Part shown: positions 1 through 64,000 of the stretch, piece after piece
Numbering within the stretch: position 1 is the first letter of the stretch
Layout: every line of letters begins with the position of its first letter
NCBI RefSeq assembly: GCF_030253575.1
Contig: NC_080559.1
Location: 4,176,501 to 4,240,500 of the forward strand
Origin: Rhododendron vialii
Lineage: Eukaryota; Streptophyta; Magnoliopsida; Ericales; Ericaceae
Direction: 5' to 3'
DNA: 64,000 nt
Position numbers and translations under genes: made by a program
Notes under the pieces: model-generated
What the model was told of the DNA's origin: nothing
Database searches by the model: none
The model's input: only the letters and a program-made list of their open reading frames with translations

Positions 1-1
1 G

Positions 2-49
2 AAGACCCCTATTTATCTGAGAATTGGGAAAGTTGGAAACTTGGAGTAA
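2..49 (+). CDS. 3' end of a SAM-dependent methyltransferase (copy A, cut by window edge)
   Basis: The first 49 bases encode the last 15 residues and stop of the same methyltransferase found complete at 5134-6472; the tail reads KTPIYLRIGKVGNLE against KAPVYLRIGKVGNSE. The similarity continues past the stop into the 3' flank (about 60-170 matches 6480-6575, and about 300-530 matches 6690-6920), so this is the end of a duplicated genomic block and not a retrocopy. Whether the rest of the gene is intact lies outside the window. Confidence 0.8.
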   Translation, partial: KTPIYLRIGKVGNLE

Positions 50-475
50 GAGGAGAGTGGAGACTCATGTGTGCATTTTGTTTTTCGTTGAATCTGAACT
101 TTGTTGTCAAAAAGTGCACCATCAATTTACAATGTACTAGAATAACATGGTTGCAATATCATCACCTTGTTGTTGATGCAACTTTAATCGAATTCTGCTA
201 GAAGGTTCAAAACTAGCCAATTGGGATCAATAATATCATTAGAATGTGTCCGAATCTCTATGAGACGATGACATGTACTGAAAAAACCCCGAATTCCTCT
301 TCATTTTTGTGTGTGGAGACGACAACAGCTACATTCAGGTAAGTCGTCATTTTACCAACAAAAAGAAAGGAAGCAGTAATATGATGCACCACCATCACCA
401 CGATTTCTAGTAATATCAGTGCACGACATAAAGCCTATACTTGGGAAAATCTTACATGTCACAAATACAGGGTTC

Positions 476-530
476 TCACTCAGTAACGGCGAGAGCTGAC
501 TGTAATACATCTTCAAGGTACTTCTCAGCA
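476..530 (-). pseudogene. Remnant of the last exon of AUGMIN subunit 1
   Basis: On the minus strand this stretch encodes EKYLEDVLQSALAVTE and a stop, matching the C-terminus of the intact AUG1 gene (last exon 6873-6980). The similarity stops abruptly at about 530, where unrelated sequence begins, so the rest of the exon and gene is missing. It sits downstream of methyltransferase copy A with the same spacing and tail-to-tail orientation as the intact pair at 5.1-10.3 kb. That marks it as the broken end of a segmental duplication. Confidence 0.75.
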
Positions 531-1250
531 AATACTTGTGTCGGCTGCTGCTTGATATGCGATTTGGCTAGCGGTTTATTATTCTCCAGGAATATGCTTG
601 TGTCGAAAGTGTTTGTTTTGTTTTGAGGGTGTTGTGCGGATTGGCGTACTTTAGTGCTGGCTGTGGTTCAGCGTTTTGTTGTTTCCGTTGTCGGTCTGTT
701 GTAGGTGGACTGGAGTTGCGGGTGGGTATGGGGTTTTCGTTGTTGTTTCTACGTAGAGCTCTGTTTCAATTTTTTGGATGGGATGAGTGGAGCTTGTGTT
801 TAATTACTAGTATTATTTGTCTCTTAGTAGTGTAATTTCAATAACCACTCTGACGTCTGTTCTGCATTTGTTCTACTGCTATTTCTGCGTTGTAGTTAGT
901 TTCTATGATCCGGCTCAGATCACCATCTAGTTTGCAACTTTGCCTGATGTGTTTTCCATGCACGCGACATTCTCTACCTGGGGTGTTCCACACCTGGTTT
1001 GCCAGTTAGTGGGCAAGCTTGTCGTTAGTGGAACTAGGGCTAGTACCTGGGGTGTACAAGTTCTGTACATGTTGACATTCTCCGAGGTTGATACAACGAT
1101 TTACCTAGCGGGGCAGGGTGGTGGTTGCTTCTCGGTCGTTCGGAGGTTTACGCTGTATAGGCGGGTCCAATTAGTGGCCCTCCTATGGGGCGATCCTTCG
1201 TCACCAAAATAAAAAATAAAAACTCAATTTCAATAAGCTGAAAAAACTTA
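531..1250. other. Unclassified GC-richer insert at duplication breakpoint
   Basis: This segment separates the AUG1 remnant from the 3' flank of methyltransferase copy B. It is richer in G and T than its surroundings, holds only short open frames without recognisable domains, and ends in an A-rich run near 1208-1230 that could be the tail of a retroelement. No target duplication was found. I cannot assign a family. Confidence 0.4.
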
Positions 1251-1478
1251 TAATGTAACTCCGTTTTGTATGCATTTGGCTTTCTGTTTTAGCAGAATTC
1301 AGTTCTATTAAATCTAAGAGTTTTCATCAAATTCAATATGACATGTACAAAATTTGTTTTAATATATGATATGATATGAAAAAGTGATGCCAAAATATAC
1401 TGCAACAATGTTATTCTACTAGTACATTGTAAATTGATGGTGTACATTTGATGCAACGAAAAACAAAATGCACACGAG

Positions 1479-2719
1479 TTACTCCGAATTTCCGACTTTC
1501 CCAATCCTCAGATAAACAGGGGCCTTGACAACCTTTTGATCAACACCATCTTCACCCCAAGCTCTCTTGAAACTCTCAACCGCATCATCACTCAATAGCT
1601 CAACTCCCTTGTCCTTCGCTGTCTGATAAGCCGACCACGACCTTATGTACGTGAGAAAGCCCTCCAAATACATCACCCTTTCTGTCGTGAACTCAAACGG
1701 CCCAGTGTGGTTAGCCCCATCGCCCACTGGCTCGAACGGGAAATCGATCCCCTTGTACTTGCCTTCCACTAGCTTACGTGCTGGGTCCCAATAAGGCTGG
1801 GAGTCGGCGTAAAACTGTCGGAAGACAACGTCGAATTTGTCATTGACCACCGGAATGTTGTCTTTGGCCTCAGGGACGGTGTAGCACCACGCGGCGATGA
1901 CGCCTTGGGATTTTTTGAGTACCGATTTGACTCGATGGTAGAAGGTGGGTAGGTTAAACCAGTGGAGGGCTTGGGCTACGGTGACAAGGTCGACAGTTCC
2001 CGGGGGTGCCACGCTAGATTTGAGCTCGGACAGGGGGATGTTTGGAACTTTGGAGGGGTGCATTGGTATCGCACGTTGGGGAGCTTGGGTGCATAGTCAA
2101 GTTGGTTCTGGCTCGTGTCTGTGGCTACCACATTCTTGTACAGCTTAGCTAGCTGCAAATTTTTGGTTTGAGCAAAACATTATTAGTCCATACAATATAT
2201 GCAAGGCTATTTTCTATGATATCAAGTTTTCAATTAACTTTTTTCTTTTATTATATTTCCGGTTGTCTTTAGTGGGTCTTTCTGACTACGCAAACAATAC
2301 AAATTTAAAAACACACTTCCAGGCACAACTGCATTCAGAGCCGTTTGATGCATGTGAGACGACGATTCTAAACATAGTTGTGCCGAAGTTGGGGACTGAT
2401 TAACCATGAATTGAATATAAAATTTCACGAAGTAGGTCCTACATTATAATACCATGACGTGTGGTATATATTGCCAACTCTGTCAACGGCTATTATCTTC
2501 ACAATTTGGTTCTCAATCGATTAGTTTTAACCCTGAAAAATGGGGAGAGAGAAGGAGATGCGGGCTCACGGATTTAGAGGCTTGGCCATTGCCGGTGCCA
2601 ACATCCCAAACAAGGTCGTGATTTGGAGTCTCTGAGGCAATGAATTCAAACAGCTCTTCTGGGTAACCCGGCCGAGTCCCCGCGTAATTCTTTGCCTGCT
2701 TGTGGAACAAATTCGCCAT
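1479..2719 (-). pseudogene. SAM-dependent methyltransferase copy B, frameshifted
   Basis: The two-exon structure equals that of copy C: exon 1 at 2570-2719 (150 nt, starting MANLFHKQAKNYAG, with the SAM motif DVGTGNGQ) and exon 2 at 1479-2152. The splice sites are kept. Exon 2 is 674 nt against 666 nt in copy C; the difference is an 8-bp insertion near 2045 (an extra gttccaaa after CCTCCAAA), which shifts the frame in the middle of the protein. Reading splits into an N-terminal piece that hits a stop at about 1976 and a long C-terminal piece in another frame. The promoter side (2765-2880) is still similar to that of copy C. Unless re-initiation or splicing rescues it, it encodes no full enzyme. 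Confidence 0.85.
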
Positions 2720-3660
2720 CTCTCTCTCTTGATCTCTCTATAAATAAATATATCTAGATCAATTTGGTCCCATTTCCATTCTATAGAACTCAGAGCGGAA
2801 ACATCCTTTGCTACGCAACCGTACTTCTACAATCAGAGCCATCGACGATAACAACCATCTTTCCGGTCTCCATTGCACGTTATATGAAAGCATTAGGTAT
2901 ACGTCTCTTCTTTCGACTAAATAGGATTAAAATATACAGTGGAACTATACACCCGCAATTAATTATTCAACGTCTCTCTTGGATAATTTATTTTTACATC
3001 AATTAATTTTAAGACTTTGAAATTAATGATCAGATAAATTACCAGTAGTTTCAAGATTTTGCCATTTACTGAACTTTTGTTGTTACAATATACGTCATGG
3101 ATTGCGCAAGTGTGGGCGTCGTTATTTGGCCAAAGAGGTGAGTTGATCAAATTGGTCACTGGCACCGAATTAAAATAGATTTGACTACCTACTTTTTGAA
3201 AAAAAATTCAATGCTGGGTGGGTATCACGTGATGTCCTCTCGGCGCATTCAAGCCATCCATTACGTTTTTGAATGGCTCGGATTTAAAGAGAGAAATTGT
3301 TGAGGTGAGATGAAAGAGAGCGTTTCAATTCGAATCGTCCAAAAGTGTATTAGATGGCCTGAATGTGCCGAGCAGATATCACGTGAAATACACCCACCTG
3401 GCACCGAAAAATTTCTCCTAGTTTTCATTAAGAATTTGAGGCTTATGTTTTCAACTGTTTTTGTTTTTTCTACGGCAAACAAAATTCATTAATCTTAAAA
3501 ATGTAACAAGACTAATAAAAGCAAAGAAATAAAGGAAAATGACAGGTCGGTCCTGTTTTACTGAGGGGTTTCATGCGAACTCTCTTTTGTGAGGTCTATC
3601 TCTTCTGTGCCCTTTTTAAAGATGCATTGACAATTTTGCTCATTTGTATAATATTTATTT
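2720..3660. other. Intergenic region between divergent methyltransferase copies
   Basis: The first about 120 bases share sequence with the upstream region of copy C (about 4970-5080, inverted) and are the likely promoter-proximal part. The rest is AT-rich with short frames and no recognised gene. Confidence 0.5.
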
Positions 3661-3669
3661 TGTATTTTT

Positions 3670-3880
3670 CTAGAGAGGTGTGAATTCTTGGAGGATTGAA
3701 TTGTTGGGGTGAATTTTGGGTAAATTCTTTGTGTGAATTCTGGATGAATTGTAAGTGTGAATTCTGTGGGGGTGTGAATTCTTGGTGTGAATTTTTTGGT
3801 TTGTGAATTCACACTTCCCGAATTCATACCCATTGAAAAATTCACACCCATAAAAATTTATACCCCAAGAATTCACACTA
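3670..3880. repeat. Degenerate GTGTGAATTC repeat forming an inverted repeat
   Basis: A ten-base theme, gtgtgaattc or close variants, recurs about eight times in the first two thirds. Its reverse complement, gaattcacac, then recurs in the last third, so the block can fold into a large imperfect hairpin centred near 3805. It looks like a foldback element or a decayed MITE with internal repeats. Confidence 0.6.
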
Positions 3881-3954
3881 CCCAAAAAACAAAAGCAGTG
3901 AATTCTTTTTCCGAACACCTTTCATCCGGCCTTCCGCTGGAACAAATTTCAACC

Positions 3955-4215
3955 AGATTCCAAATTTCCCAATTTCTCACCAAACAAACAAAGCCGCAAC
4001 CCATTCAACAAGGTCCCGAGCTCTTTTTCCCTCAACTATTCAGCAATGGAAGCTAGGGTTTCCAGGGCTCAATTGCGCCTTATGCTCCTCCCTCGTCGAT
4101 AACAACAACGATGTCGACGACATCATCGACAGAGGGCTGCTGAACTTGGACGAGGTCCAGAAGGTTCTCACCGATGTCAAGGCGAACAACATCAGCGTTG
4201 TTCCCGTCAGAGAAG
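3955..4215 (+). pseudogene. 5' fragment of an Iojap-like (RsfS) mitochondrial protein gene
   Basis: One frame reads WKLGFPGLNCALCSSL, an acidic DNNNDVDD spacer and then LLNLDEVQKVLTDVKANNIS followed by VVPV. This resembles the N-terminal part of plant mitochondrial Iojap-related proteins, which belong to the ribosomal silencing factor family. The domain's conserved core (the DW/DY...ATG..S.WH region) does not follow; after about 4215 the sequence is unrelated. So only the first exon's worth is present, with no matching downstream exons nearby. It is probably a captured or duplicated gene fragment. The identification is by motif recall and should be tested by search. Confidence 0.5.
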
Positions 4216-4400
4216 ATGCTGCGTCGGAGAAGATTGGGGCAGGAAGGTTGAAGGCGGAAGATGACGGGGGTATTTTCGGTAGTTTACTTGAAACGGGGCT
4301 TTTGCGGAACAGGCTTGACGTGGGGTGGGGCAGGACGGAAACATGGAGACAAAACGGGGCCAGCCGGTGAGCGCCCCAAGAAATAACATCATGCTCAAAG

Positions 4401-4547
4401 AATAAGGAGAAAAATGACAGCAGATGACATGTTTTGATAATTATATCCGCCAAGGGCATTCTAAAAATATTTGTTAATATTGAAATGTCCTTAACGGATA
4501 TTAATTATTAAAACACATCATGGACCGTCATTTTCCCAGAGAATAAT
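4401..4547. mobile_element. Foldback (hairpin) element, first of a tandem pair
   Basis: The left arm (from aataaggagaaaaatgacag) and right arm (to ccgtcattttcccagagaat) are inverted complements of each other over most of their length. The whole unit is a near-perfect hairpin with a short loop near 4465-4475. No coding capacity. Confidence 0.65.
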
Positions 4548-4697
4548 GGGAAAATGACGGCCAAGGACGTGTTTGATAATTAATACCCTTCAAGGACATT
4601 TTCAGCATTAACAAATGTACTCAAATGTTCTCAGCATGTCCTTGGCGGGTATTAATTATCAAAACACGTCCTGGGCCGTCATTTTCCCGAGAATAAT
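4540..4697. mobile_element. Foldback (hairpin) element, second of a tandem pair
   Basis: Same family as the neighbouring unit: arms starting gagaataatgggaaaatgac and ending gtcattttcccgagaataat, with the shared internal theme of ccaaggac, tgataattaat and ccttcaaggacatt. It overlaps the first unit at the shared gagaataat end, so the two hairpins are chained head to tail. Confidence 0.65.
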
Positions 4698-5098
4698 TAT
4701 CTGTCCAATTCGAGACCCAAATCTACAATTGGCAAGAAGCCCATCAAAAACACCCTTTTAGAAGCCCACCTAAAGTTGAAGCCCAAACACCTCAATGGGT
4801 CTAAAAAAACTCAAATATCATTTCCCTAAACTTTGTAAATCTGTGACACAAAGTGGTTCAGATTGCAAAATGATAATATACTAGTAGTAGAGATAGGGAA
4901 AGAGGAACCTTCAGTCTTGAAAGAAGACGTACACTAATTGCTCTCATGCCACGTGCAATGGATACCGGAATGAATGGCTGTTATCGTTGATGGCTCTGGC
5001 TCTGGCTCTGGTATTAAAATATGGGTGCGTAGCAAAGGATGTTTTGCACTCTTGAGTTCTATAAAATGGAAATGAGACCAAATATTGATCCGGATATT

Positions 5099-5099
<1 letters not shown>

Positions 5100-5133
<34 letters not shown>
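5100..5133. repeat. GA microsatellite abutting the methyltransferase start codon
   Basis: An uninterrupted GA run of about 17 units ends directly at the ATG of methyltransferase copy C, so it occupies the 5' leader. Copy B has only a short CT-rich tract at the same place. Confidence 0.9.
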
Positions 5134-5138
<5 letters not shown>

Positions 5139-6472
5139 GGATTTGTTCCACAAGCAGGCAAAGAATTACGCGGAGACTCGGCCGAGTTACCCAGAAGAGC
5201 TGTTTGATTTCATTGCCTCAAAGACTCCAAATCACGACCTCGTTTGGGATGTCGGCACCGGCAGTGGCCAAGCCGCCAAATCTGTAAGCATCTCTCTCTC
5301 TCTCTCTCTCCAACCAATTTCTGTGTTTAGATTTATGGAGTATAATACTAGTTCATCTTCATCATAGTAGCATTCGAAGCGTTAGGCTCTCTTAAGTCTA
5401 TAATCCTCTGGTTCCGTCCAGTTTTCAGCATTTGTGAGTCCATCCATGGCCCCATAAATAGACCCGATCATCGATCGGGCTTCGATAGCTACATGAACAA
5501 ATCACACGGTGCAAAAGAAATAAAACAAAAGAAATGAACCGTGCCGGTCCATTATTTCTTGCTATAAATACGGACAGACGATTAAACTGATTATTGGCTT
5601 GAAAGTTCTTCTTTCCGAGTTCTCCAAGATGAACAATTCAGATTAACAAATGTAGAAAACCGGATGGGATCATTGAAGACTAATGACAACGGGAGCCCAA
5701 TGCAGCTTCTTTTGTCTAATGGTCTTTACTCGTGTTTTCAAAAAATCTACTCATATTTCAGTTACTTTTTCTAGAATTTTAATCTAAAAGTGTAAAATAT
5801 TTGCAGCTAGCAAAGCTGTACAAGAATGTGGTAGGCACAGACACCAGCCAGGAGCAACTCGACTACGCACCCAAGCTCCCCAACGTGCGATACCAATGCA
5901 CCCCTCCAAACATCCCCCTGTCCGAGGTTGAATTCAGCGTGTCACCCCCGGGAACCGTTGATCTTGTCACCGTAGCCCAAGCCCTCCACTGGTTTGACCT
6001 ACCCACCTTCTACCAGCAAGTCAAATTGGTACTCAAAAAACCCCACGGCATCATTGCTGCCTGGTGCTACACCGTCCCTGAGGCCAAAGACAACATTCCG
6101 GTGGTCAATGACAAATTTGACGCTGTCTTCCGACAGTTTTATGCCGACTCCCAGCCTTACTGGGACCTAGCGCGTAAGCTAGTGGACGGCAAGTACAAGG
6201 GGATCGATTTCCCGTTTGAGCCTGTGGGTGATGGAGCTAACCACACTGGTCCGTTTGAGTTCACGACGGAAAGGGTGATGGATTTGGAGGGCTTTCTCAC
6301 GTACATAAGGTCGTGGTCAGCTTATCAGACGGCGAAGGACAAGGGAGTTGAGCTATTGAGTGATGATGTGGTTGAGAGTTTCAAGAGAGCTTGGGGTGAA
6401 GATGGTGTTGATCAAAAGGTTGTCAAGGCCCCTGTTTATCTGAGGATTGGGAAAGTTGGAAATTCGGAGTAA
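5134..6472 (+). CDS. SAM-dependent methyltransferase (Methyltransf_11 type), intact copy C
   Basis: Two exons, 5134-5283 and 5807-6472, joined in phase 0 (donor tct|gtaagc, acceptor ttgcag|cta), give 271 residues, near the usual length of this plant family of small cytosolic methyltransferases. Motif I (VWDVGTGSGQA, residues 37-47) binds S-adenosylmethionine; TDTSQ (about 61-65) fits the acidic motif II region; VDLVTVAQALHWFDLP (about 101-116) is the family's motif III/IV signature. The substrate is unknown and cannot be read from the sequence. The start follows a GA microsatellite and matches the exon 1 start of copy B. It lies tail-to-tail with AUG1, about 400 bp apart. It is the only complete copy of three in the window. 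Confidence 0.9.
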
Positions 6473-6872
6473 GAGGAGACTCGTGTGCATTTTGTTTTTC
6501 GTTGCTCTTGAATTTTGTTGTCAAATGTACACCATCAGTTTACAATGTACTAGAATAACATGGTTGCAATATATTTTGCCATCACTTTTTCATATTCGAG
6601 GTGATAACTAGCAAAGCGAGAGCGATAATATCGTTATAACATATCTGAATCTGTATAAGAGATGAGATGAACTCAAGAAAAATCCAGAAATTCATCTTCA
6701 TTTTTCTGTGGGGAAACAACAACTACATTCGGGTAAATCGTTGTTTCATAAGCAAAGTAGAAAGCAAGCAGTAACATTATACACCGCCATCACAGTTTCT
6801 AGTTATACTTGATCAGAACACAACATAAAGCTGATACTTGAGCAAATTTTATAAATCACAAATACAGGGCTC

Positions 6873-9800
6873 TCACTCGGTAACGTCTAGAGCTGACTGC
6901 AATACATCTTCAAGGTACTTCTCAGCAGCAGCAAACTGCCTCTTCTTGTCCTCAATTGCAAGTGCAGCCAAAGCTTTATCCTGCACAAGTTTTAAAAAGA
7001 AACATTACTAAATCTGTGTTTCTCTGATTAGAGGAACTAAAGACCATGGATTTAAGGAGGTATTTTAGGAGGGGGGAAAAGAGAGGAGATTCATAAAGTT
7101 GAATAATTGTTTCTCTTTCGGTTTGCTTCTCTTATCCCTCCACAAATCCAAGATCCAAACGCAGCCTAATTGTGTACTTGAATATGCAATTTACAGGAGG
7201 TAAGTCTTGGTAGCTTCTCAAAGTATCGAGGATTGGCTTTGTTTTCTTCTCCAGTTCCTTCCTATGCTCTGCCATTTCAACCAGCACGCCATGGCTAATA
7301 TCTGGGGTGTAGCCCACGCGATTCAGTATTGCCTGTCCCAATGAATTTTTTCTGTGTAAGCAGTTAACCAAAAATAAAGCACACAAATGTAAATGTAAGT
7401 TCACAATGGTCACCAAAGTAAAAAGTGAAGCTCAAAATCAACCACTCGATTAAACGTCTGATATCTCATTCCAAAAATTGGTCTTCGAAGTCTTACAGTT
7501 TATTTCACTGTTGTTGCTTATATAGCAACATGTTATCTCAAATAGACAATATAAGATTACGACCACAGAACCATAGAAGCATGGTATTTGGTACTCTAGC
7601 TCTTGATTCTACCATCACACAGAAAACATGAGTAATTTTTGGTCAAGAATTTCACGCTTACATCACCCTAAGTCCACTTGAATCAGATTCTTAATCAAAT
7701 AATATTTTTCTAAATTGTTCTAAAAAATTGATGCTGAAACACCACATAACAAGGCCTCGTCGTCCCAGGGATGTAATGGCAATCTAATTGATCGGAACCA
7801 TAACTCCTTAGGTACTACAAGAAGTTTGAAACAGCACCAAGCCAAGAGCACCAATTGAGGAACACCGACTTCATCACCCAACTTCAATTCCTTATCTGAT
7901 CCTTGGGCCTTTGCTTACAAAGGGTACGAGAAACATACATGGAATGTTCCACAGGAGATCATATAGACCTCAGTCACTGCTAAAGGGACTCAATTTCTGG
8001 TTAACGGTTAACCAATCAATAACCACTTTCTCCTGTACCACTGGCTGTGAAAAATTGCACGGTCAATCTGAAATTCGAACAACCTCCCATCTTCAAAAAG
8101 TATATCCTCTCTCAATAGGATGATGACTCCACTAGTCCACTTCAACATCGACCTTGTTAAACCCAGCCCACTGTCTCCAATTTAGCAACCGAAAAAAGTA
8201 CCTCTCTAGGTGCGGGTTCTTCCCTTTGATTTCATAGCCCAACTCCTTCATGTGAAAAAAACTCCCCATCCCTTGTCTCAACCCATTTCTAGCATCCCAT
8301 AAAACCCTTCTTCAAGGCAAGCACCGCAATATCAATAAAGGAAGAAAAAAAAAAAAAAATCTTTTTTCCCCCTCTCCCTCCAAGTTCCAACACATCTTCA
8401 TTTGCCCAACTCCAAATGACTGCTTAAAATCACGATTATCCCCATTGATAAGACCCATGTCAACAGTAAGGATAATCTTTCAATTTCAGTCCTTGTGTAC
8501 CCAAGGCTTAAGATGTGGGGTCTACTCATCGACTCAAGTCTTTTATTCTGAGGCCATGACGATTTACATGGATTCTCGTGGAATGAATATGACTGGAGAC
8601 GTAATGAATGGAATAGGTAATAACATGATTGGATCATTGGTTATTTCCTTCTTCTCTCTCTCACACACACACACACACGTGTGCGCGCGCGTGTCTCAAT
8701 TGATGGAAACATTGCATGGATCAATTAAAAACATTAGAAAGCTTATTTCGGGGGATGATATTCCAAAAGTGTGAGGCAAATTTACAAGTCAATGAATTTT
8801 GACCAAATAAAACCCTCATTTAAATCGTAAATTTAAAAAGATGAATAAGGGTTGTAAAGATACCACTCCTAATACTTTTGGTTGTTCCCATATGGAATGT
8901 TCATTTGAATAACAACTAAATACCTACACTCGTACTCCATCACATATTTTTTACCGTGTCCTTGTCCAAATTCATGTAAAATTGTTGTGGTCCATGTCCG
9001 TGCTTCTTAGGTAACTACCATTGCTGTATCATCGTAATGAAAAAGAAAAACATGCCGTTAAAGAATACATCAACACCTACTACATATGGAACAATGGTAC
9101 CTTATAGTTGGAATATTGTTGCAGGTATTGTCGCTCTTTTGAAACCATTATTGCCAAGTTTGTCTTCCAATTCTCCATTTGAGCCTCACAAGGAGCTACA
9201 TCATCTTCAAGTTGTGCAAGGGTCCTGCAAATAAGTAATAAAAGAAGGGGGGGAAGGGAATTAGTCAGTATCCATCTTGATCTTAAAGTTCAAGTTCTGA
9301 AGCACCTCCAACTTGAAAAAGGTAAGAACAATTATAGATAAGGACCTAAGTTGTGTTCGTGAATTACCTTTTCAAATAAGTAAGCCTTGCTATTGCCTTT
9401 CGGGTATAATCAAGAAGAATTTTGGACTCTTTCTGTACTTTAGCCCTCTTCTCCTCTACTCCTGTTTTCCTCAACGAAATATCGCCCATTGCAACAAGGA
9501 AACTAAAAGCAATCCTTTGGGTGAGACGCCATTCTCAATGACAAGTGCGAATAAAAACAGCTGCGCCGCAAAAATTATCCTAAAACAAAGAGAAAACTCA
9601 CCTACTAAGTTCAGTATCCCTTATGTTCAACAAATTAGCCACATTTGCAAGAACTTGAGCCGATCCAACCACATTGGATGACAAACTGTCTTGTGCCAAT
9701 CCTACATTCTCCAATATCTCCCTTATCCTTGCAGCTACAAACATATATATCATTCCAAAACAAAGCCCCAACTGAGATCGAGCATGAAAAAATGAGTACA

Positions 9801-10337
9801 TCAAAGCCGTAAGAGCCCCTTTGAATGGTCAGAAACGGCGAGGAAAAAAGAAGATTACAATTCCTCAACAAATCTCACCATAGGTGACCAAACGAGACAA
9901 AAATGGACTGATAATCTGATAAAGATCTAGGATTGCTATTCATTTTTCAACATTTCTCACCTATTTTATTCATCCAAACAAGTGATTGGGTTAATTTTCT
10001 TTTTCTTTTCTCACCATGTAAAGGGGCTGTAAGTTTGCACATGCATATGCAAGTGTAATAGATATACAATGATCAAATAACCTTGGGAACGATATTCAAC
10101 CGCCTTTTGCCGGAAATCACTGGCAACAATTGCAGCAGCTTGAGTTTTGGCTTGGGAGATGGTTGCAAGACTGTGAAGATGAGCAATGCTCCGCGGAGTG
10201 TACTCGAATTCGGGGACATCTTTTCCAACCGAATCAAATTGAGTAGAAAGCCATGCTTTTACTTCTGAAATCCGACTAGCATCAAACCCACTCTTTTCAG
10301 TTGCAGAGGGATCGGCTCCGCGGATTAGGTCACCCAT
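6873..10337 (-). CDS. AUG1: AUGMIN subunit 1 (HAUS1-like)
   Basis: Six coding exons, in transcript order 10082-10337, 9602-9734, 9368-9502, 9101-9224, 7195-7332 and 6873-6980, join in consistent phase to 297 residues, the length expected for plant AUG1. Recognisable segments are GFDASRISEVKAWL near the N-terminus, REILENVGLAQDSLSSNVV, VAMGDISLRKTGVEEKRAKV, NRVGYTPDISHGVLVEMAEH and the C-terminal DKALAALAIEDKKRQFAAAE. In plants the eight-subunit augmin complex recruits gamma-tubulin to existing microtubules for branching nucleation in spindle and phragmoplast; AUG1 is a largely coiled-coil subunit. The start at MGDLIRGADPS is the first Met of exon 1; an upstream splice acceptor (about 10364) implies a separate leader exon, perhaps ending at the GA-rich region near 10940. 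The exon 1 donor is gttatt, weak but GT. Intron 4 (7333-9100) is unusually long. Confidence 0.92.
8661..8695. repeat. CA/CG microsatellite in an AUG1 intron
   Basis: A run of about nine CA units passes into an alternating gtgtgcgcgcgcgtgt stretch. It is alternating purine-pyrimidine throughout, the kind of sequence able to adopt Z-DNA. It lies in AUG1 intron 4. Confidence 0.85.
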
Positions 10338-10891
10338 TCTTTCTTCCCAGTGTTGAATCAAACCTGCAACCAAAAAACAAAAGTGGGGAAAACAAATAGT
10401 CATGCATTGACACTGCTGCCACATCTGTTTTTATACACACAAAAAATGGTCAAAAAAAGTACTAGAATTGCCTATAAAAAAAAAGGTCCTAGAATATGCG
10501 GAAATTCAAATAATTTCGAAATGGTTAAGGGCTCAAAATGAAAAGTAAGGGATCTTGAATTGGTTCCATACTTCACATTATTGAAAATTGCTAGAATTTG
10601 GAAAATCCAAATAACTTTGAAGTGGGTTAGGGTTAAAAATGGAAACTAAGGGATCTTGAATTGGTTGAGGAGTTTAATCAAACCTGCAACAAGTGTAGAG
10701 AAAACAAAACCCTAGTACAGTGTCACTGCAGCAGTTTCGGATGAAATTTGGAGAATGTTGAAATGGGCAAGGGATCGGCGACTTGATCGGATTGCGGAGT
10801 TCTTTTGAAGCAAATATGGGGTTGATAATAAGGAATAGTTACAGATTTGAGCACATTTTGGCTAGGGTTTATGAGTAAGTGACAAAGATTT

Positions 10892-10895
<4 letters not shown>

Positions 10896-10935
<40 letters not shown>
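10896..10935. repeat. GA microsatellite upstream of AUG1
   Basis: About 19 GA units on the plus strand (CT on the AUG1 sense strand), about 560 bp upstream of the AUG1 start codon and next to a possible leader-exon donor (ggtaat on the minus strand). Confidence 0.9.
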
Positions 10936-10938
<3 letters not shown>

Positions 10939-11052
10939 CCGGAGCCGGAGATGTGTGGCGGGTTGGATCTACAGTAGAAAATTGCCGGCACTTGCAAAGT
11001 TCAAACAATGGTTGGGAATGAATTAATTTGGATTTGTTCTTTTTAATTCTTT

Positions 11053-11383
11053 TCTAAATTCTTTATTACTCATTCCGTCCCGATTTGTTTGTTCATTTTT
11101 TAACTTTTTAATGTCTTTTTTCTAAATTCTTTATTACTCATTCCGTCCCGATTTGTTTGTTCATTTTTTAACTTTTTAATGTCCGAAAATATTTGTCCAT
11201 TTAACTTTTTAATGAATTAAATGTCCTTTTTGCCCTTACTTTTTTGAATAAATGAATTTTTTAAAAAAGTTAAAAGGATAAATGTTGAAAAGTTAAATGT
11301 TTGTAGGTGTAATTATTATGCTCTCTAAAAAAATTAAGTTACCAAAAATGGATAAACAAATTAGGACAAAGAGAGTAGTAATT
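11053..11383. mobile_element. Stowaway-like MITE with internally duplicated left end
   Basis: The left side carries cattccgtcccgatttgttt and the right side gataaacaaattaggacaaa followed by gagagtagta, imperfect inverted ends of the Tc1/mariner Stowaway type with TA-flanked termini. The left end is present twice: a 68-bp unit starting tctaaattctttattactca occurs at 11053 and again at 11121. No coding capacity. Confidence 0.65.
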
Positions 11384-12300
11384 TTGAGTCAAATGTGTAC
11401 TACTCCATAAAAGAATATTAAAAACTGAACAAATTCTACAAAAGCCAAAACTAAGTTAAAAGTTACAAAAAGTATTTAAGATTTTAGTTTGAACTTTAAT
11501 TCTAATTTTCCTCGTCAGGTAAAAGAAACCAAATATTTAGATTAAAATTATTATTTTTACTAACAACAAAAACAAATTACGTAAAAGGTAGGAGTAAATG
11601 AATTTGATCCAAAGTCATTAGTCTTCGTGGAAATGTTTAAAACACACCAATTTCTCGAGATTTTTCTGTCTTAGAATCATTAATATTTGTGAATGAGATT
11701 GCAGTGGAAAAGAAATTCTTGAATATATCGTTACAGAAAATCATTGTCCAGAAAAAACTCTCTAGAACCCAAAAAATCACCTCTTTTTTTTTCCTTTATG
11801 AAATACTAGCAATTAAAAATTGGAGTTTCGAAAAATTTTACATTCATATTAGCAATTAAAAATTGGAGTTTCGAAAAATTTTACATTCATATTTCTCTGT
11901 GCACCAATTTCTGAGTCAATATCTATCTTTCCTCTCCAAATTCCAACTCTTCTCCCACTCAAAAACAAAATCTACTTCAACTCTGTTGTTCCTACAACTC
12001 ACAGGGTCCTCCCTAATGTACTCTTTCTCTAAATAAATGTTCCGCCCACAAACGTAAGCAACAAAAAAAAAAACATTTATTTATTAAAAAATTTAAACTT
12101 TTTTCACAACTTGAAAAAACTCATTGATATCTATTAATTTTTGAACGAAAAAATACATCTTTTTAGAGGCTTAGGTTTGCAGTCCGGACATTTATTGTCT
12201 GCCAAACTCTCCTAATCCCAATTGACGACTTTAGGTGTAAATAACGTTGGCTAATCTCTATAACGTGCCTAAATTTATGAAACATTCTTCTTACATGAAA
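11384..12300. other. Intergenic, with one short tandem duplication
   Basis: AT-rich, no gene recognised. A 43-bp unit starting agcaattaaaaattggagtt is repeated in tandem at 11808-11893. Confidence 0.5.
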
Positions 12301-12548
12301 TTGTTAAAAGCTCCAGAAGATCTCCAGAGAAGAGAAGAAACATGAGCAGAAACCATCTACGTCTGCTCAACACAGTTTCATTGCATTTGGTTGAACACAT
12401 TAGAGACACACAGCTGGTAGTAGAGTACCACCATTTTCACAGGTCCCGATTGACGATGATAGGTTAATTGTACACACAGCACAAATAAAACAAGGTGTCC
12501 TACAATTTTCACAAGGATAATAGATAATACGTTTAGGATACACACGCA

Positions 12549-14050
12549 TCACCAAACGCAGCGGTAAGTGACTTTAACCACTTGCCCCTTCTCCAGTCCT
12601 TAATATCGTGAAATCGCATCTTTCTGTAACATCCGAGGAAGCTGCAGAAAAATAAAAACAAAAAAAAGTGCAGGAGTAAGCAGATTCACTGACTGGATTA
12701 AAGAGTATCGATGTGTTACCTTACTCTTTAACACATAAATTTCCGTCTTCAGCGCATATGAAAAGGCACAATATGTGTTTTGAACACTTCGGAAGGCATT
12801 AAGACGATATCTTATGATTAATGCACATGAGTTGTGATCCTATACGCTTAATCTCATCATTGCTAATCGAATGTGACTTACATTTAAATTAAAGGCGAGT
12901 TTCGACTAAATTTTTCGTCTGATGGAGACACCGTGATTTTTGTGGAAATTAGAGAATTCAAACAAAGCATGGTTCTCAATTACTTGGTCAGCTTATGGAT
13001 CATCTTCTCCAGTTTGTTTCTACTAACATAGTTAAATGTAACTTGCATTATATTGCCTCATTCAAGTAAGTTAGAAAGTGGGGACAATTAATAGAGCTAT
13101 ATCACGTACCGGAGTATAATTGATTTTCTCAAGGCTATTGAGCATCACTAAAGGATTTTAGTGATTACTGATTAGTATATAAAGTATTTACGCTCCTCTA
13201 CACTATGTGGATGATACCATTAAATTGAAGAGTGGTCCTAGCAAATTGCAATAGAATTCTGATCATATATTTCTGCTTATCCTATCTGATAACAGCCAAT
13301 AAATACTGCTCCCAATGCAATATACTACTAAAATTAGTCTCCGAATTTGGATTGTAAGCTCAAAATCTCAGAATAAGTGGGAAAAGCATTTTTTGCATGT
13401 ACACACATAGCTAATAACTTAAGATACTCAAAACAATCAGATACACCACGAACCAGAATTTGGAAAAACATATAAACAATACCCAATTCATTTCCTGATT
13501 TGACAGCTATGTCTGCATACACAAAAGTAATCCAAGTTATAATTTACCTTATGAAATCCACTATATTTGACTTATCTAGATTTGAGATAATGGATACTGG
13601 ATTTACATGAAGCAGCAAAGCTAAAAATGTATATAGATACGTGTCTAATCACACCGTACTCCTAATAGCACTTCAAAAATGAGCAATAGCTACTTGCCTA
13701 CTTCTAAGCAGCAACATGTAAAAACTATAGAGTCCATGCCAAGAATCAAGATCAATTAGGATACACATATAATCACCTTTCAGTTGCCAGAAGAGAATGC
13801 TACTTCATATAGTATACATTGCCTACTACAATATGTTATGCTGTTAACAAACTAAACAATAGATATCCTACCTACAAATGCGAAATCAGTTTTTAGCTTT
13901 GAGTAATACAAAACGATCACATAATTAATAACTGACCTGTTTTTCCTCCAAACTAAACTTCTTCAAGAGCTTCTTTTTCTCTTCATCAGTCAGTACACGG
14001 TGCTTTGGCTTTAACGCATGCTTTGTGATGTTAACAAGCAATTCGGTAAT
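12549..14050 (-). pseudogene. Duplicated 3' half of the Pol V subunit 5 gene, degenerate
   Basis: Exon 3 (13937-14050) is intact in frame and keeps both splice sites. Exon 4 (12549-12641) reads LPRMLQKDAISRY and then TAA where the intact gene has a second Tyr codon. It also lacks 33 bp relative to the intact exon (93 against 126 nt), removing the residues between VKVTY and RCVW; the deletion lies between two GTCACTTA repeats. Similarity to the functional locus runs through intron and flank (about 12304-14340 against 23114-24763). Exons 1 and 2 are absent. It is a segmental, not processed, partial duplicate and cannot encode a polymerase subunit. Confidence 0.9.
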
Positions 14051-14879
14051 CTAAACACACAGAGTTAAGACATTAGAGGCATGCAATCAAACTCAATCAC
14101 AATACTATTTCACCTTATCAGTTATCACAACTTCTTAACCCTTTGCCATAAGCCAATACAAGGAATGACTCCCGCTAATAGAGTCCTTTCATGTTAATCC
14201 CAAGAGATTAATCACATTTTACTCCAAATTGACCAAATAACTTTATCTCCTTCAAAGGAGATACCTAACTCAACAAAACCTTCCCTCAAAATCCCAAATT
14301 ACTGCTGGAAGGCAACTAAGAAATCATCTTCCCTTGATGAAAATGCTAAGGTTGCTCCGTTCATCGCAATGCCTTCCTTGGGATTGAGTCATATCTAATA
14401 ATGTTTTAATGGGCACAAATCTTGCATGATCAATCATTGCTAGTGATGCCTCTGTTACACCTAATTCGGAGATGCAAACATATTACGGAGTACTTTTTTT
14501 TTTTTTTGCTGATCAAAAAAAAAAAAAAACATATTACTGTACTATTTTTGACTGTCTTTAGAGATGCCACGAATACTCAAAAAAGTCAAAATCATGCCAA
14601 TCATGCCATTGAAGCACAAGAAAAGTCTCGGCAAATTAGGCAATGTGCTTGTTGCTACTATTCCAAATTCTTTTCCATCTTCCTAATTGATATCTCAAAC
14701 TATGACCCTCCTTGAGATGTCAAAACAGAGAACTTGATTACTAATTTCTCAACCCTATCAGCTTGCAAATGGCTATGAATGCGTTGAGAAGTGGGACCAA
14801 AGGGTTTCTTTAATTTTTTTGATAATAAACATAAATTTGGATTATACTTGAAGGCTACAAGTCCCTTTAACCAGTTGGA

Positions 14880-14965
14880 GTTCCTAGAAGGCATCTTGTC
14901 CGCCGGAAAGGCTACATCTAGTACCGGATCAATGATTTGAACGAGATGACCCTGGTTTTCTTCAA
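14880..14965 (-). other. Fragment of plastid atpB (nuclear plastid DNA insertion)
   Basis: The minus strand reads NQGHLVQIIDPVLDVAFPAD followed by KMPS, clearly related to the N-terminal region of chloroplast ATP synthase beta (QIIGPVLDVAFPPGKMP). Nucleotide identity is also evident over caaatcattg and ccggtactagatgtagcctt. The flanking frame does not continue as ATP synthase, so this is a short, mutated plastid-derived insert of well under 150 bp, lodged between two duplicated nuclear blocks. Confidence 0.7.
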
Positions 14966-14979
14966 TCACAGAATCCATA

Positions 14980-15490
14980 TACTCCTCTTAACTACTATAT
15001 CTACCAATCTAAAGTCAAGTTTGTTCAGAGGTGAAGAACAAAAATACCAAACACTGAATGATATAGACAAATCTAAAAAGTTACAAACAAAAGTACTACA
15101 ATAAAATGCACACACCCTTTACTAGCATTCATTTTATATATAAAAATTCTCACGACAGATACCAATGCATCTTACAATCATCAATGAGCGTAGTCCAGGT
15201 CTTGTTTGGTCATGCAGCCATGCTCAAATATAGGATTTTCACTCCAAACATATATTTAGATGCCTAGTGACATCAAAAAGAAAACTCAATCACACGAAAT
15301 AGATTAGTATACACCAACAAAAGAATCAAATAAACCAATTATTCCCATTCGCAGTTAATTACTTCACAGAGAAACAAACGTTACATACCAAAAAGAAACA
15401 GACAGAGCTAAGCTAACAAACATGTGAAAGCTTCACCATTGTCCACACTAATCAAGAAACACCGTTTTCTTTAACGAACTACGTGTGTAT
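14980..15490. repeat. Non-coding block duplicated at 30.8-31.6 kb
   Basis: Long stretches match the region downstream of the glutaredoxin gene at about 31140-31560, for example tcacgacagataccaat, ctcaaatataggatttt and ccaaacatatattt, with small indels. A second stretch near 15340-15480 matches about 30770-30900. Together with the Pol V subunit remnant just to the left, this shows that more than one piece of the 23-32 kb region was copied into 12-15.5 kb. Confidence 0.75.
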
Positions 15491-17098
15491 GCTCAGTGGA
15501 ATAACAAACTCTCTAGTGTAGGCATCATACCTATCACAGACGCCTAGTAAGCATATTCCTGTTTGCTTCCAGAATGCCTTAGCTGAAAATAATATTATTA
15601 GGAAAAAAAAAAAGCACTTGAGTGACATAAATCCTGCCTTACTAACCAAATCCTTTTGCTGTCATTGTACTGTCCAATGTTTGCTCAACTTCACTGAACA
15701 GCTAAACCTACCGGAGAAATTTCGGTGATAGAACACTGATTAAAGTTCAGACTCCATAAACCAAGAAAATCGTACATTGCAAATCTAGACAAAGCAGGAC
15801 CAACTAAGTGAAATCATTAAGCACAAAGTAACAACAATGAACACACCAAACTTCAAGTTCGAAAAGGTCCACGAGAAAATTTTGATAATTCTGTTTCGGT
15901 AATCTGTATCAACTAAAACATGAAGATCAGTAGCAGAATTTTGCTAAGGAAAACCCACTTAGATTTCTCAACATCATGCCAGCAGAACAATAAGGCACTA
16001 AGAGCATCATATCCCTCAGTTAGCAAACTCCAAGCAGCGTAGTTGCTATACGTAATTGAATATTGTTGGAACAACTTCCACATACCCAACTCTTCGAAAA
16101 CTATTTTGTCGCAATGACACAAAACAAAAAAGACTTACAAGCGAAACAGATTCAGTAGCTGGCACATACACCAAATGTCAATTTGCTTAAACTAACAAAA
16201 CTACATGTGTCAGCAACCCCACATGCATTATGTAGGGAAATGCCCCTCATAGAACAAGCATAGCCAATGACAAGGTGCAAGATGTCTACTCCAATTGTAA
16301 CACGTTCTGATTAACATCACCTAGCCTTGGGCTCTATCCAATATGGCAATACCACATATAACAAGAACTTGTCCAAAGCAAGAAAAGATGCACTAGAGGA
16401 TTACCATTTGGATGTGCTGCAAATATGAATAATGGTAATGGGTCATCAATGTTAATGCGTTTGATTCAACAGTAACACCAAATAAGAATAGTGCTGAAGG
16501 GAAGCATCAATCAGGATGCACCAACTAGTAGAACGACGATGAACGATACTTTTAGACGCAATTGACAAAAGCTGCAGGTCTGAGCATTAAATAATTATTG
16601 CTCTTTTAGAATGGATCAAACCAATGTGACAGAGTTCCAGTTTAATGTAGTGCTAACGCACTGCTGCTGCAATAAAACAGCCCAAAAATTGCAGATTGCA
16701 GTTTTTTGTTCCTCGATTGACAAAAGATCGTGAACCAAACCCAGAAATCTATTTCCAGAATACTATGTAATAAAGCAACAGTCGGCATATACACAGAAGC
16801 TTAGACCATAGTGGATTAGAGAGTAACCATATCATTACACACGTAATGTAGCAGCTGTGTACCTAAAGCTCTAAGCACTCAGTTGAATGCCACTGGCACC
16901 TTCATTGAGCTTATTAGTCTGACCTCAATGTAAATAATAAGGTTCACGCATTTAAAACAAGAAACTTTCGTACCAACTCAAAAAACTCAAGAACAAATTG
17001 CGAAATGCAACCGTAACAAATTTGACGAAAAAATGATGCAACACTAACCAAAAAGCGCCAACTTTCTGGAAAAAAATCTAATGAATCTGCAACCTGTC
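15491..17098. other. 3' flank of SEC15, no gene recognised
   Basis: AT-rich sequence with only short frames. It may contain the SEC15 3' UTR near 16900-17098. Nothing else identified. Confidence 0.5.
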
Positions 17099-19474
17099 TT
17101 AGTTGAAATCCCTGAGTCTTTTTTTCAGGACGTCCATTGACTTCTTGCGAGAACTTTGTTTGGTATTTCTGCTTGAAAGACTTCCAAAGAGCCTGTCAGG
17201 AGAATCCTTGAACTTCTCACATATAGTAGCCACCTTCTTGTAGTCCAAGGTATTGTAGTTCTTCTCCCTTATAACAGGATTCATGAAGTTCTCAGGCTGA
17301 CTGCTCATCAGAAGGTTTAACAATTGCCTTGCTTCAATCAAGCACCCACGAAAACTACCTTCCTTGTATATCTCACTCAATCCAGCACTGTGAAACCTCT
17401 CATCCGCAAAAGATTCTAATGCCTTGAGATCATTGTTGATTCCCATAACTGCATTAGCACTGAACCTCTTCACACTATCACTAAGAAAAGCAGCCACAAT
17501 GGAGTTGGAAATGTGCTCAAGAGCTCCACTCCCAACCTTAAAGAAAGCATCCAGGGGTAGAATTTGCTGTGCGGTTGACATAACAGAGTCAAGGTAAATA
17601 ACCACCTCATTTATGTAGTCATGTGCATTTGGTGGCGTATCGTCCGGAGTCCAATTCACATTTTCGGTAAGAGCCATAAACTCATCCAACTTGGAGTTCA
17701 CCAAATTGAGCATAGCGAGATAAGCTGCATCTCTGGATGTCTTAAGTACCACCTTTGCCGTTAAACTAGCCTGGGGCCTTTCAACCGATCGGATGGGGAT
17801 CCCACATTGCTGGGCAGCCTGTTGTAGGAAAAAATCGCAAGCTCTTTCGAGAACAGCTATGTTTGCAGCGATCTGCATTGCTCGAGAGACACCTGTGGTG
17901 CCACTGTGAATAGTATTGAGAATAGCTTCATTCAAAACATCAATCAAGAGCTTATCCAAATACTTCCTAACAAAATTGAAGACATTCATTTGGTTCCCAT
18001 AAGACAAGTAGTTGACTGAGTCCTTTATGAATGATCTAACAATGCGGCAGCAATCGGGTACCATGCAAGAGAAGGGTGCAATATATGGGAAAGCAGGCAT
18101 TATATCTGAGCCTTGAAGATGGAACATCAGGACATTTGTTTGGTAGTCTGACTCCTTTTTCATTACCATTTGCTCAAATGTATCATTGGAAAGGACATCA
18201 GTGATTTGTTGCCTACACTCTGCCAAAAGAAGGTTGTGGTACTTTCCATGGCTAGTGTTGAGGGTATCAAGAATTGGGCTCACTTCGTAACCATATTGTC
18301 TAAGTGTTGTTCCAAGAAGAGTCAAATAATCCTTAACCAGGAGAAGATGGCTTGCAGAATCCATATGCGAAAATTGTTCCTCCAACACCGCGGTCACTTT
18401 AGCAACAGCTGTTTCCCACATGGTCTCAACCTGATTAGGCAACAATAGCCCGCCAGCAGTCCTTAAGACTCTATCCTCCACTATAAAATACCCTGCGATT
18501 TGTGCTAGAAAGGTTTGATGGGATTCAAGAAACGATAGTGCTGAAGATATTTGCAAGTCTGAACTTAGCTGCAATAATCGGTTCTTGTAATAGTACTTGC
18601 GAAACTGCTCTTGGAGCCCTAGGCAAGCGTGTATGTGATACGCCCGGTAAAGGGGTGTGAGATCAAACTTCAGAATAGAATCTTCGTCAATATCTTCAAC
18701 ATCTAAAGTGTATATAATATCTCCAAACCCTGAACAACTCTGCTCCTCGGCTTTTCTTTGTCGAGCTAGCATGTCCTCATCTCTCTGCCTGGCTGAAGCG
18801 GCATATCCTATGGCCGTTTGTCCGATTTCCTTTGCAGTGCTTCTAATGTGAACTAGCCATTCATTAACTAGACTGGTGACCTTTTTCTCAATGTGTAATT
18901 TTATTACTGGTATTCTCTTCTCGATGAGTACCCTAAGAGCCTTTACAGGAATATTTAGTGAATAAGTTTTCTCAATCAGATCAATGGTTTTTAGAGCAGG
19001 GTAAAACCGACCCTCAGAAATGTGACTGTTACACTTGACGCATAGATCCAATACTTGAACACAATTTCTCGACATTTGAATGGCATCAGCTACATTCTTC
19101 TTGATTGAGTAAGATTCGAGGAGATCCTCGAGTTTGAGAAGAAGAGCAGTCCCAACCTCTTGTACACGAAAATTATCGCTAGCGAGTTCACTCTTAAGCT
19201 CCTCAGCATCGACCAGCACACCACGGAGCTCATCAACTGCAAGAATGAATTCCTCATAATGGAGCTTACAGAGTTCCTCAATTTCAACTTCCTTCTTCTT
19301 GGCTACAATCTTGAGTTGGTGAAGGAGGGTTTCAGGCCTCCCCGTCTCAAAGGCATGCTTGACCATAGGACCCAGATCCTCTCCATTCCCAATCAAAGTT
19401 GCGAGGACCAAGTCTTCACCGGTTGTATCCCCATTCTCCGCTACAATTCTCCTCTTGGGTTTTGCACTCATCAT
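17099..19474 (-). CDS. SEC15A: Exocyst complex component SEC15 (SEC15A-like)
   Basis: A single uninterrupted coding exon of 791 residues matches the length and layout of plant SEC15. The N-terminus [20 protein letters not shown] then [16 protein letters not shown] is the family signature. Further conserved blocks are [71 protein letters not shown] and the C-terminal [23 protein letters not shown]15 is the subunit of the octameric exocyst that links the Rab GTPase on secretory vesicles to the tethering complex, mediating delivery to the plasma membrane. The C-terminal helical Sec15 domain covers about residues 450-770. The first of two adjacent Met codons is taken as start. The 5' leader is probably spliced, as expected for an intronless coding region set in a long AT-rich upstream region. 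The choice of A over B paralog rests on overall resemblance and is less certain. Confidence 0.95.
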
Positions 19475-20937
19475 TCTGATTACCTACATATGAACCAGAA
19501 AGAAGATTACTTCTATCATATAACTGAAGTACTGAACTAGAAAGAAACAATGAAAATTTAGACCCTTTTCGGAAAAACGATTTCTAGAAAATCTTTCCGT
19601 GGAAACGTTTTTCTAAAAAAAAAATCTTGTTTTGCGGTGTTCAGTTGTGACAAGAAATTGTTTTCCTTTCTAGTGTTTGGTTGACACGAAAATTATAAAT
19701 ATGACAAATCCACCAAAATAACATGTTTATGGAAGTCATAAATATAACAAAATAACGATAGATATCAAGTACATCAGGTCATTAAACTAGATAGAGCCAA
19801 CTAGTATAACTAATGAAACAAGTAAACCTTAATCGGAAGATTCGGAACCCCCAATTTGGGGTTTGTCAGTTGTAACACCTGATTGAAGGAGAACCCAAAA
19901 CAACACAGGTGATGAATTTCATGTCCCTGGAGTGTTTATTTAAGGAAAACCTCTGTAGCTCAAAAGTTCACTAATCAAATCCTACAAAATCGGATTCAAA
20001 TCGCAAAACTTAGTTGAAATTGTAGATTGAAAACGAAAACAACTTTCCATGCGAACTATCTAGTCAGAAATTTCAAGATAAAAGTGATGGTGAGAAAGAG
20101 AGAGAGAGATAGAGAAAGCGATCAATGTCTCCTCTCTTCCTGTATATTAATAGCACCCATATTTGCCAAGAACAAAAATCGAAAGACAATTCATGTTCTG
20201 AGAAATTTAATGGTTCGTTTCTTGGGAAAACACTTGCCGAAAGAACCGAATGCCTTAGTTACCAGTAGGAAAATAGTAAGTATATTACACCCCATTTTCA
20301 TCTGCGCATTCAATTAGGGATATAATGGGTTACAAGTTATTTATAAACACCATTTAAATAGAAACCATATTCAAATCAGAACAATGAACCAAATGCCACA
20401 GGTAAATCCCAAAAAACGGAAGAAGAAAAAGGGAATCAAACGCATTCAAACCTAGATTGCGACGAGGTCTGAAGGTTGCAGTAAAATGGAGCCGAACTAG
20501 AAGAGAGAATATGAATCCCCAAGCCCAAGTTGAGGTCTCTTTTGCAGGTTTGGAAAGATAAAAAATCGGCCGAAGGATAAAGAAAATTTCTTTGATGTTC
20601 TTCGAAAGGGCATTTTATCGAGAAAATTGAGAATTAGTAACACTACCAAGTAGCAATGGTTCAATTCGACTAGGCCCGAAAGAAGTAGAGGACGACGTCA
20701 AGTAGGGATGCATGATCACCTTGAGCTAAAGCCGGGAAGCCATTCATATTCTTAAGCTGTCGAATCTAGTGAAAAAATCAGTGGGAAATGATATTAGTAC
20801 TCCAAATACGCACTCCAAAAAATAAAAGAAAATGAATTTAAAATTATACTAATTTTGGAGTGCCTGCATCAATTTTTAGAGTACCAATATCATTTTCCCT
20901 TTTCAAAAGTCCAAAATGAAAATACTTTTCGGTTTTT
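19475..20937. other. Upstream region of SEC15
   Basis: Contains the SEC15 leader and promoter. A GA-rich tract is at 20094-20118. No other gene is recognised. Confidence 0.5.
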
Positions 20938-21581
20938 TAGAGGTGAGCATGATCCGAATTGGTTCGATTTTGTAGTAAACCAAGAATCAAACCAATACCT
21001 ATGGACAATGAATTTTGAGAACCAAATCAATCCATAAAATTCATAAAACCTAACTAATCCAGACCTTTAAGATACGGATCGGTTTCAATTTTGAACCACG
21101 GTTTGCTTGAAGTTAAAATATCAATTTTATACATGATTTAAAGTACTCAAAATGACATAGATAGATAAAAACCAAAAATTATACTATTCAATCTTAAAAT
21201 TCTATTGAAATCACCAAAACTCATCAAAATCAACCATCACCAAAACTCGTGAACTTATAGAAATTTTAGGCAATTACTATTCGTAGTAAAGGAATGTAGC
21301 GGTGAAGTGGGTACTAAATTAGGAAGTTAATTCACTATGGCATAGCCTATGTTTATTGGTGTATCTATATTAAATTAAAATGTATATAAATGTATATATA
21401 CGGTCCGGATCGGTTTGGAACCGCAACTGTTAATGTAAATCTACAAACCAAACCATATAACTCGGTTTTGAATTTTTTAAAACTAAGACCAAACCACACT
21501 ACTTAAAAACCAAACAAAATAATTCGGTTTGGATTGGTTTGGACTGAATTCACGGTTTAACGGATTATTTGTTCACCCCTA
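20938..21581. mobile_element. Non-autonomous hAT-like element, decayed
   Basis: The left end tagaggtgagcatgatccga and the right end, read in reverse complement (taggggtgaacaaataatcc), are imperfect inverted termini of the common plant hAT MITE type. Internally, cggtttgg/ccaaacc themes recur on both arms. No clear 8-bp target duplication remains, so the insertion is old. Confidence 0.55.
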
Positions 21582-22197
21582 ATTTTTTTCATTCATTAAA
21601 CTTAATTTATCACTAACTATATCAGAGGGGACTTGGAGAGGGGAGGGATGCTTAAGATAATTGAACACTGTTTTATGTGCATGAGACTACCAATTGCACT
21701 TGGTTTTTTTTTTTTTTTTGGTCATTCGGTAATCCTAATCTACTCTATCTTAAGGGACTTACGGGAAACGAACCCCGTCCATGTATATGGAAGGAATGTA
21801 AGGGAGGCATTAACTACACTCCTCTCCGCTCCACTTACCAACTACACTTTGATGAATACCTTTTTGTTAGGGAAATGATTTTGTCACTCTATTTTTTGTT
21901 AATGCCACTCCCCTACAAGTGTATTTTTGATGCAAAAATACACTTGCAGATGAGTGACGTTAACAAAAAAAATGAGTGACAAAATCAGCAGCCTTTTTAC
22001 CGGCACACTATTTCAAGTTGTTTGTGGTCTAATTTAAAAGGCAGTTTCAGAAACCCACAGGGCAGGAAAGGATATAATTACTTCTATATATAAGCACTAC
22101 AGAAACCTTATCTATGTAGGAGTACAAAACGGGATCCCGTTATGGATACTGTTTAAGTCCATCGTTTCACATCCTTCTGATCCTCGAGATGTCACAC
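21582..22197. other. Intergenic, no gene recognised
   Basis: AT-rich with a poly-T tract at 21704-21719 and a short imperfect hairpin around 21905-21985 (gtgtatttttg ... caaaaatacac). No coding signal. Confidence 0.45.
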
Positions 22198-22608
22198 TCA
22201 ATGAGAGCACCTGAACCCTTCAACGGAAGCATGCACGAATATGTGAACACTGTCTATTAGAACGACGACGAAAATCCTAGAGAGCCACTTTGGTCCCATC
22301 ACGCCATCACCTTCACCATCGCCGGCCTCCCTCGGGTCAACAAGCACGGATACCACCATAGACGAACTAGAGCTGTTCACACGGAAGCTATCTTCTTCCC
22401 CTGGATTTCTATCCCCGTGTTCTTTAGTGGAGCCATTGTGAGATCCAGCAGCAGGGGGAATGGGGACACCATGAAGGATCCTTCTGTTTCGTCCCTTGAC
22501 GATGTGGAATTTCTGAGAGCTTTCCAAATAAAGTTGTTTATTTTCCCTTGAGTAGGCATAGACCACACACTCTCCCGCAAAAGCTTCATTTGCTCCCTGT
22601 TGCTGCAT
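22198..22608 (-). CDS. Hypothetical protein or gene fragment, unrecognised
   Basis: An open frame of 136 codons with balanced composition. A central Gly/Ser-rich segment leads into SMVVSVLVDPREAGDGEGDG and then LSRIFVVVLIDSV, a hydrophobic stretch. Codon use looks more protein-like than in the surrounding AT-rich DNA, and the local GC rises. I do not recognise the family. It may be a gene fragment, since the frame ends shortly after the hydrophobic segment and no adjoining exon is visible. Confidence 0.3.
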   Translation of the reverse strand: MQQQGANEAFAGECVVYAYSRENKQLYLESSQKFHIVKGRNRRILHGVPIPPAAGSHNGSTKEHGDRNPGEEDSFRVNSSSSSMVVSVLVDPREAGDGEGDGVMGPKWLSRIFVVVLIDSVHIFVHASVEGFRCSH

Positions 22609-23352
22609 TCCCCAATTGCTCTTCTTATTTATTCACCGGTTAACTTTTCGAATCATTCGACATCGTATAACTTCTTGTGGTCCTTTGATTATGAGCATCT
22701 CCCACGGTTGAGATGTTATTTTCCCATCCATTGCTATAATCAGCTGAACTATTTGTAAACTTTATGCAATGACAAAAGGGCACTACGTGGAAAAGCTACC
22801 ACTGCCAATAGCAACTCATATAGCAAGTTATGAGAGAGAGTTTTACCATGTTGGATGACTCAAAAAGATTGTAGGAGAGAGCCATAAGAAACTCACTCCG
22901 GGCATCTTCCGAAGAATTTAACAGGAAAGTGCCAGCACATTAATGAGACGATTGAACGAAGAAAGAGATGGAGAGTTTCTCATACGATAGAAGCATAATC
23001 AGGAGGCGTCTTCCAAAATAGCGTCATTTGGTGTGAAAGAGGTGGGATGGTTGTGCTTGCTTGTTTTCATCCGTTCGATTTTCTCATTTATGAGTTGGAT
23101 GCTGATACTCTCCGGTTAAAAGCTCCAGGAGATTTCCAGAGAAGAGAAGAAACGATGAGCACACACCATTGTCTGCTTAACCGCAGTTTCATAGCATCGG
23201 TTAAACACATTGGAGACACATAGCTGGTAGAGTAGTAAAGTTCTACCATTTTCACAGTCCTACCATAGGTTTAAGGTTACACACAGCACAAATAAACAAG
23301 CCGTCCATCAATTTTCACACGGATAATGGATAATCCGTTTAAGATACACGCA
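22609..23352. other. 3' flank of the Pol V subunit gene
   Basis: No coding signal. From about 23114 rightwards the sequence matches the degenerate duplicate (about 12304 onward), including gttaaaagctccag and ccagagaagagaagaaac. This fixes the left boundary of the duplication. Confidence 0.6.
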
Positions 23353-26300
23353 TCACCAAACGCAGCGATAAGTGACGTGGGACTCCGTGATGTCGCCACT
23401 GTAAGTGACTTTAACCACTTGCCCCTTCTCCAGTCCATAATATCGTGAAATAGCATCTTTCTGCAACATCCGAGGAAGCTGCAAAAAAATAAAAACAAAA
23501 ATTAGTGCATGGGTAATCAGATCTGATCAAGTCAGTATGAGAAGTTTCAGTAATGCACGGAGCAAGCGTTTTCAGGGCGGAACACGACTAATCTTATCTG
23601 AGACTCGATTACTTGGTCAGCTAATGGATCATCTTCTCCAGTTTGTTTCTACTAACATACTTAAGAGTAACTACTAACTAGTATTATATTGCCTCATTGG
23701 TTGAAGGTGGAAAGTGGGGAAATGCATCAAATATATACATTACAGATAAGTATTTGGTGCATCAAATATATACATTACAGATAAGTATTTGGTGCCTTTA
23801 TGGACAAGTTATAATCATGTGAGAAGTTTCCATTTTCGGAGATACAACAGTAATCACGCCCTCCAAGAAAAAACTAAGAGAGGTATACTCACGCATAAAT
23901 GGATTTGCTCAAGGCTACAACTGAGCATCACTCAAGGATTTTAGTGATTAGTATTTACACTCCTTTATACAGGTACATAGGTACGTGTCTAATCTCACTG
24001 GAGAACTCCTAATAGCAATTTAAAAATAAGCAATAGCTAACTTGCCTACTTCTAAGAAGCAACGTGTAAACGCTATAGAGACCACCATGTCAAGAATCAA
24101 GATACAAATAGGAAACAAACATAATCATCTTTTCAGTGCCAGAAGAGAATTCTACTTATTAGAGTATAACATTACCTACAATATGTTATGCTGTAAACAA
24201 CTAAACTATAGATATCTTTCCTACAAATCCGAAATCAACTTTTAGCTTTGAGTAATGGAAAAACGATTACATAATTAATAACTGACCTGTTTTTCCTCCA
24301 AACTAAACTTCTTCAAGAGCTTCTTTTTCTCTTCATCAGTCAATACACGGTGCTTTGGCTTTAACGCATGCTTTGTGATGTTAACAAGCAACTCGGTAAT
24401 CTAAACACATTAAGTGAAGACATTAAAGGCATGCAATCAAACTAAATCACAATAGTATTTCACCTAAAATCACAATAGTATTTCACCTAAACACAACTTT
24501 TTTTTTTTTTTGATCAACAATAAAATTTTATTAAGAAACTTGATAGGGACTGAACACAACTTCTTAACCCTTTGCCATAAGCCAATATGAGGAATGACTC
24601 CCGCTAATGGAGTCTTTTTATCGTAATCACAAGAGACTAATCATAGTTTACTCCAAATTGACAAAATAACTCAATCTCCTTCAAAGGAGATTCTTCCTTA
24701 ACAAAACCTTCACTCAAACCCCAAATTACTGCTGGAAGGCAACTAAAAAATCATCCTCCCATGTTTGCTTTTGGTGCTAAATTGAAAAGATTGAAGTTGG
24801 TGCTTAGGGGTTTCAACAAAGAGTACTATTCTGGCATGAGTACTAGAGTTCAAAATGTTAGAGATCAGTTGACTAGGGTTCAGGTGCAGTGCCTCTCTCC
24901 CCCCATGATGTGGCGTTGAGTAATTTGGAGGAGGACTTGGGAGCTAAATTTGTGGAGCTTAGTATGGCAGAAGAATCATTATTTAGACAAAAATCCAGGA
25001 TTAAATGGTTAGCCTTGGGAGAAAAGAATACTTAGTTTTTTCATCATAGAATGTGTGCGCAGAGAACTAAGCATACTACTCTACACTTGGAAGATAGTCA
25101 GGGTATCCTCAGGAAGTTAGAGCTGAAATTTTGGGATACTACAAGGGTTTGCTGGGGACATCTTTTGGAATGGGATGCAATGCATGTTCTGTCTGGTGCT
25201 ATTAGAACCAAGGTGAAGGATGTGGATAAGGAGATATTTGTTCAACCTGTCACAAGGGAGGAAGTAAAGAGAGCTTTGTTCTCAATCAATGGAGACAAAG
25301 CTCCTGGACCTGATGGTTATGGATCTACTTTCTATCAACAAAAGTGGGATGTGATTGGCCTAGAGCTTGTGCAAGCTGTACAGTATTTCTCAAAAGGTTT
25401 TATGCAAAAGTCTTGGAATACTACAGCTATTTCTCTGATTCCTAAGGTGAACATGCCAGTGAATATTAAGGAATATAGGCCCATCTCCTGCTGCAATATT
25501 CACGATAAATGCATAACTAAAATTCTGGCAATCGACTTCAAGGGGTGCTCACCTGTCTCATTGACAAGAACCAATTTGCCTTTATTAAGGGCCAATCTAT
25601 TATTGATAATGTCCTGCTGATGCAAGAAGTTGTTAGAGGATATGGGATTCTGGGCCTCCAAGTTGCACAATCAAGGTTGATTTAATGAAGGCCTATGATT
25701 CAGTTGATTGGAGGTTCCTTTTTGACACAATGGCTGCCATGGGCTTTTCTTTTATCTTCATTCATTGGGTCTCTCAATGTGTATCTACTGCTAGCTACTC
25801 AGTTATCAATGGTAGTTTGGAGGGATTCTTTCCTGGTTAGAGGGGATGGAGGCAAGGGGATCCCATATCCCCTTACATGTTCTTAATTGTCATGGAAGCC
25901 TTCTCATCTATTTTTCATCAGAAAGTTGCTACATCTGCTTTCAGTTTCCATCCTAAATGTCAGGCTATCCAACTTTCTCAACTTGCTTTTGCAGATGTTC
26001 TTTTTATCATCTGTGGGGCTGATCAAGGTACGTTTATGACTGCTAGGAATATGCTTGAAGATTTGCATCATTTCTCTGGATTGAGGCCAAATCTTAATAA
26101 ATGTTAAATCTTCTTCTCTGGGGTAAGTGAAGAGCAAATTCAGCTGCTTAGAGAGATTTTGGCCATTCCTGTTGGGACTCTTCCTGTAAAATATTGAGGG
26201 GTCCCTCTGATTTCCACTAGACTCAAGGCATGTGATTGCTTGGTTTTGCATGAGAAGATCTTGGGTCGCATCCAAAGCTCAATGTACAATACAAAGAATG

Positions 26301-28202
26301 ACAGACAAAAAAGCATAATCTCAAATGACCTAAAACTCACTTGGAAAACTTCCACCTTGAAGCTAAAAAGATCCATAGCCTTCATAGCTTGGTTTGTTAC
26401 TCGATTTTGCACTACTAATATCAGCCGACTCAAAGAGTCTTTGTTACCTATCATAGTTCCAATGATGCGAATGACATTCACTTTTACGATACCTGGTCCA
26501 CAGAAAATCACGAGGATCTGCAATCAAGATAACAAAATGATTCATTAAACTTATCTACTCTCAGAATCCCTTAATTGAGAAAATTCATACCTATAACAGC
26601 CTATAAAGTTAAAAAAAAAGAAAAAGAAAGAAGAAGAAGCAACAGGATACATGATAAGAGAACCTGTGTTCCTGTTGACGTAATTCAACAAACTATATTT
26701 CGATTCCTAGAAAAATAAACCTAAAAACAAGGGCCGAGCAAGGATTCGAATTAGTAGAGGGCCAAACTAAAGAACGGGAATCTTTGTGCAAGGATTTCAG
26801 AAATTAACTTCAGTTCTAGTTGTTAGAACGATTGTAAAAAGTTGGAGAACTATCTTCAAGACACTATTAATATCAAGCTACCAAAGACCAAGAGAACGGT
26901 AAATTTTTCCGATTGACTCCAAAACCCACAAGAAATCAAACCCCCACATTGGCTGTGTCAGGATGTCTACAAAATTCAAGACTTTTGCTTTCTGGTTCTT
27001 CACAAAAAGGGCTAAAACTAAGCTTTTAGAGATAATTTAGTGTCTTTTTTTGCTTTGTGAGAAAACATTGAGACCAAAAAAAAAAAACTTTTTGGCTTAT
27101 TTTAGGTGGCATTATGACTAAAATAGAAAGACAAACAAGTGGATTTTTATGGGCTATAGTAAGTATAAAGTAAAACAAAAAAACTGGCCAAAAAAGTCAG
27201 TCCGAACAGTTATTCACCTATTCGATTTTGAAGAAGAGATAACCCATTCAAATCAAAGGAAGAAAAATGGTTCAAAAAAAGTTCGGGTCTATATTTAGCA
27301 AACGAGCAAAAATGGCTAAAAAAAAGCCATCCCAAACACAGCATTAACCGAAGCAATAGGAAAAATTTCTTCTTTTTCACCTGTTTCAGTTTGAATAGAG
27401 AAATACCCATTCAAAGCAATCCATCAATTTCCTCTTTTTTCCTACTCAAACATAACAATAGGTATCCAAAATTTAGCCCCAAGGTTAGTCCGGTTGGTTG
27501 GTAGATTTGCTTCCCACACAATTGACCATTATTCGTTTCTTGGGGTCAGGCCGCAAGAAATTAGTCCCTCCGTCCCTCCCATAAAGATTGTCCGATCCTT
27601 AAGACGAGAACTTGTACATTTTTATCAAGAAAAGTTCAAACTTTTTTTTTTTTGATAAATTAGAAGAACTCATAATAGGCAAAAAGTTTGAATTTTTTCA
27701 ACAAAATGCATTATTTTTAAGTTCCCATTTTGTGACCAGACAATCTTTTTAGAACTAGTAACCAAAAAAAAAACCCCAAGAAATTAACGCTAGACAGAAC
27801 AGTGCATGAATCAAGGTCTTATCTTTTCGATTCCAACAAAACCCAGAACGTATAACATTAGGGATTGCGAGTTTTTTTTTGTGGGACCTTATCCAAGGAG
27901 TCGGACCGGCGAGAGGCGGAGATCCTGAGGCGCTCGATGTCGGGGGTTTGGCCGTGAATGGACCGGAAATCCTGGAGGGACATTTCGATTTCGGCGGCTG
28001 GGACGGAGTAGCCCCGGTCCCTGAGCATCTCAAGGAGGGTTCTGCGGGAGAGGTAGTATCGGTGGCTCTCGGTGCTGCCTTCGTCGACGTAGCTGCTCAG
28101 GCACCGGCTGTAGGGCTCCCCGTTCAAATCCATGTCTTGCTGCCTCTGCTGCTGCTGCTGCTGCGGCTGCTGTTGCTCCGTGTCGTCCTCCATGGGATCC
28201 AT
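23353..28202 (-). CDS. NRPE5: RNA polymerase V subunit 5 (RPB5-like, NRPE5)
   Basis: Four exons, in transcript order 27888-28202, 26341-26517, 24287-24400 and 23353-23478, all join in phase 0 to 243 residues. After an acidic, Gln-rich start (about residues 1-25) come CLSSYVDEGSTESHRYYLSR and EMLRDRGYSVP, diagnostic of NRPE5 as opposed to Pol II NRPB5. Exon 2 gives FCGPGIVKVN and LILVVQNRVTNQAMKAMDLF; exon 3 ITELLVNITKHALKPKHRVL; exon 4 LPRMLQKDAISRYYGLEKGQ and ends YRCVW, the conserved RPB5 C-terminal fold. Pol V makes scaffold transcripts for RNA-directed DNA methylation; subunit 5 sits in the polymerase jaw. The exon 1 donor is gtccca, unusual but GT and consistent in phase. Intron 2 holds a dead LINE ending about 55 bp from the exon 2 donor. 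Confidence 0.93.
24761..26284 (+). mobile_element. LINE (L1-type) fragment, dead reverse transcriptase, in NRPE5 intron 2
   Basis: The plus strand shows pieces of an L1-type reverse transcriptase in order: FVQPVTREEVKRALFSINGD then KAPGPDGYGSTFYQQKW (RT motifs 0-1), WNTTAISLIPKVNMPVNIKE followed by YRPISCCN, then KVDLMKAYDSVDWRFL, a GDPISPYMFLIVME block and SQLAFADVLFIICGA. The catalytic motif that should read FADD reads FADV. The frame is also broken by several stops (about 25839, 26104, 26196) and shifts. No endonuclease, RNase H domain or poly-A tail is visible, so both ends are missing. It is antisense to NRPE5. The sequence homologous to the duplicate at 14.3 kb stops at its left border. 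Confidence 0.88.
27564..27760. mobile_element. Possible Stowaway-like MITE in NRPE5 intron 1
   Basis: The left end gtccctccgtccctcccata and aagattgtc find an inverted counterpart in gacaatctttttagaac near 27738-27756. Related to the Tc1/mariner ends seen elsewhere in the window, but the right end is eroded. Confidence 0.4.
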
Positions 28203-28835
28203 CTCTCTCTAGATGGATTGAAATCGAATTGGGAGAGCTGAAATTGTGGGTGAGTGGGAAAAGAGTGAAGAGGACACTGGGTTTATTTACTTGGAACAGG
28301 GTTGAACGGGGGAAGCACGAGGTTTTTTACTTTTTTAGTGGCACAAGTTTTTAGAAATGCTATCCACACAAGTCACAACATTAAAACGCATCTCCGAATA
28401 CATAGCTGTCCAAAATCGTTAGATGCACTTGGATTTGCATATATCGAATGACTTCAAAAAAAAATTGTGCTAAAATTGCATTTTAAAGTTGTATTTGTAG
28501 AGTTTTTAACAATTTTTTCAGTACCGAAACTGCTTTCCAAGGCCTGTTTGGGTTAGTTATAAATCATTACAAAGTCGAAGGTTAAGCTTCTTTTTTTCTT
28601 TATTTGAAAGGTCACTTTCTATATTCACAAAACAAAAGGGCCACTTTCTTAAGCTCCATGAGTGAATTATTCACGTAAAAAATTAAAAATGGTCTGATGA
28701 AGCATATTTATTTTGCGCTATGTTTCCGAACTCATTTTATCGTCTACCTTTTCGAATTCATTTTAGGGTCTACCTTTTTTAATACACAAGTTATTCGATT
28801 TGAATTTTGAGAAAAATTTTTAAGAGTAATAAATA
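28203..28835. other. NRPE5 promoter region
   Basis: Upstream of the NRPE5 start. No gene recognised. A Stowaway MITE borders it at 28836. Confidence 0.5.
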
Positions 28836-29106
28836 CTCCCTCCGTCCCTTTTTTAGAGTCCAGTATTCCATTTTGGGCTGTCCCTTAATAAGTGTCCATT
28901 TTGTAAAGTTAGTGGGTAAAAGTTGATGTATTGTCTATTTTGCCCCTAAAAGTAGATTCATTTTTGAAAAGTAAATGAGTAAAAGTGTAATGATTATGGG
29001 TAAGTTGGGAAAGTGAAGGAAAAAGTTGATGTGAAAGGTATAATGATGATGTCTTTTTAATAAGTTGAAGTTACGAAGCAGGACACTTAAAAAGGGACGG
29101 AAGGAG
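28836..29106. mobile_element. Stowaway MITE (Tc1/mariner), family 1 copy a
   Basis: 271 bp, flanked by TA, with ends ctccctccgtcccttttt and aaagggacggaaggag. The interior contains gctgtcccttaataagtgtc and gttgatgtgaaaggt. It is a close relative of the element at 49250-49521, nearly the same length. Confidence 0.88.
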
Positions 29107-30940
29107 TAGAAAGAGATAAACATAAAAAATTTATTAGAGATCATGGACAGAGGTTTTGAGACCCCCAAAGAGGTTTTGAGACCCCCAAATGAACGAACCC
29201 TATAATTAACAATGCTCGATTTGTTTGAAAGAATGTTTAAGAAAGAGCATTTCTTTTTATTTCATCTCCAAAGTCCAAACCCAGGACAAATCCGCAATTG
29301 CTGCACAACATTGTGTTGTGCCCTTGTGTACAACACATACACAGTCCCATATAAAGATAGATACAACTCCTCCGCTATTGGCCACCACGACTGTACCATG
29401 TGTACATGTTGTGTGTAGTTCGTTTATACAAAACAACGAACTCTTTTAATCGAACATTGTTCAACAAAAAAAAAAAATTTATCGGCAAACGATGAAAATT
29501 TATTAAAACGGGTAGAGGGAAAGGGGATCCAACATTGTTCAAAATTTGACAACATTCAAATAAAAATTACTAATATAGATTGAGAACATGGACAACTCAA
29601 ATTATCCAAATAAAATTGAGATGGAACTCACGTGTCCAAACAGCAAGTGCAATTCCATTGGCCCAACTACCAATATGCCGTCGTAGAATTTTCGAAATTA
29701 TTTTGTGCATCATATGATATGTCACCGATAAATATCAGAAGTCTCAATTGAAATCCAAACAGTGCACAAAGTGATGTTTGATGTTTCAAACATGTGAACA
29801 GCATTGGGGCAGGGTGATCAACACTTCTAAATACAGAAGAGATTAAAAAATATGATCTTCAAATGTACTATTCCAATTCAAGTCAAATTTGGCTAAGTAA
29901 AGCTGATAAAAAAAAAAAAAAGGTAAAGTAAACAGAACAGCCAAAAAGGAACTGGTTAATAGTTTCACTCCCATTTATGAAGAGAAAATGTTTTCCATAT
30001 CTGTTTGTCCTAGACCTCCTCTAACAGATATAGAAAAAATTAACTGGAGAAAACAGATATAAACACAACACATGCATATGTGGAAGTATCTCATGAGTAG
30101 TTGAAAACTAGTACAGTAGTAATTCATTTAGTAGCCAATGGCACTGCCACATAGGCATGTTGTGCAAAATGTTGTCCATGTAGTACATAACTCCTCTACG
30201 GCAATTTTTGATCATTTGCTAACACAAACATATTCTAAGTCTGAATTCCGGCGATGAGCACATACACAAGGTGAAGTTTTCATAAGCAACCAAGTCATAT
30301 TAGTTGTTTCACTTCCACGAGTTAACAGAATAAGGATTCAGACCATATTCTAAATCTCATTCTAACATATATCCCCCATATTTCATCATTTGACCGCAAC
30401 AAGCATTGCAAATGCTGCGAAAAAAAGGAGCTGAAACATAGCCACTGCTGGCCAAAGGCCTTGCATTGTCAGGACACACCAAAGTAAGTTTCCCCGGTGA
30501 GTGGTCAAACATCTGAAGATAATGGATGTGCAATGAGTTTTTACCGGCAATTAGCTACATTTTTCAGGCGCACTACAAATTTAGGTGATAGGAACACTCT
30601 TTAACCGATATGGGCTCTTCTTGTTTCCAACTTCTGATATTTTTGGCAGCAAAAAGTTCTGGAATTTCTCTTACTTTAGGAAAAGACCTGCTTACCGGAG
30701 GTTGAAGTCTCAACGAACTCAATAACAGTAGTGTACCTCGACAAAAGAATCACATAAACCAACTGCACATCTCAATCTTATTCAAACTTAAGAACACAGA
30801 GAAACAAACTTGCACACACCGATAAGGAATGAAGAAACAAATTCCATACAGAAAACAACCAAGGAAAAGCTTCACATCGTCCACACTAACCAGGAACAAC
30901 GTCAACTACACTTCATTTTTTTCAAGTTTGTTCAAAGACA
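29107..30940. other. Intergenic, no gene recognised
   Basis: AT-rich, with a doubled agaggttttgagacccccaa at 29152-29189. The stretch about 30770-30900 is shared with about 15340-15480. No coding exon identified. Confidence 0.5.
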
Positions 30941-30944
30941 ACTA

Positions 30945-31110
30945 ATCCAAACAAAACCAAACTGAGCCTTAAGATCCAATCTATTGGGGTCAGTTACATG
31001 AATCCGTTTTCTTCGTTGAGCTCTGTCAAGGGCATCATGTTCCATGATATCCAACAATCTAGACCCTTTCGAAATACCTACTCTAAAGTCAATTTTAGTC
31101 TACTCCTCTC
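30945..31110. repeat. Dispersed plant repeat (SINE-like)
   Basis: Contains actgagccttaagatccaat followed by ttggggtcagttacatgaat and gggcatcatgttcc. A shorter relative occurs at about 47900-48000 (gtcttaagtcccatttaatt, gggatcagctac, aggcatcatgttcc). Such gggtcggctacatgaatcc-type repeats are widespread in plant genomes. I am not sure of the family name. Confidence 0.45.
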
Positions 31111-31139
31111 CCTGGTACTACCCTCTATCGTAACCATAT

Positions 31140-31560
31140 ATTCCTCTTAACTACCGTATCTACCGATCTAAAGTAAAGTTTGTTCAGACTGTTCAGAGGT
31201 GAAGAAAAAAAATACCAAACGCTGAATGATATAGACAGATCTAATAAGTTACAAACAAACGTACTACAATAAAGCACACACACCCTTTAGTAGTGTTCAT
31301 TTTTTTAATAAAATTTCTCACGACAGATACCAATATGCATGCTTCTTAGAATCATCAATGGGCATCATCCAGGTCTCGATTGTTCATGCATCCATGCTCA
31401 AATATAGGATTTACACTCCAAACATATATTTGGATGCCTAGTGATATCAAAAAGAAAACTCAATCACACAAAATGAGTTAGTATACACCAACAGAAGAAT
31501 CAAATAAACAGACAGAGCTAACAAACATGTGAAAGCTTCACCATTGTCCACACTAATCTG
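31140..31560. repeat. Non-coding block duplicated at 14.98-15.4 kb
   Basis: Partner of the block at 14980-15490. It lies just downstream of the glutaredoxin gene. The two copies differ by scattered substitutions and small indels. Confidence 0.75.
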
Positions 31561-31758
31561 GAACGATCGAACGATATTACTTATTTCCAAGTTCGTTCAA
31601 AGAAACAATGAACAAGAATAACCAAGAGCTAGATCATATACAGATCAAATAAGTTTAGAACAACATCCTAAAATAACAAGGAGATTCACCACTTACTACA
31701 AGTTTCCCATGAAATTTCTCATGGAATGTGCAAGTGTGGTCAACAAGCACAGCATTCT

Positions 31759-32952
31759 TCAAGAGCAGCAACTGGGGCATCGAATCAATCCATTCTCATT
31801 ACAGTCTGTGCATCTCCTCAATTTCCCTTCCTCTTCCTCAAACACCTTCCTACTGCCATTGCAATTGGGGCACGGCATAAACCTCACATCCCCACAGCTC
31901 TCACAAGCATAACCCAAATCCCTAACCGGAAAACCGTCCAAAATCTTCCCCAATTCGCCACACTCATGAAGTTGCTTAATCTCATCCACACCCCCAATAT
32001 ACTTCCCTCCAATAAAAACTCGCGGTAAACTCATTGCTTTCCCTCCCAACACACTCTGCAACTCCTTTCTATACGCCGAGTCCATCGATATATCCCTTTC
32101 GTCGACACACACCCTAAACCCCCTAAAAATCATCCTAACATCGCAACAATCTTCGTAAGTCCTACGAATCCCGCGCAAACTAGTATAATACAATACAACT
32201 CTATCTTCAGTACCCGTTAAACACAATTGATGACTAGACGATAAAGAGACCTTACTAATCGGTTCCGGCTTCCTATCCCTGAACCCTAATGACTTCGTGG
32301 TCAATGCCCGCCTGTAACTCGAAACCACATTGGCATCCATTTTCGCCAGCAACGACTCCTCCGACAAATGCTTCCACAACGGCTTCGAATCGTTACTACT
32401 AATCTCTTCCACCACTTCGAAACAACCTATCGATCCAAATGCGTTCGCTGGTCCATTCTTAACAGACCCAACAACACCATCCACGGATTGAGAATCTTGG
32501 AGGATCGAGGAACCGGGTTTGTGAACGAATTCGAAGTCGAATTCGTCGAGGCCTTCCATGAGCTCCCAAGTGTTGATGACGGAGTCGGGAGATGAGGGGT
32601 CCATCATCTCTTTCTCTCTAGGGTTTTGGTTTTTTTCTAGGGTTAGGGTTTTGTCGCTGTTGGGATTAGAGATCGGGATGTAAGAAGGGTCGACGAGGAG
32701 GAGAGAACCGTAGGTGGTGGAGGTGAGAGAGACGAGGTGGGCGGAGTCGCCCTTGCGGAGAGGGGGGTGGTGGACGAGAGGGGTGGGGAGAGAGAGAGTG
32801 CGGGGGATTGGGGTAGGAGAGAGAGAGTACCAGGAGGAGGAGTGAGAAGGTGAAGATAAATTTGAGGAGGAGGGTGGTGGTAGTTGTGGGGGTTGTTCTT
32901 GGGTGGTGGGTGGGGTGGAGAGGGTGTGGGAACGAGAAGCAGAGCAGCCCAT
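31759..32952 (-). CDS. Glutaredoxin-domain protein with C-terminal Cys-rich region (At5g39865-like)
   Basis: A single exon of 397 residues. The N-terminus MGCSASRSHT carries a Gly-2/Cys-3 context suited to N-myristoylation and palmitoylation, suggesting membrane attachment; it is followed by a Pro/Ser-rich low-complexity region. A glutaredoxin-like domain lies at about 250-340: DRVVLYYTSLRGIRRTYEDC, then FRVCVDERDISMDSAYRKEL and LPRVFIGGKYIGGVDEI. The canonical CPYC active site is missing at the expected place (TSLRGIRRTYEDC), as is usual for this plant group, so classical disulfide reductase activity is doubtful. The last 50 residues hold four CxxC pairs (CESC, CPNC, CTDC, CPSC), a likely zinc-binding finger. 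Promoter and leader contain long CT and TA microsatellites. Confidence 0.9.
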   Translation of the reverse strand: MGCSASRSHTLSTPPTTQEQPPQLPPPSSSNLSSPSHSSSWYSLSPTPIPRTLSLPTPLVHHPPLRKGDSAHLVSLTSTTYGSLLLVDPSYIPISNPNSDKTLTLEKNQNPREKEMMDPSSPDSVINTWELMEGLDEFDFEFVHKPGSSILQDSQSVDGVVGSVKNGPANAFGSIGCFEVVEEISSNDSKPLWKHLSEESLLAKMDANVVSSYRRALTTKSLGFRDRKPEPISKVSLSSSHQLCLTGTEDRVVLYYTSLRGIRRTYEDCCDVRMIFRGFRVCVDERDISMDSAYRKELQSVLGGKAMSLPRVFIGGKYIGGVDEIKQLHECGELGKILDGFPVRDLGYACESCGDVRFMPCPNCNGSRKVFEEEEGKLRRCTDCNENGLIRCPSCCS

Positions 32953-32990
32953 TTTTTGTAGTTTGGATTAGGTAAGGCACGGCCAAATTT

Positions 32991-32994
<4 letters not shown>

Positions 32995-33024
<30 letters not shown>

Positions 33025-33044
33025 GAAAGCCCTTTTTATCTCTG

Positions 33045-33112
<68 letters not shown>
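32995..33112. repeat. CT and TA microsatellites upstream of the glutaredoxin gene
   Basis: Two CT tracts (about 32995-33023 and 33047-33083) are separated by a 24-bp spacer, and the second runs directly into about 14 TA units. They occupy the likely 5' leader and core promoter of the gene starting at 32952. Confidence 0.9.
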
Positions 33113-33115
<3 letters not shown>

Positions 33116-33214
33116 TTGAGTTTTGCTTTCTGAGTATTTTGTGTTGCATCCACAGAGAGAGAGCGAGGGGGGGCCCTCTTGGTGGGGATTGATAAGAACT
33201 TTTCGATGCTGTAA

Positions 33215-33490
33215 TAGCATCTCCAATTTAATATTTTATTTAAAAGTATTAAAATATTTTATTTTATTTATAAAGTGATTTTAGAGAAAATTATTATTCA
33301 TATTTATTCTAACTACAAATTTTTTATTTATTCATAAAGCAATTTGAGAAAAAATCCTCTATATTTTCTTTCATTCTCTAAATATGAAGGATCAAAATTT
33401 CATCTTCTTAAATAGAGGAAGCTTTAGAGGATGGATTGAAAAAATTTCATACTCTCAAATGAAAAAATAAAGCATGAGTTGGAGATGCTC
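33215..33490. mobile_element. MITE with GCATCTCCAA termini, TAA target site
   Basis: Left end tagcatctccaat, right end ttggagatgctc; TAA occurs on both sides, suggesting a PIF/Harbinger (Tourist-like) origin. 276 bp, AT-rich, non-coding. Confidence 0.7.
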
Positions 33491-33624
33491 TAACGGGAGG
33501 AGAGAGAGAACTTTTCGAAGCTTTAACGGAGAGAGAGAGTTGGTTGGAAGGTGGACATCAGTGAGAGCTGGAACGCAGGGACGCGGTATAGCTGTGAGTT
33601 GATGATGACCTTGGGTTAGTTGTT

Positions 33625-33948
33625 GGGCGCTGCTATTCGCAGCCCTCTATTTACTCACATAACCCGTTAAAAATTTTCAATTATACTCGACAGTTAGTTA
33701 CCGAAATTGAGATATATTTTCAGCGTCCAATTACCGAAATATAATATTTTTTTCAACAGATGTTTACCGAAAATGCATGTTCGGCAGTTGTTTACCGAAA
33801 GTTAAACATATTTTCGACATGTAGTTACCGAAATATAATCTTGTTTTCAACAGCAATTTACCGAAATGTTATTTATGATTTTCAACAATCATTTACCGAA
33901 ATTTAGAGGGCTACGGGAGTAAATAGAGAGCTGCGAATAGCGGCGCCC
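33625..33948. mobile_element. 324-bp TIR element with internal TTTACCGAAA repeats and 8-bp target duplication
   Basis: It is flanked on both sides by tagttgtt (33617-33624 and 33949-33956). The termini gggcgctgctattcgcagc and gctgcgaatagcggcgccc are near-perfect inverted repeats that continue for over 30 bp (ctctatttactc). The interior has about seven copies of a roughly 35-bp unit built on (a/t)ttaccgaaa followed by a ttttcaac/ttttcgac step. The 8-bp duplication fits hAT. No coding capacity. Confidence 0.85.
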
Positions 33949-34099
33949 TAGTTGTTAGGGTAAATTTCACTCGCACCCCCTCTGTTCTGTTCAAACCACT
34001 CTGCATGCCCGTTTACTCTCTGAAATCACACAACGCACCCCCTCTACAAGCACGTGCAACACTCAACTCCACTCCACCAGTTATTTGCCTTTTAGCTAA

Positions 34100-34332
34100 G
34101 AGCATCTCCGGCATTTACTCAAATTTTCACTCCAATTATTCAAATGTGAGTAAAAGATTCATTTTTAGGAAGCACTTCAATAGACAAAATCTACTCACAA
34201 ATTTGAATCAAAGCTTTATTAATAGCATGATTTACAATATTTCAATAAAAGTTTGACTCTCCCTTGATTTGAGTAAAGATTTGTGTAAAACTCATTTGGC
34301 TAAAAAAAAATTGACAAGGGCTTGAAATGCTC
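34100..34332. mobile_element. MITE with GAGCATCTCC termini, TAA target site
   Basis: 233 bp, left end gagcatctccggcatttact, right end ggcttgaaatgctc, flanked by taa on both sides. Same family as the element at 39517-39781 (shared ggcatttactcaaa or gcctttactcaaa start). Confidence 0.75.
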
Positions 34333-34379
34333 TAACGAACGGAGAATATTGAGATTATAAAAATAAAAAAATAAATCAT

Positions 34380-34797
34380 CACCTACCCCTTGTACATATA
34401 CTCTCAAATAGAGAATTTAAATACTCCTATTTTATTTTAAAAAGCAATTTTAGAGGATATTACTATTCACCTATAAATGAATCATACACCTCTAATTCCA
34501 TCTCTATTTCGTTCGAAACTCAATAATTTTTCATTTTTCCAACAAAATTAAATGTTTTCTCATAATAAATCCAACATGTGTCTTGTTTCAAAGATAATGT
34601 TGGGACCATTTAATAATTTAATTTTGTAAAATATAAGTGTATAGAGTAAAATTTATATGCATTTAGAGATTAAAATCTTCTCTCAAAATAGCGGATCATC
34701 CTCTCAACTAGAGAAGAGTTTTATAGGATGGATTGAAGCACCTCCATACTCTCAAATAGCAATACAAAAGGTGGATTGGAGATGCTTTTACGGCCCC
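34380..34797. mobile_element. Decayed MITE related to the GAGCATCTCC family
   Basis: The right part (catactctcaaatagcaata ... ggattggagatgctttta) parallels the right part of the 33215-33490 element (catactctcaaatg ... gagttggagatgctct). The left end is not clear. Confidence 0.45.
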
Positions 34798-34846
34798 CCA
34801 CGACTCTACCACCATCGACCACCAACACCACCTCTTACCCCAACCC

Positions 34847-35312
34847 CACTGCCGGCTTTGGGCTAAGGCCCAAGAGGCGTGGGCCTTAAGCCCCCAAAAA
34901 TATCAAAAAATTAGGGCCCCTACTTATTTTTAAGACCTAGTATATATGTATTGTTTTGGGGCCTAATTTTGAACACAGGAAGACATTTTACATTTAAGGC
35001 CCAATGGCCCAGAAAAATGAAACACATAATGCAGGAAAAAAAAAAGAAAAAAAAACAAAAAGGAGGATAAAAGGTCACGGATCGCCAAAATCCCTTGGGC
35101 CCTTTAAAATTATTCAGTGTGGTAGGTGCATGGATGCATATTTTTTTCTCCTTAAGCACTACTACTCTAGTACTTCCCATTACAAACAAATACTATATCG
35201 GAATCAAAATTATTTAGTGTGATTGACTTTTTATTTGATTTTCGTTTACAATTATTAAGGGCCTCACTTTTGAAGATCGTCTTAGGCCTTCAAAATCTCA
35301 GAGCCGGCCCTG
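34847..35312. mobile_element. Non-autonomous hAT element, 466 bp, with 8-bp target duplication
   Basis: Flanked by cccaaccc on both sides (34839-34846 and 35313-35320). The termini cactgccggctttgggct and ctcagagccggccctg are imperfect inverted ends of the CAGGGCCGGC type typical of plant hAT MITEs. The interior is rich in ggccc/gggcc palindromes near the ends. Confidence 0.82.
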
Positions 35313-36246
35313 CCCAACCCCTCTTCTAATTTGCACTTCGGGTGAGTTCACGCTATTTGTGTAGACGGTATTTTTGTTATTTTAGTCCAAAAATATCCAC
35401 TATTTAGGACTAGTTCATTTCTCTTTTAACTTTGATTATTGTTCACCTCATGTTGACTATTCAGTTTTGTTTGGCCGTGGGCCTGAGTTTTGTTTTTTGG
35501 ATGCCCCTTTGCACCTGTAATTTGTAATCAGTTTGTTTAAATAAAAACTTTAATTACCCGGGAAAAAAAGAATGAAGAAAATTGGCCTCTTTCTCTTGTT
35601 TGGTTCCAGAAAGAAAATGAAAGGAAATTAAGGGAGAAAAAGACTTTCTCTTGTTTGGTTCCAAAAGAAAAATGAATATCAATCAAAACAGAGCATTGCT
35701 CCATTTTCGAATATGCCAACCACACACACAAACGATCATACACATACTCACATGTTTTGTGGCTCCGACACATTGCCACTCTCGTTATAGGATTAGGGGT
35801 TCCTGTTGTGTGCTAATACATTACAGGAGCGTAATGCGCTTCATTGTGTGCTTAATTGAAACTTTGTGATCATGATCTAAACCTTTCAAGTTATATATAT
35901 AAAGGTTGTTGAACACTATATGCGTAATGGTCAAGTTAAACAGATATTTTGAAATTCCCATTAACAAGATAGATTTAACGTACAATATATTTTTGGGATT
36001 ATAATGACCATCCATTTTCGTGTGGCTAATAGAAGCTATTTTTGGGATTATCCAATGTTGAATGCACAAAACTAGAAAGAAAACGCTCCACGTAACCAAT
36101 CTTTCACCTTACAAGTAGAACGCAAAGTAGACTTCCAAGTCAAGGGCAGTTTCCTTGTGCTTTTCCCATGAAATTATTTGAAGGCAGAGCATATCTCAAT
36201 TGTCTTTGCCTAGTTACCTTCCACATCCCTTGTAGCCAGGGAAAAA
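35313..36246. other. Upstream region of receptor gene NLR1
   Basis: AT-rich. A short direct repeat of tttctcttgtttggttcca occurs at about 35591 and 35644. No gene recognised. Confidence 0.5.
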
Positions 36247-39200
36247 ATGGCGGCAGAAAAAATTCTATCAACTATTGCAGCAAATGTTTTGTCGAGTTTG
36301 GGGTCTTATGCAATTCAACACATTGGTTTACCATGGGGTGTCAAAGGGGAGCTGAGAAAGATGGAGAACAATATCTTCACCATCAATAATGTTCTTCTAG
36401 ATGCAGAAGAGCAGCAGTTGAGAAACCGTACCGTGAAAGAATGGCTAGAAAGGCTCAAGCTCATACTTTACGATGCTGAGGACTTGTTGGATGAGGTTGC
36501 AACTGAGACCAAGAGAAGGCAAGTGGAAAGCTTGATGAGAAAGGTACACCACTTCTTTACAAGCTCAAATCCACTTGTATTTCGATATGTCGTGGGTCGT
36601 AAGATAAGGGATATTGGCAAGAGGTTTGATGAAAATGTTTTGCAGATGAATGCTTTTAAGTTTGTTGTGAAACTTGTAGAAAGGCCGATTCAGATCAATA
36701 GAAGGGAAGAAACCTCCTCCTTTGTGAATACTCTGACGGTTATTGGAAGAGATGCTGACAAAGAAAAATTAGTAAGGTTGTTATTGTCCTCTGGTGATGA
36801 GGACAATGTTGCCATCATTCCCATTAGGCCTGTCAATGGACCGGATCCGATCCGGATCCGATCCGAAAAATCCGATCCGGATCCGGATCCGAATCCGATA
36901 ACATCGATCCGATAATCCGATAATCCGGATCCGGTAATTCAATACGGATCCGGGTCGGATCCGGATCGGATCGGATTAAATCCGTTATCAATCCGAATCC
37001 GAACTTTATTTTTTTTTAAAATTTTAATTTTTTTTAAAAAAATAGTAAAATTTTTATTTTGAAAAAAAAAATGTTTAAGAAGTTGTATTTTTATTTTTAT
37101 TTTTTATTTTAAATTTTTTAAATTTTTTTTCCGAAAATAATTTTTTTTTGAAAAAAAAAATTGTATTTTTTTGAAAAAAATATTTTTTTTTGGCTAAAAT
37201 TTTTGAAGTAAAAAAAGTTTCCGGATCGGATTCGGATTTTCGGATCGGATCCGGATTTTTCGGATTCGGATCCGGATTTTCACTATCGGATTTGAGTCTT
37301 ATCGGATCCGGATCGGATTGTGTCTTATCGGATTCGGATCCGGATCCGGATCTGTCGGATCCGGATCGGATCCGGCCCATTGACAGGCCTAATTCCCATA
37401 GTGGGAATGGGAGGTTTGGGGAAGACCACACTTGCACAATTGGTATACAATGACGATAGGATTCAGAAACATTTCACTAAAAGATTGTGGGTTTGTATCT
37501 CTAATGACTTTGATGTCAGAAGAATCCTAATTCAGTTATTGCAAGCAGGTGGTTCCAGTGGGGACACTAGTTATAGTAACGAAGAATTTGAGCAGTTGCA
37601 AAACCGAGTTAGAATTCTATTACGCAAAGATAAGTTTATCCTTTTTCTGGACGACGTTTGGAATGAGGACCGTGTAGAGTGGAGAAAATTGGAGGATTTG
37701 TTGATAACACAAGCCAAAGGAAGTAGAATTGTTGTAACCACACGCAGTAAGATGGTTGCTTCAATTGTCAGAACCAGCACTGTTGATCCATATGAACTTA
37801 GAGGTCTTTCTAACAATGAATGCTTGGATATATTGGTGAAGTGGGCATTTAAAGAAGGGGATGAAAGTAAGAATCCGAACCTAGTCAACATCGCTAGAGA
37901 AATAGTGAAAAAGTGTGGAGGTGTACCTCTTGCAGCGAGGACCTTAGGGGCATTTTTGTTTTCAAAAACAAATGAACGGGATTGGTTGTTCGTGAGGGAC
38001 AATGAGATGTGGGCTATTGTACAAAAGAAGAATGATATCTTACCGATATTGAAGTTGAGTTATGACCAAATGCCGTCATATTTGAAACACTGCTTTGCAT
38101 ATTGTTCATTGTTTGAGAAAGATGAAATCATTTATGGAACAAAGTTGATTTATGCATGGATGGCCCTAGGGTTTGTCCAATGTGTAGACACAAAAGATGA
38201 ATTAGAAGATATAGGAGAAGGATATATTCTCGAGCTTGTAAGGAGGTCCTTTCTTGAACGAGATGATACAAGAATGCGCTCTTTAAATCCAGTTGAAGGA
38301 GGGAAGGCATACAAAATGCATGATCTTGTTCATGACCTTGCACAATATGTGGCAGGTAATGAATTCTTGACTTTTAAAGGGGCTATTACCGAGGCAATTC
38401 CTGAGACGGTTCGGCACGTATCATTTGATTTGAATACAAATTGTTCGTTTGCAAGACCTTTGATGGAAGCCGAGAAGTTGCGGACGATAGTCTACCCAAG
38501 CAATAGATGGCGCAGGTTTAGATCACCTGTTGAACCAGCAATCGCAAGTTTTAGAAGCTTACGTGTACTAGAAGGACTTGGCTTGCCAGAAAATATAGGG
38601 AAATTGAAGTTGTTAAGGTACATAAGCACAAATGCATCAGCCGATCTCCCAAACTCGCTTTGCATGCTATTAAACTTGCAGTACTTGGATCTCACGGAGT
38701 CATGTGTGTCTCGATTGCCTGAAGATTTCTGGAAACTAATTAGCCTGCGGTTTTTGGGCTTGAAGACAACATTGACGCGTCTGCCAAAAGATGGAATCGG
38801 TAGGTTAACTTCTCTCCGGACGTTGTACTTTTACGAGTGTGACAATTTGGAGTCTTTGGGTGAAGGGATAAAACATCTCTCTTGCCTTCGGGATTTGGCC
38901 TTAAAGAATTGTGATAAGCTGGTTTCATTGCCAGCTGGCTTTAGGCACCTCACTTCCCTCGAGCGTTTGGAAATTGGTTGGTGTGAAAGCCTTAATTTAT
39001 CGGAGGATGATGTTTTAAAGGGGCTTATAAGTCTTGAGAAATTGCAATTAAAGCATCTCCCGCGGTTGGTTAGTTTGCCCAAGGGGCTTCTGGATTCTGT
39101 TGCTGCACTCACTCATTTGGAAATTGGAGGCTGTGAGAACTTAACTTCACCATCAGAGTCCGTCCTCCCAAATCTCCTATCACTTCAATCACTTACAATA

Positions 39201-39365
39201 AGGTTTTGTGAAAAGGTTGCGTCCCTGCCAGAAGGGATGCAACGCCTCACTAAGCTACAGGATTTGGATATTACCGGGTGCAGTCTCAACACCGGGAGAT
39301 ATAGTGAAGGAGGAGAGTATTGGCCGAAGATCGCGAACGTACCTAATATTAAACGTCATTATTGA
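36247..39365 (+). pseudogene. CC-NB-ARC-LRR immune receptor (NLR1), interrupted by a hAT element
   Basis: Coding sequence at 36247-36824 resumes at 37400. Leaving out the 567-bp element and one 8-bp target duplication, the frame is open for 847 codons. An Rx-type coiled coil covers about residues 1-190 (start MAAEKILSTI; DAEDLLDEVATE is the EDVID-like region). Then come P-loop VGMGGLGKTT (about 194-203), kinase-2 LFLDDVW (about 274-280), RNBS-B GSRIVVTTRSKM, CGGVPLAARTLG (about 365), CFAYCSLF, MHDLVHDLAQYVAG (about 497) and leucine-rich repeats from about 560 to the end. Such RGA-type receptors detect pathogen effectors in the cytoplasm. The insertion lies just before the P-loop, so the present reading frame stops at 36915 after 222 codons, giving little more than the coiled coil. 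A spliced-out element would restore function; this is untested. Confidence 0.9.
36825..37391. mobile_element. 567-bp non-autonomous hAT element, copy 1 (in NLR1)
   Basis: Termini taggcctgtcaatgg and ccattgacaggccta are perfect inverted repeats, extended by ggatccg-rich sequence. The 8-bp target duplication is attcccat (36817-36824 and 37392-37399). Both subterminal regions are packed with cggatccg/ggatccgg repeats in both orientations; the centre (about 37005-37215) is almost pure A/T runs. No transposase. Copy 2 at 60343-60909 has the same length and, by eye, the same sequence. Confidence 0.95.
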
Positions 39366-39516
39366 TCACAGGTATATTATCTGAGTTCTTTGTAATCCTG
39401 CGCCATATACCGACAAGATTTTGCACGCTCATAGATTTATGGTTTTCAGTTTGGAGAGCAAAAAGATTTGGCGTAATGCTCTCTCTCTCTCACATACACA
39501 GACACATTAATGCTGA
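39366..39516. other. 3' flank of NLR1
   Basis: Likely 3' UTR. A short CT tract is at 39479-39490. Confidence 0.4.
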
Positions 39517-39781
39517 GAGCATCTCTAGCCTTTACTCAAAATTTTGCTCAAATTTGAGTTAAATGTTTCATTTGGTATCAATCACTCCAATAGACAAACT
39601 CTAATCAGAGCAAAATTTGAGTAAAAGGTTGGTCTAATTGTAGAGTGTGAGAGGAAAACAAGCTTTCATTAATGGTATAATTTTTACTCAATTGAGTAAA
39701 AATTGAGTAAAAAGTTCATTAATGGCGTTCCTTCATAATTTGATTCTGAGTTTGTTAAAAGGGTAAGGCTTGGAGATGCTC
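39517..39781. mobile_element. MITE with GAGCATCTC termini downstream of NLR1
   Basis: 265 bp, left end gagcatctctagcctttact, right end aggcttggagatgctc. Internal caaatttgagtaaa themes face each other as an inverted repeat. Related to 34100-34332. Confidence 0.7.
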
Positions 39782-39825
39782 CAATGCAATTCTATTTGGT
39801 GTTAACTGGTTTGTAATACCTAAAA

Positions 39826-40505
39826 AGGGCAAACCCAATGCACGAGACTCCTGCCATTGCGAAGTCAGGGAAGGGTTGATATACGCAGCTTTACCCCCAC
39901 AAGCGGAGAGGCTGTTTCCGTGACGCAAGCCCGTGACCTCCTGGTCAGAGCATCCACAGTGGTATAATCAAAACCAAAAGGTTGCTATGGTTTGTAACAT
40001 TTGCTAAAAAAAGAGCTCGCATTGGAATAACCGAACTTAGTAATCTCTTAACAACTCTTTAAATTTTGGCCATTGGATAATCAAAACTAGCAATCTTTTG
40101 CCAATAATCAATTTAGTTGTCTCCACATTTTTTCAATCAAATACATCATCATTACACAAAAACCTCCACTGTTTTTTTTTTTTAAATTTTTTCCCGAAAA
40201 CTATTTTTTTTTTAAAATCAAAGTTTCAAAAAACTAATTTTCTTTTTCTAATAACCTATTTTTATTAATTTGAAAACTATTTTAAAAAATCTGTTTTCTA
40301 GTACGTCACAATTTCTAAATTTTTATAAATTGAAAGGGTAATGTGGCAAGTTTTGGTTATTCAATTTTGATTGTACTATTGTAGACCTCTACAGTGCTAA
40401 GCTTAGCAACCCCTTAAATAGATAACCAAAAGATAATGTGACAACTTTTGATTATCCACTTTTGATTATTCAACTGTGGATGCTCTCACAATGGAGCAAC
40501 TTCTC
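39826..40505 (-). mobile_element. Au-type SINE split by a MITE
   Basis: Read on the minus strand, the element shows gaccaggaggtcacgggctt (the B-box region of the tRNA-derived head), gggggtaaagctgcgtatat, aacccttccctgact and a tail end cattgggtttgccc, the order known for plant Au SINEs. The head is cut at 39947 and resumes at 40486-40505 (tcacaatggagcaac), with tca duplicated on both sides of the inserted MITE. Confidence 0.75.
39948..40485. mobile_element. 538-bp MITE with GAGCATCCACAG termini inside the SINE
   Basis: Left end gagcatccacagtggtataa, right end tcaactgtggatgctc, perfect for 12 bp and followed by tcaaaa/ttgatt complementarity. The 3-bp target duplication tca (39945-39947, 40486-40488) fits PIF/Harbinger. 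AT-rich and non-coding. Confidence 0.85.
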
Positions 40506-40599
40506 CTATTATTTTATATTTACAACACTTGAGTTTGAGGTCTTTTGAGGAACAAATATATATGAAGTAGCTGTATAATAAGACTAGTGAAATTCCTAT

Positions 40600-41077
40600 T
40601 GTTACGGCCTAACATTTTTTTTATTTAATTAATTTTACGAGCCACTTCTTAATTGGGTGTTGTGGTCGGATTCTAATTATTTATTTACGTGCACTATGGG
40701 CATAGTTGTTATTATTATAGTTTTGAGGGTATAAGTTTAATCAATTTTAGTAATTAGTTTAGTATCGTAATTAGATACTCTATTTTATTCGTACATTGTA
40801 TTTAGGGGAAACGTGTGTGAATGTGTAGTGTTATTAACTTACGAGCGATGATATATAAACATACATACATAAATACGGTGTTAGGGTTATTTTTTGGAGA
40901 ACATTGAGAAGAGTTCTGATTGTTTGAGAGCAGCCGTCAAACTTCAAAGAAGGGTTTTACTGGGGTTCTTTCAAGGTAATAATATACTCTCATCTCTCTC
41001 GTTTCTGTCATCCACCTCTTCTCATAGCAATAGGATGCATGGACTGATATTGGGTAAATTAATTAATTTGTATTTTG

Positions 41078-41114
<37 letters not shown>

Positions 41115-42512
41115 GTGTGCATGTGCTGTTGTGGTTCTTATACAGTAAGTGGATCCGAGTGTGCGGTGGTGCTTTGGGGGTGCGGGGTGATGATGTGCAC
41201 ATGCTGCCATGTTTGTGTGAGTGAGTTGGCACGTTGCTTTGATTTGGTGTTGTTGGGAGTTGGTGGTGTCGGAGATTAGAGAAGTAATGATATAATTCTT
41301 CATGTAGCAAGAGAGTTAAATGGGTGAGGTCGTGTGCTTATACAACTGATGTGTAGACTAAATAGTTGTGCTTGGGAGTTTGGGAATGGAGAACACTGTT
41401 AGTGAGTGAGTGAGTTAGCTTTAGGATTAGTTAATTGTAATTTTACATTAGTCGTAATTGCTTCAGTTAGTGATAATATTACTATATGATTCTTTGTTCA
41501 GGTTAGCTCGTTTTGCGCAATTTGAGTTGCATTACTTTTTGGCTCAAGTGAGTGGTTAAGCATGTTACGTATTTTCAAATTTTCCCGTGTCCCTTAAATT
41601 ATTGTTTAGAAAATTTTATGATTAGAATTGGAAACCCGTAACTGTTTATTTGGTTACTTAAACCGGCATGCGGTAAAACATTTGGTGAAATTCTTTATTA
41701 TTCTGATAATCTTTTTGGTGAGAACTTTGTGAATATTGTTAGGAACGTATTTTGGAAAGTCGAGGGAAATTAATCCTCACGTATCCTCAACGGCTTTCTT
41801 TTGCTGGATCGTTCTTGTGGAAAAGTTCCACGGGCTACCTACTCGTGGTAACTCTAAGATACGATATTGGATTCAATTATGAGACATTTATTCACTGGCA
41901 TTTGGTTCTATCGATATTGATTGTGGTTCCCCATTGTTGTTGGAGATTGGTTTGTGATCACCATTGAGATTTATTGGTAAATGATTTATGGCTTTATTTG
42001 TTGGTTTGATGCATACCTTTGCATGCCAAAATATGTTAACTGTACATGATAATCTATTTTTAGCCATGTTTTAGAACTGTATTATTATACATGCTTTACT
42101 ACTCACTGAGCTCGTCAGCTGACGGATTTATTCCAACTTATTTTTCAGGCAAATTGGAAAGTTAGGCAAGAACTCTAGTGGCATCTTGGGAATTTCATTT
42201 GTTGACCTCCTTAGGGTGTCTCATCCTTTTATTTTAATAATCGCTTCCGCATTTGAAACATTTGTCAAATAATAGATTCTTTTTTATTATTGTTGGATCA
42301 CTGGATGTTGGTTGGTTTATGAGATGTTTGTGCCTCATGCTTTTTGTTAAACTTAAATGGTTGAAGTTGTTTTTAATAAAAAAAAAAAAAGTGGTTGGCT
42401 GTTTAGTAGTTCTTTGATTTGGAATTTAATTAAATTTCTTTTTAGGCCGCATGTTCTACGAGTTTTGGTCTTGTGGTTCATGACCGGTCACTTCTCGTTT
42501 TGGGGTGTGACA
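40600..42512 (+). mobile_element. Solo LTR (1,913 bp)
   Basis: Starts tgttacggcc and ends ggggtgtgaca, with the TG...CA termini of an LTR, and is flanked by the perfect 5-bp duplication cctat (40595-40599 and 42513-42517). No internal retrotransposon region or second LTR is present, so it is the product of recombination between two LTRs. A GA microsatellite (41079-41111) lies inside. Strand is given as that of the written TG...CA order only. Confidence 0.88.
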
Positions 42513-42517
42513 CCTAT

Positions 42518-43920
42518 TCTGCTACCAACCCAATAATCAAGCAATAATATGAACGAAGAATAAATGATGGACACCGGATATACGTGAAAAATTCCAAACG
42601 GGTAAAAACCACGGGAAGGAATCAAACACTATAAAACATTGTATAGTTACAAGCAGTCTTATCCTATGATTTGAATCCTCACAATTGCCCTAAGACCTAC
42701 TTGCCGAATCCACGTTCACTACATCCAGTATTTGATTGTCGTTGCCTCGAATCCTCAAGCCTTCCAAAAACCTTCGAAAATCCACCGAAGTACAAAACTC
42801 TGAATATGTTGAGATAAAAAAGACGTGAGCACCTCTGGGAGTTTGAATGATGCTTCAATCGTCCGCCAAACGGATTGCCACTCCCAGATTCAAGCTAGAC
42901 ATGCTTCTCGTTTTTGAAAACCCAAGGCTGCTCAATGTTTTGAGTCTTTTGACTACTGTATTTCGTTCGTCATCACTCGCTGAAAAGAGAAAGCCAATAT
43001 TTATTGATTCATCTCTTGACCGAAGACCCACGTTTCTTTTTTCTTTTCCCGCTGCTGCTGCATTTTTTCGTTACCCAAGCAGCCAATGAAAGACTGCTAT
43101 ATATAGTAGGGATAACAAAATAAAACTCTCTCTTGTTTTTGACTGATGACTAAACCATCCAGCAGCTTTCGATTGATTGCCGACTTATATAGCGATTGAT
43201 CGGGTTGCATTGATCTTTCTTCACAGTATGATTATTGTCTTTTTTCTCACTCATTCTCAATTACAAATATATGACTTCTTCCACTTTATTCGTATACAGA
43301 CCCGCTACAGTTAAAAAATATAAAAAGAATTTACAACTCAATAAATAATGGGATACAAGGAAAAATGTGTTTTGTCAATGGAATTGACAACCAAAAATAA
43401 TGCCGCTTTTTGGAGCTAACTAGAATCCTTCATAGCAAGGATTCTCTAGATATATAAGGATCCCAAATAAAATTTCTCTTTCCTACTTCCTATAGACTTT
43501 CCCCTTTAATTTCACAAGCCCCTTTCTAGCTAAAGCTCTCACATTTTGGCGGAAGTTGATTTTCAAACCTCTTCATTTGAAATACACATCTACCAAAACA
43601 CGAACCTTTAATATGAAGAAAATAATAAACATAGATACGATGGGACATAATATTCTGCTTACACTTAAAATACAAAACAACACTAATGCATCATGTGAAC
43701 ACCGTTATAATTGGTGATCACCTTTGCTGATCAAAATCTACGCATTAATTTAGTTTTTGGTTCATCTACTTTCCTAATTTGGCTGTCCTTTTACACATAG
43801 TCCTATTTTTCACAGGTTGCCGATATGAATTGCTCGCTATCTTATGTCTGTTCTGCCCTCCCTTTATTTGTAGTGGAGCTTGAGTCCTCTGGCTTCCTTG
43901 CGCTTGGTGTTGTGTTGGTG
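42518..43920. other. Intergenic, no gene recognised
   Basis: Short frames only. The start (aagaataaatgatggacacc, gtgaaaaattccaaacgg) looks like dispersed repeat sequence but I cannot name it. Confidence 0.4.
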
Positions 43921-43925
43921 CTCGC

Positions 43926-45881
43926 TGTAGACACCCTATTTTGGACTGTCCAGACCAACTTATTTACGGTCTTTTGATTCCCCAATGATGATTATGGTCA
44001 AGAACACCCCGAGGTTGATGGAGTGTTTGAGCTCTAAGCGTCCTGAACCTCGTTCAAACCTTCGTCAAGCCCTGCCCAGACCCTTCAAGCCAGAACCAAA
44101 TGGCCTCAGCAAAACTATACTTGCTTACGCCAGTATTATGCAGGCGTGTGCCGGTCAACTGCCACGTGTCAGTCATCGATCGTTGACTCAGTTCTCACCA
44201 GCGCACGCGGGTAAATCTTCGGTGTACGCTAGTCAAACCCGGTCAAATATCACTATTCAACCATGTGCTTGAGACTTTTGTGGCCACCCTGACATAGGCT
44301 ACAGTTTCCCTGATGATTATACTCTGCAGAGACGTTCCCCTCTCTCTCCTACATCCCCCATCACCTAGTCCCATGCATTTAATGCATGGGAGGCTCCCTC
44401 CTTTACTAAACCAGCCCTCAACTAGCTGGTTACTGGCCCTCTCTCAGCCTCTCTTTGCCTATAAATACCCCCCTTGCATTTATATGCAAGGGGTTCACAA
44501 GGTTACCCTCTTTAAGAGCTTTAAAGCCTTCATTTGCCTTTTGTTAGTCTCTTTGCTTCCTCTCTCTCCCTTCATTGAAAGAGAAAGCAAGCAGCCCCCT
44601 TCCCCCTCTCTATATACCACCCACACTCATATACTCATCATCCATCTCCCAAAAGATCAAGTTCAAAGTTCAAGTCTCCTGTCAACCTCCCAAAACCAAA
44701 GGTATACCACCTTTGCGGCCCTTTCTGTTCTGAGCCCCGAGGGGAGCTAGTGAGGCCCAGGATGGTAATCAATACCAGGCCTGGCCTCAAGCTGGCAAAA
44801 TATTGACAGCCGTATGAGATGAACAATGGCGCACGCCAGTACGAACAAGCCGTACGCCGGTAATGGCTGTATGTGCACCACTGGCGTGGGGATCATTGAT
44901 CGTCAATCTTTCAGTTTTCTTCCATCTTATCACCTTTATGCATGCTAAGAACCAGTTTATTGCTTTTTGTATCATAGAATTGTATAGTTACTTATCTGTT
45001 ATTTCTGCTTTAAAAGGTCTCTGGGATCCTTCTGGTCATAATCCAGAGCCCAGACCATGCAAAGCCAAGCACAGACCAAGTTGTGTAACTGGCGTACGGG
45101 GTCTCTGGGCCAGCGTACGACAGTTCCAAAGAAGTCCAGTGGCTGGCCCTTGCATGTTAACTAGTTCCGGCCTCTATCTACTTCCCCACACTGTTTATGG
45201 GGCGTTCTATTCATTTCGTTGCTCTAAAAGTCATCTCTGCTGCCTGTAACTATATTTATTCTGCCATATTAACTGCGTGGTTTGTCCTGGGTGTGCACTG
45301 GTCCTTCCAAAGTCCAGAGGGTTGAGAAACAGGAGCTGTGAGTTTAGATTTACCGGCGCACGCCAATATACCGGTGGCACACGCAAATCGTCTCTGCATG
45401 TAGTGACCTGGCCAGTGCATACAACTTCCTCTTGCGTGCCTCATTCTGGGACAGCGTATTCCAGTTTATTTAAAATGCTCACAGGTGCTTGTTCTCAATC
45501 TATTATACTTGTTTAGATCAATCATACGTCATACATTGTCACATAAATGCAATTTGTTACAGTTTTAATCCCCTTTAACTGCTCCCCCGCCCTAATTGGC
45601 TAAAGAAAGTGATTAATGAGAGAAAAATGCAAATATTTTACAAAATACCCGAGTAGAGACCGATCTTCGGATTGGGCAAGAGGGGGTGCCATAAATGTAA
45701 TACCCCTAATCTTTAATTATGTTTTAAATTAATTATGTGATGTGTTTTGGACTTAATTAGCTAGCTAAATGAAATTGGAGCATAAGTTGGCATGTGGCAT
45801 GCATACACTCAATAATTTTTCCTAACCTAGCAAAACAAAACAAGTCCTCTACGTCCTTTTTCTTTGTTCTTATCAAAACGT

Positions 45882-45912
<31 letters not shown>

Positions 45913-47820
45913 AAAACAGAAACGGCAGGAGGAAGAAAAAAAGGAGAAAAAGAAGGGAAAATTTGGGGAAACCTAGGGTTGATCTTGGTTGACTTTGATT
46001 GAAGTTCCAACTTGGTAAATCATGTTCTTCACACTTGAATTTATATTTCTTGACTTGAATATCATGCTTTACTTGCTGAATTCGTGCTCTAGATGTTTGG
46101 TTTAAGTTGAATTGGAGTTTTGGGGTTGAACTCTTAAAAAACTCAAGAACCTAACTTGAAATTCCTTGGATTGGATGTTTAAAATTGTTTTGGTGCATGA
46201 ATTTGATGTTTTTGGAGTAACCCTTCTATATTTATGAGATTGAGCATGATTATTGAGGTTTTGATGTGAGTTAGAAGTAGTTTGGATGGGTTTAATGGTT
46301 GAAAATCGCATGAGGAACAGGCTGCGTTTTTCTGGAAAAATCTGCAGAATTGAAATCTTGAATCTGTCCTGATTTTGGGGAATTTTTTTGAGGCAGTTCC
46401 TAAACTCCAAAAATTATGAAATTTTTATTGAGAGTTCCTCTATGAGTCCTTTATCTATGGTAAAAATTTCGGGATCTGAATCAAATTATTAAATTCTGTA
46501 GAAATTCGTAACCTCGCAGCGCGCAGTTTCGGACTGTGCTGTCTGCACAGACACTTGTTGGGGAAACGGTCATAATTTTGAGCTCAGGCGATGAAATTGC
46601 GATCCGATTTCTGATTTTGAAACTAGATTCATAGACCTAAAAAAATGCATGAAGATTGTATCTTAATTATTTCCGTGCAAAGTCAGTTTTTGCGTTAAAG
46701 TTTATGGAACTGCAGTTTCTGAGATTATTTTCTTGGGCTAGCTATCTAATCTCATATTCTTACCATAGGACCTTATGTTCATTAAAAATAGGCTTGCTTG
46801 ACATCCTCTAATCATGTTTTGTTGCCTAATTGTCTTAGAGGTTCGGGTAACACGTGGATACGAGGTGAGTGATTAATACCCAAAACACATGGGTTGTTAT
46901 AAGCTTTACGCTTCAATGATGTTTTATAATTTAATATGAACTCCATGGAATATCAATGGAAGGTGGACATGTTTTATATCTATTAATGGCATCCTCCCAC
47001 GTCCCAGCTTGCTAGGGGACACGTGCTAAAAGGCTAGCAAGACATGGCTAATAAATTGGATAACGAAAGACGTCTTAACTTATCCACTACCGGGGACGCC
47101 TGGTAGACATGAAATGAATAGAGGATGTGCATTACTATGCTATGTTGTTATGAGAAATGATTTCGTTTTTAAATGGTTTTATCATTGTCCATGGAAAGCA
47201 TGTGAATTGCGTATTAATCATTCATACGAGCTTTGGCTTATGAATTTTCCCACCTTTCAGGCAACGGGACGTAGAGTGGAGGCATATAGCTTTCTTTTGG
47301 ACGTGCTATGTAGATATGGACTTGTAGATAGCTCTTGGTAAACACTTTTTTTGACATGTAAACGTGCACAGCTCTGGGTGGTTTGCAATGTAGAGATCCT
47401 TGTAAAGACTTCTACTTTTGGCATATGTAATAAAATGGGGTTTTGCTTCCGCTATTCATACTTGTGTCCCTTTTAGTCATTTGCTAATAAGATGTCTAAC
47501 TTTGAAATGGCCTTAGTGATTGAATCACTGGCGCTTTGTTGTGACTAGAGCCTTTAGGGGCGGGCTAGGGTCGTGACAATAAAACCCTTCCCCTCTCGTA
47601 ACCTGGCTCCCGAACCTCAGATATCAAAGGTGACGACGGACCAGTCTACGCCTTTTTCAAAATCAAACAACGTAGCAAAACGTTTCAAGTTCGGTTCCTT
47701 GGGTATTTCATTGCTAAAACCCGAGTGGCGACTCTGAATCGAAACGTTTCGTCACGCTTTTCCAAAAGGGCGCACCTGATTTTTAAAACGAAATTGAAAA
47801 TTTTGGGACGTGTGCCCACA
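43926..47820 (+). mobile_element. Tat/Ogre-like solo LTR, split by a nested LTR
   Basis: Starts tgtagacaccctattttgg and ends gggacgtgtgcccaca, with flanks ctcgc (43921-43925) and ctcgt (47821-47825), a 4-of-5 match to a target duplication. The 3' part (aacctggctcccgaacctc, acgcctttttcaaaatcaaa, cccgagtggcgactctgaat) is characteristic of the R/U5 part of Tat-lineage Ty3/gypsy LTRs in plants. Removing the nested 1,883-bp LTR and its duplication leaves about 2.0 kb. No gag-pol is nearby, so it is a solo LTR. Confidence 0.7.
45696..47578 (+). mobile_element. Solo LTR (1,883 bp) nested in the Tat-like LTR
   Basis: Starts tgtaatacccctaatc and ends tagggtcgtgaca; flanked by the perfect 5-bp duplication ataaa (45691-45695 and 47579-47583). 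The element interrupts the outer LTR. A GA tract at 45882-45909 and an exon-like gag leader are absent/present respectively only as low-complexity sequence; no coding region is seen. Confidence 0.87.
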
Positions 47821-48960
47821 CTCGTGTGCTGGGTGACCGTATTGCAGTTCTGTGTTTTCCATTCTCATGATAGTTGGTCGATTCGTTTGGTGGTACATGC
47901 ACCAAGTCTTAAGTCCCATTTAATTGGGATCAGCTACTTGATTTTTTTCTCCAATGTCCCAGCCCAAGGCATCATGTTCCGTAATACTCCAAAATGCCTA
48001 GGGCCTTCTATTGTGACATGTTTAATACCTGTTCTACAAGATAGCAGTTGTTGTTTTTTTGCTTTGTTTTGTGGACGTACTTATTTGTTTGGTGGACTAT
48101 CTGTAATGCAACGCTTATATGTGCTCTCATTTTCTCTGTATGAGTGATCCTATGGAATTGGTTATTTCGCTTTGTTTGGTGAACTACGGATTATAATACT
48201 CTTATGTAATTGAATTGGTTATTTCGCTTTTATTTTCTTTGAATGAATTGCTCATATTTTGCTGAAGGGCCCATGATCTGCTGTGAATGGACCCTTCAGA
48301 AGCGTGGTTCTCTTTGGGAACTATTCCATTAACTTGCCAAGTTACGTTTGATTTTGTTGGTTAGCTTTGTGTTGTTAACTTTGCTTCGGAAAATAAATTT
48401 GCAGGTTGTGCGTGCTCGAATCATGTAGTTTAGTTTATGTTCTCGATTGTGGTTTCATTTCGTGTTTATTTTGTTATTCTGGTCATATAACTTTCCTTGT
48501 GCAATAAAAGCAAATAAATTTAGCTTATTTCCCTCTGTTTTCTTTCAATCTTTTACTTGTTCATCGCAATCCACCTAGTGAATTCATGCTCCCAACAAAT
48601 CATCTTAAGATTCAACGACGTATTGGGATTACAAGCATAGACTTTTATCGACGCGAGCTAAAACTTATATTAATTCCTGCTATGTGTTTTGCTTAGGAAT
48701 ACTAAAATGATAAAAGCGAAAAATTGAGGATATTTTGGTGAATATTTGTACCGTAAAATGTAGGTTGTCTCCGTAATTTACCAGAAAAATATTATACGAG
48801 TCTGTCAAGTGTCAACTGAAACTCTCAAGTTCTCGACTACTAAAGCTCTTCTAATGTTTTATCAAGTAGTGGGTATGCTCAATGGTTGAGCTTGTTCAGC
48901 TCCTCCCGCCCCAGAATAGACGTAGTAATTGGCCATGCCAGAAAACCATTTTGTTTGCAA
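47821..48960. other. Intergenic, no gene recognised
   Basis: Contains at about 47895-48005 a relative of the dispersed repeat at 30945-31110. T-rich frames only. Confidence 0.45.
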
Positions 48961-49059
48961 GAAACTACAACAAAACATGCTTTTAATAGCATGCAAAAAA
49001 CGCTATAGTAGGTAATAGATAGCGTTCCGGAGAACGCCTTATTAGCCCATGCAATTAAA

Positions 49060-49175
49060 AGTCTTTAACTTTCTATAGCATTCATTGCCTGCTGTTAAAA
49101 ACTTTCTATAGCGTTCATTGCCCGCTGTTAAAAAACTTTCTATAGCGTCCATTGCCCGCTGTTGTATTTTGTATT
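49060..49175. repeat. Tandem repeat of about 37 bp
   Basis: Three successive units built on actttctatagcgttcattg and cccgctgttaaaa, diverging slightly. It belongs to the subterminal region of the candidate CACTA element. Confidence 0.8.
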
Positions 49176-49249
49176 TGATAACGTTTTTTTGCCTATTATC
49201 TTATTTCTTTTTACAGCATGCAATGAATGCTATTAAAAAATAAACAATA

Positions 49250-49521
49250 CTCCCTCCGTCCCTTTTTTTGTGTCCAGTATTTCATTTTTGGCTGTCCCTT
49301 AATAAGTGTCCATTTTGTAAAGTTAGGGAGGTAAAAATTGGTGTATTGTCTATTTTGTCCCTAAAAGTAAATTTTATTTTGAAAAGTTAGTGAGTAAAAG
49401 TGTAATGATGATGGGTAAGTAGGGAAAGTGGAGGAAAAAGTTGATGTGAAAGGTGTAATGATGATGTCTTTTTAATAAGTTGGAGTTACGAAGCAGGACA
49501 CTTAAAAAGAGACGGATGGAG
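49250..49521. mobile_element. Stowaway MITE (Tc1/mariner), family 1 copy b
   Basis: 272 bp, TA-flanked, ends ctccctccgtcccttttttt and aaagagacggatggag. Closely similar throughout to the element at 28836-29106. Inserted into the subterminal region of the candidate CACTA element. Confidence 0.88.
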
Positions 49522-52500
49522 TAGCTTTTTCTGAACGTTATGTTATCTTAGCCAATTTTAGCTTCTTCTTTTTTTTTTAAATGCTACAAATGCCAATATA
49601 CTAGCATTTTCATACAGAAAATCTACATTCCATTCAACACTAAAGTACATCCAAACGCGATACAATTTCAATGTAAGATAAATAATTCAATCGAATTCAT
49701 TACAATAGCTTGAAGAATAATTTTCCAGCACAAACTACATTTAAGAGTCAGACTAATTACACTATAAAAAAACACTAATGTAATCTCTCTTTCCAGAAAA
49801 TGTAATCCTAAACTAGGCAGCCATCTCATTCAAGTACCCCAATTCTTCGCCCATGGAGATGTTCTTTATTTGAAGCTTACTTTTTTGCCAAGTTTATACC
49901 CTTTTGCTCCCAACGGCGAACACATAACCTATAAATATAGAACTATTCAAAGTAACCCAACAAATATAGTAAAAATTATTAACGAGAAAAACAACTTTAA
50001 AGCAACATAATGTTGGCAGTTAGAAAAAGAAGAATATGATGGATAATTGTCAGCAAGAATCAAGAACAATCTTAGAAGTAGCCATACCATGACAAATTGG
50101 CGAACGACATATACCAATCCGTGCACGATTGTGGAACATAACTATTCATGTGAGAAAACTATGTAAAAAGCTAGAACTTTAACCACACGTATTTAACTAC
50201 CAGCCGAGCCACTTAGCTATTCAAACACATACATTATTGATCAATGGTGGCAGACAATGAGCATAGTGCTCCTGCAAAAGATAAATGACACCGGTATCAC
50301 TAATCATCCCCATTAACCAAATGGATTAGAGTTTTGTGCGAGTGTCGACATACATACAGTGGGCGAGAGCAGTTCACATTAATCTATTGGGATATAGTCA
50401 TTCACGATCATCAATGTATCCACATTACACTAGTACCCTCTAAGTTGCATTTGAACTACCAATTTATCAAGGAATTTTCTTATCAATTAAGGTTTAGCAG
50501 AAAAATGGAAAGTGGATGAACTTATGACAAAACAAAGAAAAGGGATAATAGCTAGGTATAATAATAGTAGAGCATTCATAGGAATCTCCACTAAACCACT
50601 CATAACTCAAAGCTATCAAAAGTATAATTTGTTCATTTTGTTATAGTGTTTGCAAAATATATGGTAGAGAAAGACACTGAAAGAACAAGGGAAAGAAAGG
50701 TAAAAGAGACTGGCGCCCAAAATTTGGTTGAACGCTATGGGAGAAAGAGTTTTTCTTCTACTTATCCCCGTGTCTCTTTGCAATTTCAGCACACTTCAGC
50801 AACAACTAAGGCTGTGTGAGCTAAGAAAATTGGCTCACGCATGATTGATGGCTAGTATAATTTTCGCACCAATTTCTTTTGGTGTTATTGCAGCAGTGAA
50901 AAATATAGAATAGCAAGTGTCCCTCCTAAGTCTTATTTGTGTCCCAAAGCCTAGTGAATTTTTTCACTTGTGTACGTAATTATATACCTTTATGAGTGTT
51001 AATTAATCTCCCTAGAACTAGATTCTAAGTGTCTGTTTCTCAACACATGCTCTATGATCCAATGTCCCAAATTATTTCAGTAACAACTTTAGAGAATATA
51101 CCTCATTATTTCAGTAACAACTTTAGAGAATATACATCCTCATTATTTCAGTAACTTCTCATTGTGTAGAGAATTCACCAAGTAGTTTCTATTCCGGCAA
51201 TTAGAAACCTAAAAGCAAGATTCACTCAGATGCAAGAATATTAAATTATCGCTCCATATCAAATGCTAAAATATATAATTGTTTACCGAGGGACAAACAA
51301 AGGGTGTAGCTGGTGTTTCTTCATTATTGCCAGATTGTGAACCTAAAATGTTCAAAAAAAAATTAAAAACAAACAAACAAAACATTAGTCTAAGTTGTCC
51401 GCATAAAACACAAATAAAAAAGGAGCCATGGCCTTGCAATCTTTTGAGCAACATGTGTGTACAAACAAAAGTAAGCAGCCAAGTCATCTGCAGGGAACAA
51501 ATGTAGCAATACATATGTTTAAGCTTATACAAAGTTACAACTGCTGATAACTTTGTGTAGTTTAGGCAACCTTAGTATAATGGAGTTTCTACATCTTCTA
51601 ATGATTTTCCGAACTACTCGTCTCTCCTTTCTTGAAGTGGTTCAACATGCTCTCTTCCTGATATGAAGTGGTTCAATTGTTCTCCATTCAAACTAAAATG
51701 CAAAGTGAACACTAGTTTAGTGGGCACAGCAATATCATTCATTACATACAAAAGACAAAATTTTCTTGCATAGTAGTATCCGTATCCTATCGTATTTCTG
51801 TCCTGTATCGGCATCCATGCTTCAGAGCAAGCCGCTTATTGCTGGAAATCCCAGAAATGCAGCAGAAGATAATTTTGCTTCCTATTTTGTTTATAAAGAT
51901 CTCCAATTTCACTGATGAATCTAGTGTTGAAGTGGATACTACCAGCGAAAGAAGTGGATACAACTCTTGGTTGAGGTGTGACTATTCGTGAGTTGCCCCA
52001 ACCAGGGGGACCATTGTGGGCAGATACATGGATTTAAACTAATCTAGTTTCTACTTATTGAACATTGCTATCTCGAACTCTTTCGGCTTTGGCTGACACA
52101 ACTCAGCGGTTGTTTTTGCTACCTTTGCACCATAAGAGGGGAAAGAGAGGGAAAGAGCACAGTTTGCACATCAAACGGCTGAGAGTAATTTCAGTGGGAG
52201 GCTCAAAAAATCTTCTTGGTCCCTAATATCAGCCGAGAGAGACTGACTTGATGAGAGGTGAGGCCAACTGCCCCACAAAGAAGACTAATCTCAACAATGA
52301 TAACAAAACAGTATATAGTGAAAAAAAAACAATTGCACTGCTAGGCTTTGGGATTTCATCTTCCTTTTGGGGTGTTTTTGTTGGTTAGTGACAACATGGA
52401 CCACAATGGTTAAGATAATGGTATTATTTCGACAAATATGTAGCCAGTAACTAACATTGAATGCTCTAAAACATTGCATTTCAGTAGTTCATCTCAATAT

Positions 52501-53416
52501 CAAGCAAACTAACCCATTTTCAGCATTTAACGTCAAACTTCGAGACTTAAGTCTATAGTTCTAGCTCTCTTTACAATTTTAGCAGTCAGCTCATTTCAGT
52601 TCAGCAACTATGGTATATTAAGCAACAAATATCATATTCCAGCTCTTTATCTTAACAAAAATACTATTTTCCAGCACTCAATAGCAAATTCACTTCCTAC
52701 ATGTAATTCATAGTTCGGGATTGCAGTATCAGCACACCACAACAACAAATATGAATTGAATAAATTTGACTTAGTCTATTGAGGTCAGAGTATCCAACCT
52801 TGACATAAACAAATGAAAAAAAAAAAAACCTGAAGTCTATCCTTCCTATACACCTCAATCACCCACAAAGTTGCATAAATCTAAATTTTCAACATAACCA
52901 TGCAAACACAAAACTCCAATGAACCTCGTTCTTGACACTACATTTGCAATTGTAACTATTTTCTGGTCTTTCATGAAGAATGTTAGACCGGGCCAACAAA
53001 AACTTCGCGTAAAGAATGCAAATCTACTGTAATGAATGTCAGAATAAAGAATGCAATTCTGTACAAGGCTCCTACCTATAAAGAGTAATAGTATGAGAGA
53101 CCTAGTAGGTAGGACACGTTAGCCCTACTTTTTCTTCATATGGAGATGCTGAACCAAACCCCAAACTAGTATAGACTAATATTTGAAGTTTGCATAATGA
53201 CAATTTGCATCGCTAAATTATTTCACAAATGTAATCTTAAATAATGCTACTAACCTCCCTACAGCTAAATTCAAAGTGCTCGTTTCTCAACACATGTCCA
53301 CTACAACCCAATATCCCAAATTGATCTGTTCTAGACTTGCATAGGTGGGAAAGAGGAAGGGAACATCAAGGTCCATCACCAAAGGCATAATAAACAGATA
53401 CAACAGCGTAGTATAC
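49522..53416. other. AT-rich interior without recognised coding exons
   Basis: Only short frames. A tattatttcagtaacaacttt phrase is repeated around 51074-51150. The C-terminal exons expected for the phosphatase upstream on the minus strand were looked for and not found. Confidence 0.45.
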
Positions 53417-54229
53417 CTGCCGGCTCTCATGATTTCCTCTTAGAATAGTAATTCGTTGGGGATAGCGCACTTTCAGGCCCACTAGAAGCTGAACACATGA
53501 ACTGATCAAATATCAGAACAGTTACACCACATTAAACAGTAGGATGCGAATTCAATTGAAAAAGTTTCCTAAGTAACTCTCACTCAGAAACACAGAGATC
53601 ATTATTTGTTCTTATCTGTAACGCAGCCTATTAATTTCCCAGGTCGGGCAGTAAGCCTATCACAATTGCTATCCTCACGATATGTAGGAAAAGAAAGAAT
53701 CATGCACTTACCGTTACGGTTTCAACTGAATAATAGCCACGATACGACCATATGAAGGGACAATAAGAAAGCATTACCTAAGACCCTTACTACTCAAAAC
53801 ATACCATATAAGAGTAAAGAAAAAGCTTGATCAAGTGTTTATGCAATTATACTAAACTTGTTCATAAAAGCTTGATCAAAAGCAAATGAAGTAAATGAGG
53901 ATGTGAGATAGCCACACGTACTTTTTATCATTTCTCAAATTTTCTCCTCAAGAACAAAGAATGCGGCTGTCTCATATCCTCATAATGTTGGGCCTAACAT
54001 GCATCCTCTTGAGTTACAATGGAGATGGAATTAGCGCCATTTTCAAAATTTCCAAGCTTAATTAAACCACTCAAAGATTAAGCATTATCAAAAGTATCTA
54101 TGTTGAAACATCTATGGCAACAGAGTGCTTGTACAAGAATAATACCTTCCCTCCAATTCGAAAAAGCTCAGCAAGATCATGGAATTGCCCATGAATATCA
54201 CCAATATTTGGTACAGGGGTTTTGACGGG
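53417..54229 (-). pseudogene. PP2A-type protein phosphatase catalytic subunit, exon remnants
   Basis: Three exons of a serine/threonine phosphatase in correct order on the minus strand. Exon a (54146-54229) reads [20 protein letters not shown] and ELFRIGGK, containing the metal-binding GDIHG. Exon b (53712-about 53783) keeps RGYYSVETVT, but the preceding GDYVDR block is damaged by deletion. Exon c (53417-53488) reads [20 protein letters not shown] followed by ESRQ, the GNHE motif. Splice sites of a and c are canonical. The N-terminal exon and everything after ESRQ are missing, and PVP replaces the usual PVTICGD context. It cannot encode an enzyme. It lies inside the candidate CACTA element, which suggests captured gene pieces. 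Confidence 0.8.
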
Positions 54230-54772
54230 CTACATGGAGAAGGGAAAAATAAAAAACTACTTAGAATGGACATAAAGTGAGCCCGTATGTAAACTCACAT
54301 GTTATAGACCTTTAAAATGCAGATGCAGACACCAAAACAAAGCCCCCCTAACCAGCCCCCCTCAAACCCCAAAAGTAAAACAGAGAAAATGGGAGATACA
54401 AAGAATAATTGAAGCGAACCCCACTAACCTGCCTTAAACTATTTTTGAAGCTATTTTCGAAATCAAGGGTTTCACTATTTTTGAAGCTTGGCTTCTGAAA
54501 CTCGGTCCCTATTGAGTTGATTTGAAGGCTGTTGGACTTGATTCGAGCCTATTCGCGTCCTAATCTTCTTGTTTTCAGTACGAAATCAAGTGGGTCACAT
54601 AGTTTAAACCCTAGATATAGTCCTACCAGGTTTTCCGAGATCTAATCTGCTCGTGACAAGGGTTTTCGAAAGTAGATCTACTCCTACCACACAGTCGGGT
54701 GTGAGACCTGTTTGGACCAGATTTTTGCAAAATAAAGAAAGAACAAACCTTTGAGTGGAACATAGAACGAAA

Positions 54773-54949
54773 TCAGGACGAAGTCTTGATTGGGCGGCCC
54801 TTCTGGATGTGCTTCATGAGGTCGGTCGAGAATCCCGCTATCTTGTTGCGAAGGAGCTTCGACGGGATAATGGCCACTTCCTCGAGGATCTTTTTGGGGG
54901 CTTGATATATATCTTCAAGGTCGGCTACACTGGGGTCTTCCGACTTCAT
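54773..54949 (-). pseudogene. Chimeric 58-codon frame with a ribosomal protein eS17 fragment
   Basis: The frame starts [18 protein letters not shown] and continues [20 protein letters not shown], then [13 protein letters not shown]. The latter segment is plainly the middle of cytosolic ribosomal protein eS17 (about 33 residues, 54798-54900). Sequence before and after is unrelated to eS17, and the frame ends RPIKTSS. The start codon lies next to a 141-bp GA microsatellite. It is a fragment, not a functional ribosomal gene; whether the chimeric frame is expressed is unknown. Confidence 0.78.
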
Positions 54950-54951
54950 TG

Positions 54952-55097
<146 letters not shown>

Positions 55098-55357
55098 AAG
55101 GAGATTACTAATCGCCCCCCTCCGTGTCAGGCCCCCCTCCTGACACGGCTCCCCTTTTCCCCTTTTACCCCTACCCCTCTCTCTCTCTCTCACTGCACCC
55201 CCTCTCTCTCTTTCTCTCTTTTTTTGTAAAATTTTAAATACTAATAATTTTTTTTCACGTATTTTTTTAATAAATTATATATTTTTGAAATCTACTCAAC
55301 GAAACCTATCAAACGAGCCTAATATTGATAGTGTAATAATGTAAAACGAAAAAATTA

Positions 55358-55593
55358 CTCACTCCGTCCCATTTTTATTGTCCATTTTCGTTTTTCGTGC
55401 CGTTCTTTCAACGCTTATATCTCCCAATCTATAATGTTTTTTATAATTTTGAAAACTTTGTATTATAGATCTAATCAAGAACTATCAAACAAGATCCATA
55501 TTGCATATTTTTTGAGATTCATATTGGAAGATATAAGCGTTGAAAGAACGTCACGAAAAACGAAAATGGACAATAAAAATGGGACGGAGGGAG
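55358..55593. mobile_element. Stowaway MITE, palindromic, inside the large foldback
   Basis: 236 bp, TA-flanked, ends ctcactccgtcccattttt and aaaatgggacggagggag. The arms pair over almost the full length (cgttctttcaacgcttatat with atataagcgttgaaagaacg). It interrupts the left arm of the surrounding element at a site where the right arm is uninterrupted. Confidence 0.9.
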
Positions 55594-55619
55594 TATATTT
55601 TTGTGATAGTTTAATATTA

Positions 55620-55965
55620 AGAGGGCGTTCGGCTAATTAAGCCATTTGGCTTATTTTTTTGTATTTATTCAAATTTTTTTTTGCATTTGTTAGTTTATAA
55701 TCAATTTTTTGAGAATTATTGCTTCGTCATGATGAGAGGAATCTAAAAAGTAAAAAATTACGATCCAAACCTAATTTTTTTGAATAAAGACAAAAATAAG
55801 CCAATAAGCCAATTTTTTCGTCTTTATTTAAAAAAATGAATTTTGATTGTAATTTTTTACTTTTTAGATTCCTCTTGTTATGAAAAAGCAATAATCCCCA
55901 AAAAATTGACCAAAAACTAACAAATGCGAAAAAAATTTGAACAAAGACATTAAAATAAAATAAAA
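55620..55965. mobile_element. Foldback element inside the large palindrome
   Basis: The left arm (gcatttgttagtttataatc, ttattgcttcgtcatgatga, gaggaatctaaaaagtaaaa) is mirrored by the right arm (ttttactttttagattcctc, aaaagcaataatcc, aaaaactaacaaatgc). The centre near 55800 carries ataagccaataagccaa. Non-coding. Confidence 0.7.
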
Positions 55966-57520
55966 AATTTGCTTCTAACCATCGGCACCAGAGGATCATT
56001 GGATGGATTTTATAATGTTGGGACTTGTCCGCATCAAGGTACAACGTTGTACTACATACATTCAATATGATTGGCTTCGAGTTGTCTCACTCACTTGCCG
56101 TTGAGCTACCATCCAGTTCCATTCGCAGCGCGCAAACATATAACTATTGGCTATGTTAATGGAAATCACTTCGTGCAAGTTTTCCTATATCCTTATTATC
56201 CTCCTGTACCACCCATTTTCATATGATGGAGGCGAAATGCATCAAATGAAGCACACGGTTGGACTCATCCTTATGAAGCACGCATCCAATTGTGGTATGA
56301 AGTAATGCGGATAGAACCGCCGGGACGAAAAAAACAAAAGACAAAAAATAAAAATAAAGAGATATTATACTGTGCCCAAAAAATCATTTAATTTAAACAC
56401 ATTATTTCATATTCAATATTAGACTTGTTTGATAGGTTTCGTTGAATAGATTTCAAATATATAAAATTTATTTAAAAAAATACGTGATTTCAACATCTTC
56501 GAACAGTTTATATATTAAAAAGTATGGTTAAAAAATTAAGTGTTTCAAATTTCAATCCGTTTGAACTGGTGGAAAGATTTTATTTTTCTGATCATTTTAT
56601 CCTAAATAGTCATAATTAAATTTTGACTCTAGAACTCTCGTTGATTAACCCTAAGAGATATTTAATTCTACGACTTTCTTAGAATTAATCAACGAGAGCA
56701 CTATAGTCAAAATTTAATTATGACCATCTAATATAAAATGATCAGAAAACTAAAATTTTTTCACCGGTTCAAACGGATTGAAATTTACAATACTTAATTT
56801 TTCAACTTTTTTAGACAGTTTAAACTATCATAAAAATATTTTTTTTTCCGTTTTACATTATTTCACTATCAATATTAGGCTCGTTTGATAGGTTTCGTTG
56901 AGTATATTTCAAAAATATATAATTTATTTAAAAAAATAAGTGAAAAAAAAGTTATTAATATTTACAATTTTATAAAAAATAAAATAAGTGAGATAGAGAA
57001 ATGGGTGAGAGAGAGAATGCAAGTGGATGGGGTAAAATGGGGAATTCCCCACGCCCGGTGTCAGACCCCCCCTGACACGGGGGGTGATTAACAGCACTCG
57101 TTTTGAAACGAGAAGATGCAGAGTGGGGAAGAGGAATGGAGAGAGAGAGAGGAGTGGGTTGGATAAATTGGGTGGAAGCGGATCAAAAAAAAAAAAAGGG
57201 TGGAACGCTATAATAGAATTAATGAAACGCTGTAGTTTCACTTTTGCTTCTCTCCGTGTCTTTCAAGAGCAGGAACGCTATTATTGTCTCTCTACAATAG
57301 CATTTATAAAAAAACGCTATTAAATTATGTTATGAAAACCTCTATTTGTTGGGCTACATAATCCTTTACTAACGAAAAACAAAAGATCGATATCCGAACA
57401 ATTTAAATGACGAAATTGTATTCTAACATGTTCTGCAGGATCTGAAAATGGGAAGATGTTAGATATCATTTTGGCTCCGTACTCCACAGGTAACGGGTTT
57501 CTTTTTCTTGGAAGAGACTG

Positions 57521-57770
57521 TGTTTGGTTTGTAATTTTGAGATTTATTTTTGAGATAAAAAAGTTCTATAGATTTACATATTTTTTGGTCTTTAGAAAAC
57601 TTTTTTAATATTTTGACAAACTTTTTTATTTTTTAAATAGATGTACGTTATGTACATCCAAAAAGTATAAAAAAAGTATTAAAAAAATTGACAAAAAATC
57701 ACTAAAAACTAAAAAACAACGAAATAGTCAAAAGTTTTGGAGAGATTAATTCTGAGATAAGAACCAAACA
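57521..57770. mobile_element. MITE with TGTTTGGTT termini
   Basis: Left end tgtttggtttgtaattttga, right end attctgagataagaaccaaaca. The arms pair (agataaaaaag, tttttagt themes) around a centre near 57640. 250 bp, non-coding. Confidence 0.6.
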
Positions 57771-58818
57771 AAGTGAATCACTTTCACTCACCCAAACTCC
57801 AAATGTATACCCAAAACCCCTCTTCAATTAGTTTCTCTCTCAAATGCTTATTAGAATGGCTTATTTTACAGAGGTATTTATAGAGCGGAAGGGAAAATTA
57901 CAAAAGATTTCCAAAAGTCAGTATGGAAGCTTTGCTTCATCTCTTTGGAATTAAGCCACACTCAATTTCCACGTGATGAAATCTCCAACACATTCTTCAT
58001 CGTCTTTAGGTGCTTAGGTATCCACCGTAAGTCTTTCATCTTTCGAAGACGAACCAAGCAATAACCTGTACATTTATTTTCCAAAGCGAAAAAGGTAAAA
58101 AGAGAGCCGATGAACCAAATTAACCAAAGAGAAATTGGAAGGCTATGTATAAGTATTCTTAAAAGAGAACCGCACCCCTGAAAACGCAAGCGAAATCCAG
58201 AAAATTCGGAAACTGATGGTAACTCAGAGAGCTCAATCTCGTCTCTAAAAGCCTGGTCAAAAAATGATCTCTGTAATGAAACAAGTTTAGGATATCAAAA
58301 AAATTATGGGTTAGTGATGTATTTTTAACTAAATTAGGGCTTTAACATCAATTTGTTTTCCCCGCAGAGTGGCATCATGCCTAGCTCATTTAGTCTTCCT
58401 TCACAGATAAAATGGGCATACTTAAAATTAACTGTGATAGCAAGAGTAAGCTTGCGGACTTCAACCCTTCCCCAAACCCCGTATACACAAAAACTTTGTG
58501 CACTAGGTTCGCCCTTTAGTAACTCTAATAGCAAAGTTATAAGATTCTAGATCACACGTGGGGTGGTAGCTTGGTTTTGATTACAAGCGTAGACCTAGTA
58601 GAGTGACATTTTTCCTGTCTAATAATTGAGAATTTTTTATGGAATACGACCTGCACTATTAGCAGTAAATATTTTGTTGCTCCCTATTCTAGCTCCTGAA
58701 TTGCAGAACTCTTTTCATTTGATTTGGCAACGCGACCTTCGATGATTCTTCTACAAGCATTCTTTTATTTATGTGGATATGTATATATGCGAAACAGACT
58801 TTTCACATTAGGAATGAA
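57771..58818. other. 3' flank of NLR2, no gene recognised
   Basis: Short frames only; may include the NLR2 3' UTR near 58700-58818. Confidence 0.45.
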
Positions 58819-61800
58819 TCAATGGAAGCATTTTGACAAGGCAGGTAGAGAAGGTACCTTCATATGATAACTCTGTTGGATACAACTGTCAGGGACATGC
58901 GCAATCTTAGGCCAATCCTCTCCTATCCCTTCTTCACATCTTCTACTCAAGTGGAAGCAGTCCACAATACGCAAACGCCGTAGTGCAGCAAGACGTTGCA
59001 TCCCTTGTGGTAGCGACATACGATTATGACAATGGCGGATTTCAAGTACTTGAAGTGATCCGAGATTCGGGAGGACGGACTCTGATAAGGTTGTCAAATT
59101 CTTACAAAACGAGAGATGTAAGTGATTCAGTGTATCAGCAGAATCATTAAGCCCCTTGGGCAAACTCACCAACTTAGGGAGACCATTTAGTACTAACTTC
59201 TTCAGGCTTTTCAGCCCTTTCAAATCGTACTCTTCCGAGAGTTCAAGATTTTGACAGTAACGAATTTCTAAATGCTTGAGAGACGTGAGGTGTTTAACGC
59301 CAGACAGCAAAGAAGTCAGTTTTGGACAGCCCCATATGACCAATTCCCGGAGGCAAGTGAGGTTTTGTATACCATCACCCAAAGACCTCAATTCACCGTT
59401 AACAAGCAGTAGAAATATCCGAAGAGAAGTTAATCCACCAATCCCTTTCTCTGGTAAACATGTCAAGTTAGATGATAAGCACAAGAACCGAAGGTTAATT
59501 AGGTTGCCAAAATCTTCAGGCAGTTGATCAAGTGTTGATCCGTAGAGATCCAAATACTGCAAGTTTAATAGCTTGCAAAGAGATCTAGGGAGTTTTTCAA
59601 CGTCAGAACAAGTGAGGTACCTTAAATGGTCCAAATTTCCTATCTCCTTGGGCAAGACATGTATATCCCTATTTCTAGGGTAGAAGTTTAAACCTCTATG
59701 ACCGAAGTTCAACACTCGTAAGCATCTAAAACCTGGAATTGCTTCTTCGACAGATGATCCAAAATTGGGCCCTGTCTCACTTGGTAAAAACATGGTCCGC
59801 AACTTCTTTGCTTTGATCAAATGTTTTGGGAATTCGGTATATAGACTCGAATCAAATGACACATGCCGAACCCTCTCAGGAATTACCACAATATTTTCCC
59901 CTTTCACAGTCAATCGTTCATTACCAGCCACATATTGTGCAAGATCGTGAACAAGATCATGCATTTTATAGCGATCGTGAGCAAGATCACTGTCAGGTTG
60001 AAGAAAGGACCTTCTTGCCAGCTCTTCTATGTACTCTTCACCTATATCTTCTAATTCTTCATCCTTGTCTGAGGACTGTATGAATCCATGGGCCATCCAA
60101 CCATATATTAACTCTTGTTTGAAAATTATCTGATCTTTCACAAATAACGAACAATAGGCAAAGCATTGTTTTAAGTACGAGGGCATTTGGTCATAACTCA
60201 ACCTGAGAATCGGTAGGATATCATTCTCATTTTTTACAAGAGACCAAATCTCATTGTTCCTCACAAAAAACCAATCACGATCATTTGTTTTCATGAACAA
60301 CATCGCTCCTAAGGTTCTTGCTGCAAGAGGTACACCTCCACATAGGCCTGTCAATGGACCGGATCCGATCCGGATCCGATCCGAAAAATCCGATCCGGAT
60401 CCGGATCCGAATCCGATAACATCGATCCGATAATCCGATAATCCGGATCCGGTAATTCAATACGGATCCGGGTCGGATCCGGATCGGATCGGATTAAATC
60501 CGTTATCAATCCGAATCCGAACTTTATTTTTTTTTAAAATTTTAATTTTTTTTAAAAAAATAGTAAAATTTTTATTTTGAAAAAAAAAATGTTTAAGAAG
60601 TTGTATTTTTATTTTTATTTTTTATTTTAAATTTTTTAAATTTTTTTTCCGAAAATAATTTTTTTTTGAAAAAAAAAATTGTATTTTTTTGAAAAAAATA
60701 TTTTTTTTTGGCTAAAATTTTTGAAGTAAAAAAAGTTTCCGGATCGGATTCGGATTTTCGGATCGGATCCGGATTTTTCGGATTCGGATCCGGATTTTCA
60801 CTATCGGATTTGAGTCTTATCGGATCCGGATCGGATTGTGTCTTATCGGATTCGGATCCGGATCCGGATCTGTCGGATCCGGATCGGATCCGGCCCATTG
60901 ACAGGCCTACCTCCACACTTCTTCACTATTTCTCTACCAATGTTAACTAGGTTCTGATGCTTATTCTCTTCTCCTTCTTCAAATGCCCATTTCACCAATA
61001 TACGTAAACAATCTTCATCTGAAAGACCTTCCAGCTCATATGGTTCCATGGTGCGGACAATTGAAGCAACCATTTTACTCCGCGTGGTTACCAGAATTCT
61101 GCTCCCACTCGCTCCCACAGCAAACAAATCTTGCAATTTTTTCCATTGTACGCGGTTCTCATTCCATACATCATCCAGAACGAGGAAAAACTTGTTGTCA
61201 CTTAACACTCGCCGAACACGAATTTGTAAATGCTCAATTCCTTCATTGTTGCAGCCATTGTCCCCTACCACTTCCAACAGTTTAATCAAGATTCTTTTCA
61301 TATCAAAATCATCAGAGACACAAACCCACATTTTTGTGCTAAAATGGTTTTGAATCCTATCATCGTTGTAAACCAGTTGTGCAAGTGTGGTTTTTCCTAG
61401 ACCCCCCATTCCCACTATGGGAATGATGTGAAAATTGTTATCATCACTAGAGGACAATAACAATTTTATTAAAGCTTCTTTGTCAGTATCTCTTCCGGTA
61501 ACCTCCGGAATATGCACAAGGGAGGAGGTATCATCCCTTCTTTTGATCTCAATTGGCCTTTCTGCTACTTTCACAACAAACTTAAAATCTCGCATCTCCG
61601 CAACAATCTCATCAAGCCTCTCGGCGATATCCTTAATGTTTCGACCCAAAACATAATGAAATGCCAGTGTATTTGAGCTTGTGAAGAAATAGCATACCTC
61701 TCTCACCATGCTCTTGTGAGTTTTCATTTGCCTTCTCAAAGTCTCGGTTGCGACTTCATCCAACAAGTCATCAGCATCGTAAAATACAAGTTTAAGCCTT

Positions 61801-62000
61801 TGTAGCCAGCCCTTTACAGCTGGGTTTCTCATCTGCTCCTCTTCTGCACTCAGAAGAACATTTCTGATGGTGGAGATCTTGTTCTCCAGCTTCCTCAGCT
61901 CCTTTTTTACTCCCCACGCTAATCCAACCTGTTGGAGGGCAGTTGACCCCAATTTCAACAAGATCTCTTTGGCAAGGTTGAATAGAACTACTTCTGCCAT
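58819..62000 (-). pseudogene. CC-NB-ARC-LRR immune receptor (NLR2), interrupted by a hAT element
   Basis: Paralog of NLR1 on the other strand. Omitting the 567-bp element and one 8-bp duplication leaves an open frame of 868 codons. Coiled coil about 1-195 (start MAEVVLFNLAKEILLKLG; DADDLLDEVATE), P-loop VGMGGLGKTT (about 199-208), kinase-2 LVLDDVWNEN (about 277), GSRILVTTRSKM, then VKKCGG where the insertion occurs (codon about 364), resuming VPLAARTLGAM. These are followed by CFAYCSLF, MHDLVHDLAQYVAG (about 488) and leucine-rich repeats to the end. As it stands, translation enters the element and stops at 60843 after 385 codons, losing the end of NB-ARC and the whole LRR. The same alternatives apply as for NLR1: excision or splicing of the element. 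Confidence 0.9.
60343..60909. mobile_element. 567-bp non-autonomous hAT element, copy 2 (in NLR2)
   Basis: Same termini (taggcctgtcaatgg, ccattgacaggccta), same length and, by eye, same internal sequence as copy 1, and in the same orientation relative to the window. The target duplication is different: cctccaca (60335-60342 and 60910-60917). That shows an independent insertion and not a shared ancestral one. Confidence 0.95.
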
Positions 62001-62980
62001 ACCTTACTTAGCTGGATATTGGCGTGGAAGTTAATTGGCTGCAAGAGAAAATTGGTTAATTGAAAATAAGAGAATGATCTGGTTGTTTGGTAGATAAGAA
62101 TCGGCATATGCTTTCAAAATGAATATATGAATTGGGAAAGTTGAAGGAAACTGACTTGGTCAACTTTGCATAGGTTTTCACCAGGTAAAATCTTTGGCTG
62201 TGAATACGATGCATAGTCAATGTAGAGGAATATTCAATTGCGCTGGCCCAACGGCAAGGGGAAAAAAAAAAAAAAACCAAAATACCCTTGTGTAGAAGCA
62301 ACTTGCTTGGGGAAAATTCCAGATACTTGTATCGTTTTGACCAATTCTGTATATGCAACTTGCTTGGGGAAAATCCCAGATACTTTGTATCGTTTTGACC
62401 AATTCGTAATAAGTTAAGTGGCAAGACTCAAATTAGTTCCAACACCTTTCGCAAGACAAATTGAGACCCACAATTTGTGCAATTTTCTGTATTAGTAGAA
62501 TTTTTTTTTTCTTTTTCTTTTTGGTAATGCAGCATGTCCCTGATCAACTTCCGCATACCTCTAACTAATCCCTAAGGCCCTTTTTATAATCGTTTCACAA
62601 GCTTACGTATGGGGGTAAGGCGGCCCCAATAATTGCCGACACGAGGAATCTAACCTGAGACCTTAAGAGGAAATAAACTCTTAAGTCAAAGGACAAGACC
62701 ACCGGGCCAAACCTTGGGGTAGAACTGTTAGTAGTATTTTTTGAAACTTCAGTTTGTTTCCAATTCTGTGCCATGAAAAAATTCCAAGAATTAGCATGTG
62801 GATTTCCAGTCAGGTTCTGAATTCTCCTAACAATTTCAAGAAACGTGAAATCACATGAATCCATGACATGAGGCATACTATGGAGTATGGATATTGGAAA
62901 ACTATTTTCCAAAAAAAAAGAAAGAAGAAGAGAGTTTTCCATGTAGAATTCCCACAATGAAATCAACATATTAGCCACCA
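62001..62980. other. Promoter region of NLR2
   Basis: Includes a 57-bp tandem duplication at 62298-62405 (unit starting gcaacttgcttggggaaaat and including gtatcgttttgaccaattc). No gene recognised. Confidence 0.55.
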
Positions 62981-62989
62981 CATGATGAG

Positions 62990-63580
62990 CTGCACTATTG
63001 GAGATTCTCATAGCAGAACTGAAAGTACAGGTAATGCAGGACCTGAAACCACGTTGTTCGACCTTGTATATGTCGAATAATCGCTGCAACTTTTAGCGAA
63101 GTTATCATCTGGTTGTTAATGATGTTCACCACTTGCTTCGAGTCACCATCATGAACCACCGAAGACTGTCCCAGTTCTTGGCCCAGATTTATACACTCCC
63201 TTGCTACATAAAGCTTTTCAGATATTACCAGATTTTGCGGCAATAAACCTTCCTCCAGAGTCCAGAGTCCACAACAACAATGCCATACCCACCCGACTGC
63301 TGTGTTTGTTGAAAACTCAATCAAAATTGAGATTGGACTGAGCCTTCCAACAGCCTTGTCCACACGATTCAATCTCCCACTGCTGCTGCTCCAAAATTTG
63401 GCCGTTCCAACTGCAAATCATAGTCAGCTTGCCAGTATTCATCAATGTCGCGGTCAGCCAGTTGCCACCCAAACAGGGAAGACGCATGCAACCCGTAAAA
63501 TGCACCTTGTTACGGCTTTTCCATAGGCCAATGCCTCCTTCATCCCATTGTGACTTGAATGTGCCCATGAAGCACATGAC
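62990..63580 (-). pseudogene. RNase H-like (RVT_3) fragment of a LINE-type element
   Basis: Minus-strand pieces in two frames read GLWKSRNKVHFTG (the linker typical of plant LINE-derived proteins), then AVGWVW, LEEGLLPQNLVISEKLYVAR and VVHDGDSKQVVNIINN. The latter is the RNase H-like domain found at the C-terminus of these proteins. Frames are shifted relative to each other and no reverse transcriptase is seen upstream within the window, so it is a decayed fragment. Confidence 0.6.
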
Positions 63581-64000
63581 TCAGATCACATTGATTGAAT
63601 GATCGATACTGATGACTGCTGCCTGCCAGCACACTGTAAAGAGGACAACTCCCAAACACGTGTTAGGGGAATCTGGATGAGCCACGCACAAAAGACACCT
63701 CTTAAGTCTTATTCACATCCATCTTCCTTTTCTTCAAGACCATTTTCCCATTTGCCAATGTAACGATGTTATCAACGACCATCTTCTTAGTCTTATCCAC
63801 TTCTTCTGAAGTCTTAAGGCTCATCCACGGCCATCTTGTCACCCACAGGAATAACACATTCCCCATTAACCAATACAACGATATCACCAATCCAATTAAT
63901 TAACCAGAGATATACAGGTTTCAACCTTACAAAAAATAAACATGATATAAGAATGAACAGAATTATGTTGTGAAGGTAAATACGCAGTGGTGAAAGAATA
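63581..64000. other. Window end, no gene recognised
   Basis: Short frames without recognisable domains. A partially repeated phrase (cattttcccatttgccaatg, cattccccattaaccaatac) is visible. Confidence 0.4.

Follow-up and report, generated by a model that had tools for sequence, protein, structure and literature searches.

How did two identical copies of a small non-coding element come to lie in two neighbouring, paralogous NLR genes? The question is raised by a 64,000-nucleotide stretch of the Rhododendron vialii genome (hereafter 'the window'), which corresponds to C3:4176501-4240500 in the genome that we searched (532,647,506 bp, 13 contigs). Copy 1 of this hAT-type MITE occupies window positions 36825..37391 and copy 2 positions 60343..60909, both on the plus strand, in direct orientation and spaced by 22,951 bp. 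As judged by base-by-base alignment, the copies, both 567 bp long, are identical at 567/567 positions with 0 mismatches, which bears out the equal length and identity claimed by the original prediction, as well as its claim that each copy has a target duplication of its own: perfect 8-bp repeats of ATTCCCAT flank copy 1 (36817..36824 and 37392..37399, plus strand), whereas a different sequence, CCTCCACA, equally perfect, flanks copy 2 (60335..60342 and 60910..60917, plus strand).

To describe the family to which the pair belongs, we scored the best 40 of 639 candidates found in the genome, i.e. the most query-like ones and no random sample, comprising copies 1 and 2 of the window plus 38 more. 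These scored copies are 94-100% identical to the window copy; among the 38 others, 33 have perfect 8-bp target duplications, four match at 7/8 positions and one (L026) has a damaged end. Since the two 567-mers are identical, have separate 8-bp duplications and are accompanied by 33 such cases elsewhere, chance is ruled out, and the pair of insertions is confirmed as real. Exact matches to the 15-base end number 254 + 245 (499) genome-wide, while the same pattern read backwards yields 0 + 0; with ends merged by hand, at least 68 separate elements lie within the 110.5 Mb covered by the end positions listed. Terminal inverted repeats of hAT elements are short and of the TAGG/CAGG type, and the hAT target consensus is of the nTnnnnAn type. 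The element has 8-bp target duplications and TAGGCCTGTCAATGG, which is of the TAGG/CAGG type, inverted at both ends, followed inwards by repeats built on CCGGATCC and an A/T-rich centre. In 39 target sites, taken with no background control (L026 omitted; four sites one base out of register), we see a pyrimidine lean at positions 2-3 and a purine lean at 6-7, position 7 being A in 23/39 and position 2 being T in 14/39. Furthermore, the element is short, non-coding, devoid of transposase and present in many similar copies, all of which are MITE features, and the 567 bp fold strongly as a single DNA strand (z -18.5; 0/100 shuffles as good). The duplications, the ends and the MITE features support an ordinary family of several hundred non-autonomous hAT-type MITEs in the Rhododendron genome, in line with the original assignment, which had named a non-autonomous hAT element. 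The BniHAT families of Brassica nigra, as partially described in their source, are likewise high-copy hAT MITEs, although of a different host and likened here by description. The literature listings searched returned nothing on this 567-bp family.

Both insertions fall, as had been predicted, within the NB-ARC-coding part of paralogous NLR genes. NLR1 (36247..39365, plus strand) and NLR2 (58819..62000, minus strand) are CC-NB-ARC-LRR genes with Rx_N, NB-ARC, winged helix and LRR all present above the curated Pfam cut-offs; their proteins are 60% identical (dN 0.26, dS 0.76, ratio 0.34). The insertion sites are non-homologous: copy 1 lies directly ahead of the P-loop in NLR1, whereas the insertion point of copy 2 in NLR2 is the CGG|VPLAA motif. 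As both elements are on the plus strand and the genes on opposite strands, the elements are also opposite relative to gene direction. That the receptor frames are otherwise intact stands insofar as single open frames of 847 (NLR1) and 868 (NLR2) codons result once the flanks are joined with one target copy kept; with the inserts in place, however, translation from the start codon ends after 222 codons in NLR1 (stop at codon 223) and 385 in NLR2 (stop at codon 386). Since each insertion cuts the reading frame short, the alleles of NLR1 and NLR2 in this haplotype are probably null. In some Ds alleles, the element is spliced out as an intron. An open near-copy of NLR2 is still present in the same genome.

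The comparison of the two genes also bears on the idea that a single insertion was copied along with an NLR gene as it duplicated. While the paralogy of NLR1 and NLR2 would suit such an origin, we regard it as scarcely credible: the sites and the orientation relative to the gene differ, the elements are 100% identical in genes that are only 60% identical, and the differing target duplications refute it.

Further evidence comes from empty sites. A genome search with the NLR2 flank, in which all 17/17 candidates were scored, recovered nine more genes of the same clade, all on C3, with eight of them, NLR1 included, at 4.21-4.33 Mb and one at 5.51 Mb. The closest duplicate of NLR2 (C3:4294300-4297800 of genome G000) differs by 46 mismatches over 3,377 aligned bases (98.6% identical) and has an open frame of equal length with the joined site and a single CCTCCACA, which is precisely the unoccupied site of copy 2. 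The element sequence was sought in this duplicate (C3:4294300-4297800) and none was found, and the offset between it and NLR2 shifts at the site by 575 bp, i.e. by the element plus one target copy. Set beside this, a search with the NLR1 flank (16/16 candidates scored) shows that the matches upstream and downstream of the copy 1 site meet in 9/9 other clade genes (7/9 judged by match positions and not by letters), whereas in NLR1 itself they are separated by 574 bp; across the NLR1 flank, its nearest relatives reach 94% identity. Because empty sites exist in clade genes of the same genome, both insertions are later than duplications within the cluster. Copies 1 and 2 are thus separate, precise and recent insertions, and the original claim of independent recent events holds, with different target duplications and with empty sites for both in one genome.

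The cluster itself continues past the right end of the window: at C3:4.21-4.33 Mb, nine CNL genes of one clade stand in tandem within about 120 kb. Paired places near 4237/4296, 4241/4301 and 4254/4314 kb further suggest that about 59 kb was recently duplicated here.

Identical sequence occurring twice inside 24 kb is also what one would see if the assembly had placed one insert twice or contained chimeric reads. We consider an artefact of this kind highly improbable, as the two copies lie in different genes and each is flanked by a matched target duplication of its own, and the R. vialii haplotype A assembly, which is very probably the one searched, relied on HiFi reads and Hi-C according to the part of its description used here (PMC10338486).

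How closely, then, are the two copies related to each other? They have in common a substitution at element position 308 which is present in 0/38 other scored copies (best 40 of 639), and among these best 40 each is most closely related to the other; with 40 of 639 candidates scored, a still closer copy elsewhere could have escaped notice. Genome-wide, the 23-mer around the variant occurs in three places, namely copy 1, copy 2 and one old copy on C1. The last (L059, C1:12103500-12104700) is about 86% identical to the element, has CTTCCCCC on both sides and carries the position-308 variant, so the shared variant is possibly retained ancestry. As regards age, 0 differences in 567 bp places divergence below about 0.53% (95%), an upper bound only. 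Were the copies as diverged as NLR2 and its duplicate, 7.7 differences would be expected against 0 seen (P ~4e-4, assuming like rates in element and gene). At a substitution rate of 6.5e-9 per site and year, the age bound for the pair is roughly 0.4 million years, which falls short of showing the currently active family that the original prediction had proposed.

We infer that a short-distance hop of a hAT MITE inside the tandem CC-NB-ARC-LRR cluster made the pair, and give this reading a probability of roughly 0.8. In such a hop, transposase from a full-length hAT element would act in trans and move one of the copies, or a neighbouring copy since lost, over about 23 kb. Transfer from replicated to unreplicated DNA would be the simplest route, with the donor copy kept. 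Movement of this kind is described in the sections consulted of several reports: hAT transposition is a cut-and-paste process that produces 8-bp duplications (PMC3260210), Ac/Ds tends toward linked sites (PMC5873905), and movement of Ac/Ds from replicated to unreplicated DNA is possible and yields an extra copy (PMC4270019); this Ac/Ds behaviour is also covered by PMC8225341. As far as the cited parts of PMC3260210 and PMC5873905 go, maize Ds, of the Ac group of hAT, resembles the element in being short and non-autonomous, in its 8-bp duplications and short TIRs and in being found in genes, and also in its layout with subterminal repeats, which in Ds bind transposase. Linked transposition, documented for Ds in the portion of PMC5873905 relied on here, would be a further likeness for the 567-bp element. 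The two differ in that the element ends in TAGGCCTGTCAATGG in place of the 11-bp Ac/Ds end, and in that its subterminal repeats are built on GGATCC.

The spacing of the pair is itself unusual for identical copies: when 40 labels were shuffled over 40 places, an identical pair arose within 23.5 kb in 53/20,000 shuffles. Against a short hop, a second identical pair among the best 40 of 639 (L010/L011) lies on two different chromosomes, pairs on the same chromosome among the 40 scored copies show no greater average likeness than other pairs (0.0206 vs 0.0195), and among the elements listed, two family pairs within 23.6 kb, the window pair included, are seen where about 1.0 is expected by chance. 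We also tried short hops as a general pattern on the 40 scored copies and, given L010/L011 and the averages just mentioned, saw no sign of it.

An alternative route to the same identity would be two independent insertions from elsewhere, made identical afterwards by gene conversion between neighbouring elements. Conversion between neighbouring repeats is generally established in NLR clusters, and the shared private variant would be expected under it too. Nonetheless we think it unlikely, as it would take two insertions and a conversion tract that spanned all 567 bases while sparing both target duplications, which, like the flanks, remain different; the single hop is preferred because it is simpler than two insertions plus conversion.

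The hop also bears on the choice of target. Since NLR coding sequence makes up roughly one fifth of the cluster, assuming about 2.6 kb per gene (a length tested for three), a second NLR gene could be struck by a local hop with no preference needed. The original prediction had gone further and suggested a preference for NLR clusters, which our results do not sustain. What speaks for such a preference, be it for NLR genes or for their clusters, is that NLR coding sequence makes up little of the genome and yet contains two of the 40 scored copies. These two hits, however, are sister copies in one tandem cluster and are therefore not independent evidence on target choice. Furthermore, tblastn with both NLR proteins, run on 2.5 kb of flank to either side, detected NLR sequence beside 0/38 other copies at E 1e-3 (best E 2.0), whereas the control (L060) was recovered at full length. 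The open reading frames flanking the copies numbered 262, of which 78 passed the filter and 46 were run against Pfam; among the matched families listed (25 of 41), NB-ARC appeared in the added control only, and the families included those of transposon genes, a sulfotransferase and others. Finally, 0/68 listed elements lie within 25 kb of an NB-ARC place, against 0.84 expected; this test is weak because 124 of 589 candidate places were scored, with the window's own cluster absent from them. With no support from the flanks, from the flanking frames or from the weak distance test, we reject NLR targeting as an explanation and consider such a preference very unlikely.

Which gene might have supplied the transposase? 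hAT genes are abundant: of 741 candidates for the hAT dimerisation domain, the 150 scored were all above the cut-off. On C1-C3, where 35 domains were scored, the shortest distance from a domain to one of the 68 listed elements is 29 kb; the eight on C3 lie beyond the part listed. The autonomous element with matching ends that the original prediction called for did not turn up among the genes fetched: TAGGCCTGTCAATGG-type ends were seen at 0/12 fetched hAT genes, which have other ends or none that we recognised, but two of these genes have ends related in style. L053, with a 696-codon hAT frame, has ends TAGGGGTGT... and an 8-bp target duplication, and its subterminal sequence is CCGGAT-like; L054, with a 740-codon hAT frame, has TAGGGCTGTCCACGGGTCGG about 1 kb past the frame together with repeated GGTCGGGTT-like sequence, while the 1.2 kb upstream of its frame showed no 5' end to match. 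The ends of both are unlike TAGGCCTGTCAATGG, the likeness being one of style only. The repeated subterminal motif is a different one in L053 and L054; divergence of such repeats may be rapid in this hAT group.

Taken as a whole, the locus offers an uncluttered natural example of recent insertion, twice over in one immune-gene cluster and with the empty sites in the same genome. It illustrates that elements of a small hAT family can disrupt individual NLR genes while, for at least one of these, an open and near-identical duplicate survives. Both insertion sites are ready markers for asking whether the family still moves. A more speculative consequence is that the pair could serve as a start for transposase-driven reshuffling of the recently duplicated NLR cluster, a role we consider very unlikely; if true, hAT elements would be a source of NLR copy-number change. 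Huang and Dooner reportedly described macrotransposition in 2008, in which paired Ac/Ds ends move the DNA between them. Paired Ac/Ds ends can also rearrange the intervening DNA by reversed-end transposition, as the pertinent passage of PMC4270019 has it. Since both target duplications are still matched, no such rearrangement has so far taken place between copies 1 and 2.

Several further features were seen in the window. Two methyltransferase-like stretches (1374-2164 and 5794-6595) are inverted to each other and 90% identical. A gene for exocyst subunit Sec15 (17102-19483, minus strand) has a single open frame of 794 codons, as identified with Pfam, and a glutaredoxin-domain protein with a GRXCR1/2-type C-terminal domain is encoded at 31762-32967 (minus strand). 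Finally, several inverted repeats at 55157-57044, beside a GA microsatellite at 54954-55092, are possibly other foldback elements.
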